Below, piece by piece: positions 1 to 64,000 of a stretch of 64,000 nucleotides of DNA. Source of the stretch: Magnetospirillum sp. XM-1 (lineage in GTDB: Bacteria > Pseudomonadota > Alphaproteobacteria > Rhodospirillales > Magnetospirillaceae). The notes beneath the pieces are model-generated. The model did no database searches. It saw only the letters and a list, made by a program, of their open reading frames with translations, and was not told where the DNA came from. The stretch is from the NCBI RefSeq assembly GCF_001511835.1, contig NZ_LN997848.1:2570001-2634000 (forward strand), in the 5' to 3' direction. Each line of letters opens with the position of its first letter. The stretch's first letter is position 1. The position numbers and the translations under genes were made by a program.

Positions 1-59
1 GAATATCTCACAGATCAATAACTTTCTGAATTATATATGTTTTCTGAAACCAACAAGGG

Positions 60-87
60 TTGACGGTTCATAGAACACTTATAAATA
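60..87 (+). promoter_or_regulatory. candidate sigma70-type promoter
   Basis: TTGACG at 60-65 is followed 16 bases later by TAAATA at 82-87 in an AT-rich stretch ahead of the kinase gene. The leader between here and the gene holds two short hairpins (around 149-162 and 202-216). Seen by eye only; the spacing is plausible but nothing else supports it. Confidence 0.35.
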
Positions 88-351
88 AGCTTGCCGAGCC
101 CCCCTCAACAGATCGGATCTCATGGTTTGAAAAAGTGACAGCCCGAAAGGCCCTTATGGGCCGATTGCGGAAGGGCGGCTATCGGGTCCAGACTAGGTAA
201 AGCCGACAACGTCGGCATGGTATTCTAGGCATCGCCGATGCCCATGCGCCCTTTGGTCGGACAACCATGGCTCCCTTCCTGCGATTCATTGCTACCCGGT
301 AAGAATGGCAATAGCCTAGTTTGGATCGGGCACGGAGCAGAGGTTCATATC

Positions 352-1959
352 ATGACCATGAGGCCCGGCTCTTCCAAAGAAGATCAATCTCACGACGCGC
401 GTCGTGCGAAGGCCGAGGTGCAGGCTCGTCGGAATCAGGGGGAGAGCGATCTTCTCCACGAACTCCGCGTCCACCAGATCGAGTTGGAGATGCAGAACGA
501 GGAACTGCGTCGGGTTCAATTGGAACTGGAGGAATCACGGGACCGATATATCGATCTCTACGAATTCGCTCCGGTCGGTTACGTGACGCTGAGTTCGTCC
601 GGCCATATCGAATCAGCCAACCTGACCCTCTCTTCAATGCTGGGCTTCGAGCGCGCCGGCTTGCTGAAATTACGGTTCAGCGCCCTGGTGCTGGAAGCAA
701 GCGGCGATGATTGGCATCGTTTCATGGTGGCCATTCTGAACGACCAGGAGGATCGCCATCGAACAACCGACATTCGGCTTCGGCGCCGGGACGAGGGCAC
801 AATCGAGGCACGTCTGGATTGCCGACGCGTCCCGAATGTCGTCCATGGTGCGATGGTTCGGGTCGCCATAACCGATATCACCCAGGTCAAGCAGGCCGAA
901 ATCGCGCTGCAAGCCAGCGAGAAGCGTTATAGCCTGCTCGCCGCGTCAACTTTCGAAGGTATTGTCATCTCCGCCAAGGGGCGCATCGTCGATGTGAACG
1001 AGCGGTTGGTCGAAATGATCGGCTTTCCACGAGCAGAGTTGATCGGCCGACCGGTGGCGGAGTTGATCTCGGACGAGGATTATGACCGTGTCATGGACAA
1101 TATCCATCGTGGAGATGAAAGCCATATCGAGCACGGCATGGTCCGCAAGGATAGTTCCCGGATCGAGGTCGAGGCCCATGGCCAGCCATTCAGCGACAAT
1201 GGTCGGGCTTTTCGTCTCACGGCGCTGCGCGACATCACGGCACGGAGGGAGGACGAAGCTGCGGCTCGTATTGCCCTGCATATGGAACATCTCCGCAATC
1301 TGGCGATCGAGGCCACGCTTTCCGAAGAGCGGGAACGCCATTCCATCGCCAAGGACCTTCACGACGGCCTGGGACAGACTCTGCATCTGGCCCGGTTCAA
1401 ACTGGACCGGCTGGTGAAGGCTCTGCCGCAGGAGCTCCCCGCCGCTACCTTGGTGCATGAGCTGATCGGCCTTCTCTCCGAGGCTAGCGGTGAGGTGCGC
1501 TCGCTGACATCCAAACTCAGTCCCCCGGCGCTCAAGGACTTGGGATTGGTGCCGGCCATATCGTGGCTGGCGGACGAAATGGGGCGGCGCCACGAGTTGC
1601 AGGTCGTTGTGGAAGACGACGGCGTCCCGAAGCCCCTCACCGAAGGACAGTCAACCCTTCTGTTCCGGGCTGTGCGCGAACTTGTCATCAACATCGCCAA
1701 ACACGCGGGCGTGGGCGCCGCCCGGATTGGACTTCGTGTTTGCAATAGCCGCCTCATCATAACGGTCGCGGACAAGGGCGTCGGATTTACCGACTGGCGA
1801 GCAACCCTTGAAGCCCGGCGTGGTTTCGGACTGTCCAGCGTGCGAGAGCGCATCACCTTCCTCAAGGGAGCCATGGACATCCAAACTCGCACGGGCGAGG
1901 GAACCACCGTCGTGCTGGAGATGCCGTTGGACTCCATGCCCACGGAGATGCAGCCATGA
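352..1959 (+). CDS. PAS-domain sensor histidine kinase (HisKA_3/NarX-DesK class)
   Basis: Predicted sensor kinase of a two-component system. After a short charged N-terminal helix (LLHELRVHQIELEMQNEELR, typical of PAS kinases) come two PAS domains, then a HisKA_3 dimerisation segment with KDLHDGLGQ and a C-terminal HATPase_c (GVGF and GFGLSSVRER glycine boxes). The phospho-acceptor His is residue 337 counting from this start. No transmembrane segment is visible, so it is probably cytoplasmic and may sense redox, gas or a small ligand through PAS. I chose ATG 352 because GCAGAGG lies just upstream and the conserved region starts soon after; an in-frame ATG at 238 would add 38 residues that do not look conserved. 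It overlaps the next gene by 4 bases (ATGA), so the two are co-translated. The signal is unknown. Confidence 0.85.
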   Translation: MTMRPGSSKEDQSHDARRAKAEVQARRNQGESDLLHELRVHQIELEMQNEELRRVQLELEESRDRYIDLYEFAPVGYVTLSSSGHIESANLTLSSMLGFERAGLLKLRFSALVLEASGDDWHRFMVAILNDQEDRHRTTDIRLRRRDEGTIEARLDCRRVPNVVHGAMVRVAITDITQVKQAEIALQASEKRYSLLAASTFEGIVISAKGRIVDVNERLVEMIGFPRAELIGRPVAELISDEDYDRVMDNIHRGDESHIEHGMVRKDSSRIEVEAHGQPFSDNGRAFRLTALRDITARREDEAAARIALHMEHLRNLAIEATLSEERERHSIAKDLHDGLGQTLHLARFKLDRLVKALPQELPAATLVHELIGLLSEASGEVRSLTSKLSPPALKDLGLVPAISWLADEMGRRHELQVVVEDDGVPKPLTEGQSTLLFRAVRELVINIAKHAGVGAARIGLRVCNSRLIITVADKGVGFTDWRATLEARRGFGLSSVRERITFLKGAMDIQTRTGEGTTVVLEMPLDSMPTEMQP

Positions 1960-2600
1960 CCATCCGCGTCATGTTGGTGGACGACCACCGCATGTTCCGA
2001 GAGGCGCTTCGGGTGCCGCTGGAAGCCGAGCCGGACATAGAGATTGTCGCCGAGGCTAATTCCGGTGCCGATACCTTGGCTTCCCTTGATTTGACGTGTC
2101 CTGACGTTCTGGTTCTCGATATCGGCCTGCCGGACCTCAACGGTATCGAGGTGGCTCGTACGGCGATCAGGCGGCATCCCGACTTGCGTGTCGTCGCCCT
2201 GTCGGGCTTTGCCGACCGCATCTATATCGAGGAGATGCTGAAGGCGGGCGCCCATGGTTACGTGGTCAAGTCGGCCGGAGCCGATGAGTTGGTTTCCGCC
2301 ATCCGCGCCGTGGCGGGGGGCCGCAGCTTCCTCTCCCCGGAAGCGACCCAGGTCATGCTCCGCCATATCCAGCCGGATGCAGACACCGTCGCGCCGCCGC
2401 CCAGCGTGCTGGGCAAGCGGGAACGGGAGGTGTTGGTTCTGCTGGCAGGCGGCCTGCGCTCCGCCGAGATTGCCGCCAGCCTCGGCATTGCCGTGGCAAC
2501 GGTGGAGGTCCATCGTCGCAATATCAAGCAGAAGCTCGGGATGAATCGTACCGCCGACTTGATCCGCTATGCCGTTCACGAGGGGCTGATTTCCTCCTGA
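1956..2600 (+). CDS. NarL/FixJ-family response regulator
   Basis: Transcriptional response regulator partner of the upstream kinase. The N-terminal receiver domain has the acidic pair D9-D10, phospho-acceptor D55 in VLVLDIGLPD, a Ser near 84 and Lys near 104. The C-terminal LuxR-type HTH spans roughly residues 150-210 (KREREVLVLLAGG, then the recognition helix around ATVEVHRRNIKQKL). Length of 214 residues is normal for the family. Overlap of 4 bases with the kinase and the HisKA_3/NarL pairing rule make it the cognate regulator. Targets cannot be read from the sequence. Confidence 0.9.
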   Translation: MTIRVMLVDDHRMFREALRVPLEAEPDIEIVAEANSGADTLASLDLTCPDVLVLDIGLPDLNGIEVARTAIRRHPDLRVVALSGFADRIYIEEMLKAGAHGYVVKSAGADELVSAIRAVAGGRSFLSPEATQVMLRHIQPDADTVAPPPSVLGKREREVLVLLAGGLRSAEIAASLGIAVATVEVHRRNIKQKLGMNRTADLIRYAVHEGLISS

Positions 2601-2745
2601 TTGGGTCATCGGTGTCCCGGAAGCCTACCGGTTTTAAGGTAGTTGCCGTGCGTATAACCGGGAATTGTTCTGTCTGCAATGTTGCTCTACCTTTGACCGG
2701 TAATGACCGGAAAATGCCGGCGAGCCGCACCCGGGAGGCAGGACG

Positions 2746-3267
2746 ATGGCTCCAGCACTCATGCAGACCCGCCCGAGCCTGTCGGAATTCTGCATCGCCG
2801 CCCTGATGGAGGCCGCCGACGGCATCGAGGCAGCCAACGACACGGCCGCCTTCAAGGACGCGTTGAACGCCAATTTCCGTGTGTGGCTTGTGGTCCGTGA
2901 ATGCGGCGTCGGCAATGGTTGGGCTGTTCCGACGTCCCGCGAGGCCGAATTCGTTATTCAGGGCTCGTCGGGCCAAGGTCGCGGCGTCAACGATGACGAT
3001 ATCGGCGCCATCATTGCGATCAACAGGCGGGTGGCTCATGGCTTGGCGGCAGGCGGCGACATCGCGCGCATCCGTACCAGGGCCGTGTTGGCCTACCGCG
3101 AGGGCGGCGGCGGCGGGGGATTCGCCCCCTGGATGGTGGGGCAAATATACGAAAAGGGTTGTCTCAGATCGGCTTTCGATCCGACTTCGGAGCACGGGAG
3201 GCTCCGCCCTATCATCCGCGCCGCCGCCGTGAGCTTTATCCGTGAGGCCGAACAACCGGGGCCCTGA
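2746..3267 (+). CDS. unrecognised protein of 173 residues
   Basis: Not recognised. The start ATG 2746 follows GGGAGGCAGGACG. Residues 1-115 look like an ordinary soluble alpha-rich domain; a run of six glycines near residue 117 separates it from a shorter C-terminal part. No signal peptide or membrane segment. It follows the two-component pair after about 145 bases on the same strand and could be a target or simply a neighbour. Confidence 0.55.
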   Translation: MAPALMQTRPSLSEFCIAALMEAADGIEAANDTAAFKDALNANFRVWLVVRECGVGNGWAVPTSREAEFVIQGSSGQGRGVNDDDIGAIIAINRRVAHGLAAGGDIARIRTRAVLAYREGGGGGGFAPWMVGQIYEKGCLRSAFDPTSEHGRLRPIIRAAAVSFIREAEQPGP

Positions 3268-3372
3268 CGGACTAAATGCTTTCCAGGCCGGGCACACCGT
3301 TCCTTGGCATGCAGGGGGCACGAATTTCGTGACTATCGCCATCCACTGAAATTTCACAAAGGAAAAGCCGCG

Positions 3373-3801
3373 ATGACGACAGTCAAGACCAATTCCGCCA
3401 AAGCCACCACAGAGACCACCTCCATCGACAACGTGATTTCCGTGGTTCAATGGGCCGAGACCTCGGCCATCGCCCGTGACGGCATGTTCAAATGCGCCAG
3501 GGATTTGACGGAAATCTCCCGGGTCGCCGGCCAAACCGTGATCGGAGGATATGCCGATTACGGCAACGAGGTCCGCGACATCGGTTCGACCTGCGCCAAA
3601 GCGATGATATCCGGCCTGACCGACGAAAGGTCCGTGTCGGCCAAAGTCGAGGAGAGCGCCTCGGACATGATGAAGCAGGTCCAGCGTCTGATGGACGCCA
3701 ATGCCCAATTGGCAGAGCGTCAGATCAATGCCGCTTGCGAAGCGTTCACGGCTTTGTCCGCCCTGCCGTCATGCATTCTTGGATCGCTGGACGGCAAGTA
3801 G
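3373..3801 (+). CDS. phasin-like protein
   Basis: Small, Ala-rich, all-helical protein of 142 residues. The pattern of hydrophobic and charged residues and the segment around KVEESASDMMKQVQRLMDAN resemble phasin-family proteins, which coat polyhydroxyalkanoate granules or act as granule-associated helpers. I chose ATG 3373 because AAAGGAAAAG lies just before it; the in-frame start at 3304 would add an unlikely leader. Assignment rests on composition and length, not on an invariant motif. Confidence 0.55.
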   Translation: MTTVKTNSAKATTETTSIDNVISVVQWAETSAIARDGMFKCARDLTEISRVAGQTVIGGYADYGNEVRDIGSTCAKAMISGLTDERSVSAKVEESASDMMKQVQRLMDANAQLAERQINAACEAFTALSALPSCILGSLDGK

Positions 3802-3857
3802 GCTGACAGGCGATGGGGATGGCCCAATCCATCCCCATTCCTGCTCCGGAGACGGAT

Positions 3858-4076
3858 ATGATCGACCGACAGACTGTTGCCGATGTGGTGTCTCGGTCCA
3901 ACGGGAGCGGGGACACACCGATCATGGCCTGTAAAGCGGCGTCAGGCGCCGTCAAGGAACTGGCCTACTGTCACCGCGACCATTGCTTCTTCGTCAAGGT
4001 GGGCGGGCGCGAGCGGATGCGCAGCGACACCCTTGAAGTAATCCTCCCCTTCTTCAGCAGCGCGTCGCCGGAGTAA
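3858..4076 (+). CDS. small unrecognised protein
   Basis: 72 residues, not recognised. Start ATG 3858 is set by a strong GGAGACGG just upstream; an earlier in-frame ATG at 3813 lacks one. Contains CHRDHCFF, a Cys/His-rich spot near the middle. Same strand as the phasin-like gene, 56 bases after it. Confidence 0.5.
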   Translation: MIDRQTVADVVSRSNGSGDTPIMACKAASGAVKELAYCHRDHCFFVKVGGRERMRSDTLEVILPFFSSASPE

Positions 4077-4093
4077 GGGAACAGGAGACGCGG

Positions 4094-4503
4094 ATGCCCA
4101 GTCTGCTGCTGATCAATCCGAGGTTCCCCGAAAGCTTCTGGAGCTTCAGATGGGCCATTGATCATGTGTTGCCGGGCAAGAAGGCGGTGAATCCCCCCCT
4201 CGGTCTGGCAACGCTGGCGGCGCTGTGCCCCGCCCTTTGGCGGGTCGAGATCATCGACGAAAACATCGAACCGATTCCCCCGACCACCGACGCAGACATC
4301 GTCGGTGTATGCGGTATTCCAACGTCACCCTCCAGTTCTCGCGCGGCTGCCCGTTCCGCTGCGAGTTCTGCGACATCATCGTGATGTTCGGTCGCCGTCC
4401 GCGGGTCAAGGGCCTGGATCAGATCGAGAAGGAACTGGATCAGTTGCGCAGCTTCGGCGCCCGCAGCGTGTTTTTCGTCGACGACAACCTGATCGGCAAA
4501 GCG
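4094..4503 (+). pseudogene. radical-SAM/B12-binding protein, doubly deleted remnant
   Basis: The first frame (from ATG 4094, AGGAGACG just before) encodes the start of a B12-binding radical-SAM protein: LLLINPRFPESFW, PPLGLATLAAL, then DADIVGV. At about 4307-4312 the frame jumps straight to the radical-SAM core in another frame: FSRGCPFRCEFCDII carries the CxxxCxxC iron-sulfur motif, followed by FFVDDNLIG. In intact relatives roughly a hundred residues separate these blocks, so an internal segment has been lost. The gene then ends at about 4500 where integrase-like sequence begins. It cannot make a functional enzyme. Confidence 0.8.
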
Positions 4504-5372
4504 TCGGCGATTGGCTCGACCGCTACGCCAAAATTATCGATGAACGGGACGTCTCCAAAGCCACCCGCGACGGCATTGGGCAGCGCCTCGGCGTCGTGCG
4601 TAAGGAATGGGGCGAAGCCTGCATCATCCAGATTTCGACGCGTGACGTCGCCGATTTCCTGCTCAAATGGGATGCGGCGGGCAAGAAGCGGATGGCCCAG
4701 GCCATGCGCTCCCTGCTGCTGGATCTGTTCCGCGAGGCAGTTGCCGCCGGGTGGATCGACCGCAACCCGGTCGAACCCACGCGGGCGCCCCGGGTTCAGG
4801 TGACACGGGCACGGCTGACGTTGGAGGCGTACCAGGCCATTCACGCCATTGCGCTGCGGGACTTCCCCGCATGGCTGGCGCGGGCCATGGAACTGGCCCT
4901 GGTGACGGCGCAACGGCGGGAGGATATCGCCACCATGGGGCCGCGCAGCATCCACGACGGCAAGCTGTGGGTGGAACAGGGCAAGACGGGGAACCGGGTC
5001 TGCATCCCCCTCGATCTGCGCCTCCAGGCCGTCAACTGGTCGGTGGGGGAGGTGGTGCAGCGTTGCCGCGACGTGGTGCTGTCCCGCCATCTGGTGCATC
5101 ACTCCGCCTTTGCCGGACGGGCCAAGCCGGGCGACAAGCTGCGGCTGCATACCATCACCGCCGCCTTTGCCGAGGCCCGCGACAAGACCGGCCTGACCTG
5201 GCCGGAGGGCAAGACGCCGCCCACCTTCCACGAAATCCGCTCGTTGGCCGCCCGGCTCTATGCCGAGCAGGGCATCGATGCGCAGGCGCTGCTGGGGCAC
5301 AAATCCCCCGATATGACGGCGCTTTACCGCGATGTTCGCGGGTCCGAATGGATCGAGATTCGTCTGGGCTAA
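4498..5372 (+). pseudogene. truncated tyrosine recombinase (remnant phage integrase)
   Basis: The frame from about 4500 to 5372 encodes the core-binding and catalytic domains of a tyrosine recombinase and keeps the catalytic signature: QRRED, HEIRSLAAR, LLGHKS and ALYRD. The N-terminal arm-binding domain (about 75 residues in the related integrase at 40680) and any start codon are missing; it joins directly to the radical-SAM remnant. It is clearly homologous to that intact integrase (both have RMAQAMRS, AAGWI, NWS) but is not a recent copy. Its stop lies 76 bases from the attL repeat. Confidence 0.85.
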
Positions 5373-5388
5373 CGCCTGCTTATTGGAC

Positions 5389-5410
5389 GAGTTTTGGATA
5401 AGTTTTGGAC
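5389..5410. repeat. tandem AGTTTTGGA repeat next to attL
   Basis: AGTTTTGGA occurs twice, 11 bases apart, between the remnant integrase and the attL repeat. This is where integrase arm-binding sites would lie. Function is inferred only from position. Confidence 0.35.
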
Positions 5411-5447
5411 GTTTACAATTTAACGCAATTAAATCAGTATGTTGCCG

Positions 5448-5470
5448 TCAATGCACGGTGCAGACCATGC
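5448..5470. other. attL core, left direct repeat of the prophage
   Basis: The 23-base segment beginning TCAATGCAC and ending GCAGACCATGC matches 42847-42869 at 22 of 23 positions; the single difference (G here, C there) sits in the centre of a TGCACNGTGCA inverted repeat. The right copy is the 3' end of hupV including its stop codon. The segment from 5471 to 5694 holds no convincing gene. Confidence 0.85.
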
Positions 5471-5694
5471 GCAGCCGGGGATTTCGTAAAATCATAAGTG
5501 TTATCAACGCGATGGGCGTGATCCTGGCGCGAATAATCTCCACCAAAAACCCACAGTTACCACCTAGCATTATCAAACACTTACAGGCCCATTCGGGACG
5601 GCATCCGTAGAGGCTGCAGCCAATCGACCGGGTGACTCCGCTGCGCAAAGATGGTGTATTGTCGGACTCGCCCAACCACGAGGGGAGGCCGTCC

Positions 5695-5919
5695 ATGCTC
5701 CGCACCGCCATCATCCTGGCCGCCATTGCCGGCCTCTCTGCCTGCTCGTCCACCTACGAACCCGTGATCGACCTCAAGGCGTCGAAGAACCCGGCCGAAG
5801 CCCAGATGGATTGGATGGGCTGCGAATGGCTGGTCAACAAGTACGGCCTCAACGATGCGGCCACCACCAAGTGCCTGGAAGGGCGCGGGCACAGCGTGAT
5901 CGGCGTGGTCAAGCGGTAA
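5695..5919 (+). CDS. small phage-borne lipoprotein A
   Basis: 74-residue predicted lipoprotein. Residues 1-18 form a signal peptide ending in the lipobox LSAC, so Cys would be lipidated. The mature part has PVIDLKASKNPAEAQ and a later Cys pair. It starts at ATG 5695 after GGGGAGG. It is a paralogue of the next gene (shared P-x-x-DLK-x-S-x-NP pattern) and overlaps it by one base (TAATG). Location between attL and the lysis genes on the opposite strand suggests a lysogenic-conversion gene; function unknown. Confidence 0.7.
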   Translation: MLRTAIILAAIAGLSACSSTYEPVIDLKASKNPAEAQMDWMGCEWLVNKYGLNDAATTKCLEGRGHSVIGVVKR

Positions 5920-6449
5920 TGCGCCGCGTCCTGTTCGCGGGGCTGCTGGCCGCATCCGTGGCGGCATGTGCCCCGGCAAAGCCGCTGGTGGACCTCAAGA
6001 CCACGAGCAACCCCAACGACTATCAACGCGACCTGATCGAGTGCAGCGTCCTGGCGGACATGGGCGTCCAGGCCAACCTGCAGCAGTCCCGCGCATCCCT
6101 GTTCGGATCGTTCGGAGGGGCGGCGGCATCGGGCGCAAGCGCGGCCGTTCTGGGGCCTACGACGGGAACCATCGGCGGGGACATGACCGCAGGCTTCATT
6201 GGCGGTTTCATCGGCGCGCAGATCGCCGCGCCCTTGCGCACCGAGCGCGAGAAAAGCTGGATGGTCGGCCGCTGCCTGGAAAATCGCGGACACCGGCTGC
6301 TCAACGCCAGGGACGTATGGCTCACCCCCGAGCGCCACTGCACCATGCTGATTCTGGAAGACGCCATGGGCGGCAGCGATTACCGCCCATGCGTGGCGGC
6401 CGAGAAGGAACGGCAGCGCCGGATCTACGGGGACAGCGCCGTCGAGTAG
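5919..6449 (+). CDS. phage-borne lipoprotein B with glycine-zipper segment
   Basis: 176-residue predicted lipoprotein. Signal peptide ends in SVAAC; the mature protein begins with AKPLVDLKTTSNP, paralogous to lipoprotein A. A glycine-zipper-like hydrophobic stretch (TIGGDMTAGFIGGFIGAQ) lies mid-protein and several Cys follow. Start ATG 5919 overlaps the previous stop by one base. A cell-surface role in the lysogen, such as blocking superinfection, is a possible reading from position but is not shown. Confidence 0.7.
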   Translation: MRRVLFAGLLAASVAACAPAKPLVDLKTTSNPNDYQRDLIECSVLADMGVQANLQQSRASLFGSFGGAAASGASAAVLGPTTGTIGGDMTAGFIGGFIGAQIAAPLRTEREKSWMVGRCLENRGHRLLNARDVWLTPERHCTMLILEDAMGGSDYRPCVAAEKERQRRIYGDSAVE

Positions 6450-6452
6450 GCA

Positions 6453-6482
6453 CAAAAAAAGGGCCTCCCCGTGGGGAGGCCC
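6453..6482 (-). terminator. rho-independent terminator of the late operon
   Basis: GGGCCTCCCC-GT-GGGGAGGCCC makes a perfect 10-base-pair stem with a two-base loop at 6461-6482. Read on the - strand it is followed by seven T, so it terminates the long late operon just after the holin gene. On the + strand there is no T-run, only an A-run before the stem. Confidence 0.85.
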
Positions 6483-6504
6483 GGTGGCTCATATGATCGA
6501 CCGA

Positions 6505-7017
6505 CTATTTGGCCGCCTGCAATTGGAACCGCTTGGTGTCGGCGCTGCTGCCGAAATAATAGGCCAGCATGGTGATCCAGCCGGTGCCCAGGCTTCCCAG
6601 CATGATGTTGAGGATGTCGCGGCTTCCCTGCGGCGGCTCGTGCGCCACCAGCCACCCCAGCAGTCCGAAGAATCCGAGGGTGAGCGAGATGGCCAGGATG
6701 CCGGGCACCCGGTCCTTCACCTCCATCTCGCGTTTGCGAGCACTGTCGCGGTCCTGGGCTGCCAGAGCATCGCGGTCCAGGCCCAGCTTTTCCATGGCCT
6801 CCGCGTGGCGGTTGTCCTCGGCTTTCAGGGCCAGCAACTGCTCGGGGGTGGCCGCCGCCACCGCCTTGAGCGCCGCATCCTTGTCGCCGGACGGATCGAG
6901 GCCCAGGGCCGATTCGATGGCCGAAACGGCGGTTCCGGCCAGGGGGCCGCCCAGCATAGTGGCGATGGTCGGGGCGACCTTGCCCAGGACGCCCAGGGCG
7001 TCGTTAAGAAGGCTCAT
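6505..7017 (-). CDS. holin, GTA_holin_3TM-like
   Basis: 170-residue membrane protein resembling the three-TM holin family of alphaproteobacterial phages and gene transfer agents. A hydrophobic N-terminal segment, a charged central helix (residues about 60-105) and two C-terminal TM segments (around LAISLTLGFFGLLGWLV and MLGSLGTGWITMLAYYFG) are visible. It would form the inner-membrane lesion that releases endolysin. Last gene of the late operon; its start overlaps the stop of the upstream small gene (ATGA). Confidence 0.75.
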   Translation of the reverse strand: MSLLNDALGVLGKVAPTIATMLGGPLAGTAVSAIESALGLDPSGDKDAALKAVAAATPEQLLALKAEDNRHAEAMEKLGLDRDALAAQDRDSARKREMEVKDRVPGILAISLTLGFFGLLGWLVAHEPPQGSRDILNIMLGSLGTGWITMLAYYFGSSADTKRFQLQAAK

Positions 7018-7217
7018 CAGGTGATCTCCTGCGTCAGGGCCGCCACGGCATTGGGATGAAGGCGGCGCGGTTGGCTCGGGTCTCGGCCGCAGCCATCACA
7101 GGCCGCGCGGTCGAAGGCGGTGGAAGTGCAGTTGTTCCAGAGGTTCTCCGGGGTCACGACCGGAGGAAGCCAGCAAGGAGGCTGGCCAGGGCCGAAGCGC
7201 GGATCGGCGGTGTCCAT
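7017..7217 (-). CDS. 66-residue Cys/Pro-rich protein in the lysis cassette
   Basis: Small protein starting at ATG 7217, just after the endolysin stop, with its own stop overlapping the holin start. Contains four Cys, including CDGCG. No signal peptide or TM. The tight coupling on both sides supports that it is translated. Not recognised; could modulate lysis. Confidence 0.5.
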   Translation of the reverse strand: MDTADPRFGPGQPPCWLPPVVTPENLWNNCTSTAFDRAACDGCGRDPSQPRRLHPNAVAALTQEIT

Positions 7218-7219
7218 GG

Positions 7220-7681
7220 TCAGGCCGCCACCTGATCCGGGGTGAGGAACAGCGCCCGCTCGGCCTCGCGCCGCTTGGCCAGGCCGGGGAGAACCTTTCC
7301 GCCCGACTTGTTCCAAACCAGAAACTGCTCGGCGGCCGATACCTTGTCACCGGCATTGAGCCGGGCCAGCAGGGTGGACCCGCGCAGGCGGCCGATGCCG
7401 AGGTTGAACACGAAACTGCAGAGAGCGGCGAACTCGTTGCTCGACAGCGGAACCTTGACCGCCGATGCGACTTGCCGCTCGACATCGGCCAGGTCCATGG
7501 ACAGCAGGAAATCGGCCTGCTCCCTGGTGATGGTGTCGCCCATCTTCACGCCACCAGTGTGGCCATAGCCGATGGTCGGGATGCCGGCCGGGCAGAGATA
7601 GGCGTCGAGACGCAGCCCTTCAGCCGCGCGAATAATTTCTCGGCCGAGCGCGTTGCAGCACGGCATGGTCGCGGTGGTCAT
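7220..7681 (-). CDS. endolysin, T4-type lysozyme (GH24)
   Basis: 153-residue phage lysozyme that cuts the glycan strands of peptidoglycan. The catalytic triad pattern E-8x-(D/C)-5x-T is present as E21, C30 and T36 in AAEGLRLDAYLCPAGIPTIGYG; later FNLGIGRLRGSTLL is typical of the C-terminal lobe. No signal or SAR segment, so release depends on the holin. Start ATG 7681 overlaps the end of the upstream membrane protein by 4 bases. Confidence 0.88.
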   Translation of the reverse strand: MTTATMPCCNALGREIIRAAEGLRLDAYLCPAGIPTIGYGHTGGVKMGDTITREQADFLLSMDLADVERQVASAVKVPLSSNEFAALCSFVFNLGIGRLRGSTLLARLNAGDKVSAAEQFLVWNKSGGKVLPGLAKRREAERALFLTPDQVAA

Positions 7682-8205
7682 GCGGAAGTCCTCCTGTTCG
7701 ATCTCCGCTGCGGATGTACCGACGCCACCAATTCGCTCACGGCGGAAAAGGTGCGGCTGGCTTCCTCCTGGAAGTGCTGGAGCAGGTCGGTGATGTGCTC
7801 CAACTCGGGTCGCAGAACGACCCGCCCATATTGCTCGTCGATGCGCTCGTGCAGGCGGTTGACGGTCTGCTTGATCTCCGCCCGGTGCTCGCGCCGCTCC
7901 TCCCTGTCGGCCTCGACCTGCCGGGTGAGTGCGTCCATCCGCACCACCAGCAACTGGATTGCGGGGCACCCATCGGGGGTGGACGGCTTGCACGATCCAG
8001 GGTCAGGATCGTCGTCATTGTCCTGGCCCGACTTCGGGGCGCTGTTGCGCCAGATCCACAAGGAGGCCAACACCGCCATCACCAGGACCACGAAGACGCC
8101 GAAGGCCCAGGCGTTGCCATTGGCAGCCTGGGACGCCACCCCCGTGGCGGCCTGCACGGCACTGTCGGCGAGAGATTGGCTTACAGGCGGCGCAGCATCG
8201 GTCAT
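7678..8205 (-). CDS. single-pass membrane protein with coiled coil (spanin- or accessory-lysis-like)
   Basis: 175 residues: N-terminal soluble part, one TM segment at about residues 33-52 (AFGVFVVLVMAVLASLWIW), an acidic Pro/Asp linker, then a long charged coiled coil (about 85-150). The layout is like i-spanins or phage accessory lysis proteins, and it directly precedes the endolysin with a 4-base overlap. No sequence motif proves a spanin role, and no embedded o-spanin was seen. Confidence 0.5.
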   Translation of the reverse strand: MTDAAPPVSQSLADSAVQAATGVASQAANGNAWAFGVFVVLVMAVLASLWIWRNSAPKSGQDNDDDPDPGSCKPSTPDGCPAIQLLVVRMDALTRQVEADREERREHRAEIKQTVNRLHERIDEQYGRVVLRPELEHITDLLQHFQEEASRTFSAVSELVASVHPQRRSNRRTSA

Positions 8206-8302
8206 TCGGTCATTCCCCCAGCACGAAAAGCCGCCCAGCCACGGCCGGACGGCGGTTGATTGATGAAGCGTTGAACTCTTTGCGTTGAACGGGACGCTGG
8301 GC

Positions 8303-10702
8303 CTAGTTGACGTGGACCCTGCTATCCTCGGCCACGGCGCTCACTTCCACTTGGTCAGCGCGCGGCTTAATGGATCGGACCCGAGCAAGCTGGGTCCATT
8401 TTTCACCGGGGCCGAAGCTGAAATAGGTCCGCTCCTCGTCGCTCCCGGTGTAGGGCGTCACCGTCATCGGCTCCAGGAACCGCACCTGGAAGTCCTCGCC
8501 CGTCACGGCCTCGACCTCGAACGGCCCGGCCAGGCGGCCGTCACGGCGGCGCAGGGCGATGTAGTGGGTCGATCCTTCCGTCCACTCCATCGGCTCGGAT
8601 AGGGTCATCACCACGTCCTGCCACGACGGGCTGCCTCCGGTTCCGGCATTGCCGGACGTATCCCAATCCACCACCTCGCCGCCATGGCCCCAGCGCGGCA
8701 TGTCGTGGGTGATGGCGATCAGGTCGCCGAAGGTCGGGATCATGCCGTCCAGTTCAGTGCGGAAGGACACCATCTTGCGGCGATAGCGATTGTCGGCCGC
8801 GATGAAGTCGCCCTCGCGCAGCGCATGCTCCTTGGCGGTGCATCCGAACAGCGACACCTTGGCCGGATTCTCGGCCGCGCTGTCCGGCAGCTTGGCGGTG
8901 ACCTCGTCGGGCTTCCAGGTGCGGTCGCTGAAATACGACACCGTCACCGCGTCGGCGGTGTCGTCGCTCGGCATGATGTACTGGATCTTGAGCGAGTTCT
9001 TGACGATGTTGCGCGGCCCGAACATGGCCACCGGAATAGTCTGCGGCTCGTCGCGCACCACGCGGATCGCCCCACCCTGCAGGATCGGGGCGGCGCGACC
9101 GCAGCGGGCAATGCGGGTCAGCGCCTCCCACACGGTGAGCGAGGAATCGAACACCGCGTCGAACCTGTCGCCACGGGCCTCCCATACCGCGTCGAGCGCA
9201 TGCAGGGCCGCCAGGTCGATGCGGCTGTCCGGCAACTTGGCCCCATAGCTGGCCCGGCACACGTCGGCGAAGGCCCAGGCGATGGAGCGGGTCGCCTGGG
9301 GCGCGCTCCAGCCGGTGGTGGGCGACCACACCGGAATCTTGCGGGTGACCAGGCAGTTGATCAGACGAGACGAACGCTGGGACAGGTTGTCGGTGGCCCG
9401 CATCTTGACCGCCAGCAGCGTCACGTCGCCGAAGTCGGGCGTGCCCACCAGATAGGAGCGCAGGGCGTTCCAGCGGATTTCGTGGCCAGCGCGCGAATCA
9501 GTGTCCTTGTTGTCCAGCCGCTTGGCCTGCACCTCGTAGCGACCGGGCGTCACTGCATACTTGTACGACTTGCGCAGCACGGTGTTGGTGGCGGCAGTGA
9601 CCGATTCGGTGGCGAGAACCGTCCACGATCCGGTGGCGGTTCCGTCGCTGTCGATGGGGCGATACTCGACCTGCCACTGGATGGTCTTGGAATCCAGCCC
9701 GCCGCTGTTGTTGGCGTAGTAGAGGCCGCGCCCGAAGATCACGTCGATTCCCAGGTGCCCCGCCTCGGTATCCACCGGGTTGGCCGCGAACGGCCCGACA
9801 TAGCCGTCCTCTCCGGTGGACAAGGTGTTCGGGGCCTGCAGTTCCTGGCCAGCCACCTCGGGGGCCGACACCACATCGGCCTCGAACAGCGTGACGGTGC
9901 CGCCGGGCGGCACAACCTCGTACTGCACCTCCTCGAACGACGAGAGGGGGGTGTCCTCGATACGGATCTTCTCGATCACGTACTCACCCTGACCAATGAG
10001 GTGAAGCTGGTGCAGGTACTGCTCGTTGTCCACGAACTCGTCGAAGGGAGCGGTGGCGATGTCGGGATAGACCAGATGCCGGCCGTAGATGACCGGGATC
10101 GGCTGCCCCAGGCGCGCCGAGTTGCCCTGCGACTGCAGCGAATAGGTGGGGCTGGGGGCCGGGGTGCTGCCGAAGCCGCCCCAGTTCATGTCGGGGGTGG
10201 ATGGGCGCGGCGCGGGAACCAGGGCGCTCACCAGAGCGGTTCCGGCCATGCCGACCACCGCCGTGCCGATTCCGGCCGCCATTTCCCAGGTGAGGCCCAC
10301 CCCCATCTCGGCGAAGGCCGATCCGATGTACGGGGCCAGTAGGCCGCCGGTATAGATGGCGGCCACCATCACCGCGATCATCAGCACGGTGCGCATGGGA
10401 TTCTTGCCGCCACCGCCACCACCGCCGCCGCCATGGGGAAGGGCCACGAAGGCACAGAGGTCGCCTTGGCGGATTTCCCGGCTCTCCCAGTCGGCGCGCA
10501 GCAGCGGCTCGCCGTTGAACAGGCAGATGGTGGGAAGCGGGAACTCGTCGATCCCGCGCTCGGCCAGGAAGCCGCGCACGGTGATCGGCTCGGCCACCGG
10601 CAGTACGGCACGGCCGCGCTCGGGCTGGAAAGCGTTGGCCACCATCACCACCACGCCCGTGGACAGCGGCAGGCGGATGGGCCTCAGCACCTCGGCGGTC
10701 AT
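8303..10702 (-). CDS. J: central tail fibre protein J, with gpI-like N-terminus
   Basis: 799-residue tail-tip host-specificity protein. Residues 1-90 resemble lambda gpI (compact beta-grasp-like domain, then a run of nine Gly and GKNP). A hydrophobic segment (about 100-170) and a long J-type beta-rich body follow (NSARLGQPIPVIYGRHLV, then DYV/DVTLLAVKMRAT-type modules). It closes the tail tip and probably touches the receptor. Start ATG 10702 overlaps the NlpC/P60 gene by 4 bases. The intergenic part after it (8206-8302) holds nothing clear. Confidence 0.85.
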   Translation of the reverse strand: MTAEVLRPIRLPLSTGVVVMVANAFQPERGRAVLPVAEPITVRGFLAERGIDEFPLPTICLFNGEPLLRADWESREIRQGDLCAFVALPHGGGGGGGGGKNPMRTVLMIAVMVAAIYTGGLLAPYIGSAFAEMGVGLTWEMAAGIGTAVVGMAGTALVSALVPAPRPSTPDMNWGGFGSTPAPSPTYSLQSQGNSARLGQPIPVIYGRHLVYPDIATAPFDEFVDNEQYLHQLHLIGQGEYVIEKIRIEDTPLSSFEEVQYEVVPPGGTVTLFEADVVSAPEVAGQELQAPNTLSTGEDGYVGPFAANPVDTEAGHLGIDVIFGRGLYYANNSGGLDSKTIQWQVEYRPIDSDGTATGSWTVLATESVTAATNTVLRKSYKYAVTPGRYEVQAKRLDNKDTDSRAGHEIRWNALRSYLVGTPDFGDVTLLAVKMRATDNLSQRSSRLINCLVTRKIPVWSPTTGWSAPQATRSIAWAFADVCRASYGAKLPDSRIDLAALHALDAVWEARGDRFDAVFDSSLTVWEALTRIARCGRAAPILQGGAIRVVRDEPQTIPVAMFGPRNIVKNSLKIQYIMPSDDTADAVTVSYFSDRTWKPDEVTAKLPDSAAENPAKVSLFGCTAKEHALREGDFIAADNRYRRKMVSFRTELDGMIPTFGDLIAITHDMPRWGHGGEVVDWDTSGNAGTGGSPSWQDVVMTLSEPMEWTEGSTHYIALRRRDGRLAGPFEVEAVTGEDFQVRFLEPMTVTPYTGSDEERTYFSFGPGEKWTQLARVRSIKPRADQVEVSAVAEDSRVHVN

Positions 10703-11118
10703 GCCGCACCTACCGGGCCGACATAGCGATAGACGCCGTGAATCTTCCACCCATTGACCAGCAGGGCGCTGGGGCGCTGATACACGACGCCGGAATCGCG
10801 CGAGCAGTGCAGCACGCCACCACCATCGACATCCAGCCACACACCGATATGAATCGGGAACCGGGCCTGCCGCATCAGAACGCCATCACCGGGCACCGCA
10901 TCGGAAAGATCGACCTCCAGCCAATGCCTGCGCTCGGGGTGGTCACGGAATTCCCTGGCGAGTTCCAGCAAATCGTCCGCATAGGGGATCGCGGGAAGCG
11001 TGGGGCGGCCGAAGTGCTTCGCCTGCACATGGCAGAAGAACGTCCAGCAATGAAACACGTCCGGCCCTTCTCCCGTGGCGGACCACGGGAGGCCGATGTA
11101 TTGGGAAGCCCAATGCAT
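10699..11118 (-). CDS. NlpC/P60-family tail assembly protein (lambda K-like)
   Basis: 139-residue Cys peptidase of the NlpC/P60 fold found in siphovirus tail tips, where it helps tail assembly and local peptidoglycan digestion. The catalytic Cys lies in FHCWTFFCH and the His in IHIGVWLD. Directly upstream of J with a 4-base overlap, as in lambda K-I-J. Confidence 0.8.
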   Translation of the reverse strand: MHWASQYIGLPWSATGEGPDVFHCWTFFCHVQAKHFGRPTLPAIPYADDLLELAREFRDHPERRHWLEVDLSDAVPGDGVLMRQARFPIHIGVWLDVDGGGVLHCSRDSGVVYQRPSALLVNGWKIHGVYRYVGPVGAA

Positions 11119-11169
11119 GGAGGTCTCCGAGGGCGGGGCTTCGAGTGCCCCGCGTCTTGCGTTAAATGC

Positions 11170-11712
11170 TTACCGGGCCAAGCCGGGGAAGGTCTTGGCG
11201 GTGTAGGTGGCGCTGGGGAAAGCCTTGTTGCCCACGTCCAGCATGCGAGCGCGGCCGGTGACCCGCAGCGGGTCGGCCTCCACCTCGGTCATGATCAGGG
11301 TGATCGGCGGGTCCATATGCGGCCCCTCCAGGTCGGTGGAGAGGTAGGGCCGATACGTCACCTCGATCTTGTCCTGGCTGATGGCCGCCCCATCGAGCGC
11401 GTCGGTGATCTCGCGCCCGACGTTGTCCATGGCCACGGTGATCTCGGGCACCGGGCCGGTGTCCACCGGGGGAAGCTCCAGGTCGAAGGCCAGGGCGGTG
11501 AAGGTCACTATCTGCCCACCGTTGCGCGGGGCACCGGCCTCCAGCCGCGCGGTGAGATCGGCATGGTCCCGCACCACCCGGATGGGGGCGGGGTTGCCGT
11601 CCGCATCCAGGAAGGTGGGGTGCCAAATCTCCAGCGTGTGCAGGATGACCACGTCCGCCGGGGCGGAGGCATAGGCTTCCTTGATCGCCTGGGAGAGCAG
11701 CGGATCGGGCAT
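11170..11712 (-). CDS. tail protein of the DUF1833 type
   Basis: 180-residue tail-tip protein recognised as DUF1833-like: an N-terminal helix, the segment VVILHTLEIWHPTF and later VTFTALAFDLELPPVDTG are characteristic. It occupies the place of lambda gpL/gpM between the fibre genes and NlpC/P60. Structural, no enzymatic motif. Confidence 0.7.
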   Translation of the reverse strand: MPDPLLSQAIKEAYASAPADVVILHTLEIWHPTFLDADGNPAPIRVVRDHADLTARLEAGAPRNGGQIVTFTALAFDLELPPVDTGPVPEITVAMDNVGREITDALDGAAISQDKIEVTYRPYLSTDLEGPHMDPPITLIMTEVEADPLRVTGRARMLDVGNKAFPSATYTAKTFPGLAR

Positions 11713-11714
11713 GG

Positions 11715-12053
11715 TCAGACCGGGGGGTTCTCGGCCGCGCGCAGAGTAACTGCAGCCTCATATTCGCCCACCTCGACCATGCTTTCCGGCATGGGAAGAA
11801 GCACATGACGCGCGTCAATGTTCACGCGCCCAGTTTCTTCTCCCGTTTCCCGGTCATGTAAGGGGGCGGAATATGCAGGCTCGTGAATCAACACGCTCGG
11901 GAACGCGCTCGGCTCGACATCAGGATATGCTACGCGAAATTTTTCACGCGCATCTTCGTCCTTATACCAATCAATAACAGTATTGCCCGCTCCGAACGTG
12001 TTGACGAACAGGCGCGAATACTTGTCATCTCCGTTATGCAAGATGGTATGCAT
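11715..12053 (-). CDS. small unrecognised protein downstream of the fibre gene
   Basis: 112 residues, not recognised. Codon use is visibly more AT-rich than the adjacent tail genes, which suggests it was acquired with the fibre gene as an exchangeable module. It directly follows the Gly-rich fibre gene (1-base gap), the usual place of fibre chaperones or receptor-binding partners. Function unknown. Confidence 0.5.
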   Translation of the reverse strand: MHTILHNGDDKYSRLFVNTFGAGNTVIDWYKDEDAREKFRVAYPDVEPSAFPSVLIHEPAYSAPLHDRETGEETGRVNIDARHVLLPMPESMVEVGEYEAAVTLRAAENPPV

Positions 12054-12054
12054 G

Positions 12055-13926
12055 TTACGCTCCGATTGTTACTTCCTGGATTGACCCGGCACCGCCAGCA
12101 CCACCAGCGCCGCCCGCGCAGGTCGGAGAGCCGGCAGTTCCGCCGGAACCGCCCGCTCCGCCGTTCGCCTGAACCGTCCCGCTGTTGGTATAGGCGCCGC
12201 CATGCAGGATGATGATGGACCCTCCGCCAGCGCCACCGCCCCCGCCACCAGCGCCAAACCCGCCAGCACTGGGCTCGTTGCCGCCAGCACCGCCGGCCCC
12301 GCCGTTGGCGCGCACAACCCCGGTGGCCCCGATGGTGACGGCTCCCTTGGCAATGATGATTATGGTGCCACCGCCGCCGGCCCCGCCGGCAGAGCCGTTT
12401 TGCGACCCACCCCACCCAGTCCCACCGCCGCCTCCGGGGTTTCCAGCACCACCACCACCACCAGCAGCGGTATTGCTGGAGTACCAGCCAGGGGTGCCAG
12501 ATCCACCAGCACCGCCATAGGTGGCAGCATTGTTCGGGGTTCCGTGCCCACCGCCGCCTCCGCCGCCGCCAGAGCCGCCGCAGAACGCGGTGCCAGCACT
12601 TCCTGCTCCGCCCTTCGCGCCTCCGCTGGTGTTCTGACCGTACCCGCCAGAGCCGCCGCCCCCGCCGCCTCCGGTCTGGCCAGCAACGCCAGCGGAGCCA
12701 GCACTCCCGGCCGCTCCTGCGGAAAGAACGGAAACGCCACCGCCACCTCCAGCCGCGCCAGAGGCGGGGGATTTGTACCGGGTAAACGATGAGCCAGACG
12801 ACTGGTTGGCCTCGTAAGTTGACAAGAGGGCGTTGACAGCGGACGAGCCAAAGCGGTCCACATAAACGTCATCGGAGGGCTGACCCGAGGCCCCATTGCT
12901 GTCCATGTGCAGGATGCCATTGATTGTCACGTTCCCGGTGCAATACAGCACCATGCACTTGGCGCGCTGCCCAGTCGTGACGGTATGGCCGCTGTTGACC
13001 GTGATGCTGGTGAACTGCTTCACAACGATGCCAGTGTCATCGACACCGCTCGACGTGTTCCACGACACGTTTCCAGCAGTATTGAGAGCGCCGTCTGCAC
13101 CACTGCCAAAATAGTTCTTCCCGCCGCTCATCTTCGACAGGAGCGCCTTGCGGATCAGGCCCGCGCTCGCGTCGAAGAACATGCCGTAATCTGCCGAAAC
13201 GTCCACGTCAGGCTCGTTGGTGAGGCCGGCGATGTCCACGGCCAGATTGAGGCGCTCGTCTCCGCCTGGGGATATGACAGCTTTGGCGATCCCCGCTCCA
13301 ACGGTGAGCTTGGTGTTGAGTTTGTCCTGGGTCGTGTCGCTGTTGGTGATCTTCACCGCACCCGGAGTCGCAGATTGGGCCAGCGCAGCGGATGCAGCGG
13401 CGTTAGTTTCCGACTGAGCCGCATTGGCGGCGCTGGTAGCGGCCTGATCACGATACCCCTGAGTGGCGGCCTTATCGGATGCAACCGTCGCCTTGTCCGC
13501 CGCCACGGTCGCCTTGTCGGCGGCAACAGCGGAGCGATCCGCAGCGGTCGCCACAGCGTCGGCATCCGCCGCCAGACGGTCAGAATGGGTCGACGCCTTG
13601 TCGGCAGCGACCGTCGCCTTGTCGCCCGCTACGGCGGCCTTATCTGCAGCCACGGTCGCCTTGTCGGCCGCCACCGCCGACCGATCAGCGGCGGTCGCCG
13701 TGGCATCGGAAGCGGTGCTGGCCACAGCCGCAGCGATGGAGCCGATCTCGGAAACGATCTCCGCTTCGATGTCGGCCACCGCCTTGGCCACCGTCTTCAC
13801 CGAGCCGCCCTCGGTGGTGACGGTGCTGCCGGTGCCCGAGTCCGGGCCGTGGACGATGGAGTGCAGGGTGTTGCTGTCCGCCGTCACCTTGGCGACGGCT
13901 GATTCAAGATCGGTCTGCAGCGTCAT
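12055..13926 (-). CDS. tail fibre / Gly-rich receptor-binding protein
   Basis: 623 residues. N-terminal attachment part (1-70), then about 17 degenerate seven-residue repeats of the AADKATV type (about 70-190), which look like a trimeric coiled coil. A middle beta-rich domain (190-390) follows. The C-terminal third (about 400-615) is dominated by Gly runs interrupted by short Asn/Ser/Thr loops; this pattern resembles the polyglycine-helix adhesins at the tips of some T4-like fibres (gp38). It probably sets host range. Start ATG 13926. Confidence 0.75.
   Translation of the reverse strand: MTLQTDLESAVAKVTADSNTLHSIVHGPDSGTGSTVTTEGGSVKTVAKAVADIEAEIVSEIGSIAAAVASTASDATATAADRSAVAADKATVAADKAAVAGDKATVAADKASTHSDRLAADADAVATAADRSAVAADKATVAADKATVASDKAATQGYRDQAATSAANAAQSETNAAASAALAQSATPGAVKITNSDTTQDKLNTKLTVGAGIAKAVISPGGDERLNLAVDIAGLTNEPDVDVSADYGMFFDASAGLIRKALLSKMSGGKNYFGSGADGALNTAGNVSWNTSSGVDDTGIVVKQFTSITVNSGHTVTTGQRAKCMVLYCTGNVTINGILHMDSNGASGQPSDDVYVDRFGSSAVNALLSTYEANQSSGSSFTRYKSPASGAAGGGGGVSVLSAGAAGSAGSAGVAGQTGGGGGGGSGGYGQNTSGGAKGGAGSAGTAFCGGSGGGGGGGGHGTPNNAATYGGAGGSGTPGWYSSNTAAGGGGGAGNPGGGGGTGWGGSQNGSAGGAGGGGTIIIIAKGAVTIGATGVVRANGGAGGAGGNEPSAGGFGAGGGGGGAGGGSIIILHGGAYTNSGTVQANGGAGGSGGTAGSPTCAGGAGGAGGAGSIQEVTIGA
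13356..13716 (-). repeat. 21-base coding repeats of the fibre shaft
   Basis: Degenerate tandem units of about 21 bases (GCCTTGTCGGC-type on the + strand) encode the AADKATV heptads of the fibre protein. Such repeats can expand or contract by recombination. Confidence 0.7.
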
Positions 13927-13944
13927 GCTTTCCCTCGGGGATTA

Positions 13945-14454
13945 CTACCAGGCGGAGCCGGGCATGGTGGTGTGGACGGTGGCGTGCAGCGAGGTTATGG
14001 CCGCGAACAGTCCGGTCACGTCCTCGGCCAGCACGATGTTCAAGGCCGGCTCGGTCAGCACCGGGCGCTCGCGGATTTCCAGCGTGGTGGTGACGATCCA
14101 GCGGGACCCCTGACCGGGGCCGCCCCGCTGCGGATTGGCCTTGTACGGGGAATTTCCGCTGCCGACGAACCGCGCCTCGTGGGCGACAATGCCAAGGCCA
14201 CCAAGGAGGTCCATGGAGAACCAAGTGGCACCCTCTTTGCCCTTCCACTTGTACCAAGCCTCGAAAATGCCGAACTCCCACTGAGTGAAGCGCCAGCGGA
14301 CGGGAATGCGGGTCGGGGTCTGGGTGTAGCGGCGTCGCTGGCGGGCGGGGCCAGCCTCCATCTCGGTGCGCAGCACGCCGTCCTGCGGTTCGATGCCGTA
14401 GTTCTCGAACGTGGGCAGCGGCAGCTTGTCGGGCCAGGAAACGGTGGTGGCCAT
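13945..14454 (-). CDS. distal-tail-like structural protein
   Basis: 169 residues between tape measure and fibre genes. Segments RIPVRWRFTQWEFGIFEAWY and WFSMDLLGGLG are of the kind conserved in siphovirus distal tail proteins. The exact family is not certain; position argues for a baseplate/distal tail role. Its start overlaps the tape-measure stop (CATCAG, one base). Confidence 0.55.
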   Translation of the reverse strand: MATTVSWPDKLPLPTFENYGIEPQDGVLRTEMEAGPARQRRRYTQTPTRIPVRWRFTQWEFGIFEAWYKWKGKEGATWFSMDLLGGLGIVAHEARFVGSGNSPYKANPQRGGPGQGSRWIVTTTLEIRERPVLTEPALNIVLAEDVTGLFAAITSLHATVHTTMPGSAW

Positions 14455-17450
14455 CAGCGATACGCTCCTGCAGCCGGGTTAAGGCCGTAACGGCGCTCCA
14501 TGGTGGGGGCGATGCCTTCACCGCGGGCGATGTTGCGGCCCATCCGGGTCTCGATTTCCTCGACGAAGATGTCCAACTGCATGCGACCGCCGCCGCCCTG
14601 CGACCACTGGGCGCGGGCCTGGGCGTTGGGCGCGGAATTGTTGACGTTGACGGTGATCCCCACGGGCGGCTGGGACATGGCCGCCGACAGCAGACGGTCG
14701 GCATTGTCCATTTGACGCGGCGTGAACACCCCTTCGCCGTCCTTGGCGATGATCCGCCGCTCGCCCGCGATCAAGCCACCAGTGTGGTAGCGCGGCGCAC
14801 TGGCCCAGGCCGCCGGTCTGTCGCTGCGGTGGTCGAGGCGATCCGCGCCCAGGATGCCGCCGGTATGGGCGATGGCAAAATTCCCGGTATCGGGCACGGG
14901 AGCGGAACCGCCCGAGGAAGCGGACGCGCCCGCGCCGGACCCGCCCGAGAACATGCTGCCGATGCCGCTGAACATGCTGCCCAGGAAGCCAAATCCGCCA
15001 CTGGCCCCGCCAAAGAACGGGGCAACCACCGACATCCTCCAGGCCGCGCGCAACGCCTCCTCGGCCAGACTGTTGAACAGGTCGCGTCCCGACATCTTGC
15101 CGGTGGTCGCCCACTGCACGAAGGCATCCTCGCTGGCCCGCAATGCGCCGGTCATCGCCCGCTCGGCGTTCAACGCGGCATTGGTCGCCTCGTCCGCGTA
15201 GTCCTGGAGGGCGCGCATGGCACCGTCCTTCCACTCGCGGCTGGCCTCCAGCTTGTCCCGCTCCAGTTCCTTGTACCGGCGGGTATAGGCTTCCTCGGTC
15301 AGCGCCCCGGAGGCCCGCTGCTCGTCCAGTTTGGCCAGTTCGTCCCGAAAGCGCACCGAGGCATCATAGGCCAGATTGGTCTGGTGGGCCTCGTCCTTCA
15401 CCGCCTCGGCATACTGCCGGGCACGGGCATCACGGTACTCGGCGATCTTCGGATCGCCATCCTGCAGCCCACGGGAGCGGGCGAACTTGGCGGTGTCGTT
15501 GTCGATGGTGACATCGCGCACCCGAGCGCGATCACCGCTGCGCATGGCCTCGGCCAGAGCCTGGGCCGCCTTGATCTCGCGCTCCAGGTCGGCGATGGAC
15601 TGGGCCGCGCCAGAGCGGGTGCGCGATTGCTGCAGGCGCTCATAGGATGCCGCCAGTTCGCCGTTGGCATCGGTGAGGCCCTTGGCAGCCTGATCAGCCA
15701 GCCAGTTGGCGCGCTCGGCCGCCTGCACCTCGGACACCGATCCGCGCGCCGAATCGGCCACCCGCTGGTTGGACGCCACCTCTTGGTCGAGAGAGCGCAG
15801 CAGGGTGTTCTTCTGCTCCGCCAGCCGGCCGTCGTCGATGCGGCGCAGGGCGTCATCATAGGACCCAACCGCCGCGCCGCCGTTCTTGAGGGCGAATTCC
15901 AGCACCTTGACCGCGCGGGCCGCGTCCATCTGCGCCCGGCCGCCCTCACGGGCCGCCTGGGCGAGACGCTGCTGGCCGCGCGCCTGCAGGTCGAGCGCGA
16001 CCACCTCTGCCTGGGCCTGGGCGGACAGTTCCCCTTCGCCCTTGAGCTTGGCATCGCGGGCCAGCGCGTCCTTGATTTCCCGTTCCTTGGCCGGGGTGCG
16101 ATAGACGCCACCCTGCTGGAACAGTTCCTTCTCCAACTGCTTATAGCCCTTGGCCGCATCATAGAGCGCCTTGGTGCGGGTGAATTCCGCATTGCCCTTG
16201 GCGCGGGCGGCATTGAGCTTCTCCTGCCACTCCACCTCGAATTGCAGGTCGGTCAACTTCTCGGTGAAGAGAGGCTCACGCTGCTGGGAGCGCACCCGGT
16301 CGCGTTCCGCCTTGGCCTTGGCCTCTTCCTCGGCAGCCTTCTTTTCCGCAGCAGCGATATCATCCAGGATGCGCTGGCGCTCGGACTGGAGCTTGCGAAG
16401 CTCCTCATTGTCCGCCTGCAGGGACGAGGTGAAGCCGCGAAACCCAGTCGCCAACGGCCGCCCCATCGAGCTACCGCTCGACGCCCGCGCGATACGGTCC
16501 TCAACGTCCTTGAGTTGGGCCGCGAGACTTCCGTCGCTGGGAGTGGATTCCTCCAGCACGCGCGCGGCGAAATTGGCGCTGCCGGACAGAACACCACGCA
16601 GCCAGGGGGCATTGGTGAAATTCGTCCAGGCATTGGACATCCGGGTGACGGCGCGCTCGGTGGTGTTGGCGCTCTCCGCCGCCGCCGCGTCGAAGCTTTT
16701 AAGAGCGGTGATCAGGGTGTCGCGGAAGAAATCGGCCGTGACCTTGCCCTGATTGACCAACTGGCGGAAACCACCGGCAGGGAGGCCGGCAGCGCGGTCG
16801 AGGGCCTGCAGCAGGCCGGGCATAGGCTCGACCACCTGATTCAGTTCCTCGGCGCGCAGCGTGCCCGACGACAGGCCCTGCGCCAGGCCGAACAGCGACT
16901 GCCCCAATTGTTCGCTGTTGACGCCCAGGGCCATGGCCGTGGACTGGAACCCAGCAAGCAGCGCCCGCGCTTCGCCCGTGGTGATGATGCCGGACTTCTG
17001 CAGCACCATCAGGCGCGAATACGACTCGATAGTGGAATCGAGCGCGGTGCCAGTCTTTTGCGCCTGGGCGTACAGGTAGCGGGTGGTCTCGGCGAGAGCG
17101 GACTGACCGACCAGACCTTTCAGCCGCGCCTCCAGCGTCTCCACCTTGATGGTGGAATCCACCATGGCTTTGCCGAACACCGCGATGGCGGCCCCAGCGG
17201 CAATGCCGATGGGGCCGAGCGCCGTCATGGCCGAACCGAGTGGGCCGAGACGGCTGGCCACGGCGGAGAGTTCACCACGGACGCCACCGCTGGCCGCGTT
17301 CACGGCCAGCAGACCCTTGGACGCAGGTTGGGCGGCGGCTTCGATACGGGAAAGCGCCTTCTGGCCATCCTCGCCCAGTTGGAGCAGGGCGCGCCTTACC
17401 GTCTCTCCATCCTGGAGGGACAGGCGGATGGCAATGGACCTAGTCGCCAT
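14454..17450 (-). CDS. tail tape measure protein
   Basis: 998 residues. The N-terminal tape-measure domain is recognisable (SGIITTGEARALLAGFQSTA and LFGLAQGLSSGTLRAEELNQ, about residues 150-210). Long alpha-helical, Gln/Ala/Arg-rich middle (330-760) and Gly-rich C-terminal region near residue 860 follow. It sets tail length; at the known 1.5 angstrom per residue the tail would be roughly 150 nm. Its start is overlapped by the frame-shifted T extension, as in lambda. Confidence 0.9.
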   Translation of the reverse strand: MATRSIAIRLSLQDGETVRRALLQLGEDGQKALSRIEAAAQPASKGLLAVNAASGGVRGELSAVASRLGPLGSAMTALGPIGIAAGAAIAVFGKAMVDSTIKVETLEARLKGLVGQSALAETTRYLYAQAQKTGTALDSTIESYSRLMVLQKSGIITTGEARALLAGFQSTAMALGVNSEQLGQSLFGLAQGLSSGTLRAEELNQVVEPMPGLLQALDRAAGLPAGGFRQLVNQGKVTADFFRDTLITALKSFDAAAAESANTTERAVTRMSNAWTNFTNAPWLRGVLSGSANFAARVLEESTPSDGSLAAQLKDVEDRIARASSGSSMGRPLATGFRGFTSSLQADNEELRKLQSERQRILDDIAAAEKKAAEEEAKAKAERDRVRSQQREPLFTEKLTDLQFEVEWQEKLNAARAKGNAEFTRTKALYDAAKGYKQLEKELFQQGGVYRTPAKEREIKDALARDAKLKGEGELSAQAQAEVVALDLQARGQQRLAQAAREGGRAQMDAARAVKVLEFALKNGGAAVGSYDDALRRIDDGRLAEQKNTLLRSLDQEVASNQRVADSARGSVSEVQAAERANWLADQAAKGLTDANGELAASYERLQQSRTRSGAAQSIADLEREIKAAQALAEAMRSGDRARVRDVTIDNDTAKFARSRGLQDGDPKIAEYRDARARQYAEAVKDEAHQTNLAYDASVRFRDELAKLDEQRASGALTEEAYTRRYKELERDKLEASREWKDGAMRALQDYADEATNAALNAERAMTGALRASEDAFVQWATTGKMSGRDLFNSLAEEALRAAWRMSVVAPFFGGASGGFGFLGSMFSGIGSMFSGGSGAGASASSGGSAPVPDTGNFAIAHTGGILGADRLDHRSDRPAAWASAPRYHTGGLIAGERRIIAKDGEGVFTPRQMDNADRLLSAAMSQPPVGITVNVNNSAPNAQARAQWSQGGGGRMQLDIFVEEIETRMGRNIARGEGIAPTMERRYGLNPAAGAYR

Positions 17451-17805
17451 TGGAGTTCCGTCGCTCTTTGAGGGCTTTCACCAAGCCGTGCTCGCCGTGG
17501 GGCAGCAGCAGGGCCATGGCGGTTTCGTCGTACCCAAGCGCGCGGGCCTGGGTGAGGAGGGCGGGAAGGTCGAGGCCGAGCACCTGACCTTGCGGACCTA
17601 CGCGGCTTGCCCCTGCGGAGGAGAGGAGGAGATCCCAGGCTTGCCAGCCCTCTTCCGTTTCCGGGGCGTGCTCGTCGTATGGGCATCGCTCGCCGTCGTC
17701 TGATCGGCCACCGCAGGCGCAGGCGAAGTCGTTTTCCCGGCACCCTCGGCAGTATTCCGGCCCGCCCCCGAAGTGCCATTCGGCGCGGGCCTGGATGCGT
17801 TTCCC
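17440..17805 (-). CDS. tail assembly chaperone T extension, made by -1 frameshift as GT
   Basis: In the -1 frame relative to G, the - strand is open from the slip site to TAG at 17440-17442 and encodes a clearly protein-like chain: RIQARAEWHFGGGPEYCRGC, a CACGG Cys cluster, then EEGWQAWDLLL and ALGYDETAMALLLPHG. It has no start of its own, overlaps the tape measure start by 11 bases and follows a G GGA AAC slippery site. This is the lambda G/GT arrangement. About 120 residues are added to the first 137 or so of G. The four or more Cys could bind zinc. Confidence 0.8.
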   Translation of the reverse strand, partial: GKRIQARAEWHFGGGPEYCRGCRENDFACACGGRSDDGERCPYDEHAPETEEGWQAWDLLLSSAGASRVGPQGQVLGLDLPALLTQARALGYDETAMALLLPHGEHGLVKALKERRNSNGD

Positions 17806-18212
17806 TCGGCGAGCACGGCCTCGTGGGTGTCGGTGTAGGAGACGACGAACGCCTCGGCCATGCGCGGGATCAGCATCAGGTCGGCCACCGCCTGCTCGGT
17901 CACATCGGCCGGCAGGTCATCCGCGCCCAGCACGCCTTCCCAGCGGGTGATGGCAGAGCGGGCCAGCGCCTGGGCGAACAGCAACTGCGACAGGCCGGTC
18001 ACCGCGTCGTTGTCCGACAAGTCGGGCAGGCCGGTCACGTCGCCGCCGGCCGAGCGGATGTCGGCGTGCTCCTCGGCGATCTCGCGGGCCATGCGCCACG
18101 AGCGCGAGCGGGCCGCCTCGTAAACGGCCGTGGTCAGCGGGCGAACGAACACGCGCACGCCATGGGGAAGGTCGAGCCAGTAAGGCTCCTTGGGAATGGA
18201 CAGACGAATCAT
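17598..18212 (-). CDS. tail assembly chaperone G
   Basis: 204 residues in the unshifted frame. Residues 1-136 form the G domain (IRLSIPKEPYWLDLP, then helical segments to FVVSYTDTHEAVLAEGN), close to the 140-residue length of lambda G. Residues after 138 are low-complexity Ala/Thr/Pro/Lys and look like non-selected readthrough of the frameshift region. G and GT escort the tape measure during tail polymerisation. Confidence 0.75.
   Translation of the reverse strand: MIRLSIPKEPYWLDLPHGVRVFVRPLTTAVYEAARSRSWRMAREIAEEHADIRSAGGDVTGLPDLSDNDAVTGLSQLLFAQALARSAITRWEGVLGADDLPADVTEQAVADLMLIPRMAEAFVVSYTDTHEAVLAEGNASRPAPNGTSGAGRNTAEGAGKTTSPAPAVADQTTASDAHTTSTPRKRKRAGKPGISSSPPQGQAA
17799..17805 (-). promoter_or_regulatory. 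-1 programmed frameshift slippery heptamer
   Basis: On the - strand GGGAAAC is phased as G GGA AAC in the G frame, matching X XXY YYZ. It lies exactly where protein-like sequence passes from the G frame to the -1 frame. Lambda uses GGGAAAG at the same place in G. Confidence 0.8.
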
Positions 18213-18259
18213 GGAACCCCCTTCAAGGAATCGCCAAAGGGGCGCAAATCCTGGCGGAC

Positions 18260-18380
18260 TTGGCGCTCAGAGCCAAAAACTTAGCTATTAAAGCTAGATT
18301 GTTAACTTTCTTACACGCCTTGCGCGCGATCCTGCCGCGCCAGTATTTTTGGCGCTCACCGTCAAGCAGATAGCGCCAAG
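18260..18380 (+). promoter_or_regulatory. inverted/direct repeats ahead of the XRE gene (candidate autoregulatory operators)
   Basis: TTGGCGCTCA occurs at 18260-18269 and 18349-18358. The first copy is part of TTGGC-7-GCCAA; the second faces AGCGCCAA at 18372-18379. Between them lies AT-rich sequence (18280-18312) suited to a promoter. This pattern fits binding sites of a dimeric XRE regulator. Confidence 0.5.
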
Positions 18381-18390
18381 GGACAAGAAC

Positions 18391-18630
18391 GTGTCGCTTT
18401 CCATCAATCGACAACTCAAGGCAGCCCGCGCCCTCGTCGGGTGGGAGCAAAGTGACCTCGCCGCCGCCGCCGGGGTCGCTGTTGGCACTATCCGGCGCAT
18501 GGAAAGCATTGAAGGCCCCATCCGGGGCCAGCATGAAACGGTGATGAAGGTCCAGCAGGCGCTGGAAGCGGCCGGGATTGAATTCCTCAATCACGGCGCT
18601 CCAGGCGTCCGCCTCAGACCATCACGCTAG
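18391..18630 (+). CDS. small XRE-family HTH regulator inserted among tail genes
   Basis: 79 residues. HTH domain at about 5-60 (INRQLKAARALVGWEQSDLA, VAVGTIRRMES), ending in FLNHGAPGVRLRPS, an ending shared by many short alphaproteobacterial XRE proteins. GTG start at 18391 with AAGGGA upstream; an in-frame TTG at 18349 is less likely. It is the only + strand gene in the late region and its stop overlaps that of the tail tube gene head to head. It looks like a moron expressed from its own promoter in the lysogen. Confidence 0.75.
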   Translation: MSLSINRQLKAARALVGWEQSDLAAAAGVAVGTIRRMESIEGPIRGQHETVMKVQQALEAAGIEFLNHGAPGVRLRPSR

Positions 18631-19592
18631 TAGGTGGCCACGTCGTTCTTGAGGGTGACCCGCAGCAGATAGCCGGACACCGAATCCTTCGCGGCGCGCC
18701 AGTCGTAGCTGGCCTGGATGCCACCCGGCCCCTTCACCTCCTGCTTCTTCTTCGGCAGGAACACACGGGGCCAGTGGAACTTGAGGGAATAGCCGGACGC
18801 ACCGGGGATGGAAAAGGCGTATTCCAGGTCCACCGGGGTCTCGGCCGAGATGGCGGTGGTGAGGGTGGTGTCGGTGCCGAAGCGCACGTCCACAGAACCA
18901 TCGGAGGTGGCCTCGGTTTCGTCCACGCCGTCGATCAGGCCGTCCGAGCGGATGGTCTCGACGCGCTCCAGGTTGTTGGAGAAGCTGGCCTTGCCGCCGA
19001 CCACGTTGGCCAACTGCGAGCCACCGACCTTGATGGTGCCGCTGCCCTGGTTGAACCGCTTCAAGGCGTAGGAGGTGGGGGTGGCGTAGATGGACGCGCC
19101 GGCCTCGGTTTCGCCCTGGGCGACCACGCTGATGGTGGCATTGGCCGGGCCGGAACGGGCCATGTCGAAGGACACCTTGTCCAGCTTGGCACCGCCGTGG
19201 CGGAAATACTTCGGGGTGGTCAGCTTGGTGTGGCCGATCTCGAAAGCGAGGCTGGGCAGGTCGCCGCCCGAGGTGAAGACGTGGCTGTAGGTGCCGTCCC
19301 CGTTGTCGGTGGTGACCGGAGCGCCCATCAGGCCCTTGAGCCAGAAGCCCACGCCGCGCAGGTCCAGGGGGATACCGAAATCACCCTCATCCTTGACCGC
19401 CTCATAGAAGGGGTCTTGGGCATCACGGCCCTGGCCCAGCAGCGGGTCATAGCCCAGCGGGCGCTCGGCCCCCAGGCTGCTGTCCTTGAAGGCCAGACGG
19501 GCATAGCCGTCCGTGGGGATGGTGCCGTAAGTGGACTCGAACGCGCCCAGCAGGGCAACGTCGGAGCCGTAAGCGCGGGACTTTCCCATCAA
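18627..19592 (-). CDS. major tail tube protein
   Basis: 321-residue tail tube protein of the Phage_tube_2 type. Features: SRAYGSDVALLGAFESTYGT at the start, LAFKDSSLGAERP, the central SHVFTSGGDLPSLAFEIGH and a C-terminal beta-rich part ending LLRVTLKNDVATY. It polymerises into the non-contractile tail. Sits between head-tail completion genes and the G/T chaperones as expected. Confidence 0.8.
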   Translation of the reverse strand: MMGKSRAYGSDVALLGAFESTYGTIPTDGYARLAFKDSSLGAERPLGYDPLLGQGRDAQDPFYEAVKDEGDFGIPLDLRGVGFWLKGLMGAPVTTDNGDGTYSHVFTSGGDLPSLAFEIGHTKLTTPKYFRHGGAKLDKVSFDMARSGPANATISVVAQGETEAGASIYATPTSYALKRFNQGSGTIKVGGSQLANVVGGKASFSNNLERVETIRSDGLIDGVDETEATSDGSVDVRFGTDTTLTTAISAETPVDLEYAFSIPGASGYSLKFHWPRVFLPKKKQEVKGPGGIQASYDWRAAKDSVSGYLLRVTLKNDVATY

Positions 19593-19615
19593 ACTCTCCT
19601 TTGGCTCTTGCCGCG

Positions 19616-20050
19616 TCAGCCGAGCGGCGTTGGACTCACGTACTCAAGGAACACGGGCACCATGGCCGCCTTGACGCCGGCCGCACCCTCCACCGCTTCA
19701 TCCTCGATCTCGGGCGCGCCAGGCGTTGCCCAATCGACCACGCCGCCGAGGGTGGGGTCGGCGGAGAGCTTGGCCCCGATGGCGCGCAGGATGGTATCCA
19801 GCGCCGAATCCCGGCTCGCACTGGCGGAAGCCTGGACCTGCACCACCAACTCGGCGCGATGGGTGTAGGCGTACTGCAGGGGCGACAGCAGCACCTCGGG
19901 GTCGCCGGGATCGCCATCGCGCAGGCTGATCAGCCCGCCGCTGGGGATCTTGGCGTCTTCGCGCTCATTGCGCTTCACCGTGGGGCCGGGAACGCCCTGC
20001 AGGGCCGAGAACAGCGCCTTGAGCGCCGCCTCGCGGGGACTATCGGCCAT
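19616..20050 (-). CDS. tail terminator / completion protein
   Basis: 144 residues. Start at ATG 20050 (MADSPREAALKALFSALQG). The N-terminal helix, REDAKIPSGGLI and the beta segment HRAELVVQVQ match short tail-completion proteins (lambda U / minor tail class). Overlaps the upstream gene by 11 bases. Caps the tail tube before joining to the head. Confidence 0.6.
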   Translation of the reverse strand: MADSPREAALKALFSALQGVPGPTVKRNEREDAKIPSGGLISLRDGDPGDPEVLLSPLQYAYTHRAELVVQVQASASASRDSALDTILRAIGAKLSADPTLGGVVDWATPGAPEIEDEAVEGAAGVKAAMVPVFLEYVSPTPLG

Positions 20051-20720
20051 TGGCGGCCTCCCAATGCTGGACAAGGAGTTCCGGCAGGCGGTCCTCCCAG
20101 AACGGAACGACGCGGCCGACATTGAGCCGCTTCTTGATGGTGATCTGCGGCACCAGCAGGAACATCGGCACCGCACCGGCCTGCAGGATGGCCTCGGTGC
20201 GGCGCACCCGGCCGCTGCCGAGCATCTGCTTTTCGACGAAGGCCAGATCGCGGACCCGGCCCTTGACCTGCCGCTGGGCGTGGGCCACGCGGGCGAACAG
20301 CAGAAGGTTCCCCTTCTTGGACCGCTGGACGAAGGTGTCGCGCAAATCCTGCGGCCGATAGATCATCTTTCCGCCGCGCCGGCCGCCGCGCATGTTGAAC
20401 CCCGTGGGGATGGCGAGGTATCGGCCATGGGTGGCGCGGATGATCGCGCCGTTCTCGAACGCCCACATGGCCTTGGCCGCCGAACGGCCCTTCACATAGA
20501 CGAAGGCCGCCCCCGACAGGGGAGACGAACCGCGATAGACCCGCACCGCCCAGGCGCGGGACAACTTGCCCAGTCCAGCATCGGCCACATGCTGGCGCAG
20601 ATCGTCGCGCAGGCCCGTGCCGGCTTCGCGCAAAGCAGCCTGCGCGGCACGCTCGGCCGCGTTCATTTCCTCGCGGACGATGGCCGGTAGTGAACCGAGA
20701 ATGGCAGCGCCAAGCCTCAT
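20040..20720 (-). CDS. DUF6441-like neck/tail protein
   Basis: 226 residues resembling DUF6441 phage proteins: basic, with RAWAVRVYRGSSPLSGAAFVY, then KMIYRPQDLRDTF and a C-terminal PFWEDRLPELL. It occupies the place of HK97 gp10/lambda Z head-tail adaptors. Structural role inferred from family and position. Confidence 0.65.
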   Translation of the reverse strand: MRLGAAILGSLPAIVREEMNAAERAAQAALREAGTGLRDDLRQHVADAGLGKLSRAWAVRVYRGSSPLSGAAFVYVKGRSAAKAMWAFENGAIIRATHGRYLAIPTGFNMRGGRRGGKMIYRPQDLRDTFVQRSKKGNLLLFARVAHAQRQVKGRVRDLAFVEKQMLGSGRVRRTEAILQAGAVPMFLLVPQITIKKRLNVGRVVPFWEDRLPELLVQHWEAANGR

Positions 20721-21034
20721 TCCTCGCGCGCCTCGACGGTCCAGATGGCGCGGGAATCGTCACGCTTGGGGACACCCTGGACGGTGTAGAGCGTGCCATC
20801 CACGGTGATCGTGTCGCCTTCGGCCGGGGCCTGGACCTCGGCCACGCGGACCTTGAAAACGGCCGCGTCCGTCACCGAATCCTGCCCGAACAGCGACACC
20901 GAGCGGTCGGCTCGGGCCGGGAGAACGGCAATAGCCACCCCCGCACCCGTGCCGCCGACCCGGTAGACCGCGCTCAAGGCGAAGTCGTCGGTGTCGAAGA
21001 AGGCCGCCAGATCGTCGGCATCTTCCACCGCCAT
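20717..21034 (-). CDS. head-tail joining protein (lambda FII-like)
   Basis: 105 residues from ATG 21034. Two features fit gpFII-type attachment proteins: the start MAVEDADDLAAFF and a C-terminal beta-barrel ending with LYTVQGVPKRDDS. It would bridge capsid connector and tail. 4-base overlap with the next gene. Confidence 0.65.
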   Translation of the reverse strand: MAVEDADDLAAFFDTDDFALSAVYRVGGTGAGVAIAVLPARADRSVSLFGQDSVTDAAVFKVRVAEVQAPAEGDTITVDGTLYTVQGVPKRDDSRAIWTVEAREE

Positions 21035-21039
21035 GGCGA

Positions 21040-21273
21040 TCAGCCCTGGCCGAGGGGCAGGGTGCCATCGCCGCCCTGCTGCGGGCCGCCATCGGCAGCG
21101 CCACCGCTGGAATCGCCCTTGGCAGGCTTCTCGGGCTTTTCCTTGCCCTGGAACGCCTCCGCCTTGCGCATGGCGATCAGCACCCTGGCGTCGTCGTCGG
21201 CCACATCGTGGACCTTTCCGGCCCGCAGCAGTTCGCCGCTGGCGAAGGTGTCGCGCAGAACCTTGACCTTCAT
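21040..21273 (-). CDS. small protein downstream of the capsid gene
   Basis: 77 residues: an ordered N-terminal half (KVKVLRDTFASGELLRAGKVHDV) that resembles small beta-strand proteins found after capsid genes, and a Gly/Gln/Lys-rich tail. Probably a structural head protein; not firmly assigned. Confidence 0.5.
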   Translation of the reverse strand: MKVKVLRDTFASGELLRAGKVHDVADDDARVLIAMRKAEAFQGKEKPEKPAKGDSSGGAADGGPQQGGDGTLPLGQG

Positions 21274-21349
21274 GTTCCTTACTCCCCATAGCGAACGGGG
21301 CGACCCGAAGGCCGCCCCGTTCCGCGTTCAACGCTTGATGGATGCCCGG

Positions 21350-23251
21350 TTACGAGGACAGGGCGTCCAGCATGGCGGCGAAGGACTCGGCGCGGCGCAC
21401 GGCCACGTCCACCGACTGGAAGGCGGTGACGCGCACGGTGCCGGCGGACGAGCCGGTGTAGGGATCGACCAGGATGTCGAGCATGCCCCACTCGCCGATG
21501 ATCAGGTCGGCCCAGTTGCCGAAGAAAATCGCCGAGCAGACGCCGTTGGCGGTGCCCTTGGTGAGCGCGCTGCTCACCTGATTGGAGGCACCGGCACGGT
21601 AGCCGTTCATCATGCCGAAGCCCTGGTCGGCCGGGTTGTTTTCCCAGACGAACATGCCGGTGTTGGCCGCCTTCTGGGTCTGCTTGAGCTTGCCGCGCAT
21701 CTTGGCGTTGGTCAGGTAGCCCAGGCTGCCCAGATCGGCGTTGTCCACCGCGACCTCGGTTTCCAGGTCCACGATATTGCCCCAGGTGGGGGCCGCACCG
21801 TTGTCGCCGCCGACCACCGAGCCGATGCCGGTGATGTTGGCCACGCCCTTGGGCTGGTTGTTCGAGCCGGTGCCATGCAGGGCGGCCAGGTCGATGCCCA
21901 GGGCCAGGATCTGCGACAGGTCCGAGCGCACCAGCGATTCCACGTCCAGCGACGACTGCAGCATCAACTGCCGGGAGAAGTCGGTGAACGCGGCGATGGT
22001 CTTGGGCGACATGGTGACCTGACCGATGGTCTGCTGCCCCTCGGTCGGCGCATTGTTCTCCGCCACCCAGTAGGCGGTGGACGAGCCGGTCAGCTTCGGG
22101 ATCGCCAGATTGCCCTGCAGGCCGGACAGCACGCGGGCACCCATGGCGCGGACCATCATGCGGTTGCGCAGCAGGTCGATGAACGAGGACGAATCCAGGT
22201 CGGTGGCGACGGCATTGCCGCCGGCCGTGGCGGTGCCCACCAGCAAGTCGCGGCGCTGGATGTCGGCGCGGGCCTGATAGTCCACCGGCACGAAGAAGCC
22301 CTTCGGGGCGGCCCCGGTACGCTTGGCGACAGCGGCCGAGCATTCCATTTCGAACTCGGCACCACGGCCAGCCGACTTGGGGTCCATCATGGAGGCGATG
22401 GCGCGGGTCAGCGAGTACCGCTTGGCCTCCTTCTCGGACAGGCCGATCTCGTGCTGCTTGAGCAGGATGGCGTTGGCCTGATCGCCCAGGCTCATCAGCA
22501 CCTCGCCCTTGAACAGGTCGGCGGACTTGCCGGACTTGATCGCCTCGTTGGCCTTGTCGCGGCAGTTGAAACGCTCGCCCACGGAAATGATCTCGCGGAC
22601 GCGGGATTCCTCGTTCTTGCGGGCCTCGGCGCGGATGGCCTCCACGTCGACGGTGACGGTCGCCTGGGCGGTAGCCGCCGGGGCGGTAGCGGTAGTGACT
22701 TCGCTCATCGGAGCTTTCCTTTCGATGGTAACGGATTGAACATTGACAGTATCGGCCTCACGCCCGACGCCAACGGTGGGGTCGGCGGGGATGGAGACGA
22801 TGCTGATTTCCAGGGGCCGCCAGTCGGTGACGCGGTAGATCGAAGGCGCGTCCTTGTTTTCTTCGACCAACTGCAGCTTGTTGATTTCGTACCCGACCGA
22901 GACGTTCAGCCGGATACCGTCCAGCACATCGCGGAAGATTTCATCGGCACGGGTGCCCTTGCCAAAGCGCACCACCGCCCGCCCCTTGCGGTCGGCTCCG
23001 ATGGAAACTTCTTCGATGATCCCCACCTGATCGCGGGGGTTATGGTCCATCAGCAGCGGAGCCTGCCCGGTTTCCAGCCAGGACAGGTCGACCTCGCCAC
23101 GGCTGTGGCCCAGAACTTCGACGCCCCAATATCGCTCGTAGGGGGCTTCGGACGAGAAGGCCAGCTTGACGGTGCGGTCCTCCTCGTTGATGTCGGCGCG
23201 CGTGATCGTCGCGGCCCGGTATTGCGGGCCGAGCTTGATGGTCTCGGGCAT
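21350..23251 (-). CDS. prohead protease - major capsid protein fusion
   Basis: 633 residues. The N-terminal ~160 residues are an HK97-type prohead protease (LLMDHNPRDQVG, the S in VSVGYEI, then RPLEISIVSIPADP). A charged linker at 185-230 could be the scaffold-like delta domain. The C-terminal ~390 residues are an HK97-fold capsid protein (SSFIDLLRNRMMVRAMGAR, GNLAIPKLTGSSTAYW, LHGTGSNNQPKG). Self-cleavage would free the mature capsid subunit. ATG 22708 inside could also start capsid alone. Confidence 0.88.
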   Translation of the reverse strand: MPETIKLGPQYRAATITRADINEEDRTVKLAFSSEAPYERYWGVEVLGHSRGEVDLSWLETGQAPLLMDHNPRDQVGIIEEVSIGADRKGRAVVRFGKGTRADEIFRDVLDGIRLNVSVGYEINKLQLVEENKDAPSIYRVTDWRPLEISIVSIPADPTVGVGREADTVNVQSVTIERKAPMSEVTTATAPAATAQATVTVDVEAIRAEARKNEESRVREIISVGERFNCRDKANEAIKSGKSADLFKGEVLMSLGDQANAILLKQHEIGLSEKEAKRYSLTRAIASMMDPKSAGRGAEFEMECSAAVAKRTGAAPKGFFVPVDYQARADIQRRDLLVGTATAGGNAVATDLDSSSFIDLLRNRMMVRAMGARVLSGLQGNLAIPKLTGSSTAYWVAENNAPTEGQQTIGQVTMSPKTIAAFTDFSRQLMLQSSLDVESLVRSDLSQILALGIDLAALHGTGSNNQPKGVANITGIGSVVGGDNGAAPTWGNIVDLETEVAVDNADLGSLGYLTNAKMRGKLKQTQKAANTGMFVWENNPADQGFGMMNGYRAGASNQVSSALTKGTANGVCSAIFFGNWADLIIGEWGMLDILVDPYTGSSAGTVRVTAFQSVDVAVRRAESFAAMLDALSS

Positions 23252-23266
23252 GTTGGATTCCTCGGG

Positions 23267-24760
23267 CTAGGACGAAGTCTGTTGCGGCTGTTGCTGGGAT
23301 TGCTGGCCAGCAATGGCCGCCGGGTCGCCCAGCACGATCCCCTTTTCCTTGGCCAGCTTTTCCTCGGCCGCCAGGGCGTCGAATACCTCGTCTAGGTCGC
23401 GGCCCTGGGCGGCGGCGATCTCGCGGCGGCTGATGACCCGTAGGCCCACGCCCTTGGCGTAGGCGTTGATTTCCTTCTCCGGGTCCACCCAGGCCCAGCG
23501 GCGCGGGTTCCAGACCGGAGCGTTGAACTTGTCGAATTTTGCGAAGGGCAGGGTCAGCGCGCCGCCCAGCAGCGACATTTCCAGCCACGCCGCGAACACG
23601 CCGTCATGCAGATCCTCGATCAGCCATTCTTGGAGGGTCATCCACTCGTCGCGCTCCTCCAGGGTTCCAGCCCGAAGGGAGGAGAAGTTGACATTCTCCA
23701 GGTCGTTGGCCAGGCCGTTGTACGACACGCCGAGGCCGGAACAGGCCCCGCGCAGCATTGCCTTGAGGAAGTACGGCATCTCGCCGCTGGGATAGTTCGG
23801 GTTGAACTCCCGGAAATCGACGCCGGCCGGAAGGCGCTCGAAGTGACCGGCCTCCGCGTCCGAGATCATGTTGCCCAGCGAATCGGTTTCACCGGGGCCG
23901 TAGGCCGCACCCTCCTGCTCGACGAAGAACCCCATCTTGGCCGCGCCGACGCGGGCGGCCACCAGCGCCGCCTCCTCGTACCCGCCCAGCATCTGCAGGC
24001 GCATCATGGCCGAATGGCCCCAGGGAGCGGCCCTGGTCTGGCCGGAACCGGGATATTCGGGGACGTAGAGGTGCAGGATTTCGGCCGCCGGAACCCGCTC
24101 GTGGGTCTGGCCGGGGACGTAGCCAGCGTCACCCGAGCGCCCCGGATGCCGCTTGCGGATGTGATAGGCGACGGGCCGCGCCCACTTGTCCACCTCGACA
24201 CCCATGCGGATGGCGCTGCCATCGTCGAACTCGCGGTTCAACTGCTCGTCCAGGTGGTCCGCCTCGATCAGTTGCAGCGCGAATCCCCAGCGGTTCGGGA
24301 AGCCCCGCACCTTGCGCACCAGGATTTCCCCATCGCGGGCGACGGCCGTGGCCACCAACTGCTGCACCGCCAGCCATGAGAAGCGACCGCACACCGTGCA
24401 ATTGCCCTTCTTGGCCCACTTGGCGAATTCCGCCTCAATGGCGGCATTCGCGGCGACGTCCAGGGTGCCGTTCGGCTCCTTGGCCCGCACCTGCAGGCCG
24501 ATGCCGGACGGGCCGACGACGTTCCGACGGACCATGCGCAGGAACTGGCGCATGTAGTCGTTGTCGCGGGCAAGCTGGCGCGACCTGGAGCGCATGGCCT
24601 TGAGGCCCTGGCGCAGATAGACATCCAGGGCAAGACCGGACGTGGGCCAGTCGTTGGTGAGGCGGCTGTTCTGGGCAGCGGCGAAGTTACGGCCCATGGG
24701 GCGCTTGGCGGGTTTGGCGGACGCCCTATCGCGGCCAAGCAGGCGATCAATCCAGCCCAT
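23267..24760 (-). CDS. portal protein, lambda family
   Basis: 497-residue lambda-type portal. Typical blocks: LRSRSRQLARDNDYMRQFLR near residue 60, NVVGPSGIGLQV, later EILHLYVPEYPGSGQTRAAPW and GLGVSYNGLANDL. Forms the dodecameric ring for DNA entry and exit. 1-base overlap with the upstream gene. Confidence 0.9.
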   Translation of the reverse strand: MGWIDRLLGRDRASAKPAKRPMGRNFAAAQNSRLTNDWPTSGLALDVYLRQGLKAMRSRSRQLARDNDYMRQFLRMVRRNVVGPSGIGLQVRAKEPNGTLDVAANAAIEAEFAKWAKKGNCTVCGRFSWLAVQQLVATAVARDGEILVRKVRGFPNRWGFALQLIEADHLDEQLNREFDDGSAIRMGVEVDKWARPVAYHIRKRHPGRSGDAGYVPGQTHERVPAAEILHLYVPEYPGSGQTRAAPWGHSAMMRLQMLGGYEEAALVAARVGAAKMGFFVEQEGAAYGPGETDSLGNMISDAEAGHFERLPAGVDFREFNPNYPSGEMPYFLKAMLRGACSGLGVSYNGLANDLENVNFSSLRAGTLEERDEWMTLQEWLIEDLHDGVFAAWLEMSLLGGALTLPFAKFDKFNAPVWNPRRWAWVDPEKEINAYAKGVGLRVISRREIAAAQGRDLDEVFDALAAEEKLAKEKGIVLGDPAAIAGQQSQQQPQQTSS

Positions 24761-25323
24761 CAGCCACGCCCTCCGAATCTGGTCAGCACCATCCGCCCGC
24801 CACGGCCAGCGGCAACGGCGGCGGCATCATCCTCCCGGCGGACCTGGGAGACGTAATAGGAGCGCAGGCGGATCAGGTCGGGCAGCGGGGTACGGTCCAG
24901 CCTCCGCCCGTCGATCTGATAGGACATCTGATCCTTGCTGGCGCGCTTCTCGATGACCGCGTCAATGGCCTCCAGCGTCCGCCGGGCATGACTGCGAGTG
25001 TCCGCCGTGGCGGTGGTCTCGAAATTGGGGAGCACCTCAACGCGGCCGGTGCCTACGCGGAAGCGGTCGGAGCCCTTGGTGACGAACGCCTCCCAGCCAT
25101 AGGTGCCGGCCGTCTTGTTGGCGGTGGTGGCCGCAGCCACATCGACCAGGAAGGCATCGCCATCGGCACCCGCCGAAAAGGTGATCTTGCCCGAGGCGTT
25201 GATCAGCACGTAGGACAGGGTCCACCCGCCGCCGGCCGGATAGTCGGCCAGGTCATCGCGCCGCCACCGCCAGGTATCACCCGCAACCAGCTTGTCCGGT
25301 TCCCGAGTCGGGATCGTTGCCAT
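24760..25323 (-). CDS. head protein with gpW-like C-terminus
   Basis: 187 residues. Residues 1-105 are a beta-rich domain (DTWRWRRDDLADYPAGGGWT, GWEAFVTKGSDRFRVG). The last third (MSYQIDGRRLDRTPLPDLIR and the following helix) resembles lambda gpW, the small connector protein that binds the portal after packaging. It sits between terL and portal, the place of gpW in lambda. The N-terminal domain is an addition I do not recognise. Confidence 0.6.
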   Translation of the reverse strand: MATIPTREPDKLVAGDTWRWRRDDLADYPAGGGWTLSYVLINASGKITFSAGADGDAFLVDVAAATTANKTAGTYGWEAFVTKGSDRFRVGTGRVEVLPNFETTATADTRSHARRTLEAIDAVIEKRASKDQMSYQIDGRRLDRTPLPDLIRLRSYYVSQVRREDDAAAVAAGRGGRMVLTRFGGRG

Positions 25324-27311
25324 CAGCCCCTCCAGCCATTCACGAATCCGCGCCGCCGTGGCGGCCCTGCCACCGGCTGGCGGGCCGCCGCAGGCTGCGG
25401 CATGGTCTTGTTTTCCGGTTCCGCCCTATCCTCGGCCTGGGCCGGAACGGCGGGCGTCATCATGGCCAGCAGGTCGCCCTGGCTCGCCCGTGGCGGCACG
25501 TTGCGCTGGGCCGCCAGCCGCGCCCAATCGTCATCGGTCATCCGCCCCACGCCGAGGTGCTCGGCCAGTGCCATGTTTCCGATTCGGCAGTCGTGGTAGT
25601 GGTTGTCGCCGCTGGCGACCCACTCCCGCACCGTCCTGCCCTTGACCTCGCGGTCCTTCAGGTGCTCGGCGGTGAGTTGCTTGAAGTACCCATCGTCGTG
25701 GAGCGCCTCGGTGAAGTGGCAGTACCCAGGCGGATCTTCCTCCGCACCGTCACGCCGCCCATCCTTGCGCAGCGCCGCGTATAGCTCGGCCTTCAATGGC
25801 CAAGTGCCGATGGGCCACAACAGAAGGCCGCGCCGCAACTTCCGGCCGCCGAAGGTGACATCCTGCTTGGACGGCGTGCCCAGCGGTGGGTGATACCACC
25901 CCGGCATGCCCTTGGTGGCCATGGCCTTCGGGCGGCGGCGCACCCACTCGTACACCGCCCCGGTGTTAAAGCCAGAGTCCACCGCCATCAGGTCAATAGT
26001 CCAGCCAACCCCGTAGGCGTCCACGTAGCGGCGCTCGTAAACCTCTTCCAGTGCCCTCCATACCGGCCCGGCCGGGTCGGCGGTCTCGCCCGGCAGAAAC
26101 CCGATGTCGATGGACCAACTGGCCTTGCCCTTTCCCCAGGCGACCGTCTCGTAAAACAGGCCATTGGCCTGCACGTCGGTGAAGCAGGTCAGGATCAGAC
26201 CGCCCATGGGGATGGAGCGCGGGCGGTAATCCTCGCGCCGCGCGAACAGGCGCTGCCATTCCGGGGCCTCGCCCCGTTCCTCCCATGCCTCGCCCAGCCA
26301 CAGGTTGACGAAGGCTTTCAGCTTCTGCGGATCGTCCTTCGACGAGAGGAACTTCTCCGCCAGTTTGTCCCAGGTGGTGAGCAACGACGTGAGGGCGTCG
26401 ATATGGAAGCTGGGATGCCTCCCAGGCCCAGGGCATGCCGCCACCCACTTGCCGGCCTGCACCATGGCGCGCTTGTGGTGGTGTTCGATCAGCGACCCGC
26501 AATGGGCGCAGGCATAGCGGGCGTTGAACGGCCATACCTTGTCGAACATCAGGTTCTTGAACACCAGGCGCTGGTACTCGCCGCAATGCGGGCACGGCAC
26601 CTGGAAGTACCGCTGGTCACCAGCCTCGAACGAGGCGTCGATGCGCGACACCCCCTTGATGGTGGGCGTCGAGCACTCGAATTTCTTGTATTCCCCGGTG
26701 GTGTGAAACGCGATTTGACGCGCATCCGCCATTTCCATCGGGTCGCCCTGGCCATCCAGGTCGAAGGGCCATTCGTCGATCTCGTCGCAGAACAGGAACT
26801 TCACCGTTTTCGAGCGGAGATCGGCGCTCGAATTTGCCCCGGTCAGGATCAGCGACCCACCGGGGAACCGCTTGTTCAAGGCGGTGGACCCCTGGGCCGA
26901 GCGCGACCGCTGCTCCCGGACCTTGTTGCGCAGGCACCGGGTCGATTCGATGGTGGGCGTCAGCTTCTCGCGGTTGAAATCCTGCACCGACGAGATGGTC
27001 GGAAACACCACCATGGCCTTGGCCGGGGCGCAGGCCACGATAAACATGGTCCACACGATGCCCAACTGCGACAGGCCAGTCTGCGCCGACTTCCGCACCG
27101 ACACCCGCGTGCATGGGTGATCGGGGGCGAGGCAATCCAGGATGTCGGGCAGGTATGGGGTGAGGGCGTCATCCCACTTGTGCCCGGCATGGGGACCATC
27201 GGCCACGATCAGGTTGGTCTTTGCCCACGCCACCGGGGAAACCACCGGATCGGGGGCAATGCCCATGGCCAGCGCCCCGGCGATCAGACTAAGAGTCGTC
27301 TTCCTCGCCAT
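25323..27311 (-). CDS. terminase large subunit, lambda gpA type
   Basis: 662-residue DNA-packaging motor and nuclease. ATPase region near residues 60-200 (VRKSAQTGLSQLG as the P-loop variant, LFCDEIDEWPFD as Walker B). A CPHCGEYQRL...CAHCG zinc-like pair occurs near 225-265, and a C-terminal nuclease domain with DVQANGLFYETVAWG and LMAVDSGFNTGAVYEW. Overlaps the small subunit by 23 bases. Lambda-type terminases cut at cos sites; none was located here. Confidence 0.9.
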   Translation of the reverse strand: MARKTTLSLIAGALAMGIAPDPVVSPVAWAKTNLIVADGPHAGHKWDDALTPYLPDILDCLAPDHPCTRVSVRKSAQTGLSQLGIVWTMFIVACAPAKAMVVFPTISSVQDFNREKLTPTIESTRCLRNKVREQRSRSAQGSTALNKRFPGGSLILTGANSSADLRSKTVKFLFCDEIDEWPFDLDGQGDPMEMADARQIAFHTTGEYKKFECSTPTIKGVSRIDASFEAGDQRYFQVPCPHCGEYQRLVFKNLMFDKVWPFNARYACAHCGSLIEHHHKRAMVQAGKWVAACPGPGRHPSFHIDALTSLLTTWDKLAEKFLSSKDDPQKLKAFVNLWLGEAWEERGEAPEWQRLFARREDYRPRSIPMGGLILTCFTDVQANGLFYETVAWGKGKASWSIDIGFLPGETADPAGPVWRALEEVYERRYVDAYGVGWTIDLMAVDSGFNTGAVYEWVRRRPKAMATKGMPGWYHPPLGTPSKQDVTFGGRKLRRGLLLWPIGTWPLKAELYAALRKDGRRDGAEEDPPGYCHFTEALHDDGYFKQLTAEHLKDREVKGRTVREWVASGDNHYHDCRIGNMALAEHLGVGRMTDDDWARLAAQRNVPPRASQGDLLAMMTPAVPAQAEDRAEPENKTMPQPAAARQPVAGPPRRRGFVNGWRG

Positions 27312-27849
27312 CGTCGTCCTGGCCCGAGAGAGTTAGGCTGTCCGCGATCATCTGCTCCAGCACGCGCACCTTGGCGCGGAGCAACTTGCGGATTTCGTTT
27401 TGGTCCACCCCCGGCATGAGCGCCGCCAGGTCATCCGCCCAGCTCGGCACCGCGTCCAGGCCCTGCCGAATCTTACGCCCCGACGCCACCATGGCGTCGA
27501 GCACCTCTTGCTTGGGCAGCCACAGGCCGATCTGGCGCTCGTATTCGAGCTTTGCCATCTTGGCCTGATACGCCTCGCGGGCGGTGCGGGCCTTGGTGAA
27601 GGACAGGCCATCGCCGCCGCCCGAAGATGCCGGCTGGGCAGCGTCAGATGGATCATCGTCGCCATCACCATCATCAGCGCGGCCAATGGACCGGGCCGGA
27701 TCAGCGGCGCGCTTGAGCGCGAAATCAGCCTCGGCAGCGTCGATCTTTCCGTCCGGCTGCACCGGGATCTTGCCCAGGCGCACCAGCTTGTTGACGTACT
27801 GCTTGGTCTTGCCGATGTGGGCCGCGTATTCGACTTGGCTCATCATCAT
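27289..27849 (-). CDS. terminase small subunit, Nu1-like
   Basis: 186 residues. N-terminal winged-HTH of the Nu1 type (MSQVEYAAHIGKTKQYVNKL, then a DNA-recognition segment with KIPVQPDGKI), an acidic disordered linker, and a C-terminal helical part for oligomerisation and large-subunit binding. Binds the packaging site and recruits TerL. Confidence 0.75.
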   Translation of the reverse strand: MMMSQVEYAAHIGKTKQYVNKLVRLGKIPVQPDGKIDAAEADFALKRAADPARSIGRADDGDGDDDPSDAAQPASSGGGDGLSFTKARTAREAYQAKMAKLEYERQIGLWLPKQEVLDAMVASGRKIRQGLDAVPSWADDLAALMPGVDQNEIRKLLRAKVRVLEQMIADSLTLSGQDDDGEEDDS

Positions 27850-27876
27850 GCGGGATCACCCTGGGCATGCGGCAGC

Positions 27877-29151
27877 CTACGCGGCGGCCCTCCGGTGAGC
27901 GGCCACCTCGGCGAAGGTCTGCCCGGTGGATTCAAGGACCGCCCGCTGGCCGGTGAAGGATTCCCAGCGGCGGACGATCACATCGACATACTTCGGGTCC
28001 AACTCCACCAGACGGGCGGAGCGGCCACGCTTTTCGCAGGCGATCAGGGTGGAGCCGGAACCGCCGAACACATCCACCACGACCCCGCCCTTCTTGCTGC
28101 TGTTGCGCAGGGCGCGCTCGATCAGCTTGAGGGGCTTCTGGGTGGGGTGGACGTATTCGGCGGTCGCCCCCCGGCTAAAACTCCAAACGTCGGACTGGGC
28201 CTTATCGCCGAACCAGTTGCCGCGATTGCAGTAGAAGATGAACTCGTGCTGCGGCCGGTAATGGGCATTGCCCAGGCCGATGGATTTCTTGTCCCAGACG
28301 ATGCAGGCCGATACGTCCAAGCCGATCTCGGCCAGTGCCGCCTCGAACTCGGCATAGGTGCGCCATGGGAAGCAGACGTACACCGCCGCCTTGGGGTGAG
28401 CGACAGCGACCGCGCTGCCCACCGAATCGCGCACCAGGGCGATCAGGTCGTCGCCGGTCTTGTCGTCGTTCATGATCATGCCGAAATCGCGGACAGTGCC
28501 GTCGTTGCCCTTGCGCCCACCGCCGTAGCTCATGCCGTAGGGCGGATCGGTCCACACCATGTCGGCAAGGTCGCCGTCCATCACCGCTTCGACGGACGCC
28601 TGCAGCGTCGAATCACCGCACAGCAGGCGGTGCCGACCGAGAACCCATAGATCGCCCAGCAGCGAGACCGGCTCGGCCTCGACCTCCGGGGCGTCCTCGC
28701 CGTCATCATCATCGGCATCATCATCGGGATCGTCTTCCGCCAGCAGGCGGTCAATCTCCTTATCCTCGAAGCCAATGACCCCGAGGTCGATGTCGAGGTC
28801 TTGCAGGTCCGCCAGTTCGAGGCGGAGCAAGTCCTCATCCCATCCCGCCTTCTCAGCCAACTTGTTGTCGGCCAGGATGTACGCCCGCTTCTCCGCCTCG
28901 GTGAGGTGGGGCAGCGGCACGACGGGAACGACCTCCAGGCCGAGCCGCTTGGCCGCCAGAACGCGGCCGTGGCCGGCAATGATCATGCCCTGCTCGTCCA
29001 CCAGCACCGGGTTGTTGAACCCGAACCTGCCGATGGATGCGGCGATCTCGGAGACCTGGGATTCGGAGTGGGTGCGAGCGTTGCGCGCGTAGGGCATGAG
29101 CCGGGCCACCGGCCATTGCTCAACCCGGTCTGCACTCTTCACTTCGGCCAC
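27877..29151 (-). CDS. ParB-like N-terminus fused to a DPPY DNA methyltransferase
   Basis: 424 residues. N-terminal ParB/Srx-like domain (NARTHSESQVSEIAASIGRF, then GHGRVLAAKRLG) followed by an acidic spacer and an amino-methyltransferase. Motif IV DPPYG precedes motif I (DVFGGSGSTLIACEKRG), the beta-class order; it methylates adenine-N6 or cytosine-N4. GTG start at 29151 with GGAGGG upstream. First gene of the late operon; protects phage DNA from host restriction or marks it for packaging. Substrate site unknown. Confidence 0.85.
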   Translation of the reverse strand: MAEVKSADRVEQWPVARLMPYARNARTHSESQVSEIAASIGRFGFNNPVLVDEQGMIIAGHGRVLAAKRLGLEVVPVVPLPHLTEAEKRAYILADNKLAEKAGWDEDLLRLELADLQDLDIDLGVIGFEDKEIDRLLAEDDPDDDADDDDGEDAPEVEAEPVSLLGDLWVLGRHRLLCGDSTLQASVEAVMDGDLADMVWTDPPYGMSYGGGRKGNDGTVRDFGMIMNDDKTGDDLIALVRDSVGSAVAVAHPKAAVYVCFPWRTYAEFEAALAEIGLDVSACIVWDKKSIGLGNAHYRPQHEFIFYCNRGNWFGDKAQSDVWSFSRGATAEYVHPTQKPLKLIERALRNSSKKGGVVVDVFGGSGSTLIACEKRGRSARLVELDPKYVDVIVRRWESFTGQRAVLESTGQTFAEVAAHRRAAA

Positions 29152-29191
29152 GGGTAAACCCTCCGGGTAAACCGGGTCAACCCGGTAAACC
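29151..29191. repeat. three GGGTAAACC-type iterons at the start of the methyltransferase gene
   Basis: CGGGTAAACC at 29151-29160 and 29164-29173 and CCGGTAAACC at 29182-29191 (read on -: GGTTTACCCG) lie over the ribosome-binding region of the methyltransferase. They look like binding sites for a regulator, perhaps the ParB-like domain itself; that is inference. Confidence 0.45.
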
Positions 29192-29456
29192 TCGTTTGAA
29201 AATCAATGCACTAGCGAACTCCCGCGCCCTTGCCACCCGCACTCTTCGGGGGCCGGGAAGTACCTTCGGGGGTGGGGGTGGGGTGTGGCGTCGATGCCAC
29301 AGACCCCCGCCGAGTGGCAGGATTGACACACCGGCCCGATGCCCATGCGGGGCGGGAAGGGGATGCCCAGAGACGACGAAGCCCGCCGACCCATTGCTGG
29401 GTGGCGGGCTGTTCTTCGATAGGCTGGGAGAGTGTTGTCAACTTTTACCCCGGAAG
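29192..29456. other. late-control intergenic region
   Basis: About 265 bases with no convincing gene, between the early block and the first late gene. It contains the hairpin at 29381-29409 and should hold the late promoter; I could not pick out a promoter with confidence. Confidence 0.4.
29381..29409 (-). terminator. hairpin terminator upstream of the late operon
   Basis: GCCCGCC and GGCGGGC pair around an inner ACCCA/TGGGT and a TTGC loop with one bulged base. On the - strand the stem is followed by TTCGTCGTCT, a weak T-rich tail. It stands where lambda has tR', between the Q position and the late genes. Confidence 0.5.
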
Positions 29457-30014
29457 TCAAGGGGCCATCCAAGGGTTGCGGTCGAAGCCCGGTCCAGTGA
29501 CCATATGGTCCTCCAGATCGTCCAGCTTGGCAGCGAGGGTGGCGAGGGCGTCCCACCACTCCTCGTACATGGCGCGGGCGAAGGCGATGCTCTCCGGGTC
29601 GGGCACCAGTTCGACGCAGCAATATGCCGGGCGCTTCTGCTCCCGATCCCAGTACTCCATCTTGGGCTTGCCGTTGCTGCGCAGGATGGGGCGGTAGGCT
29701 GGCTCCTCGCCCTCCATCCAGTCGGGCCGCAGGCCGGACTTGGCGTACTCGATCACCAGCCCGACCTGCAGGGCGGGCAGCGACCGCACCGCGTCGTGGA
29801 CCGCCTCGGCATCGGGGTGGAGATCGTCGGGGCACAGGCCGGGACCGGAGCAGTCGATCCGCACGCCCAGCAACCCCTGCTGCACCACGGCGTTGAGCAT
29901 GCTGCCATAGCCCGAGGGCCACAGGCCGCGCACCACGCGCTTGGTCACCGCATCCGCCGCCTGGGCTTGATATGTCCAGTGCAGCAGCCGTTCGATGTCG
30001 ATCACGGTTTTCAT
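29457..30014 (-). CDS. unrecognised protein in the position of a Q antiterminator
   Basis: 185 residues from ATG 30014. N-terminal IERLLHWTYQAQAADAVTKR is a helical region; the rest is mixed and acidic, ending EDHMVTGPGFDRNPWMAP. No enzyme motif. Last gene of the - strand early operon and immediately before a terminator and the late genes, which is where Q-type antiterminators lie. Function is inferred only from place. Confidence 0.5.
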   Translation of the reverse strand: MKTVIDIERLLHWTYQAQAADAVTKRVVRGLWPSGYGSMLNAVVQQGLLGVRIDCSGPGLCPDDLHPDAEAVHDAVRSLPALQVGLVIEYAKSGLRPDWMEGEEPAYRPILRSNGKPKMEYWDREQKRPAYCCVELVPDPESIAFARAMYEEWWDALATLAAKLDDLEDHMVTGPGFDRNPWMAP

Positions 30015-30967
30015 GCCCGCGCTCCATAGCCATGGCTGGCCAGCACGTCGGCGGGCACGAGGCAACCATCCTCACCGGGGCGCGGACCCCAGCCGTCCAC
30101 CCAGAAGCCCTTGGATCGGAAGGACTCCACCCGCTGCACCCATGGGGTCGCGTCCAGGATGCCGTTGCCGCCTGCCTCGGCCGTTGCCGAGCCTTCCTCC
30201 GCCAGCGAGCGCATCACCCGGTCGAGGTAGGCCCACGGCCGCCCGATGCTGGTGCCGGATTCCTTGGCGGCGGTGAACACCCGCTCCACCTCGGCCAACA
30301 CCCGATCCTCGGACAGCCCCAGGTCGAACCACCCACGGACCTGCCTCACCCCCTCCACGTCGGTGGAAACCAGCTTGGTCCCGATCCAACCCTGATCCTT
30401 GCCGATCAGCGTCCAGACCAACTTCCGAACCCGATCCACAGCATCGCTTGGTGCCGCCGATGGGACTTGCCGGGGGGGAGATGGGGGGGATTCCCTTCCT
30501 TTCCCTTCCTTTCCCTTCCCTTCCGGGGTCGAACGGTCCCCGATTGATCGGTGATCGTTCGGAGAGCTATCGTCGAAAGATCGACGTGAACTCTCCGCAT
30601 TAACCCGCTCTTTTCCCCCGTTATTCGGCGATATAGCGTCTGGATTCGGGTACTTATAGTTTGGGCGCTCCACCTTCTGGTGCTTACTCCAGCCGGTGAC
30701 CCGCAGGTATTCCGTACCGTCCGAGTCGAAGAACGCGATCAGCCGGTGGCGCACCAAATCGTCGAGCATTCCCCGAATGCTGTCCGACGTGATGTCATCA
30801 TCGGCCGGAAACACCCGCATCTTGATCACCTTGGGCGCGGCCGGGTGAATGCCCGCGTCATCGCAGATATTCCAGATGCCGATGAACAGCAGCCGCGCAT
30901 CTCTGGAGCATTCAACGATCTGCTCACTCGTCCAGAATTCAGGCTTAATCGTTCTGATGCGCGCCAT
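30011..30967 (-). CDS. phage replication initiator / replisome organiser
   Basis: 318 residues from ATG 30967 (MARIRTIKPEFWTSEQI). The N-terminal winged-helix domain (RLLFIGIWNICDDAGIHP, VRHRLIAFFDSDGTEYLRVTG) is of the DnaD/replisome-organiser kind common upstream of phage DnaB. A low-complexity EGKGKEGKGRE linker and a C-terminal helical domain follow. It would bind the origin and load the helicase made by the neighbouring gene. ATGA overlap with the previous gene. An in-frame ATG at 30982 is possible. Confidence 0.7.
   Translation of the reverse strand: MARIRTIKPEFWTSEQIVECSRDARLLFIGIWNICDDAGIHPAAPKVIKMRVFPADDDITSDSIRGMLDDLVRHRLIAFFDSDGTEYLRVTGWSKHQKVERPNYKYPNPDAISPNNGGKERVNAESSRRSFDDSSPNDHRSIGDRSTPEGKGKEGKGRESPPSPPRQVPSAAPSDAVDRVRKLVWTLIGKDQGWIGTKLVSTDVEGVRQVRGWFDLGLSEDRVLAEVERVFTAAKESGTSIGRPWAYLDRVMRSLAEEGSATAEAGGNGILDATPWVQRVESFRSKGFWVDGWGPRPGEDGCLVPADVLASHGYGARA
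30491..30524. repeat. TTCCCTTCCT tandem repeat inside the replication gene
   Basis: TTCCCTTCCT is repeated about three times, encoding the Lys/Gly/Glu linker of the replication protein. In lambda the origin iterons also lie inside the initiator gene O, so this repeat deserves note, though it is simple sequence. Confidence 0.5.
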
Positions 30968-31194
30968 CACAAGATCTCCCATTCTTTTGCGACCAAGCGA
31001 ATGGCTGCAATGGCAGCAGCCACGTCGACTTCGTCCGCGTCGATCACCACCGCGATTTCCTGGTAGTCGATCGGCTTGTCGCGCTTGTAGAAATCTTCGA
31101 TGCACCACATCACGGCTAAAATCAGGGATCTAGAAACCCCAGCCTTCTCAGCGACATCGGCCGCAAATCGTAGCCGTTTATCATCCATTGCCAT
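30967..31194 (-). CDS. small acidic helical protein of the replication operon
   Basis: 75 residues from ATG 31194 (MAMDDKRLRFAADVAEKAG). Not recognised. All-helical; SRSLILAVMWCIEDFY then EIAVVIDADEVDVAAAI. It overlaps the helicase gene by 14 bases upstream and the initiator by 4 bases downstream, so it is co-expressed with replication genes. Confidence 0.55.
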   Translation of the reverse strand: MAMDDKRLRFAADVAEKAGVSRSLILAVMWCIEDFYKRDKPIDYQEIAVVIDADEVDVAAAIAAIRLVAKEWEIL

Positions 31195-32647
31195 CCTCCC
31201 CTGTGTCATGGTCGAGGTTTGCGAAGCGGCAATACTGGCCATGGAAGGCCAGCCGGACGGTCCCCACGGGACCATTGCGCTGCTTGGCGACGATCACCTC
31301 GCCCGTGTTCCAGACCTCCTCGCAGCGGTGCTGCCAGCGGCTGAAACGGTCATTGAACTTGTCGTCGGATTCGTCGGCGCGTCGGTGCGGCTCGGCGCGC
31401 TCCAGGTAGTACTGCTCGCGGAACACGAACATCACCACGTCGGCATCCTGCTCGATGGCCCCCGATTCGCGCAGGTCGGCCAACTGCGGGCGCTTGTCCT
31501 CGCGCTGCTCGACGCTGCGGTTCAACTGGGCCAGCAGCAGGACCGGCACCTCCAACTCCTTTGCCAGACCCTTGAGTGCCTTCGAGATGGTGGCCAGTTC
31601 GACATTGCGGTTCTCGCCGCCGTTGCCGGACACGAGGTGTAGGTGGTCGACCACCACCAGCTTGAGGCCGTTCTTGCGCTTGACCCGCCGCGCGCGGGCG
31701 CGGATCGCCGCGACGGTGAGGCCGGGCGTGTCGTCGATGATCACGGGCAGCCGGCCGAGATCCTGGCCCGCCAGGCACAGGGCCTCCATCTGCTGGGCGG
31801 TGACGCGGCCGTTGCGGATGGCGTGGAATGGAATCTCGGTGGCGGCGGCCATGGCGCGCTGGCCGAGTTCCTCCTTGGTCATTTCCAGGGAGAAGATCAT
31901 CACCATGCCGCCGCCGGCCTCGGTGGCGAGCGCCGAGGCGTTGCGGGCGATGTTCTCGCCCAGCACGCTCTTGCCCATGCTCGGGCGTCCTCCCAGCAGG
32001 TACAGGCAGCCGGGCTGCAGGCCCGAGATCAGCTTGTCCAGGCGGTCGAACCCGGAAGGCAGGCCGAGCAGCGACCGCTCGCCCTTGTAAACGGCCTCCA
32101 CCGTGCTCACCACGCGCGGCAGGATGGTGGACACCGACTCGGGCTTGCCGCCGAGCGAGGCGTCGGCTGCCAGATCGGTGAGGCTGCCCTCCAACTGCTC
32201 GACGATGGCCTTGGCCGGAACTTCCCAGCGCGGGTCGTAGGCTTCTCCCATGGCGGACATGCACGCCTCGATGATGGCGCGGCGGTCGGCCATGTCGCGC
32301 ACCAGCTTGGCGTAATCGTCGGCATTGATGGTGCTGATCACGCTATTGGCCAACTGGGCGAGGTAGACGGTGCCGCCGATGTCGGCCAACCCCGAATCAC
32401 GCTCGAAGTAGGACTTGAGCGTGACCGGGTTCGGCTTCTGGCCCTGATCGGACAGGTCGCGGATGGCGGCATAGATGCGGCCGTGGGCGGGGTCGGCGAA
32501 GTGCTCGGGCGCGACGATCTCCGCCACCTTGTCCAGCACGGCCGAATTCAGCAGCAGCGCGCCGAGCAGGGCCTGCTCCGCCTCATAATTATGGGGCGGT
32601 GTCCGCAGTGCGGTGTCGGCCGGCGACCACGACGCCTGATGGGTCAT
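31181..32647 (-). CDS. replicative DNA helicase, DnaB family
   Basis: 488-residue hexameric helicase. N-terminal DnaB domain (PPHNYEAEQALLGALLLNSA, about 15-110), RecA-like ATPase with Walker A GGRPSMGKS near residue 220 and Walker B around LVVVDHLHLV, then VPVLLLAQLNRSVEQR and a C-terminal arginine region. Full length. Drives phage replication forks together with the downstream initiator. Confidence 0.92.
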   Translation of the reverse strand: MTHQASWSPADTALRTPPHNYEAEQALLGALLLNSAVLDKVAEIVAPEHFADPAHGRIYAAIRDLSDQGQKPNPVTLKSYFERDSGLADIGGTVYLAQLANSVISTINADDYAKLVRDMADRRAIIEACMSAMGEAYDPRWEVPAKAIVEQLEGSLTDLAADASLGGKPESVSTILPRVVSTVEAVYKGERSLLGLPSGFDRLDKLISGLQPGCLYLLGGRPSMGKSVLGENIARNASALATEAGGGMVMIFSLEMTKEELGQRAMAAATEIPFHAIRNGRVTAQQMEALCLAGQDLGRLPVIIDDTPGLTVAAIRARARRVKRKNGLKLVVVDHLHLVSGNGGENRNVELATISKALKGLAKELEVPVLLLAQLNRSVEQREDKRPQLADLRESGAIEQDADVVMFVFREQYYLERAEPHRRADESDDKFNDRFSRWQHRCEEVWNTGEVIVAKQRNGPVGTVRLAFHGQYCRFANLDHDTGEDGNG

Positions 32648-32913
32648 TGCCGCCTCGCCTCATAGAAGTAGGCGAACCCGCCATCGGGCAGGCGCTGCTG
32701 GTACAGCACCCCGGCCCCGCTGCGGGCCAGCGACCAGGCGGTATCGGCCAACTCGCCGATGGACTCGGCCAGAGGGCCGTTGATCTCGCGGTCACGGGCG
32801 AGGTGGCCCATGTGATAGACCACCATCTCCCCCGGCCGCAGATGGCGGAGTTGCCGGGCCAAGGTGCGCTTGTCCCGCGCGGTGCGGATATCTGATTCGG
32901 GCGTCGTCGTCAT
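32644..32913 (-). CDS. small unrecognised early protein
   Basis: 89 residues. N-terminal helical, then RPGEMVVYHMGHLARDREIN and a C-terminal GGFAYFYEARR. The compact pattern looks like a small regulatory or DNA-associated domain, but I do not recognise it. 4-base overlaps with both neighbours. Confidence 0.55.
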   Translation of the reverse strand: MTTTPESDIRTARDKRTLARQLRHLRPGEMVVYHMGHLARDREINGPLAESIGELADTAWSLARSGAGVLYQQRLPDGGFAYFYEARRQ

Positions 32914-33155
32914 AGCAGAGTCCCCTGTGTGGGCTTCTTCGGTTTGGGTGGAGGGGGCGGCGCGGACGTGGCCGCCGGGTCACCGGAAAGCGGCCGAGCC
33001 GCCGCCGGGTGTTGGTGTTTGCCGTAGGATTCGGGGAGGTGCGCGCGGCACCACCATTTCCCCTCGCGGCCCTGGCGCAGGCTCACGCCCTCGCCGAACG
33101 ATCCCCAGTCCCGGCATCCGGGATGGCAGCAGAGGTGGACGAACGGGCCGCTCAC
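32910..33155 (-). CDS. small Cys/His protein
   Basis: 81 residues with HLCCHPGC and WWCRAHLP, a possible zinc site, then a Pro/Lys-rich tail. Overlaps the next gene by 4 bases. Function unknown. Confidence 0.5.
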   Translation of the reverse strand: MSGPFVHLCCHPGCRDWGSFGEGVSLRQGREGKWWCRAHLPESYGKHQHPAAARPLSGDPAATSAPPPPPKPKKPTQGTLL

Positions 33156-33430
33156 AGGCCACCCCCGGAAGCGTTCAAACGCTTCGCGTCAAACGTGGCG
33201 GGAGGCGTATCGGCGGAGGTGCCCGTTACCACGGCACCATCCCCGCCATTTCGGGGGCCGTAGAGCCTGTTTCCCAGGTTGATCAGAAACTGCCGCTCGA
33301 AGGCATCCAGGCGGCCGTCGTCGACCGACACGGCCAGCACGCCGACCTCATGCCATCCGTCGCGCTTCACCTTATCGGGATCGCGGCGGGCGGTGAGGAC
33401 ACGGTCGAGGGAGGTGCGGACGTGGGTCAT
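33152..33430 (-). CDS. small unrecognised early protein
   Basis: 92 residues from ATG 33430 (MTHVRTSLDRVLTARRDPDK). Contains DAFERQFLINLGNRLYGP, a helical segment seen in various phage early proteins. 4-base overlap with the cytosine methyltransferase gene. Confidence 0.5.
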   Translation of the reverse strand: MTHVRTSLDRVLTARRDPDKVKRDGWHEVGVLAVSVDDGRLDAFERQFLINLGNRLYGPRNGGDGAVVTGTSADTPPATFDAKRLNASGGGL

Positions 33431-34074
33431 GCCGCCGCCCTCCCAAGATAGGCGAGGGCCGCCCGGCCGATGAATTCCCCATAAGCCGGCGGGATGGCCT
33501 CGGCCATCTCGGCGTTGGTCATCCAGTCGATACCCATGGCTGCCTGCCATGCAGCCTTATCGCCGTTCTGCCAACCGTCACGCATGGAGCGGCCCCCGCT
33601 GCTTCCTGCAACGGTCACCGAACCGGGCCGAGTCTTCGGACCAAACGCCTTTCCCGGCTTCGGGGCGAGCACCAGGAAGTTGGTCTCGAAGTGCCGCTTC
33701 CTGTACGTGTTGAGGCCGAACAGATCGCCGGTGAGGATCAGCGTGGGGCGCACGGGAGAACGAGGCACATTCTCTATGCAGTATGCCCCCCCCCAGGCGC
33801 GCAATTTGTCCCGCATGGGCGTCACAAGGTCGGGGTGGTCATCGCACGTCCCATGCTGCTGGGCATGGGGTGTCCACCGCTGGCACGGAGGAGAGGCCCA
33901 GGCAAAGTCGAACCCGGCAAGGTCCGCTTCTTGGGCGTCACCAAGGATGAAGGTGAAGGGGTAACGGGGCTGCGGCCGAATATCGACGCCCACCACATCG
34001 AACCCAGCCCGATGCAGCCCCATGCTGGCACCGCCCGCGCAGCAGCACAGGTCTATGGCGCGCGGGCGCGTCAT
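33427..34074 (-). CDS. C5-cytosine DNA methyltransferase, short phage type
   Basis: 215 residues from ATG 34074. Motif I DLCCCAGGASMGLHRAGFDVV binds S-adenosylmethionine in outline (first half of the motif reads AIDLCCCAGG), motif IV ASPPCQ holds the catalytic Cys and IENVP is motif VI. It is shorter than free-standing C5 enzymes, so the target-recognition region is small; this is common in phages. Second methyltransferase of the prophage, probably anti-restriction. Confidence 0.8.
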   Translation of the reverse strand: MTRPRAIDLCCCAGGASMGLHRAGFDVVGVDIRPQPRYPFTFILGDAQEADLAGFDFAWASPPCQRWTPHAQQHGTCDDHPDLVTPMRDKLRAWGGAYCIENVPRSPVRPTLILTGDLFGLNTYRKRHFETNFLVLAPKPGKAFGPKTRPGSVTVAGSSGGRSMRDGWQNGDKAAWQAAMGIDWMTNAEMAEAIPPAYGEFIGRAALAYLGRAAA

Positions 34075-34484
34075 TGATTCCCACCCAAAGAAGTGCCGGG
34101 CGCAGGGTGTTCGCCCCGGCCCGGCGAGGTGAGGGAGGAAACGCCCGTGGGCGCAGCACCGATATTGTCCCCAGCGGGGGCCGCCTCGGCGCAGGGCGGC
34201 ATGGGCAGGGCGAGCACCGCCCCGGCAAGGTAGACGATGGCCCCCAGCAACTCGGCGCGGGCGCGGTGCGGCTGGCCCTCGGCCACCATGCGGGCGGCCT
34301 CCTGCGCCTTCTTGCAGGCTTGGCCCAGGGGGAACCCGATGCCCACCATGTTGGTGATCGCCATCATGGGCTGGGCCTCGAACGGCTCGCCGCTGGCGTG
34401 CCGCTCCTTGCCCTTGCCGTGGGCGGCCTGGGCATAGGCTTGGGCCAGTACCTCCTGCAGGGATTCGTAGCCGGGGGCGATCAT
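34071..34484 (-). CDS. conserved phage early protein
   Basis: 137 residues. The block HGKGKERHASGEPFEAQP followed by GFPLGQACKKAQEAARM recurs in early regions of unrelated siphoviruses, but I know no function for it. Hydrophobic helix near residue 85-95 and a disordered Pro/Gly tail. 4-base overlaps on both sides. Confidence 0.55.
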   Translation of the reverse strand: MIAPGYESLQEVLAQAYAQAAHGKGKERHASGEPFEAQPMMAITNMVGIGFPLGQACKKAQEAARMVAEGQPHRARAELLGAIVYLAGAVLALPMPPCAEAAPAGDNIGAAPTGVSSLTSPGRGEHPAPGTSLGGNQ

Positions 34485-34963
34485 CGGCCGCTCCCCATGG
34501 CATCGGCATCAATGGCCGCTTCCAGCTCGTCGATCTCACGGCGCAGGTCGCGCATGGCGGCGCGCACGTCGCGGTATTCGTTGGCGGTGATCGAACGGCC
34601 ACCTTCCGAGTGGGCCGCCGTCACCCGCCGGATGGTGGCCACCAGGCGGCCGACCGCCTCGGGCACGTCGAGCGTTTCATCCAGCACATCGCCGAATTCC
34701 GTGGGGCCTTCGCCGCACAACCGTTTCAGGGCATGCAGGTAGGCGGCCAGGAACGGCGCGCGGCCCTTGAATCGGCGGGCGAACTCGGCATCCATCTGCA
34801 CCGCTTGGTGCAGGGTGGGCCGCCCCTCCTTATCGGGATCGGTCCAGGCCCGCACCGCCCCCTCGGATCGGTCCATAAGGCGGGCGCACTCGGGCACACC
34901 CAATCCGACCGCCACTTCCATGGCGGCATCCTCGAAACTTTCCGGCGAGCGCGGCTTGGTCAC
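34481..34963 (-). CDS. possible CII-like phage regulator
   Basis: 160 residues from GTG 34963, with AAGGGGAAAGC upstream. Residues 15-75 contain a helix-turn-helix-like segment (GVPECARLMDRSEGAVRAWT, then RPTLHQAVQMD) as in CII-class phage activators; C-terminal helices follow. It is the second - strand gene after cro, where CII lies in lambda. No experimental-type motif proves it. Confidence 0.5.
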   Translation of the reverse strand: MTKPRSPESFEDAAMEVAVGLGVPECARLMDRSEGAVRAWTDPDKEGRPTLHQAVQMDAEFARRFKGRAPFLAAYLHALKRLCGEGPTEFGDVLDETLDVPEAVGRLVATIRRVTAAHSEGGRSITANEYRDVRAAMRDLRREIDELEAAIDADAMGSGR

Positions 34964-35046
34964 GACGCTTTCCCCTTGTGATTGTAGTCGCTGTCCCGCG
35001 CAACCTCGGCCATCGTCGCGCGACAACTTTCGTAGGGACGCAACCC

Positions 35047-35430
35047 ATGGCTAAGAGCGGGAAAACGATGGAGGAACTGGCGGAAGCCCTGCGGGCCACG
35101 CTCCGCCGCATGCCGGACGGTCCGAACGCGGCCATCATCCGGCGACAGCTTGAGCGGTACGACAGGGCGCTGGAGGAGGGCCGGCGGATCAAGGAGGAGC
35201 CGGCCGACCATCACGCCACCTCCGCGTCGGGGAGAAAGTCGCTGGGCGTAACCTGCCCTCCGGTCTCCCGGTGGATGCGGATCATGGTGGTCCAGTCTGG
35301 ACGATCCAGCCCTCGGACAATGCGGCTTACGGACGCCTCACTCCGCCCGATCAGCGTGGCGAATTGGCGTTGCGACGTATGCGTCTCACGAAGGTATGTG
35401 GCGAGTTTCATGACGCCATATATTACGTGA
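35047..35430 (+). CDS. small + strand ORF between cro and the CII-like gene
   Basis: From ATG 35047 the first ~60 codons (KTMEELAEALRATLRRMPDG, RRQLERYDRALEEG) have strong GC3 bias and look truly protein-coding. The frame then runs on across the cro gene on the other strand, where it no longer looks selected, to a stop at 35430. Either the real gene has lost its stop or it overlaps cro. A competing - strand ORF at 34960-35214 looks less coding. Function unknown. Confidence 0.4.
   Translation: MAKSGKTMEELAEALRATLRRMPDGPNAAIIRRQLERYDRALEEGRRIKEEPADHHATSASGRKSLGVTCPPVSRWMRIMVVQSGRSSPRTMRLTDASLRPISVANWRCDVCVSRRYVASFMTPYIT
35211..35411 (-). CDS. Cro-like XRE repressor
   Basis: 66 residues from ATG 35411 (MKLATYLRETHTSQRQFATL). 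Complete HTH: RQFATLIGRSEASVSRIVRG. Divergent from cI with the operator region between them, and first gene of the - strand early operon, so it fits Cro. No Shine-Dalgarno is visible before the ATG and the candidate promoter ends only a few bases upstream, so the message may be leaderless. Confidence 0.7.
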   Translation of the reverse strand: MKLATYLRETHTSQRQFATLIGRSEASVSRIVRGLDRPDWTTMIRIHRETGGQVTPSDFLPDAEVA

Positions 35431-35516
35431 GGCTCAAATTTGCGCAATAGGAAAGGCGCGGAATATTTACTCTGGTGCGATGGCGTGACCCCGCGCCCTG
35501 TGCAAGGATACCCGGC
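35412..35516. promoter_or_regulatory. cro-cI divergent promoter and operator region
   Basis: AAATTTGCG at 35436-35444 shares its sequence with the three sites right of cI. For cro (-) a -35 TTGCGC and -10 TAATAT with 16 bases between can be read; for cI (+) TTGCGC at 35440 with TATTTA at 35464. The operator motif overlaps both -35 elements, so one bound dimer could affect both promoters. Confidence 0.55.
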
Positions 35517-36284
35517 ATGACCAAGCATTATGTGAAACAGTGGCGCAAGGCGCGGGGGATGACCCAGGAAGATCTGGCCGACGCCATCGACCGGGCCGTT
35601 GCCACCGTGTCCCGAATCGAGGGCGGGCATATCGGCCTCACCCAGGACACTACCGAGGCTATTTCGCGCGCCTTCGGAATCGATCCAGGTGCGCTTTACG
35701 CGCCGCCGCCGGAAGGCACCAGGCCGCTACGCCAGGACGAATTGGGGCAGGTCGGGCGGGTCTCCATCCGCAAGCCGAAGCCGGGGGTGCAGATCATCGA
35801 CCCGGCCGCCGGATCGGGAGCGTTCCTGATGGACGCGTTACGCCGGACCCGCGCAGAGGGCTTGGTGACGGATGGTTTGGTCGGCGAGCAGCGCGACCTC
35901 CCGATCTATGCCGCCGCCCAGGGCGGATCGACCGGAATGACCATCGACTTCGAGCATCCTATGGAGTGGGTGAAGCGCCCCGAGCCGCTGTTCGGTGTGA
36001 AGGGGGGATTCGGCATGTACGTGATTGGAGAGTCCATGGAGCCGGCCTATCGCCAGGGCGACATGATCCTGGTTCATCCCAGCCGCCCGGCTAACCGAGG
36101 CGACGACGTGCTGGTGGTTAAGGCGGACGGCAATGGCAAGCACGACGCCCTGGTGAAGACCTTGATCACCGCCGACTCCGAGCGGGTGAAGCTCAAGCAG
36201 TACAATCCGGCCGAGGAATTCGACATTCCCCGCGCCGAAGTATTCGGTATCTATCTCATCGTCGGGAAATACAACCGACGATGA
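35517..36284 (+). CDS. CI-like phage repressor (XRE HTH plus S24 peptidase)
   Basis: 255 residues from ATG 35517 (AAGGAT upstream). HTH at about 8-55 (KARGMTQEDLADAI, ATVSRIEGGHIGLT), hinge, then a LexA/CI-type S24 domain with catalytic Ser173 in GESMEPAYRQGD and Lys202 in VLVVKADG. A candidate self-cleavage bond Ala98-Gly99 lies in the hinge (DPAAGSG). DNA damage would trigger cleavage and induction of the prophage. Keeps lytic genes on both sides silent. Confidence 0.88.
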   Translation: MTKHYVKQWRKARGMTQEDLADAIDRAVATVSRIEGGHIGLTQDTTEAISRAFGIDPGALYAPPPEGTRPLRQDELGQVGRVSIRKPKPGVQIIDPAAGSGAFLMDALRRTRAEGLVTDGLVGEQRDLPIYAAAQGGSTGMTIDFEHPMEWVKRPEPLFGVKGGFGMYVIGESMEPAYRQGDMILVHPSRPANRGDDVLVVKADGNGKHDALVKTLITADSERVKLKQYNPAEEFDIPRAEVFGIYLIVGKYNRR

Positions 36285-36334
36285 TGCGGCGCGACATGAC
36301 CCCCGAATAAACCAGACGGGCCACGCTTAGACAT

Positions 36335-36390
36335 AAATTTGCGTTATCCGCAAAATTTGAGTGGAACGCAAATTTGCGCGACGGTATATG
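36335..36390 (+). promoter_or_regulatory. right operator array and early promoter
   Basis: Three related sites: AAATTTGCG at 36335-36343, CGCAAAATTTGAG at 36349-36361 and the perfect palindrome CGCAAATTTGCG at 36367-36378. The palindrome lies between a weak -35 (TGGAAC, 36362) and -10 TATATG (36385-36390) of a + strand promoter for the DUF2303-SSB-Xis-Int operon. Presence of the same motif at the cro side makes CI/Cro the likely binders. Confidence 0.6.
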
Positions 36391-36418
36391 TTGGGCATCC
36401 ACAGCGATGGAGGCCCCA

Positions 36419-36718
36419 ATGCCCCGCACCACCACCCCCGGACCCTGGAAAATCACCGAGCCGGACAACGGCATTTACGACAACACCGACGACGAGATCG
36501 CCAACGTCACCGCAATTGGCCCTTACGGCACCATCACGTTGGCCGAGGAAATCGACATTGCCGACGCCCGCCTGATAGCCGCCGCACCTGATTTGCTGGC
36601 CGCTCTGGAGCGCGTTGCCAGGAAGATCGATAAGGCGAGCGGAAGCCCGAAATTTACCGCCGACGAACACGAAAAACTGGCCACCCTCATCGCAAAGGCT
36701 CGCGGGGAGGGTAACTGA
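36419..36718 (+). CDS. conserved small phage protein
   Basis: 99 residues from ATG 36419 (GGAGG upstream). TPGPWKITEPDNG at the start and IADARLIAAAPDLLAALERV in the middle are features of a small protein common in phage early regions; function unknown. First gene of the + strand early operon. Confidence 0.6.
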   Translation: MPRTTTPGPWKITEPDNGIYDNTDDEIANVTAIGPYGTITLAEEIDIADARLIAAAPDLLAALERVARKIDKASGSPKFTADEHEKLATLIAKARGEGN

Positions 36719-36719
36719 T

Positions 36720-36914
36720 ATGGCCCGCCGCAAGCACCCCTTCCACTGGGACACCTACAGCAAGCTGTACGACGCCCTGCAGGCCATCGCCGAAAGCGAT
36801 GACCCGCGCATGTACCGCGACGTGCAGCGCGCGGTGGACGCCGCCCGCGCCCAACTGGCCGAGGCGTGGAACCTCCAGTGCCAGCTTGAGCGGGCCGATG
36901 GGGAGCGCGGCTGA
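36720..36914 (+). CDS. small basic early protein
   Basis: 64 residues from ATG 36720. KHPFHWDTYSKLYDALQAI and a helical Arg/Ala-rich end. Not recognised. Follows the previous stop by one base and overlaps the next start by one base. Confidence 0.5.
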   Translation: MARRKHPFHWDTYSKLYDALQAIAESDDPRMYRDVQRAVDAARAQLAEAWNLQCQLERADGERG

Positions 36915-37231
36915 TGGATACCCGCGCCATCCTCGACCACGCCGACTTTGCCCGCCAGCTTCCGCCCGCCGCGTCCATCATCGCGGCGCGGTGGACCGGG
37001 GTGCTCGCCAAGGAATCCGGCTGGACCACCGATGATCCGAACCCCTTCGACCGCAAGGACGAAGGCCACCTCGCCGCCGCCTTCGCTGAGGGCCGCGACG
37101 GAGGACGCAGCACTACCGTGCTGCCGCGCAACCGCCTGCAGGCGGTCCCCAACGCCCACGACCATGCTCCCCGCTGGCTGCCGCGCAACGGCACCACCCA
37201 TGCGGATCGGAGCGCCCTCGCGGACGCTTAA
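36914..37231 (+). CDS. small unrecognised early protein
   Basis: 105 residues. First ~70 residues appear ordered (HADFARQLPPAASIIAARW), the rest His/Asn/Arg-rich. Not recognised. Overlaps the previous stop by one base (TGATGG). Confidence 0.45.
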   Translation: MDTRAILDHADFARQLPPAASIIAARWTGVLAKESGWTTDDPNPFDRKDEGHLAAAFAEGRDGGRSTTVLPRNRLQAVPNAHDHAPRWLPRNGTTHADRSALADA

Positions 37232-37246
37232 CCACAGGAGAGTGCA

Positions 37247-37633
37247 GTGCCCAACGACACCGATTACCAGCCGGATGCCGGGCCGGAAGAGCCCCGGAGT
37301 TTCAGCACCTTCATTGCCATGCTGGAGGACGGCAAGCTCAACGCCGATCTCTCCGAAGCACTCCGCGACCTCAATGCCGCGATGAATGACCACGTCATCG
37401 CCTTCGGCGGGAAGCCGAAGGGGAAGATGGTCATCAGCATCGATTTCACCTTGGAAAAGGGCGTTTTCGACATCGTGGCCGATTTCAAGGTCGCCGAACC
37501 GAAGGTCAAGCGCGACCGCTCCATCGCGTGGTCGACGCCGGGCAACAACTTCAGCCCCGAAAATCCCCGCCAGATGCAGTTGTTCGGCCGCGTCCGTGAC
37601 GTGACCGGCGACCGCGAAGTGCGGTCTGTCTGA
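37247..37633 (+). CDS. conserved early protein upstream of DUF2303
   Basis: 128 residues from GTG 37247 with AGGAG upstream. KGKMVISIDFTLEKGVFDI and FSPENPRQMQLFGRVRDV mark a small beta-strand protein that commonly precedes DUF2303 genes in phages. Function unknown. Confidence 0.6.
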   Translation: MPNDTDYQPDAGPEEPRSFSTFIAMLEDGKLNADLSEALRDLNAAMNDHVIAFGGKPKGKMVISIDFTLEKGVFDIVADFKVAEPKVKRDRSIAWSTPGNNFSPENPRQMQLFGRVRDVTGDREVRSV

Positions 37634-37655
37634 CCCCAACCACAAGGAATCGCAC

Positions 37656-38594
37656 ATGAATCAGGATATCGCCGTGGTCACCACCGACCCCGCGTCCATC
37701 GCGCGGATCGTCCACGACCACATCAAGCCCGAGATCGTCACCATCAAGGGGCAGGACGGCCAGGTCGAAACCCAGGTTCTGGTGCTGCCGAAGGGCCTGC
37801 AGGCCCACAGCACCAAGCCGTTCCTCGACGAGTTCCGCACCTCCCCCGAGCGCCGCCAGGGAACCGCCACTCTGCGCGACCTGCAAAGCCTCATCGGCCA
37901 CGTCAACCGCTTCAAGGATGCGGATTCGGTCCTGTATGCCATGAACGACATGGAGCGCCCCAGCCTGCAGGGCGTGCTGGACTATCACCGGCAGGGCGCG
38001 GAAGGGCAGCCCCGCTTCGGCAAGCACCGGGCGGTCTATAACTTCCCCCTCTCCAACGAATGGCGGGCCTGGAAGGACAAGAACTGCACGGCCATGAGCC
38101 AGCAGGAATTCGCCGAGTTCCTGGAGGACCGGATCACCGACGTCATCGCCCCGCCCGACATGGTCGGTGCGCCGCTGGACCGCGACGACCCCATGGTCCA
38201 CCTCGCCTCCATGCTTGGCGGGTCGTTCGCCAGCCCGACGAAGCTGATGGAACTCTCGCGTGGACTCTCGGTGCGCGCCAACGAGCAGGTCCGCCAGGCC
38301 ACCAATCTTTCCTCGGGCGAGGTCTCGCTGCAGTTCACCAGCGAGCACCAGGACGAGGCCGGACAGCCGTTGAAGGTTCCCAACCTCTTCCTGATCGCCA
38401 TCCCCGTGTTCCTTTCGGGCGCGCTCTACCGGGTGGCCGTGCGGCTCCGCTACCGGCTCCGGGCCGGGGCGATTTCGTGGTTCTACGAACTGCACCGCAC
38501 CGACCTCGTCTTCGACCACGCCTTCACCGAGGCGTGTAACAAGGCGCGGGAGGAGACGGACCTCCCCCTGTTCGTCGGCAGCCCCGAGCAGTGA
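37656..38594 (+). CDS. DUF2303 family protein (YfdQ-like)
   Basis: 312 residues recognised as DUF2303: LPKGLQAHSTKPFLDEFRTS, AVYNFPLSNEWRAWK and the C-terminal FLIAIPVFLSGALYRVAVRL. Widespread in temperate phages and next to ssb or recombination genes; precise role unknown. Start ATG 37656, AAGG upstream. Confidence 0.8.
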   Translation: MNQDIAVVTTDPASIARIVHDHIKPEIVTIKGQDGQVETQVLVLPKGLQAHSTKPFLDEFRTSPERRQGTATLRDLQSLIGHVNRFKDADSVLYAMNDMERPSLQGVLDYHRQGAEGQPRFGKHRAVYNFPLSNEWRAWKDKNCTAMSQQEFAEFLEDRITDVIAPPDMVGAPLDRDDPMVHLASMLGGSFASPTKLMELSRGLSVRANEQVRQATNLSSGEVSLQFTSEHQDEAGQPLKVPNLFLIAIPVFLSGALYRVAVRLRYRLRAGAISWFYELHRTDLVFDHAFTEACNKAREETDLPLFVGSPEQ

Positions 38595-38645
38595 CGACAT
38601 GCCGGGCCGCCACGCGGCGGCCCGGTACTTCCCAAGGAGGGCACG

Positions 38646-38756
38646 ATGCGTCGCCGCAACCCGCTCCGCCTGCTGACCCCGTTCGGATGGACCGTGCTGG
38701 CCTGGGCCAGCGGAATGGCCATCACCGCCGCCACCCTGATAGCGAGCCTGCCATGA
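38646..38756 (+). CDS. 36-residue single-TM protein
   Basis: ATG 38646 follows AAGGAGGG and the stop TGA overlaps the next start (ATGA). The product has a basic N-terminus (RRRNPLRLL) and one hydrophobic helix (WTVLAWASGMAITAATLIAS). Coupling and a near-perfect ribosome site support that it is real. Function unknown. Confidence 0.55.
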   Translation: MRRRNPLRLLTPFGWTVLAWASGMAITAATLIASLP

Positions 38757-39331
38757 CTTCACATCCCTGGATTCAGACCGCCCAGGGCCGCGCGTTCCCG
38801 CTGTTGGGGGCCACGGCCTCCGACGTGGACTGGCTCGACGTGGCCGAGTCCCTGGCCAAGATTTGCCGGTTCAACGGCCACACGACCCACTTCTACAGCG
38901 TGGCCCAGCATTGCGTGCTGGTGGCCGACATGCTGGAGCCGGACCTGCGCCTGCACGGCCTGCTCCATGATGCCCACGAGGCGTATATCGGCGACCACAC
39001 CACGCCCTTGAAGAGCGCGCTCAAGACCCTGGGCGCGGGCGATGCCATGGACGCGCTGGAGATGGCGGTGGATACCGCCATCCACGCCGCCGCCGGCCTC
39101 GAATACCCGCAGCCCACCTACATCCGCGCCCAGGTCAAGCTGGCCGACCTCACCGCCCTGTCCACCGAGCGGCGCGACCTGCTGCGCACCGGCCCCGAGT
39201 GGGGCGGGCAGTTGCCCGCGCCCCTTCCGACCACCATCAAGCCATGGCCCTGGACCAAGGCGATGGAGGCATGGCTTGACCGCCTCGGCCGCTGGTGCCC
39301 GAACGCCAACCGGAGGAGCGCGTGTCCATGA
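38753..39331 (+). CDS. HD-domain phosphohydrolase (YfbR-like 5'-nucleotidase)
   Basis: 192 residues from ATG 38753. HD metal site: His in GHTTHFYSVAQHCVLVADM, HD in LLHDAHEAYIGD, and a later Asp in KLADLTALSTE. Resembles YfbR/phage HD nucleotidases that act on deoxynucleoside monophosphates, so it may adjust nucleotide pools during replication. 4-base overlaps at both ends. Confidence 0.75.
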   Translation: MTSHPWIQTAQGRAFPLLGATASDVDWLDVAESLAKICRFNGHTTHFYSVAQHCVLVADMLEPDLRLHGLLHDAHEAYIGDHTTPLKSALKTLGAGDAMDALEMAVDTAIHAAAGLEYPQPTYIRAQVKLADLTALSTERRDLLRTGPEWGGQLPAPLPTTIKPWPWTKAMEAWLDRLGRWCPNANRRSACP

Positions 39332-39591
39332 AGAAGCGTAACCACGCAGAATTGGACCGCGATCTGCTGAACGGTCCCCTTACCGAACGCGAAGCCATGA
39401 TTGCCGATGCCGCAACGCGCCTTGCGTTTGATCGCGCTGGCGACTGGCTTTCCGACAAGCAGGCGAAGGCCGAAGCATATCCGGGCGCGAATTTCGCGCA
39501 CATGAAGGGCATGGCCGCCGCCTACCAGAATGCGGCCCAGGAAATCTATGGCTGGGCCATCCAGCATCAGCCCGAAGAGCGGAGCGCATAA
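39328..39591 (+). CDS. small unrecognised early protein
   Basis: 87 residues from ATG 39328. NGPLTEREAMIADAATRLAF then DWLSDKQAKAEAYPG; helical, soluble. Overlaps the HD gene stop and precedes ssb by 3 bases. Confidence 0.5.
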   Translation: MKKRNHAELDRDLLNGPLTEREAMIADAATRLAFDRAGDWLSDKQAKAEAYPGANFAHMKGMAAAYQNAAQEIYGWAIQHQPEERSA

Positions 39592-39594
39592 GCC

Positions 39595-40125
39595 ATGGCC
39601 GGAAGCGTGAACAAGGTGATCCTGGTCGGCAACCTCGGGCGCGACCCCGAGGTCCGCACCAGCCAGGACGGCAGCAAGATCGTGAACCTCTCGCTGGCGA
39701 CCTCGGAGACCTGGAAGGACCGGGCCTCGGGCGAGCGCCGCGAAAAGACCGAATGGCACCGGGTGGTGATCTTCAATCCCCACCACGCCGAAGTGGCAGA
39801 GCGGTTCTTGCGCAAGGGCAGCAGCGTCTACGTCGAGGGCGCGCTGCAGACCCGCAAGTGGACCGACCAGCAGGGTGTCGAACGCTACTCGACCGAGGTG
39901 GTGCTGGGCCGCTTCAAGGGCGAGTTGACCCTGCTCGGATCGGCGGGCGGTGGCCAGCCGCCGAGCGAGGACGATTACGGCCGCACCAGCACCCGCACCG
40001 GCTACGGCAATGGTGGCGGCGGCGGCACCGGCAGCGGCTGGAATCCGCCGGACCTCGACGACGAGATCCCGTTCGCCACCGCCGACGATCACCTCGACCG
40101 GCTGATCAACGCCAAGGGGAGATAG
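39595..40125 (+). CDS. ssb: single-stranded DNA-binding protein
   Basis: 176 residues. OB fold at 1-115 ([49 protein letters not shown]), then a Gly-rich linker. The protein-partner motif DDEIPF is present but is followed by 18 more residues instead of ending the chain, which is unusual. Protects ssDNA in phage replication. Confidence 0.92.
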
Positions 40126-40128
40126 GCC

Positions 40129-40455
40129 ATGCTCGCCGCCGCGTCAGACACCCCGTCAAACGCTTCTCCCGCTCCCCGGAACCAGCCGCAACTGCAGCAC
40201 TGCCGGGAATGCGGCCACCCGTTCTATGCCGCCCGCAAGGACCAGGAATTCTGCCGGCCGAAATGCCGCCAGGACTGGCACAAGCGCCGGTACGAGCGCG
40301 GGGCCGCCCTCTACGACTTCGCCATGGAATGGCGCGGCAAGCGCCTCAAGGGCGGCTTCACCAGGCTGTGCCAGATGATCGACGAATGGCTCCGCGACGA
40401 GCGCGAGCGCAAGGTCCGCAACAAGGCCATGCGGAACGGAGGGAAGCATGACTGA
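40129..40455 (+). CDS. small zinc-finger phage protein
   Basis: 108 residues. CRECGHPFYA and FCRPKCRQDWHKRRYERG give a CxxC...CxxxC zinc site of a type seen in many phage early proteins; C-terminal helices are strongly basic. May bind DNA or RNA. Overlaps xis by 8 bases. Confidence 0.65.
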   Translation: MLAAASDTPSNASPAPRNQPQLQHCRECGHPFYAARKDQEFCRPKCRQDWHKRRYERGAALYDFAMEWRGKRLKGGFTRLCQMIDEWLRDERERKVRNKAMRNGGKHD

Positions 40456-40678
40456 CCCTCGGCTGATACCGCTCTCATCATGGGCGGAACGCGAGTACGG
40501 CGAGGCCCGCCCCCACGCCAACACCTTGTATTCCTGGGTGCGCGATGGAAAAATCTTTCCGCCGCCCGAGAAGCACGGCCGAACCTACTTCGTCAGGGCG
40601 GACGCGGTGTACAGCCCGTGTGGGCGACCCACGCCATCCCTGGTCGAGAGGATCAATGCCGCCCGGAAGGCGTCGTAG
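40448..40678 (+). CDS. xis: excisionase (Xis-like)
   Basis: 76 residues. HTH segment RPHANTLYSWVRDGKIFPPPEKHGRTYFVRADAVY has the lambda-Xis pattern in outline (W-V-R-x-G-K-I-F-P-P-P). Directs integrase toward excision. Its stop is one base before the integrase start. Confidence 0.75.
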   Translation: MTDPRLIPLSSWAEREYGEARPHANTLYSWVRDGKIFPPPEKHGRTYFVRADAVYSPCGRPTPSLVERINAARKAS

Positions 40679-40679
40679 C

Positions 40680-41777
40680 ATGGCCCGGCGCGATTGGCCC
40701 GCCAACGTGAAGTGTCGGCGGGGCGGTTATTATTCATGGGTGGACCCGACCACCGGCAAGGAATACGGCATCGGGCGGGACAAGCGCGCAGCCTTCGCCC
40801 AGGCCGTCCAGGCCAATCTCCACGTCCTCGGCCTGCGCGAGAAGCGCAGCTTGATCGACCGCATTACCGGGGCCGGCGACACCACCTTCACCAAGTTGGC
40901 CGATCTGGTGCGCGCCGATATCGACAAGCGGCTGGAGCGCAAGAAGATCGCCAAGTCCTCGGCCGATTCCTTCCGCCAGCGCCTCCGCACAATTGAGGGG
41001 CAATGGTCGGACAAGAAGGTCGAGCACATCACCACCAAGGATGTCGCCGATTTCATCCGCAGCTATGAGGATGCCGGCAAGGAACGGATGGCCCAGGCCA
41101 TGCGCTCGTTCCTGCTGTCGGTGTTCAACGAAGCCATCGCCGCTGGCTGGATCAGCACCAACCCCGTCGCCGTGACCAAGGCGGTCACGGTCGAGGTGGA
41201 ACGCTCGCGCCTGACCCTCGAAGACTTCCTCAAGATCCACGCCTATGCCCTGGAGCACATGCCGGCTCGGGTGGCGCGCTCGATGGAGTTGGCGCTGATC
41301 AGCGGCCAGCGGCGCGAGGACTTGCGTGGACTGGGGCCGCGCGATGTCCATGACGGCCGGCTGTGGGTCATCCAGGGCAAGGGCGGGAATCGGGTGTCCA
41401 TACCGCTCGACATCCGCCTGCAGGCGGTGAATTGGTCTCTGTCCGATGTGATTGGCCGCTGCCGCGACAACGTGCTCTCGCGGTACTTCCTTCACCACAG
41501 CGCCATAGCAGGCAGGGCCAAGCCGGGCGACCCGATCCGGGTCCAGACGATCTCGGGGGAATTCGCCGAGGCCCGCGATAAGGCCGGGGTCACCGGCTCC
41601 GATGGCAAGACCCCGCCGACCTTCCATGAGATCCGATCACTGGCCGCCAGGCTGTGGACGGACGAGCGCGGTGAAGCTTTCGCTAAGGCGCTCCTCGGCC
41701 ATAAGTCTGCCGAGATGGCCGCCCTTTACCGCGACAAACGTGGAGATGACTGGATCAGCGTTCCGACACAGCAATAA
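40680..41777 (+). CDS. int: lambda-type tyrosine integrase
   Basis: 365 residues from ATG 40680. N-terminal arm-binding domain like lambda Int (RRGGYYSWVDPTTGKEYGIG), core-binding domain (about 75-175), catalytic domain with R211, H316, R319, H341 and nucleophile Y350. Complete and apparently functional. Recombines at the 3' end of hupV. Homologous to the remnant at 4498-5372. Confidence 0.92.
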   Translation: MARRDWPANVKCRRGGYYSWVDPTTGKEYGIGRDKRAAFAQAVQANLHVLGLREKRSLIDRITGAGDTTFTKLADLVRADIDKRLERKKIAKSSADSFRQRLRTIEGQWSDKKVEHITTKDVADFIRSYEDAGKERMAQAMRSFLLSVFNEAIAAGWISTNPVAVTKAVTVEVERSRLTLEDFLKIHAYALEHMPARVARSMELALISGQRREDLRGLGPRDVHDGRLWVIQGKGGNRVSIPLDIRLQAVNWSLSDVIGRCRDNVLSRYFLHHSAIAGRAKPGDPIRVQTISGEFAEARDKAGVTGSDGKTPPTFHEIRSLAARLWTDERGEAFAKALLGHKSAEMAALYRDKRGDDWISVPTQQ

Positions 41778-41788
41778 GAACGAAGGGC

Positions 41789-42370
41789 CTATGATCCGTT
41801 ATTAAGTATTTCTTGAATTATAAGTCCGTAGTTTTGCTGGAAAAGCCTTGGAACATATTGTTGCGGAATACGGAGTTGCAGGGCAATTGAGTAGTCATCG
41901 ATCTTCCCGCTTTTTCTTAATTCCATAAAATTAATGCGCTTGTCTTCTGGACACAGGCAGGCTAGTGCCATCCAAAATGCCTTTATTTCAGACCTCCACT
42001 GAGGAGATCGGGTTGGAGTTTCTGCTCCAGACATTTCACTGAGTAGCGTATCAAATTCGTGGCCGCCGAAAGTAGATTCGGCATGTGCGTCAAATAAATG
42101 CATTAGCTCTTTGATGTAAACGATTCTTTGCCAGCATCTATTCATGCCCCTAGCAAGAACTATCACATCGCAGCCGCATTGGCGGGCAATGTTGCTTTCG
42201 TTATTCCCAAAAGATATGAACATCCCTCGACAAAGAGATGGATCAGAGTCGGTGCATACAACTCTGATCTTCTCTTTTCCGGTGAGCCGAAGAACCTCGG
42301 ATTTTATGAAGTTTCTAGGGATGTGGAGGCTTTGCTTTTGGCAAATTTCATAAAGGTCGCGATACGGCAT
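41789..42370 (-). CDS. ImmA/IrrE-like protein with altered HExxH (cargo)
   Basis: 193 residues from ATG 42370. The segment RIVYIKELMHLFDAHAE resembles the zinc-peptidase helix of ImmA/IrrE proteins but reads K87-E-L-M-H91, so the first His of HExxH is Lys. C-terminal part may be a second small helical domain. Visibly AT-rich and rare-codon rich compared with the phage. It lies between int and attR, opposite in direction, the typical place of lysogenic cargo. Second gene after the small ORF at 42381. Confidence 0.6.
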   Translation of the reverse strand: MPYRDLYEICQKQSLHIPRNFIKSEVLRLTGKEKIRVVCTDSDPSLCRGMFISFGNNESNIARQCGCDVIVLARGMNRCWQRIVYIKELMHLFDAHAESTFGGHEFDTLLSEMSGAETPTRSPQWRSEIKAFWMALACLCPEDKRINFMELRKSGKIDDYSIALQLRIPQQYVPRLFQQNYGLIIQEILNNGS

Positions 42371-42380
42371 GATCAGAGAT

Positions 42381-42560
42381 TCAGTCCTCAATCACGTCAT
42401 AATCGCCAGCATCAAGTTGGCCGATAATCTTGTTAACCTGCTCGGCAATCTGCTCCTGGGTAACATCGCGGTTGCTCCCAGGGAATAACTTGACATTGCT
42501 GACTTGCAGCCCGCCATCCCCGAACAAACGGTTCTTGGCGATCTCTAGATTGGTTCCCAT
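42381..42560 (-). CDS. 59-residue protein upstream of the IrrE-like gene
   Basis: Open frame from ATG 42560 (GAAGGGGA upstream) to TGA at 42381-42383. NLEIAKNRLFGDGGLQVSNV, then an acidic end VTQEQIAEQVNKII...DAGDYDVIED. Ten bases before the next gene. The acidic small protein plus peptidase-like protein order resembles antitoxin/regulator pairs; that is inference. The 286 bases from 42561 to 42846 hold no gene that I can support and include the attR arm. Confidence 0.5.
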   Translation of the reverse strand: MGTNLEIAKNRLFGDGGLQVSNVKLFPGSNRDVTQEQIAEQVNKIIGQLDAGDYDVIED

Positions 42561-42846
42561 AGGTCAATCCCCTTCTATTATTAAATTGGCTCCCGAGGTC
42601 AGGAGCATTCGGCAAAACACGGATCTCTGCGCGCCCGAACATAGAAACAGAAGCGCAGGAGCATGGAAGGGAGGGAATCTTTCTCTATGTAGGCAGATGT
42701 CAAGAGATTTGTAAACATGACTCTCGGCATCGCAGCATTCCAACCAAACAACCCTAACGATTCCGCCAACCCCATTCAATTAGTGACGCCAGAGGGACAA
42801 ATTCGTGACGCATGGTGTTAATTCATTGAAATGTAAAGATAAATTT

Positions 42847-42869
42847 TCAATGCACCGTGCAGACCATGC
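42847..42869. other. attR core, within the 3' end of hupV
   Basis: Right copy of the 23-base repeat (22/23 identical to 5448-5470). It encodes the end of hupV (CMVCTVH and stop), so integration keeps the gene whole. The one mismatch is a synonymous third position of the Thr codon in that reading. GTGACGC occurs twice between 42783 and 42812, possible integrase arm sites. Confidence 0.85.
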
Positions 42870-44292
42870 AGGGATCGAAGGAACGGACCACGTGCTGGAC
42901 GGCCACCGGGGTGGTTTCGCCGGGCAGGACCGGGGTGCCGGCCAGGGCTGTTTCCAGGGCGCCGGGGTTGCCCTGGGCGTCGCGGGGCGAGAAGTTCCAG
43001 GTGGTGGGGGCGACGATCTGGTAGCTGGCGATCTTGCCGCCTTGCAGGCCCAGCCAATGGCCCAGCGTTCCGCGGGCCGCCTCGACCATTCCCACCGAGA
43101 GGCCGTCCGCCGGTTGAGAGGGGGGCGCGCAAAACGGCTCGCCCGGGCGGATGGCGCGAATCCAGCTTTCCATGGCGGGGATCAGTCGGGCCAGTTCCAG
43201 CAATCTCGCTACTACCCGGTCGTGAACCGAGCCGCCGGGGCGGGCGGCGGTCAGGGCGCGGGCCAGGGGATGGCCGTCCACCACCTGGCGGGCCAGGGCG
43301 CCCACTTCGGCCACCTGGCCGTCCAGGCGCGGCGCCTTGCACCAGGTGTAGGCCGCCGGCTTGTCGGGGGCGGGAACGGTCAGGCCGGCGAAGGGAGAGA
43401 GGATTCCACCTTCCATCCAACTGTGGGCGTGATCCTCGCTCACCTGGGCGGGGTCGAACGGCGTCAGGGCCGCGCCGGTCCAGACGCCTGGCGCGAACAA
43501 CCCGAAACTGCCGGACGAGACGAAGCGCCCCGGTCCATGGCCCAGCCCGGTGAAGTCCAGGTCGCAGGCGATGTGCAGGAACAGGCGGAAGTCGCCCTGC
43601 TCGGGCGGGGCGGCGTCGGCCCAGGCCTCCAGCGCGCCGATGCCGTCCAGGGCGGCGATAGCCTCCAAGGGGGCAGCGAACAGGTGGGTTTCCAGCGCTT
43701 CGCGGAACTCGGCGACGATGGACAGGAGGCGGATCTTCTCGCCCGGATCGATGGACTTGGTGACGCCGCCCGGCTGCAGGGCCAGGGAATGGGGCCACTT
43801 GCCGGCCAGCAGGCCCATCAGATGCAGGAAGCGGGCGCGGGCGGGAAGCAGGGCGCGGGCGCATTCGCCTTTTCCCGCCGTGAAGCGCCGCCGCGCAGCC
43901 GCGTACCATGGGCGCTCGCCATAGCATTCCCGCGCCAGATCGGGGGCGAAGAACAGCATGAAATGGGTCAGATGGTCGGCGGCGTTCTCGGCCGCCAGGA
44001 TCAGGTTGGCGGCCAGCGTGCCGTTGGCCGGAACATCGGGGCGTTCCAGCCCGGCCAGGGCGCGGGCGGCGGCCACCGATTGCGACACCGAGCAGATGCC
44101 GCAGATGCGCGGCGCGATCACCAGGGAATCGGCGGCTGGGCGGCCTTGCAGGATCTGCTCGAAGCCACGGTAGAGGGGGGCGTTGACGCGGGCCTCGGCC
44201 ACCACGCCGTCATGGACGTCCAGCGTGACTTCAAGGTCGCCTTCCACCCGGTTGAAGGGGCCGACGATAAGGCGGGTGGGAGCGTTGGTCAT
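42847..44292 (-). CDS. hupV: regulatory [NiFe]-hydrogenase (H2 sensor) large subunit HupV
   Basis: 481 residues from ATG 44292. Ni-binding L1 motif RICGICS near residue 65 and L2 motif DPCMVCTVH at the very end. The chain stops at His, without the C-terminal peptide that maturation protease removes in energy hydrogenases; this is the mark of sensor hydrogenases (HupUV/HoxBC). Senses H2 in the cytoplasm together with HupU. Overlaps hupU by 4 bases. Its 3' end carries the phage att core. Confidence 0.92.
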   Translation of the reverse strand: MTNAPTRLIVGPFNRVEGDLEVTLDVHDGVVAEARVNAPLYRGFEQILQGRPAADSLVIAPRICGICSVSQSVAAARALAGLERPDVPANGTLAANLILAAENAADHLTHFMLFFAPDLARECYGERPWYAAARRRFTAGKGECARALLPARARFLHLMGLLAGKWPHSLALQPGGVTKSIDPGEKIRLLSIVAEFREALETHLFAAPLEAIAALDGIGALEAWADAAPPEQGDFRLFLHIACDLDFTGLGHGPGRFVSSGSFGLFAPGVWTGAALTPFDPAQVSEDHAHSWMEGGILSPFAGLTVPAPDKPAAYTWCKAPRLDGQVAEVGALARQVVDGHPLARALTAARPGGSVHDRVVARLLELARLIPAMESWIRAIRPGEPFCAPPSQPADGLSVGMVEAARGTLGHWLGLQGGKIASYQIVAPTTWNFSPRDAQGNPGALETALAGTPVLPGETTPVAVQHVVRSFDPCMVCTVH

Positions 44293-45314
44293 GGTGTCTT
44301 CGGAGACCGGCGGGCGGGGGGAACGATGACGTGGTCGGCGTGGGCGTTGGTGCGAACCCGCTGGGGCGTCGCTGATTTGGACAGCGCCGCCAGGGCCACG
44401 AACCACGCCTTGGGCATGTCCACCGGCAGGCCGACGGGAATGCCGGCCACCTTGGCGGTTTCCTGGAACGGACCCGAAGGCGTCTCGAAGGCCGGCGAGG
44501 TGCAGTTGATGCAGGCGTAGCCGCCGTCGGTACACGAGCCAAAGCCGTTCCAGCGGCGGATGTTGCAGTCGCCGGGCGCCTGGGTGGCGCGGCAGCCGAG
44601 ATTCTCCATCAGGCAGCCGCGATCGGAGGGCCGCGCCGCGCTGGCTTTGAACTCGTAGAACTCGTTGCGGCCGCAGCCGTGATGGGCCAGATGGTCGGCA
44701 TAGGCGCGCGGCCGCCCCAGGGCGTCCAGATGTTCGGGCGTCATGTCGCCCAGCGCCAGGGCCGCCAGGGTCTCGACGATCCATCCCGGATGGGGGGCAC
44801 AGCCGGCGATGTTGACCACCGGCAGGTTTGAGGCCGAGCGAAAGCCCTTGCCCAGCGCGCCGCCGATGTCCCAGCCGGAATAATGCAGGCCGCGCGCGTC
44901 GGTGGGATTGTTGCCGGCGGCCGGCACGCCGCCGAACGCCGCGCAGCTGCCCACCGCCACCACGTGGTTGGCCTTGGCGGCCAGCCGGGAGATCCAGTCC
45001 TTCATGGGCTTGCCGCTGCCCGACAGCATCTGGAAGCGACCCGAGCCGCCGGGGCCCAGCAGCACCGAGCCCTCGACGCACAGACAGTCCAGCCGCACCC
45101 GCCCGGCGGCGCAATCCTCGAGGATGGCCAGCGCCTCGGCGCCGCATTCCTCGGAGAGCGAAGGGTGCCACAGCAGGCGGATGCCGAACCGCTCCAGGGC
45201 GCGCAGCATGCCGGAATCGTCGGCCGCCAGGGCCGACATGGTGCAGCCGCCGCAACTGGCGGCCTGCAGCCACAGGACGTTGAAGGTGTCGGGAGGAGGG
45301 GACGGCGCGACCAT
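44289..45314 (-). CDS. hupU: regulatory [NiFe]-hydrogenase small subunit HupU
   Basis: 341 residues. Iron-sulfur Cys are in SCGGCTMS near residue 21, GSCAAFGG, NIAGCAPHPGW and GSCTDGGYACINCTSP. There is no Tat signal peptide, as expected for the cytoplasmic H2 sensor rather than the membrane uptake enzyme. Partner of HupV; together they normally control a histidine kinase HupT/HoxJ, which is not found in this window. Confidence 0.92.
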   Translation of the reverse strand: MVAPSPPPDTFNVLWLQAASCGGCTMSALAADDSGMLRALERFGIRLLWHPSLSEECGAEALAILEDCAAGRVRLDCLCVEGSVLLGPGGSGRFQMLSGSGKPMKDWISRLAAKANHVVAVGSCAAFGGVPAAGNNPTDARGLHYSGWDIGGALGKGFRSASNLPVVNIAGCAPHPGWIVETLAALALGDMTPEHLDALGRPRAYADHLAHHGCGRNEFYEFKASAARPSDRGCLMENLGCRATQAPGDCNIRRWNGFGSCTDGGYACINCTSPAFETPSGPFQETAKVAGIPVGLPVDMPKAWFVALAALSKSATPQRVRTNAHADHVIVPPARRSPKTP

Positions 45315-45346
45315 GTCGCCACATTAGTGGCTAGGGGGAGGCAGGT

Positions 45347-46003
45347 TCAAGCCTCTCCCGGCGGATCGTCGCGGCCGATCAGGGCGCGGGCCGCCGGGGT
45401 GTGCCAGCCGAAGCGCACCGAGGCCACCCGCACCAGCACGGTGACGGCGATTCCCGCCAGGGCGGCGGGCTGGGCGGCCATGCCCACGCCCAGGGCCAGG
45501 ACGGCGAAGGTTGCTCCCCCGGCCAGGGCGGCGGCGGCGTAGAACTCTCCCGGGCGGAAGATCATCGGGTCCTCCCGGGTCAAGACGTCGCGCAGCACGC
45601 CGCCGCCCACCGCGTTGATCACGCCGATCAGCAAGGCCGGAATCCAGCCCAGTCCGGCGTTCAGCGCCTTCTGGGCGCCGAAGACGGCATAGAGCCCCAG
45701 GCCCAGGGCATCGACCAGCAAGATGACCAGGGCCAGGCGGTTGAGACTTTGCCCGAACACCAGGCCGATGACGGTGGCCACCACCACCGACAGCAGGTAA
45801 TGGGAGCCCAGGACCGCCGGAACCTGCTGCAGGAAGAGGCCGTCGCGCAGCAGGCCGCCGCCGAGGCCGGTGACCAGGGCCAGGAAGAACACGCCGACGA
45901 AGTCGTAGCCCTTGCGCATGGCGGCCATGGCCCCGGTGACCGCGAACAGGAAGGTGGCGGCCAGATCGAAGGCGAGCGGCAGGGTGAACTGGCCGATCAG
46001 CAT
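45347..46003 (-). CDS. UPF0126/TRIC-family membrane protein
   Basis: 218 residues from ATG 46003. Seven hydrophobic segments in two repeats, each with a glycine-rich GG(L/V)LRD motif (GLGGGLLRDGLF, NAVGGGVLRDVLT). Bacterial TRIC-like proteins are cation channels or transport proteins in the inner membrane; the substrate here is unknown. No clear operon tie to hupUV, 33 bases from its stop to the hupU start side. Confidence 0.8.
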   Translation of the reverse strand: MLIGQFTLPLAFDLAATFLFAVTGAMAAMRKGYDFVGVFFLALVTGLGGGLLRDGLFLQQVPAVLGSHYLLSVVVATVIGLVFGQSLNRLALVILLVDALGLGLYAVFGAQKALNAGLGWIPALLIGVINAVGGGVLRDVLTREDPMIFRPGEFYAAAALAGGATFAVLALGVGMAAQPAALAGIAVTVLVRVASVRFGWHTPAARALIGRDDPPGEA

Positions 46004-46014
46004 GACATGGGACC

Positions 46015-46935
46015 TCAGGATTCGACGCGATTGCGGCCGTTGATCTTGGCCTTGTAAAGCGCCGTGTCGGCGCGGGCCACGGTATCCTTGAAGGATTCTC
46101 CGGCCCGGTACTGGGCGACGCCGAACGACGACGTGGTGGGCCCGATGGCGGGGAACGGCTCGGCCGCGATGGAGCTCCGCAGCTTCTCCGCCAGGGCCTG
46201 GGCGCCGTCCAGGTCGGTGTCCGGGCAGATGACCAGGAATTCCTCGCCGCCCCAGCGCCCGACGATATCCACCGCGCGCACGCCGCTGCGCAGCAACTCG
46301 GCGATGGATTTGAGCACGTCGTCGCCGGTCTGGTGGCCGTGGGTGTCGTTGATGGCCTTGAAATGGTCCACGTCGCCGATGATCAGCGACACCGGCTTGG
46401 CGTAGCGCTGGGCGCGGTCCAGTTCGTGGGCATAGGCCTCGTCGAGGCGGCGGCGGTTGAACAGGCCGGTCAGGGTGTCGGTGATGGAGGCCTTCTCCAG
46501 CTCCACGCTTTTCAGGGCGAGAAGGGCATAGGCTTCCGACAGCTCGTTCTGGGCGTCCTTGAGGGCGCCGATGTCCACGGCGATGGAGTGCTTGACCCGT
46601 CGCCCGTCGAACCACTCCATCAGTGTCTCGTTCAACTGATACCAGCAATCGTCGCGGTCGTTGAAATGCTCGAATACCATGGCGGCTGGCCCATGGGCGG
46701 CGGCCTCGGACAACGGCCCGATCTTGCAGAAATGGCAAGGCGACGGCTGGTCGTAGATGGCCTTGTGGCAGGTCTGTCCCGCCTCGGCTCCGGTCTTTCG
46801 CCGCATGGCCTGATTGACGCTGACCAGTTCCAGGGTCAGGGCGTCGACCACGTAGATGGGAAACGGAATGACGTCGAACGCACCATCATTGCGGGTATTT
46901 TTTGTTGTATGTTCACGCCGTGACGCCGTGGCCAT
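46015..46935 (-). CDS. PAS-GGDEF diguanylate cyclase
   Basis: 306 residues. N-terminal PAS-like domain with a Cys-rich spot (CHKAIYDQPSPCHFCKIG, possible metal or heme/FeS binding), a short coiled coil, then a GGDEF domain with active-site GGEEF near residue 229 and DVDHFKAINDTHGH. Makes cyclic di-GMP from two GTP. No RxxD inhibitory site was obvious. No EAL domain. Probably part of the adjacent signalling block. Confidence 0.85.
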   Translation of the reverse strand: MATASRREHTTKNTRNDGAFDVIPFPIYVVDALTLELVSVNQAMRRKTGAEAGQTCHKAIYDQPSPCHFCKIGPLSEAAAHGPAAMVFEHFNDRDDCWYQLNETLMEWFDGRRVKHSIAVDIGALKDAQNELSEAYALLALKSVELEKASITDTLTGLFNRRRLDEAYAHELDRAQRYAKPVSLIIGDVDHFKAINDTHGHQTGDDVLKSIAELLRSGVRAVDIVGRWGGEEFLVICPDTDLDGAQALAEKLRSSIAAEPFPAIGPTTSSFGVAQYRAGESFKDTVARADTALYKAKINGRNRVES

Positions 46936-46952
46936 CCGGTTCCCCTGATCGG

Positions 46953-47864
46953 TCAGGTCTTGAACACCCGCGAGATCATCTCGCGCAGCTTGTCAGCCTT
47001 GATGGGCTTCAGGACGTAGCCCTTGGCTCCCGCCTTCACCGCCCTCATGACCATACCCTGCTGGCCATGGGAGGTCACCATGATGATGTTGGCATCGGGA
47101 AATTCCTTGAGAATGCCGCCGGTGGCCTCGATTCCATCCATGTCGGGCATGGTGATGTCCATGGTGACCAGATCGGGCTTGGCCTGGCGATAGGCTTCCA
47201 GGGCCAGGGCTCCGCTCCCCGCCGTCTGGACGACCAGATGTCCAAGCTCGCTCAGCATTCCGGTCAGTGTCCGGACGGTCAGCAGCGAGTCATCGACAAT
47301 CAGGACCTTCAATGGGTGCATGTCCCCCCCTTGAGCTTTTTTCTCGTCGATTATATTCAACTCTTGATCGAAAAGTTCGGATGGTCCGACGAAGTTGATG
47401 TCGAGGGTACCATAGTTGGTTGCCATCTCGATCGAGGTGAAAGTCGCCTTTTTGGGGCGAAGAATGTTCTTTTCCTCGTCGAGGACCTTGGGCGGGGACA
47501 ACTCCATGTCGTTGCCCTCCTCAGCCAGGTCGGCGGTGGCGTGGCCGAGAATGACGTTCACGATCTCTGCCGCCGTCTCGCGCAGGTAGAGCTCGAGCTC
47601 CTCTTCCGGCACGTCCATCGAAGCGGTGAGAACTCCCCGGATGTGTTCGAGCAGGGGGCGCTGGAAGCTGAAGGCGATGATCAGCTTGACCGGCCCTCCG
47701 GTGCAGACGACGGCCGTCATATCGCGTAATTGCAACGCATCGATATTGCCGATGCGCGGCTTAGCTCTGGAGACCTTGAGGCCGATCTCGTCTTGGAGGT
47801 AGTCCCGGCTGCGCGACAGCACCGCCGCCATCGTGGGCGGAAACTTCAGTTTGCAGAAGGTCAT
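46953..47864 (-). CDS. CheX-like domain fused to a receiver domain
   Basis: 303 residues from ATG 47864. Residues 1-165 resemble CheX/CheC-type phosphatase domains (RETAAEIVNVILGHATADL). A linker leads to a CheY-like receiver (LIVDDSLLTVRTL, TMDITMPDMDG with phospho-Asp near 236, then the Lys in KGYVLKPIKADK). Overlaps the giant kinase gene by 4 bases, so it is its likely partner: acceptor and own phosphatase in one chain. No output DNA-binding domain. Confidence 0.8.
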   Translation of the reverse strand: MTFCKLKFPPTMAAVLSRSRDYLQDEIGLKVSRAKPRIGNIDALQLRDMTAVVCTGGPVKLIIAFSFQRPLLEHIRGVLTASMDVPEEELELYLRETAAEIVNVILGHATADLAEEGNDMELSPPKVLDEEKNILRPKKATFTSIEMATNYGTLDINFVGPSELFDQELNIIDEKKAQGGDMHPLKVLIVDDSLLTVRTLTGMLSELGHLVVQTAGSGALALEAYRQAKPDLVTMDITMPDMDGIEATGGILKEFPDANIIMVTSHGQQGMVMRAVKAGAKGYVLKPIKADKLREMISRVFKT

Positions 47865-50800
47865 TGGGCACGCCCCTCCACCTGCGGCGGGAAGGGGATA
47901 TGGAACTGGAACAAGGTGCCTTGGCCGGGCCGGGAATTGATGCTGACGCTGCCGCCCAATTCCTCGACGCTGGCCTTCACGGCGGTCATGCCGACGCCGC
48001 GTCCGGAAAGTTCGGTGGCTTCGGTCCGCACGCTGACGCCGTCGGCGAAGACCAGATCGGCCAGGCCCCAGCCGCTGACGTCGGCCGACGTCAGCTCGGC
48101 GGCGCGGCGGCGCAGGGTATCCACATCGATGCCGCTGCCATCGTCGGCGATGTCGATGCTGAGCGCGCCATCGGCCCGGTGGATGGCGCAGGTGATGGTG
48201 CCCACCTCGCTCTTGCCGGTGGACAGCCGGGAATCCGGGTCCTCGATGCCGTGGTCGACGGCATTGCGGAAGACGTGGCCGAGCGAGCGCAGGAAGGGAC
48301 CGAACACCTCGGGATCGATGCGGACGTCGTCGCCTTCCACCACCAGCGGCGCCACCTCCTTTTCCAGGCGGGCCGAGATCTGATGGATCATCTTGTCGAA
48401 ATCGGCGATGGCCTGACGCAGCGAGACGGTGCGGATGGCGGCGATTTCCTCGAGGACGTCGGGCACCTCGGCCTCGTCGAGCAGGCCGCGTGCGAAGCGC
48501 TCGAAGCGCTTGGCCTGTTCCGGCGTGACGGTGACCACGCCGCGCCGCGCCATGAAGTCGTCGCCCAGGGCGGAACGCACGGTCTCCAGATCGGTGGCCA
48601 GGATGGCCTGCCAATCGCGGGCGAACACCATGGCGGCGGCGGCGGCGCCGTCGGCCCAGGCGCCCAGGCGCTGCAGCGAGGATTCGACCTCATGCAGCGC
48701 GGCGGGCAGATGGTGGAAGCCCAGCTGGTTGAAGGTTCCCTTGAAGGTGTGGATCATCCGGTAAAGAACCGTCCGGTCGCGGCCGCGCCACATGCCCGGA
48801 CCGTCCTGGACGAAGCTGGTGAACTCGGCCACGGCGTCGAAGAAGTCGTTGCCATAGGTGACGGCCGACACGATCATCTCGAGATGGGTGCGTTCGCGCG
48901 CCACCTGGGCCGCCAGCGCCTTTTCGCTGGTGATGTCGGTGAGCACCACCATGATCGCCTGATCCAGCGGCTTGAACTCGGCCTTGAGGATGCGGCTACC
49001 GATGGAGATCTCTTCGGGCAGCAGCGACAGGTAAAGCTCGGCGCGGGACGGGTCCTTCTCGGCCAGGGCTTCCTCGATGCAGGCCCGGAGCGTGTCCTTC
49101 GCATGGTCGTCGCCCGAGAACAGCAGGTCGTCGATGGGCTTGCCCGCCGGCGAGCCGCCGAAGAACGCCAGGCAGGGATGGCTGAATTCCGGCTTGACCA
49201 GCAGGTCGCCCTGGAACGACAGGAACCCCTGGCCGGAATTGTCCAGCAGCGCCGAGACCTGATCGCTCTTGTAACGGAAGGCCTCGGCCATTTCCTCGGC
49301 CATCTGCTTGGCGGCCTTGAGGGCGACTTCGGCGGCGTGGCGATCGGTGATGTCCTCGATCAGCCAGACGGTTCCCTTGGCGAGGTCGGCCGGATCGATG
49401 GCCGTGCCGACCAGCTTGCAGAACCCTTTCTGGCCGTTCCGCCGCGAGATGACGTGCTCGCCGCTGTAGGTCTGGCCGGCAGCGAGCATCTTGTAGGCGT
49501 CGCCCACATTCTTGAATTCGTCGTCGTTGCCCCAGACTTCGCGGGTGTCCATTCCCAGCAATTCGTCCGGGCTGTAGCCGAACAGGCGTTCGATGGCCCG
49601 GTTGGCGCGCCGGATCAGCCGGCGCCCGTCGGGGGCGGGCTGGACGACCACGATGCCGAGCGAGGCGTTCTCCAAGATGATGTCCTGCTCGGCCAGGATC
49701 TTGTCCAGCTGCTCCTTCTTCTCGAACAGCTCGGCGGTGCGCAGGGTGACGGTCCGCTCCAGGTCGTCCCTGTGCCGTTCGAGATCCTCGTACAGCAGCG
49801 AGTTTTCCAGCGAGATGGCCGCCTGCGAGGCCAGCAGTTCGAGAACCGCGACGCGGGCCGCGGTGAAAACGTGGGAAACCTGGCTGTTCTCCAGGTAGAG
49901 CAGGCCGATCAGCTTGGACTGCTTGACCATGGGCAGGCACATGACGGAACGGACGTTGTTCCGCTGGATGTATTCGTCGGCGCCGAAATCGCTGTCCAGG
50001 GGGGCGTCGTCCAGCAGCACGCCCTTCCACGCCCGCTGGACATAATTCAGGACCTTCATGGGAAGGACCTTGGGCGTCGGCTCGCTGCGCAGCGAAACCA
50101 CCACCACCGCGCCGTCGTCGATGCGGGCGTCCGCCACCACGGTGGCGGTGCCGCCGAGATCGACCACCAGCACGCCCCGTCCCGCTCCGGCGTTTTCCAC
50201 CGCGATCCGCAGCAGCGTCTCGACCAGACGGTTGAGGGCGATTTCCCCCGAAACCGCCTGGGACGCCTTGACGACGCTGATGGCGTCCAGGTTCTGGAAC
50301 TGGCTGTGGGGCGTGCTGCCGGCGCTTGGCCGGGCGGACTTGTCCGCCAGCTGGGGATAGGCGGCCTCCAGCTGCCTCACCTTCCCCATGGCGCCCCACC
50401 GGGCATAACCGTCGCGGGCCTTGCGCAGATAGGTGTCGGCGATCAGCTGCCGGTCGCGCCCGCGATAGAACCGCGACGCCAGTTCATAGGCGATGGCCTC
50501 GATATGGAGAGTGTCGTTGTCCTGGGCCAGGCTGATGGCGTTCTCGTAGAGCCGCTCGGCCTCCAGCAGGTCGCCTTGCGTGCGGGCGATCTCGGCCAGG
50601 GCCAGGGCGTGGCGGCAACCGTAATTCTCGGGGCAATTGGCCGTGCGCCGGGCCAGCAGGTCGACATGGCCCGCCAGTTCGGCCCGTCGCTCCGCCGCCT
50701 CGGCCGGGTCCTGCGGCGCGTCGAGCGCGGTCAGGGTGAGAACCGCCAGCAGGTGGTAGCTGGTCTCGGCGACCCATCCGGTGATGCTCTTCAGATAGGG

Positions 50801-53800
50801 CTGGATGTGGCGGCTTTGCTCGAGGGCCAGCTGGTAGTCGCCATGGAGAAGGGCGGCCGTCTGGACCATCAGGTGGAAATAGGCGATGCCGGTTCCGAAT
50901 TTGGCGGCGGTCAGCGCCGCCAGGGACGTGGCGCCGCGCTCCATGAAGGCGGGCAGCTCGGCTTCGCCCGTCAGGCAGGAAACGAACGCCTCCTGGGCGC
51001 GCAGGGTGTGGAGCAGGCCGTTGTTGCGACTTTGCTGCGCGAAGGCGGAATAGGTCATGGCCGCCGCCGCGATGTCTTGCAGGGGGGCGCCGCATTCGAA
51101 GGTCAGCCACGAGATTTCCAGGGCGCCGTAGACGGCATAGGAATAGTCGCCGGCCGCCTGGCACTCCACGAAGCCTTCCCGCAGGATGTCGATGCTGGAC
51201 CGCATGGGGTTGCGGCGGCTGTTGATGAACACGCCGGCCCGGACCAGGATGCGGCCCCTGAGGTCGGGCCGCGACAGGGCCTCCTGCAGCTTCAGCGCGA
51301 CATTGGCGTACTGGATGGATTCGTCGATGGCGTCGTACTTGCTGACCAGGACGATGGCGTAGCCCATGTAGACGGCGCAGGAATCGCCGTCATTGCCCAG
51401 CAGCAGGGTGACGTTGAGCGCGTTCAGGGACAGCCAGGCGTAAAGGTCGGGCCTGGCGATCCAGGCGCAGGGCATGGCGTCGGCCAGGATGCCCAGCATG
51501 CCCAGCGCATCGGGGTCGGTCATCACCGGGGCGTCGATCAGCTCGCTGATCTCCCGGCCCCTGAGATTGGCCGTGGAATCCTGGCGGGCGCGTTCCACCG
51601 CCGCTTCGATGTCGTCCGGGGTGGTGGGGCAGGTCAGCCCGAACATGCGCAGCGCCGTCAGGGCGACCTCGACCGCCTCGCCGTACTGGCCGGCAACCTG
51701 ATTGCGCAAGATGAGCAGCCGATAGGCCCGCGCCCGGTCGGCGTTGCTGCGGGCATTGTCGAGGATCAGGGGGAAAAGCTGGTCCACCTGCTGGAAGTTG
51801 CCGAGCAGGAGTTCGCAGGTGGCCCGTTCCAGGCACAGCCGGAAGGTTCCCTGGTAATCGTCCTCCCAGGCCGAGGGCGGCAGCATCTCCATGGCTTCGA
51901 CGAAGAAGGTGCGGGCCGTGGCGTAGGCGGCGGAAGCTTTCGCCTTCTCGCCGGCACGAACGTTCATCAGGCGGACCCGCCGCCGTTCCTCGGGATCGGT
52001 GACCAGTTCCGCGCCGATGTTGAAATGGTTCACCACGTCGAAAATCTGATCCTCGAGCGCGCCTTCATCGAGCCCGGCGAGCAGCATGCGGCCGATGCGC
52101 AGGTGCTCGGCCGGACGGGACTCGGGCGGAAGCAGGAAATACGCGGCTTCCTGGATACGGTCGTGGGTGAAGCGGATGCTGTCCTTGCGCCGCACCAGAT
52201 ACGAGGCGCGCAACGCCTCGTCCAGGGCGTCGTCGAGGGGCGAGGCCGAACCGCCGTACAGAATCTGCAGCGTCTTGTGCGACACCGTGTTGCCCAGGCA
52301 GGCCAGGGTCCGCATCACGCCCTGGGCCCCTTCGGGCAGGCGGAGCAGCTTGCCGACCATCAGGTCGACCACGTTGTCCGTGAAGGTCTTGCCGGCGATC
52401 TTCTCCATGTCCCATTGCCAGCCGGCCGGGCTGGGGGCGAGCAGGCCGTCCTCGAACAGCCCCTGCATGAACTGGATGGTGAAGAACGGATTGCCCGCCG
52501 TCTTGGCGCCGATGACTTCCGCCAGCGGCAGCGCCTTGCTCCGCGGGCAGAACAGCGTTTCGGCCACCATCTGGTTCAGGTGGTCGATGGACAGCGGCTG
52601 AAGCAGGATCTCGTCGAGGCTGATGCGCGACCGGATGGAGTCCAGCGCCAGGGCCAGCGGGTGGGCCGGCCCCACCTCGTTGTCGCGGTACGAGCAGATC
52701 AGCAGAAGGTGGCGGAGTTCGCTGTGGGTCGCCAGGTATTCGAACAGCTTCAGGCTGCCGGGATCGATCCATTGGAGATCGTCGAGGAACAGGACGAGCG
52801 GATGCTCGGCCGTCGCCCAGGTGCTGAGGAACCGGCGGAAGGTGGCGAAGAAGCGGACCTGCGCCTCGTTGGGGGGCAGGTCGGAAACCGGAGGCTGCTC
52901 GCCGATCAGCAGGGTGAGCTCGGGGATCAGGTCGGTGATCAGGCGGCCGTTCTGGCCAAGGGCGTCCTGGATGGCCTGGCGCCACTCTTCCAACTGCGCG
53001 TCGCCCTGGCCGAGAACCTGGCGGATGGTCCCCTGGAAGGCCTGGGCCCAGGTGGCGTAGGGGATATGGCGCCTGTACTGGTCGAACTTGCCCGAGGCGA
53101 ACAGCGCCCGCGGCTGGATCAGGGCCTTGTGCAGTTCTCCCACCAGGGCCGACTTGCCGATGCCCGAATAGCCGGTGACCAGGACGATGTTCAGGCTGCC
53201 CTGGGCCGTCACCCGCTCGGCGGCCAATTGCAGCCGGCGCAATTCGGCGCCGCGGCCGTAGAGTTTTTCCGGGACGACGAGGCGGTCCGGCGTGTCGTTG
53301 GCGGCCAGGCGGAACGGCGCCACCGCCTTGTTCCGCCGCCATAAATCCAGGCAATGCCGGAGGTCGGCGACAAGGCCGCTGGCCGTCTGGTAGCGTTCCT
53401 CCGCCGGCTTGGCCAGCAGCTTCATGATGATTTCCGAGACCGGACCCGGAATGTCGTCGCGGATGCCCGACAGCGGCGGCGGACGGCGCGCCACGTGGAA
53501 ATGCACCAGCTCGACGGGGTCTTCCGAGGCGAAGGGGGGCCTGCCGGCCAGCATCTCGAAGAAGACGATGCCGAGCGAGTACAGGTCGCTGCGGCAATCC
53601 ACCGACCGGTTCATCCGGCCGGTCTGTTCCGGCGCCATGTAGACCAGATTGCCCTCGATGGTGTCGATGGGGTCCAGCGCGATGTGATGGCGTGGCAGCA
53701 GCGAGGCGATGCCGAAGCCGGTGAAGCGGACCGGCTGCCCTTCGGCCGGGACGAAGATGTTCGCCGGCCTCAGGTCCTTGTGAACGATGCTGCGGTTGTG

Positions 53801-54184
53801 CAGCTGGGCGAGCGAGTCGGCGATCCGCGGCGCCAGGGACAGGAACTCCCCGATGTCCAGCCGTTCGCCCGCCGCCGGGCCGCCCATGATGGCGTCCAGG
53901 GGCATTCCGCCCGGATCCTCGAGGAGCATTTCGACGGTGCCGCCGCGCTCGACCAGGATGGTGGGGCGCACCGCCCAATCGGCCTCGAGACGGTCCTTCA
54001 GGGCGTATTCATGGCGAAAGCGCGACAGGACCCGCGACGAAGGCTCGTCCTCGGCGGGAACCAGAACCAGGGCCGAACCCAATGATTCGCTGTGGGCGCG
54101 CCAAAGCACGCGGTCGCGGTCGCGGCTGAGCACCTCCGACCGTTCCATCGTGGCTAATAGTGGTTTCGCATTAGTTGTGCTCAA
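47861..54184 (-). CDS. giant hybrid signalling kinase (STK-AAA-TPR-GAF-PAS-Hpt-CheA-like)
   Basis: 2107 residues. In order: Ser/Thr-kinase-like domain (catalytic loop VHKDLRPANI; the DFG site reads TGFG, so activity is doubtful), AAA/AAA_16 ATPase with Walker A GYSGIGKS near 338, a long TPR-like helical part (about 650-1240), GAF (about 1310-1460), PAS (about 1500-1620), a second PAS-like part, an Hpt domain with phospho-His1812 in MIHTFKGTFNQLG, and a CheA-type HATPase (N box near 1973, DDGSGID near 2016) with no CheW domain after it. Cytoplasmic. It phosphorylates presumably the CheX-REC partner. Signal unknown. Confidence 0.88.
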   Translation of the reverse strand: MSTTNAKPLLATMERSEVLSRDRDRVLWRAHSESLGSALVLVPAEDEPSSRVLSRFRHEYALKDRLEADWAVRPTILVERGGTVEMLLEDPGGMPLDAIMGGPAAGERLDIGEFLSLAPRIADSLAQLHNRSIVHKDLRPANIFVPAEGQPVRFTGFGIASLLPRHHIALDPIDTIEGNLVYMAPEQTGRMNRSVDCRSDLYSLGIVFFEMLAGRPPFASEDPVELVHFHVARRPPPLSGIRDDIPGPVSEIIMKLLAKPAEERYQTASGLVADLRHCLDLWRRNKAVAPFRLAANDTPDRLVVPEKLYGRGAELRRLQLAAERVTAQGSLNIVLVTGYSGIGKSALVGELHKALIQPRALFASGKFDQYRRHIPYATWAQAFQGTIRQVLGQGDAQLEEWRQAIQDALGQNGRLITDLIPELTLLIGEQPPVSDLPPNEAQVRFFATFRRFLSTWATAEHPLVLFLDDLQWIDPGSLKLFEYLATHSELRHLLLICSYRDNEVGPAHPLALALDSIRSRISLDEILLQPLSIDHLNQMVAETLFCPRSKALPLAEVIGAKTAGNPFFTIQFMQGLFEDGLLAPSPAGWQWDMEKIAGKTFTDNVVDLMVGKLLRLPEGAQGVMRTLACLGNTVSHKTLQILYGGSASPLDDALDEALRASYLVRRKDSIRFTHDRIQEAAYFLLPPESRPAEHLRIGRMLLAGLDEGALEDQIFDVVNHFNIGAELVTDPEERRRVRLMNVRAGEKAKASAAYATARTFFVEAMEMLPPSAWEDDYQGTFRLCLERATCELLLGNFQQVDQLFPLILDNARSNADRARAYRLLILRNQVAGQYGEAVEVALTALRMFGLTCPTTPDDIEAAVERARQDSTANLRGREISELIDAPVMTDPDALGMLGILADAMPCAWIARPDLYAWLSLNALNVTLLLGNDGDSCAVYMGYAIVLVSKYDAIDESIQYANVALKLQEALSRPDLRGRILVRAGVFINSRRNPMRSSIDILREGFVECQAAGDYSYAVYGALEISWLTFECGAPLQDIAAAAMTYSAFAQQSRNNGLLHTLRAQEAFVSCLTGEAELPAFMERGATSLAALTAAKFGTGIAYFHLMVQTAALLHGDYQLALEQSRHIQPYLKSITGWVAETSYHLLAVLTLTALDAPQDPAEAAERRAELAGHVDLLARRTANCPENYGCRHALALAEIARTQGDLLEAERLYENAISLAQDNDTLHIEAIAYELASRFYRGRDRQLIADTYLRKARDGYARWGAMGKVRQLEAAYPQLADKSARPSAGSTPHSQFQNLDAISVVKASQAVSGEIALNRLVETLLRIAVENAGAGRGVLVVDLGGTATVVADARIDDGAVVVVSLRSEPTPKVLPMKVLNYVQRAWKGVLLDDAPLDSDFGADEYIQRNNVRSVMCLPMVKQSKLIGLLYLENSQVSHVFTAARVAVLELLASQAAISLENSLLYEDLERHRDDLERTVTLRTAELFEKKEQLDKILAEQDIILENASLGIVVVQPAPDGRRLIRRANRAIERLFGYSPDELLGMDTREVWGNDDEFKNVGDAYKMLAAGQTYSGEHVISRRNGQKGFCKLVGTAIDPADLAKGTVWLIEDITDRHAAEVALKAAKQMAEEMAEAFRYKSDQVSALLDNSGQGFLSFQGDLLVKPEFSHPCLAFFGGSPAGKPIDDLLFSGDDHAKDTLRACIEEALAEKDPSRAELYLSLLPEEISIGSRILKAEFKPLDQAIMVVLTDITSEKALAAQVARERTHLEMIVSAVTYGNDFFDAVAEFTSFVQDGPGMWRGRDRTVLYRMIHTFKGTFNQLGFHHLPAALHEVESSLQRLGAWADGAAAAAMVFARDWQAILATDLETVRSALGDDFMARRGVVTVTPEQAKRFERFARGLLDEAEVPDVLEEIAAIRTVSLRQAIADFDKMIHQISARLEKEVAPLVVEGDDVRIDPEVFGPFLRSLGHVFRNAVDHGIEDPDSRLSTGKSEVGTITCAIHRADGALSIDIADDGSGIDVDTLRRRAAELTSADVSGWGLADLVFADGVSVRTEATELSGRGVGMTAVKASVEELGGSVSINSRPGQGTLFQFHIPFPPQVEGRAQ

Positions 54185-54455
54185 CCCAAAAGACGCCTTG
54201 CTAGTGGTTCAGTCGCTCCGACAGTCAGGAAACCGCCCGCCTGCAATCTTACTGAGCTCGATTACGCTTTCAACCGCCTATTTCCATAATTTGTATCATG
54301 CCGAAAATCGGTGCACGCGAATCATGTTTGCCGGGTGGGGGCGGTTCCTCAAAATTACGGTGGGGCGTCATGGAAAATTGTTTGCCTAAGCTCGTAATAA
54401 GGCGTAATCGGTGCCATTAGCTTCTTAATCGAATGTAAGATGGCGGGTGGGAAAT
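54185..54455. promoter_or_regulatory. divergent AT-rich intergenic region
   Basis: 271 bases between the giant kinase (-) and the PKS operon (+), noticeably AT-rich against the surroundings. It must contain promoters for both directions; no clear pair of boxes was fixed by eye. Confidence 0.4.
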
Positions 54456-54821
54456 ATGCGAGATGATGATCGGCACGACGATGCATGCCTTGGGCGTGAT
54501 GACGGTGTAAATAAATCTCGTAAAAGTAAGGATCGCGGGGCGCGGCGGGAGCGGCGGAGCGGGGGCGGCGCGGGCCGCGAAATGCCGTTCCAGATGGGGT
54601 CGTTCATGCAGATGCTGCCCTTGCTGATGGCCATGGGCGGCGGCAATCCGGGTGGCCGGATGGTGGGCTTCCAGCTGAAGATCGTCATGATGATGATCGA
54701 GATCTGGATCGATTATCTGGCCTCCATGCAGGATTTCATGGAGCGCACCCTGGAGCGTCTGATGGAATTCAGCGACGGTGATTCCCACGGCGACGACGCC
54801 GATGACGGGGACGATTGGTAG
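54456..54821 (+). CDS. Met-rich small protein upstream of the PKS
   Basis: 121 residues from ATG 54456. Acidic N-terminus, basic middle (SRKSKDRGARRERRSGGG), then a Met-rich hydrophobic half (MPFQMGSFMQMLPLLMAMGG, FQLKIVMMMIEIWIDYL) and an Asp-rich C-terminus (DGDSHGDDADDGDDW). Probably membrane- or surface-associated by an amphipathic helix. Not recognised. 35 bases before the PKS start on the same strand, so in its operon. An in-frame GTG at 54447 is possible. Confidence 0.55.
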   Translation: MRDDDRHDDACLGRDDGVNKSRKSKDRGARRERRSGGGAGREMPFQMGSFMQMLPLLMAMGGGNPGGRMVGFQLKIVMMMIEIWIDYLASMQDFMERTLERLMEFSDGDSHGDDADDGDDW

Positions 54822-54856
54822 CGCTCGGATAGCGGACAGGGGGGAGGAGCGGGACC

Positions 54857-57800
54857 GTGGCGCAACCGGGGGGGATCGCCATCATCGGAATTGCGTGCCG
54901 GCTGCCGGGCGCGTCCGACTGGCGGCAATTCTGGACGAATCTCTGCGACGGCAAGGAATCGCTGACCCGCTTTTCCGATGCCGAGCTGCTGGCCGAAGGC
55001 GTCCCGCCCGAACAGATCCGCGATCCCCAATACGTCAAGGCCGGCTATGTCCTGGACGGCCATGACGGCTTCGACGCCGGATTCTTCGGCTACGCGCCCG
55101 TCGAGGCCCGCCTGATCGACCCGCAGCAGCGCCATCTGCTGGAGGTGTCCTGGGAAGCCTTCGAGGATGCCGGCTATCCGCCGGGCCGGGGGCATGGCCC
55201 CGTCGCGGTCTACGCCACCACCGGCACGGTGGTGACCAACTACATGATGAACGTCCTGGCCGATTATCCCGACGCCCGTTACGGCGGGACGGCCAGCATG
55301 CTGCATTTCGGCAACGACAAGGATTACGCGTCCACCCGCATTTCCTTCAAGCTCGACCTGAGCGGGCCCAGCCTCAACGTGCAGGCCGCCTGCTCCACCT
55401 CGCTGGTGATGGTCGACCTCGCGGCCAAGGCCATCCGCGACGGCGACTGCACCATGGCCCTGGCGGCGGCGGCCACCATCCGGGCGCCCAACCGCGCCGG
55501 CTATCTGGCGGTCAAGGGCTCCATCTTCTCGCCCGACGGCCATATCCGCACCTTCGATGCCGAGGCCGGGGGGACGGCGTTCAGCTCCGGCGTGGTGGCG
55601 GTGCTGATGAAGGGTTTGGGCCGGGCCATCGAGGACGGCGACAACATCTACGCCGTCATCCGGGGCTCGGGCGTCAACAACGACGCCGCCCGCAAGACCA
55701 GCTACACCGTGACCAGCGTCGAGGCCCAGAGCGAGGTGATGGCCAAGGCCCTGGCCCAGGCGGGCTTCGCGCCGTCCTCGGTCGGCTATGTGGAATGCCA
55801 CGGCACCGGCACCTCGGTGGGCGATCCCAAGGAAGTGTCGGCCTTGAAGCGCGCTTTCCCCGGCGCGGAAAAGGGAAGCTGCCCCATCGGCTCGGCCAAG
55901 CCCAATGTGGGGCACGCGGAAAACGCCTCGGGGCTGGTGTCGCTGGTCAAGACGGCGCTGATGCTTCGGGACGGCGTGGTGCCGCCCAACGTCAATTTCA
56001 AAACGCCCAATCCCCTGCTGAAGCTGGAAACCACGCCGTTTTTCGTCAATACGGAAAAGCTGTCGTGGCGGGCCGGGGACCAGCCGCGCCGGGCCCTGGT
56101 CAACGCGCTGGGCATGGGCGGCACCAACGCCGCCCTCGCCGTGGAGGAGGCCCCCGCCGTTCAGGAGCGGCCCGACCGCCGCCTGCGGTCCCAGCATCTC
56201 TTCTTGCTGTCGGCCCGTACCGCACCGGCGCTGGACGCCCTGATCGCCCGCCACCGAATGGTGCTGGACGGCGATACTCCGCCGGACCTGGGGGATTGGT
56301 GCCATACCCTGGCGGCGGGCCGGGTGCACCACGCCCACCGCCTCGCTCTGGCCGTGGACTCGGTGGCCGATCTGCGGGGAAGGCTGGCGGCCTGCAATTC
56401 CGAGACGGCCGAGCGGGTGCGGGAAACGCCCCGGCGGATCGCCTTCCTCTACAGCGGCCAGGGCTCGCAGTTCGCCGGCATGGGCCGGGCGCTGTACGAG
56501 ACCGAGCCGGATTTCCGCCAGGCCCTCGACCGGGTGGCGGCGGCGCTGGCGCCCCATCTCGAGCGCTCGGTCCTCGACATCCTGTTCGCCGACGGCGAGG
56601 CCATCCACCGCACCGAGAACACCCAGCCGGCCCTGTTCGCCGTGCAGGTGGCCCTGGCCGATTGCCTGGGCGCCTGGGGCGTCCGGCCCATGGCGGTGGC
56701 CGGGCACTCCATCGGTGAGTTCGCCGCCGCCCATCTGGCCGGGGCGCTGTCGCTGGATCAGGCGGCGCGTCTGGTCGCCGAGCGCGGCCGCCTGATGGGG
56801 GCGCTGCCCGAGGGCGGAGCCATGGCGGCGGTGTTCGCCGACGAAGCCACGGTGCGCGCCGCCCTGGATGGCGCGGGCGTCGGCGTGGCGGCGGTCAACG
56901 GGCTGCGCAACACGGTGATCTCGGGCCCCGTGGACGGCGTGGAAAGCGTGCTGGCCGCTCTTGAGCGGGACGGCATCGCCGCCCGGCGGCTGACGGTGTC
57001 CCACGCCTTCCATTCCGCCCTGATGGCGCCGGCCCTGGACGGGCTGGCCCGGGCCGCCGAAGGGACGGGGGGACGGCCGGGAAGCGTGTCCTGGGTCTCG
57101 ACCCTGACCGGGCTGGCCATGAGCGGGCCGCCCAGCGGCGAGTACTGGTGCCGGCAGGCCCGCGAGGCGGTGCGCTTCGCCGATGCCGTCCGCACCCTGG
57201 CCGCCATGGGTATTACCGAATACGTGGAGATCGGACCGGGCGGCGGCCTGCTCGCGCTCGCCCGCGATGGCGTGCCCGACGGCGACGAATCCTGGCTGCC
57301 CAGCCTGGGCAAGGGGGACGGCGAGGGCCGGGCGCTGCTGGGCTGCGTGGCGGGGCTTCACCGTCGCGGCGTAATGGTGAACTGGGCGCGGTTCAACGCG
57401 CCCTTCCAGCCGCGCCGGCTGTCCTTGCCCACCTATCCCTTCCAGCACGAGCGGTTCTGGCAGGCGGCGGCGGAGCGCCCCCCGACCCGCACCTCCGGCA
57501 CGGGACTGGTGGGGCAGCGCCGGCCGTCGCCGCTGGCGGCGCAGCAATTCGACGCGGTCTATGGCCGCGCCCGGCTTGCCTGGCTGGCCGACCACCGGGT
57601 TCACGATGCCATCGTGCTGCCCGCCGCCGCCGGTCTGGCCGCCGCCTTGGGGGCGGCGCGCCAGAGCCTGGGGGACGACGATCTCGAGGTGGTGGATTTC
57701 GCCCAGCGCGATGCCCTGGTGCTGGCCGACGACGAGGAGCGCCCCACCTGCCTGCTGCTGGAGCCGGAAAACGGCGCGCAGGCCCGCTTCTCCCTGGCCA

Positions 57801-60800
57801 GCCAGGGCGAGGGGAACGGCGCGTGGCGCACCCATATGGAGGGCATCGTCCGCCGCGCCGCCCCCGATCAGCCCCGGCGCAACGGCTTCGACGCCAAGCG
57901 CATTCAGCGGCGCTGCGCCATCTCGCTCAAGGCCTCGGCCTATTACGCCGGCATGAAGAGCCTGGGCCTGGGCCATGGGGCGGCGTTCAGGGGCATCGAA
58001 AGCCTGTGGCGCGGCGAGGGCGAGGCCCTGGCCCGCGTGCGCCTGCCCGACGACGTGGCCTTGTCCGGGGGAGGGGACGGCCCGCCGCCCGCCCTGCTCG
58101 ATTCCTGCCTGCATCTCTATCCGGCGGTGATCGACGCGCTGGGCGATTTCAGCCGCCCGCCGCCCGCCGACGCCGCCATGCCGCTCCCGGTCTCCATCGA
58201 GCGCTTCCGCATGGCCGCCTCGCCGCCGCGCGAGCTGTGGTGCCATGTGAAGCGGCGCCCCGCCAACGGCCATGCCGGGCTGACCATCGTCGACATCGAG
58301 GCCCGCGACCTGGACGGCAAGCTGGTGATGGGCTTCGACGGCGTCGCGGTGAAGCCGCTGCCGCCCGCCCAGTTCCGTCCCGCCGCCAAAAAGCAGGACG
58401 AACGCTGGCTTTACCAGTTGCGCTGGGAAAGCGCCGGAGTGTCGGCGGCGACTGAAAACGGTCCTTCCGTCTGGCTGCTGCTGGGCGGCCACGGGGACCG
58501 GACCCTGGCCGCCGCCCTGGAGGCCGAGGGGGCCACCGTCCGGCAGGAGGACATGCCCGAAACCCTGGACTCCATGGCCGTCTTGTTGCGCTCGGTCGCC
58601 GCCGGGGCGAAAGGGGGCATGGTCGGCGTTCTCCATCTCGGCGGGCTGGATGCCGCCGGGGCCGATCCCACCGACCAGGCGGCGCAGGCCCGGGTGCTCG
58701 GTTCCGCCCTGATGGTGGCCCAGGGACTGGCCGCCGAGCGCGAGCGCTTTGCCGGCGGCGCAAGGCTGTGGCTGGTCACCCGCAACGCGGCGGCCGTGAC
58801 CGACGACGATCCGGCGGCGGATGTGCTGCAGGCCGGGCTGTGGGGATTCGGCCGCTCGCTCGCCGTGGAGATGCCGACCCTGTGGGGTGGGCTGATCGAC
58901 CTGGAGGCGGCGGGCGAGCGTTCGGCCGAGGCCCGGCTGGTGGCCGCCCGGCTGCGGCGGCCCGACGGCGAGACCCAGTTCGCCTTCCGCCGGGCCGCGC
59001 GCATGGTGGCGCGGCTGGCCGAGGCCACTGCCGCCGCCCAACCCGCCGCGCCGCCCGACGGGGGCGTCTACGTCGTCACCGGCGGCCTGGGGGCCATCGG
59101 GCGCAAGGTGGCGGAATGGCTGGCGCGCCGCCGCAAGGCCGAGATGCTGGTGCTGGTGGGCCGCCAGGGCCGCAATACGCCCGATTGCGACGCCATCGTC
59201 CGCGCCATCGAGGCCATCGGCCCCAAGGTGCTGGTGGTCAAGGCCGACATGGGCGTCAAGGCCGACGTGCGGCGCCTGATGCGGCGCGTGGCCGAGCTGG
59301 ATTTGCCGCTCAACGGCATCTATCACGGCGCGGGCGTGGTGGACGATTCCATGGTCGAGGCCATGGACTGGGCGCAATTCCGCCGCGTCCTGGCGCCCAA
59401 GCTGGACGGGGCTTGGTGGCTGCACGAATTCAGCCGGGACGCGGCGCCTCGCGATTTCGTGCTGTTCTCCTCGGTGCTCAGCCAGCTGGGTTCGGCCGGT
59501 CAGGCCAATTACACCGCCGCCAACGCCTGCCTCGACGCCCTGGCCGTCCATCGCCGTCGCCTGGGCCTTTCGGCCCTGGTGGTCAATTGGGGCCCCTGGG
59601 CCGAATCCGGCATGGCCAGCGGATTGGACGAACGGGTCCAGGCGGCGTGGCAGGCGCGCGGCATGCGCTTCATCGATTCGGACCTGGGCGGGCGGGCGTT
59701 CGACACGCTGTTCGACGGCGGGCTGGTCCAGGCGGCGGTGGCGCCCATCCACTGGCCGTCCTTCCTGGGCCACTTCGCCCGGCCGCCGGCTCTTTACGCC
59801 CATTTCCAGGGGAGCCTCGGGCCCGGCCCGGCGGCGGAGATCGTGGAATTGCGCGCCAGCCTGGCCTCGGACTCGCCGGGGCGCAGGCGGGGCGCGCTGA
59901 CGGCGTTCCTGCGCCGTCTGGTAACCTCCACCCTGGGGCTCGCCGAGACCATCGAGGCCAGCCGGCCCCTGCGCGAGGTGGGGCTGGATTCGCTGATGGC
60001 GGTCACCCTGATCAACCGGGTTGAAGCGGCCGTCGGGCTGCGGATTCCCGCCTTCAACCTGATCCGCGGCCCCAGCATCGACCAGCTGATCGACGACGTC
60101 TGGCCCGACACCGCCGGTGCGCCTGTCCCGAACGCGGTGGAGGAGACGGTTGCCGCCGGGTCTTGGCTGGTGAGCATCGTTGCGCCGCCAAGGCCGTTAA
60201 GCCGCCTGTTCTGCTTCCCCTTTGCCGGTGGAGGCTCGGCCACCTTCCGTGGCTGGGGGGCGGCCATGGACTCAGGCGTGGAGGTGATCGCCGTCGAGCC
60301 GCCCGGGCGGCTGACCCGCATCGGCGAGGAGCCCGAGCACGATCTGGGGCGCTGGGTCGACCGGCTGATGGAGGAGATGGCGGGCAAGCTGGACCTGCCC
60401 TTCGCCTTCTTCGGCCATTGCCTGGGCAGCCTGACGCTGTACGAAACCACCTGCCGGCTGATGGACCGGGCGGGGATCAGGCCCACCCATCTGTTCTGTT
60501 CCGGCGCGCGGCCGCCGGACCGGCTCAAATCCATCGGCTCGTTCGAGACCAGCCTGATACGCCGTCTGGCGCGCATGCCCGGCTACCGCGCCGATTTGCC
60601 CCCCTATCGCCAGCCGGGGCCCATCTTCGCCGAGATCGTGCGCCACTTCGACATCGCCGCCAGCGAGCATCTGCTGGTGGACCCGGATCTGCGCCGCCTG
60701 ATGCTGCCGGCGGTCCGCGCCGATTTCGAGATGGCCAGCACCTATCGTTTCCGGCGCAGACGTCCGCTGGACGTGCCCATCACCTGCTTCGTTGCCATCG

Positions 60801-60961
60801 GCGACATCTTCGTCTCGCGCGAGGATATCCTCGGCTGGGGACGATTTACCAACAGGCAGTTGCGGATTCTCATGCGTGAGGGTACTCACTATTCTATTAT
60901 TGAGGATGAGGCGTTCATTCAGAGGGTTATTTCGCGGGAATTGTCCCGGCCGGCATCTTGA
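54857..60961 (+). CDS. single-module type I polyketide synthase KS-AT-DH-KR-ACP-TE
   Basis: 2034 residues. KS (about 5-425) with C179 in ACSTSL, H315 in HGTGT and H353 in NVGHAE. AT (about 528-830) with S618 in GHSIGE and AFHS, the signature of malonyl-CoA use. DH (about 880-1170): first motif DHRVHDAIVLP has Asp where Gly is usual, second motif LLDSCLH is intact. KR (about 1395-1600) with VTGGLGAIG and SSVLSQLG...NYTAAN, active by motif. ACP with S1712 in GLDSL. C-terminal TE (about 1775-2034): nucleophile position C1855 in GHCLG, with D1983 and H2011. No enoylreductase or methyltransferase. Could make a short reduced or unsaturated acyl chain, perhaps iteratively; product unknown. Confidence 0.9.
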   Translation: MAQPGGIAIIGIACRLPGASDWRQFWTNLCDGKESLTRFSDAELLAEGVPPEQIRDPQYVKAGYVLDGHDGFDAGFFGYAPVEARLIDPQQRHLLEVSWEAFEDAGYPPGRGHGPVAVYATTGTVVTNYMMNVLADYPDARYGGTASMLHFGNDKDYASTRISFKLDLSGPSLNVQAACSTSLVMVDLAAKAIRDGDCTMALAAAATIRAPNRAGYLAVKGSIFSPDGHIRTFDAEAGGTAFSSGVVAVLMKGLGRAIEDGDNIYAVIRGSGVNNDAARKTSYTVTSVEAQSEVMAKALAQAGFAPSSVGYVECHGTGTSVGDPKEVSALKRAFPGAEKGSCPIGSAKPNVGHAENASGLVSLVKTALMLRDGVVPPNVNFKTPNPLLKLETTPFFVNTEKLSWRAGDQPRRALVNALGMGGTNAALAVEEAPAVQERPDRRLRSQHLFLLSARTAPALDALIARHRMVLDGDTPPDLGDWCHTLAAGRVHHAHRLALAVDSVADLRGRLAACNSETAERVRETPRRIAFLYSGQGSQFAGMGRALYETEPDFRQALDRVAAALAPHLERSVLDILFADGEAIHRTENTQPALFAVQVALADCLGAWGVRPMAVAGHSIGEFAAAHLAGALSLDQAARLVAERGRLMGALPEGGAMAAVFADEATVRAALDGAGVGVAAVNGLRNTVISGPVDGVESVLAALERDGIAARRLTVSHAFHSALMAPALDGLARAAEGTGGRPGSVSWVSTLTGLAMSGPPSGEYWCRQAREAVRFADAVRTLAAMGITEYVEIGPGGGLLALARDGVPDGDESWLPSLGKGDGEGRALLGCVAGLHRRGVMVNWARFNAPFQPRRLSLPTYPFQHERFWQAAAERPPTRTSGTGLVGQRRPSPLAAQQFDAVYGRARLAWLADHRVHDAIVLPAAAGLAAALGAARQSLGDDDLEVVDFAQRDALVLADDEERPTCLLLEPENGAQARFSLASQGEGNGAWRTHMEGIVRRAAPDQPRRNGFDAKRIQRRCAISLKASAYYAGMKSLGLGHGAAFRGIESLWRGEGEALARVRLPDDVALSGGGDGPPPALLDSCLHLYPAVIDALGDFSRPPPADAAMPLPVSIERFRMAASPPRELWCHVKRRPANGHAGLTIVDIEARDLDGKLVMGFDGVAVKPLPPAQFRPAAKKQDERWLYQLRWESAGVSAATENGPSVWLLLGGHGDRTLAAALEAEGATVRQEDMPETLDSMAVLLRSVAAGAKGGMVGVLHLGGLDAAGADPTDQAAQARVLGSALMVAQGLAAERERFAGGARLWLVTRNAAAVTDDDPAADVLQAGLWGFGRSLAVEMPTLWGGLIDLEAAGERSAEARLVAARLRRPDGETQFAFRRAARMVARLAEATAAAQPAAPPDGGVYVVTGGLGAIGRKVAEWLARRRKAEMLVLVGRQGRNTPDCDAIVRAIEAIGPKVLVVKADMGVKADVRRLMRRVAELDLPLNGIYHGAGVVDDSMVEAMDWAQFRRVLAPKLDGAWWLHEFSRDAAPRDFVLFSSVLSQLGSAGQANYTAANACLDALAVHRRRLGLSALVVNWGPWAESGMASGLDERVQAAWQARGMRFIDSDLGGRAFDTLFDGGLVQAAVAPIHWPSFLGHFARPPALYAHFQGSLGPGPAAEIVELRASLASDSPGRRRGALTAFLRRLVTSTLGLAETIEASRPLREVGLDSLMAVTLINRVEAAVGLRIPAFNLIRGPSIDQLIDDVWPDTAGAPVPNAVEETVAAGSWLVSIVAPPRPLSRLFCFPFAGGGSATFRGWGAAMDSGVEVIAVEPPGRLTRIGEEPEHDLGRWVDRLMEEMAGKLDLPFAFFGHCLGSLTLYETTCRLMDRAGIRPTHLFCSGARPPDRLKSIGSFETSLIRRLARMPGYRADLPPYRQPGPIFAEIVRHFDIAASEHLLVDPDLRRLMLPAVRADFEMASTYRFRRRRPLDVPITCFVAIGDIFVSREDILGWGRFTNRQLRILMREGTHYSIIEDEAFIQRVISRELSRPAS

Positions 60962-60990
60962 CCGGAAGATGTGAACTCAGGGAGGAACCG

Positions 60991-62028
60991 ATGGCGAAAA
61001 TGGCGTTGGTCTTGGGCGGCGGTGCGCCCAACTGCACATTGATGACGGGGGCCATGCTGGCGTTCGAGGAAGCCGGCGTGAAGTTCGACGTGATTTCCGG
61101 GGCGGGCGGCGGCGGCTGCATGGCGCTGCTCTACGCCTCGCCGGCCAACGGCATGACGCGCCAGGAATCCTTGCGCAACTCCATCAACCTCAGCGTCTCG
61201 GATTCCATCTTCAAATACCTGCCCCTGAACTACAAAGTATTCGTCAAGGGCAGCCGCCTTGCCGAGGGCTACCGCAACCTGCTGACCAAGCTTCCCTATT
61301 ACGAGAAGGTCGTGAACCAGTTGGGCATGACCAAGGGCAAGAAGCTGATCAGCGACCTGATCCAGCTAATCTGGGCCATCACCACGCCCAGCACCACCAC
61401 CTTTTTCTCCAGCGGCTGCTGCTCGCACGCGCCGCTGCTGGAGCAGTTCATCGATTTCTCCAAGATCAAGGATTACGAGGAGGAGGTGTACATCAACGCC
61501 TACTCCGTCGCCGACGAGAAGGTGGTGACCTACGGCAAGAAGGAGATCAATTTCGAGACCTTCGCCGCCTCGCTGGGCTATCCCTTCATCTACGAGGCCA
61601 CCACGGTGGACGGCATCTACTTCATGGAAGGCGGCGCGGTCGACACCTACAATTTCAGCGGCCTGCTGCGCACCGACGAGGACATCCGCACCCTGGTGGT
61701 GCTGGACGCCTTCGGCAACCAGCAATACATCCAGCGGCCCAAGAACCTGTTCCAGGCCTATTCCCAGTCCATGATCCTGCCGCTGGTCGAGGTCTGCCGG
61801 AAGGACCTGATGTTGTTCGAGCACTACTACCTGAAGGAATGGAACGCCGCCCATCCCAAGAAGGAAGTGGAACTGGTGAAGATCAAGTTCGACATTCCCC
61901 CCGACTGGCTGCCGGCCGCGCTGGACTGGTCGACCTCCAACATGGAGCGCATGTTCGAGCTGGGCTACGAGACCGCCAGGAAGCACATCGCCGAATACGG
62001 CGTCGATCTCGGCCGGACCATCACTTAA
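60991..62028 (+). CDS. patatin-fold protein without catalytic residues
   Basis: 345 residues from ATG 60991 (GGGAGGAAC upstream). The patatin oxyanion loop is present (LVLGGGAPN) and DVISGAGGGG aligns with the nucleophile elbow GxSxG, but the Ser position is Gly39. The dyad Asp site reads FMEGGAVD with Glu213 in place of Asp. So it is probably not a lipase. It might bind lipid or acyl chains, or the residues could be in a different place. 29 bases after the PKS stop, same operon. Confidence 0.7.
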   Translation: MAKMALVLGGGAPNCTLMTGAMLAFEEAGVKFDVISGAGGGGCMALLYASPANGMTRQESLRNSINLSVSDSIFKYLPLNYKVFVKGSRLAEGYRNLLTKLPYYEKVVNQLGMTKGKKLISDLIQLIWAITTPSTTTFFSSGCCSHAPLLEQFIDFSKIKDYEEEVYINAYSVADEKVVTYGKKEINFETFAASLGYPFIYEATTVDGIYFMEGGAVDTYNFSGLLRTDEDIRTLVVLDAFGNQQYIQRPKNLFQAYSQSMILPLVEVCRKDLMLFEHYYLKEWNAAHPKKEVELVKIKFDIPPDWLPAALDWSTSNMERMFELGYETARKHIAEYGVDLGRTIT

Positions 62029-62043
62029 AGGGGAGCACGCCGC

Positions 62044-64000
62044 ATGGATGGGTCCGAGGTGGCGTTCGAGCCACGGCTGGCGCTCGAGGCCATGGTGCTC
62101 AGTCGCGAATGCGACCGGCGCGAGGCCATCCTCGTCCGCCAGGGAAAGGCGCCGTTCCACGTGTCGTCGGTGGGGCACGAAGCCCTGGCGGTCCTGGCCC
62201 AGCTGATCGGGCCGGGCGACCAGGTCTTTCCCCATTACCGCGACAAGGCGCTGATGCTGGCCTTGGGCACGCCGGTGCGCGAACTGGCGCGCCTGCTGCT
62301 CGGCAAGGCCGCGTCGCTGGCCAACGGCCGGCAGATGCCGGGGCATTTCGGCGACCGCAGCCGGGGGGTGTGGAGTGCGCTTTCCCCCGTCGCCCACCAC
62401 CTGCTGCCGGCCTGCGGCTTCGCCTGGGCCATGCAGCGCCAGGGACTGCCCCACGTGGCGGTGGCGCTGACCGGGGAAGCGTCGTGCCGCCAGGGCGAGT
62501 TCTTCGAGGCGGTGGCCTTCGCGGTCGAGCGCCGGCTGCCGGTGCTGTTCGTGGTCGAGGACAACGGCCTGGGCATCAGCACGCCCACCGCCCATCTCAA
62601 TCCCCTGGCGCTGGGCATGCTGGACGGCGTGAAGGTCACCCGGGCCGACGGGCGTGATCCCGAAGCCCTGTTCGCCGTCGCCCGGCGGGTGATGCATGGG
62701 GTGCGCGGCGGGGCGGGACCGGCCATCCTGTGGTGCGAGTTGGACCGGCTGGAGGGCCATTCCAGCTTCGACGACCAGCGCGGCTATCTGCCGGAAGAGG
62801 TCATCCGCGCCAAATGGGAGCGCGATCCGGTGGCCGCCTTCGCCGCGCGGCTGGGGCCCCAATCCGAGGTGGAGACCCTGCGCCAGCGCTTCGCCGACGA
62901 GGTCTACGCCACCTTTCAGGAGGTGCTGGACGAGCCGGACCCGTCGCCAAAGGCCGCGCTGGACGGCCGGCTGGCCCCGGCCGGCGAGCCTCCGCCCTTC
63001 CGCTTTCCCGAGGATTACGCCGAGAAGAGGTGGAGTCTGGCCCGTGCGGTGGGGGTGGCGCTTGGCGCCATCTTCGAGCATGACCCAAAGACCGTGCTGT
63101 TCGGCGAGGACGTGGACGATCCCAAGGGGGGCGTGTTCGGCCTGACCCGGGGCCTGTCCACCCGCTTTCCCGGCCGCGTCCACAATTCGCCCCTGGCCGA
63201 GGCCACCATCGCGGGCGTGGCGCCGGGACTGGCCGGCGGCGGCATCCGCCCCATCCTCGAGATGCAGTTCGCCGATTTCTGCGGCCCGGCCATGAGCCAG
63301 ATCGTCAACGATCTGGCGACGCTGCGCTGGCGCTCGGCCGGGGCCTGGACCTGTCCGGCGGTGATCTACGCCCCCTATGGCGGCTATGTGGCCGGGGCCG
63401 GCATGTGGCACAGCCAGGCGTGCGAGGCCGCGTTCTGCCAGATTCCCGGCCTCAGGGTGGCGGTGCCCAGTTCGCCCGCCGACGCCGTCGGCCTGTTCTG
63501 GGCGGCGGCCCATGCCGACGATCCCACCGTCATCTTGCTGCCCAAGCGGCTGTTCCAGGTATCCGAGCCGGTGCCCGCCGAAATTCCCGCCATCGCCTTC
63601 GGCAAAGCTGCGCGCCTGCGCCAGGGCGACGACATCACCGTCATCTGCTGGGGCAACACCGTGCGGGTGGTCGGCGACGCGCTGCGCCTGCCCCAGGCGG
63701 CGTCGGTCTCGGCGGAGGTGTTCGACCTGCGCAGCCTGGTTCCCTGGGATCGCGTGGCAGTCATGGACTCGGTGGCCAGGACCGGGCGGCTGCTGGTGGT
63801 CCAGGAGGACAATGTCAGCGGCGGCGTGGGCCAGATGATCGTCGCCGAGATCTGTGCCGATGCCCGAACCTGGGCCAGCCTGAAGACGCCGCCCTTGATC
63901 CTGGGCCGCCCGGACGTGCATATCGGCTTCAGCGGGGCCTATGGCGACGCCTATCTGCCCCAACCGCAAGCCGTCGCGGAACGGATCCGCGACATGACAG
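62044..64000 (+). CDS. fused E1 alpha-beta 2-oxoacid dehydrogenase, 3' end outside the window
   Basis: ATG 62044 (AAGGGGAGCAC upstream) begins an open frame that reaches the window edge (about 652 codons). Residues 1-300 are an E1-alpha (KAPFHVSSVGHEAL, RQMPGHFGD, LTGEASCRQGEF and EDNGLGIS around the ThDP site). About residue 320 onward is E1-beta (TVLFGEDVDDPKGGVFGLT, NSPLAEATIAGVA, then VAVPSSPADAVGLFW). Oxidatively decarboxylates a 2-oxoacid with thiamine diphosphate and passes the acyl group to a lipoyl E2, which is not in the window. 15 bases after the patatin-like gene. May make a starter unit for the PKS; that is inference. Confidence 0.85.
   Translation, partial: MDGSEVAFEPRLALEAMVLSRECDRREAILVRQGKAPFHVSSVGHEALAVLAQLIGPGDQVFPHYRDKALMLALGTPVRELARLLLGKAASLANGRQMPGHFGDRSRGVWSALSPVAHHLLPACGFAWAMQRQGLPHVAVALTGEASCRQGEFFEAVAFAVERRLPVLFVVEDNGLGISTPTAHLNPLALGMLDGVKVTRADGRDPEALFAVARRVMHGVRGGAGPAILWCELDRLEGHSSFDDQRGYLPEEVIRAKWERDPVAAFAARLGPQSEVETLRQRFADEVYATFQEVLDEPDPSPKAALDGRLAPAGEPPPFRFPEDYAEKRWSLARAVGVALGAIFEHDPKTVLFGEDVDDPKGGVFGLTRGLSTRFPGRVHNSPLAEATIAGVAPGLAGGGIRPILEMQFADFCGPAMSQIVNDLATLRWRSAGAWTCPAVIYAPYGGYVAGAGMWHSQACEAAFCQIPGLRVAVPSSPADAVGLFWAAAHADDPTVILLPKRLFQVSEPVPAEIPAIAFGKAARLRQGDDITVICWGNTVRVVGDALRLPQAASVSAEVFDLRSLVPWDRVAVMDSVARTGRLLVVQEDNVSGGVGQMIVAEICADARTWASLKTPPLILGRPDVHIGFSGAYGDAYLPQPQAVAERIRDMT

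Follow-up and report, generated by a model that had tools for sequence, protein, structure and literature searches.

Gene content of the locus

The window, the 64-kb stretch of DNA that was analysed, contains a complete-looking lambda-type prophage of 37,399 bp, which is bounded by two att copies. The repeat TCAATGCACSGTGCAGACCATGC is present in exactly two copies in the window, at positions 5448–5470 and 42847–42869, with one base different between them (22/23), and zero of 100 dinucleotide-preserving shuffles of the window gave a match to it at ≤3 mismatches. At the left copy the far end of the prophage meets an older unit. The right copy coincides with the 3´ end of hupV, whose codons for CMVCTVH and the stop it holds on the minus strand; neither att feature is itself assigned a strand. 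A third match to the 13-base core, at C1:2680749 (C1 being the contig of the window's own genome, G000) was rejected as an att site, since its surrounding bases lack the att continuation and it lies inside long ORFs.

hupV (42847–44292, minus strand; Pfam PF00374) encodes the large subunit of a [NiFe] regulatory-type hydrogenase, and hupU (44289–45314, minus strand; Pfam Oxidored_q6 and NiFe_hyd_SSU_C) encodes the small subunit. The NCBIfam models match the large subunit of the window only below their cut-offs, so the name HupV is presumptive here. In regulatory [NiFe] hydrogenases the large subunit (HupV/HoxC) stops at the C-terminal His. The HupV C-terminus reads ...FDPCMVCTVH-stop, with no extension beyond the last His, and its CMVCTVH aligns C-terminally with the end of a solved [NiFe] hydrogenase. 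The right repeat is thus the end of hupV that covers the Ni-ligand codons (DPCMVCTVH-stop), as the sequence-only reading had it, and the hupV reading frame is intact through to the stop at this att copy.

A siphophage gene set lies between the att copies together with lambda-type xis and int genes, in agreement with the lambda-like prophage and 23-base repeat first recognised here. The genes of a temperate lambda-like siphophage (repressor, terminase, portal, capsid, tape measure, J-like fibre and endolysin) are all present. The plus strand encodes a CI-like repressor (35517–36284; phrog_4, E 2.4e-24). On the minus strand are a CII-like activator, a weak match (34481–34921; phrog_101, E 4.1e-05), a DnaB-like replicative helicase (31181–32647), a replication initiation protein (30011–30967), a ParB-like/DNA methyltransferase protein (27877–29151), the terminase small subunit (27289–27849) and large subunit (25323–27311; 47% to Aurantimonas phage AmM-1), a head-tail joining protein (24760–25323), the portal protein (23267–24760), a major head protein whose N-terminal part matches head-maturation protease (21350–23251), a minor tail protein family member (18627–19589), the tail tape measure protein (14454–17450), a central tail fibre J-like protein (8303–10702) and an endolysin (7220–7681). 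PADLOC gave no match on seven prophage ORFs. The prophage may still be able to excise, but neither excision nor an attP was seen. When the viral_contigs set was searched with the hupV end, zero loci were found; a search of the same set with int gave one weak locus.

Integrase, excisionase and arm repeats

The excisionase gene xis (40448–40678, plus strand; Pfam PF07825, E 3.1e-16; phrog_629 excisionase) lies directly upstream of int (40680–41777, plus strand), which encodes a full-length lambda-type tyrosine integrase (match to lambda Int structures over residues 3–361, E 1.4e-67). Its Pfam domains, Arm-DNA-bind_1, Phage_int_M/SAM_1 and Phage_integrase, correspond to the arm-binding, core-binding and catalytic domains. 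The catalytic residue set of tyrosine integrases is R-K-H-R-H-Y. R211, K234, R319, H341 and Y350 are the same in all five aligned integrases, and the remaining position of the set, 316, is His in the window integrase and Tyr in that of G008. The three-domain Int and the PF07825 xis directly upstream of int are shared with lambda and HK022, and most of the relatives tested also have arm-type direct repeats next to the core, at a spacing of ~11 bp. The attB of lambda lies between genes, whereas the attB of the window is the 3´ end of hupV; the identity of Int to HK022 Int is 40.4%.

Triple 9-mers spaced 10–12 bp with a score of at least 19 were found at 21 of 23 integrase-side ends and in 16 of 192 random windows, and these repeats (~11 bp) resemble the P´ arms of lambda. 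The arm repeats of the window itself are weak, with a score of 17 that was also reached in 8 of 100 shuffles. The gap from int to att is ~1.1 kb in the window; the distance is 77–113 bp in the strong relatives of the family and 71–353 bp from HupV at the betaproteobacterial loci.

A second, presumably older unit to the left of the prophage

The sequence-only reading had a single prophage flanked by original host DNA. The left flank argues otherwise, since a second integrase gene has its 3´ portion there (4493–5372, plus strand; left edge set by the DNA match to G046), ending 75 bases before the left att and with 58% identity over 279 aa to the prophage integrase. The counterpart of this gene in G046 is uninterrupted and lies next to the second att of that genome (94.7% DNA identity over 977 bases), and the integrase of the older unit was broken by an inversion. 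A third att copy is located at G000:C1:2550682, 24.8 kb left of the left att, with partly similar sequence after it. The older unit of 24.8 kb thus has an att on each side and a broken integrase. A CIME retains its att sites after the loss of its genes for conjugation and integration, and the older unit may be of this kind. Because the broken integrase and the third att copy both lie left of 5448, the left att is read as the junction of two elements, and the second, older att-bounded unit makes hupV a re-used, tandemly accreting attB. As in a tandem accretion array, att copies of a single specificity stand between successive units. That a single prophage sits in original host DNA, with the left att as a plain host–phage border, would fit the presence of only two full repeat copies in the window, but given the related integrase, the third att copy and the counterpart in G046 we consider it highly improbable. 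In the two-element reading, the prophage would be the later insertion, next to hupV. The 8,651 bases left of the third att, where the original host flank was sought, have only piecemeal matches to relatives, in 13 of 17 genomes of the genus (own genome counted).

A probable crossover between the CxxC cysteine codons

To place the probable crossover, 14 internal att copies were each compared, column by column, with the end of hupV in their own genome. The shared core CATGGTCTG (42860–42868, minus strand; second copy at 5461–5469) is the putative strand-exchange region. Each of its nine columns agrees in 13–14 of the 14 copies, a conservation that is partly built in because the att search pattern includes these columns, and one base to the left of the core only 2/14 agree. 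Over the 30 columns left of the core the mean agreement is about 4.9, with column -9 (13/14) and column -29 (11/14) standing higher. To the right of the core, the internal copies differ from the hupV end mainly at third codon positions, which are synonymous, and agreement falls to 0–5/14 soon after the stop codon. This pattern places the probable crossover in CATGGTSTG, between the first and the second CxxC cysteine codon and probably with an exact overlap of 7 bp, and the codons after the crossover would be brought by the incoming element.

The repeat is the coding sequence of a conserved motif, and hydrogenase sequence could in principle be acquired by homologous recombination, with no integrase specificity involved. 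The abrupt loss of identity one base left of CATGG and again soon after the stop, together with the integrase and arm-type repeats that adjoin the repeat in two families, speaks against this explanation, which we regard as the least probable of those considered. For site-specific integration at hupV, the proposal that the phage targets a sequence that its host cannot easily change stands only in part: the residues hardly vary, whereas third codon positions differ among hupV ends and the element itself seems to bring the last codons.

Occurrence at hupV in other genomes

The association with hupV recurs in related genomes. Among 55 genomes of the family, all ten matches to the prophage integrase at E ≤ 1e-20 are downstream of hupV; the strong matches come from seven genomes (G000, G039, G046, G008, G044, G043 and G034). 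The nearest match lies 77–113 bp from hupV in five genomes and ~1.1 kb from it in G000, and the G046 match adjoins the second att, 9.3 kb from hupV. The betaproteobacterial Dechloromonas family, with 395 genomes counted regardless of hupV carriage, gave 22 matches at E ≤ 1e-20. Within flanks of ~1.5 kb on each side, HupV is present at 11 of them, including the ten best, and absent at the other 11. Seventeen genome_contigs loci divide into four beside HupV, one in the G046 array and 12 elsewhere, and only the window's own genome gave a match at E ≤ 1e-30 among 385 genomes drawn from the class. These counts support hupV as attB for the integrase type found in this family and in a betaproteobacterial family, and the gene is left whole, as had been proposed.

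Searched with ≤3 mismatches, the att pattern gave 33 matches in 15 of 17 genomes of the genus and the reversed pattern gave 0. Extra att copies past the hupV end, on hupV contigs, are present in G000, G043, G046, G048, G003, G026, G055 and G056, and G034 has three att copies on a contig that is not linked to hupV. The scan for att in neighbouring sequence took in 22 of 39 hupV flanks plus L127 and L128. When the prophage proteins were compared with the other hupV flanks fetched (E ≤ 1e-8), only int matched, plus one repressor (G039); among these hupV-associated units, gene content shows a phage only in the case of the window's prophage.

On the integrase tree of 17 rows (L186, L189, L190, L192 and L194 were left out, L192 and L194 having a broken frame), the hupV-using integrases require two changes. 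They form a single clade in 0% of 200 bootstrap trees, and such a clade is not rejected by the AU test (p 0.32). The tree and the arms also bear on whether a single integrated element was duplicated to give the array, or whether elements inserted at hupV independently. Near-identical integrases occur in different genomes (G039b/G044; the older G000 int1/G046) and the units on contig C32 of G034 have similar arms, as duplication would predict, but the two G000 integrases are just 58% identical, the two G039 integrases fall in different supported tree groups, arms vary from unit to unit, and the phage genes of the window are unlike the genes of the older unit. We consider duplication improbable and favour independent insertions.

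Discussion

The sequences themselves show the att copies, including the third, as well as the genes present, the intact frame and the association with hupV elsewhere. We regard it as very probable that the hupV 3´ end is the attB of a lambda/HK022-type integrase family, with the gene restored and insertions in tandem. Int, probably acting on the hupV end site, would carry out strand exchange in CATGGTSTG, between the two cysteine codons of the C-terminal CxxC of HupV. The attP of the element would hold a recoded remainder (the third base of the Cys codon, Thr, Val, His and stop), so that hupV would be whole after insertion. The att on the hupV side would still be usable as a target, and later elements would therefore enter there and push older ones outward. 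The window would represent two such insertions, the prophage at 5448–42869 next to hupV and the older 24.8-kb unit to its left.

No report of hupV as attB was found in the open-access literature searched, and within that scope the earlier statement that this use is undescribed holds. Gene-restoring integration is already known, and hupV is a new, clear case. Many genomic islands use protein genes as targets, often restoring them (PMC12884075). As in these islands and in phages that restore their target gene, the target in the window is a gene 3´ end and the gene appears to be rebuilt by the element. In contrast, the crossover here appears to be placed between metal-ligand cysteine codons, and the element therefore would supply the last residues of a conserved active-site motif. 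Unlike the tandem accretion of ICE, IME and CIME elements, the proximal unit at hupV is a lambda-type prophage. With the cyanobacterial hupL element (XisC), too, a [NiFe] hydrogenase large-subunit gene undergoes site-specific recombination (PMC4874684). The hupL element splits its gene and is excised as heterocysts develop, whereas the frame of hupV runs on to the stop and the recombinase at hupV is of the lambda type.

A broader and rather unlikely reading is that hupV is a dedicated accretion hub of Alpha- and Betaproteobacteria, where each arriving phage or island would recode the last codons of the active-site motif, part hupUV from the hydrogenase genes that originally lay downstream of it, and set int (in the window, two small low-GC ORFs) to be read against or after hupUV transcription; a coupling of H2 sensing to lysogeny would then be possible. 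The locus is a clean natural example of how synonymous differences allow the crossover point of a lambda-type integrase to be located within a metal-ligand motif. The hupV end is also a conserved, gene-restoring landing site for biotechnological hosts such as magnetosome formers and H2 oxidisers, and insertions at hupV may account for the strong differences among these bacteria in the DNA that follows the gene.

Repeat structure and gene content of the hupV prophage

The window contains two copies of a 23-base repeat (att), at 5448–5470 and 42847–42869, which differ by one mismatch. The right copy forms the 3´ end of the minus-strand gene hupV and reads DPCMVCTVH-stop. The encoded hydrogenase large subunit, which we take to be HupV, has a profile match to the nickel-dependent hydrogenase family, and its C-terminus can be aligned to the C-terminal CxxCxxH motif of a [NiFe] hydrogenase of known structure. 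Regulatory hydrogenases, as a rule, end at this His. The NCBIfam models match the protein below their cut-offs only. The interval between the two att copies contains endolysin, J-like fibre, tape measure, head, portal and terminase genes, a CI-like repressor, a weak CII-like match, and a lambda-type xis that directly precedes a full-length lambda-type int. Among the best matches listed, Int shares ~40–42% identity with named phage integrases (Pseudomonas phi2 group, HK022 and relatives), and the terminase shares 47% with that of Aurantimonas phage AmM-1. The sequence-only reading had proposed hupV as attB; a search of the open-access literature found no description of hupV or a regulatory hydrogenase gene in this role.

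Elsewhere in the window, positions 54857–60961 encode a large protein of 2034 aa that resembles type I polyketide synthases, with matches below the NCBIfam cut-offs, and that is adjoined by a second long ORF (47861–54148). Contig C1 of the XM-1 genome (G000) also has, among the matches listed, seven tyrosine-recombinase genes that score identically and have frames of 300 aa (e.g. 79521–80003); they are probably copies of one mobile element.

Integrases at hupV in other genomes

Across 55 genomes of the Magnetospirillum family, int has ten matches at E≤1e-20 in seven genomes, and all ten are downstream of hupV. The nearest match ends 77–113 bp from hupV in five genomes (G039, G008, G044, G043 and G034) and ~1.1 kb from it in XM-1, while the match in G046 adjoins a second att, 9.3 kb from hupV. 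In G037, G047 and G041, hupV is followed by shorter C-terminal integrase remnants, and a further remnant is located 2.5 kb downstream in G003; G044 has one weak int-like fragment on a different contig. The hupV 3´ ends of G003 and G026 (loci L138 and L144) are followed by a common, deviating sequence, TCCCAACATCCGTCCACCATGCGTCC, and both genomes carry second att-like copies 2.5–2.7 kb from hupV; this flank perhaps reflects a different integrase lineage that uses this site too.

A scan of genome_contigs with the integrase returned 17 loci: four adjoining HupV (Dechloromonas, a Rhodocyclales MAG, Telmatospirillum and Magnetospirillum), one on the G046 contig, and 12 elsewhere, with neighbours that include uvrB-like, ArsC-like and ferredoxin-like genes as judged by eye. 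The 395 genomes of the Dechloromonas family gave 22 integrase matches in 21 genomes at E≤1e-20. Within ~1.5 kb on each side, HupV was found near 11 of the 22 (11 genomes; the ten best included), 71–353 bp from the match, and was absent from that span for the other 11, which share at most 36% identity with Int. In a sample of 385 genomes of the class, XM-1 alone had a match at E≤1e-30. The hupV-using integrases formed one clade in 0% of 200 bootstrap trees, and such a clade is not rejected (AU p 0.32). The hupV element of the Rhodocyclales MAG (G056:C10:125095–152435; L202, L203) has ORFs that by eye resemble a type I restriction-modification set.

Direct repeats beyond the hupV stop codon

Lambda P´-like arms were scored as three 9-mers spaced 10–12 bases apart in 23 ends with an integrase or integrase remnant, starting after the hupV stop or at the equivalent place at three internal att copies. 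In this test, which was devised after some repeats had been seen, 21 of the 23 ends score at least 19 and 17 score at least 21, compared with 16 and 4 of 192 random flank windows, respectively. None of 100 shuffles equals the observed score in 18 of the 23 ends. The repeats begin 24–38 bases past the stop, and their sequences vary among lineages. Among 30 hupV ends without an adjoining integrase of the int type, G038 and G027 alone reach 19. The window's own end scores 17, which is equalled by 8 of 100 shuffles, and the G037 end is likewise low (11 of 100 shuffles as high).

An older unit and the distant hydrogenase cluster

The DNA to the left of the left att is another element. What remains here of a second integrase, its 3´ part, ends 75 bases from the left att and shares 58% identity with Int across 279 residues. 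A whole-genome scan located a third att copy at C1:2550682, 24,767 bases from the second. The counterpart of the second integrase is intact in G046 (94.7% DNA identity over 977 bases) and adjoins the second att of that genome. In XM-1, the sequence that completes this gene in G046 is inverted and sits 8.5 kb away, fused to the remainder of a radical-SAM gene; an inversion has therefore disrupted the older unit. This 8.5-kb inversion (window 4094–4504 and L033:7163–8100) cut both the radical-SAM gene and the integrase, and its joints have TTGCCGA in common. The older unit also contains a serine-recombinase gene (PF00239). Beyond the third att, the DNA matches relatives piecemeal only.

Twelve genomes from other genera share a conserved cluster, whole or partial, that starts 0.6–7 kb after hupV. 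In G014 it starts less than 0.8 kb away, with hydrogenase small subunit, HybA-, HybB- and HybC-like genes as judged by eye, and in G037 it is ~2.4 kb away with the integrase remnant in between. The distance is 99.6 kb in G043 and, by position, ~298 kb in G039 and ~1.3 Mb in XM-1 (C1:3913711–3919312). These distances are consistent with integration at hupV; in XM-1, further rearrangements must also have acted.

Proposed crossover point within the hupV codons

Fourteen internal att copies were each aligned to the hupV end of their own genome (two each from G000, G043 and G056; three from G034; one each from G046, G048, G003, G026 and G055); the G034 copies are on a contig unlinked to hupV and were chosen by exact match. 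Agreement is 14/14 in eight of the nine columns of the core, CATGGTSTG, and 13/14 in the remaining one, although this conservation is partly built in because the search pattern that retrieved the copies itself spanned the core plus the following 12 bases (up to 3 or 4 mismatches allowed). The left edge of the core and the far-right columns fall outside this bias. The base just left of the core agrees in 2 of 14 copies, and the 30 columns to the left average ~4.9, with exceptions at −9 (13) and −29 (11). To the right, agreement is lost chiefly at third codon positions (Cys 12, Thr 8, Val 10 and His 10 of 14; G003 has Ala in place of Thr), falls to 9 and 11 in stop codon columns, and is 0–5 past the stop. 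In the hupV frame the core is TG[C ATG GTS TG]C, between the two cysteine codons, and by analogy with lambda the overlap would be the 7 bp ATGGTST. The agreement profile of the 14 copies suggests that the adjoining element supplies the final hupV codons.
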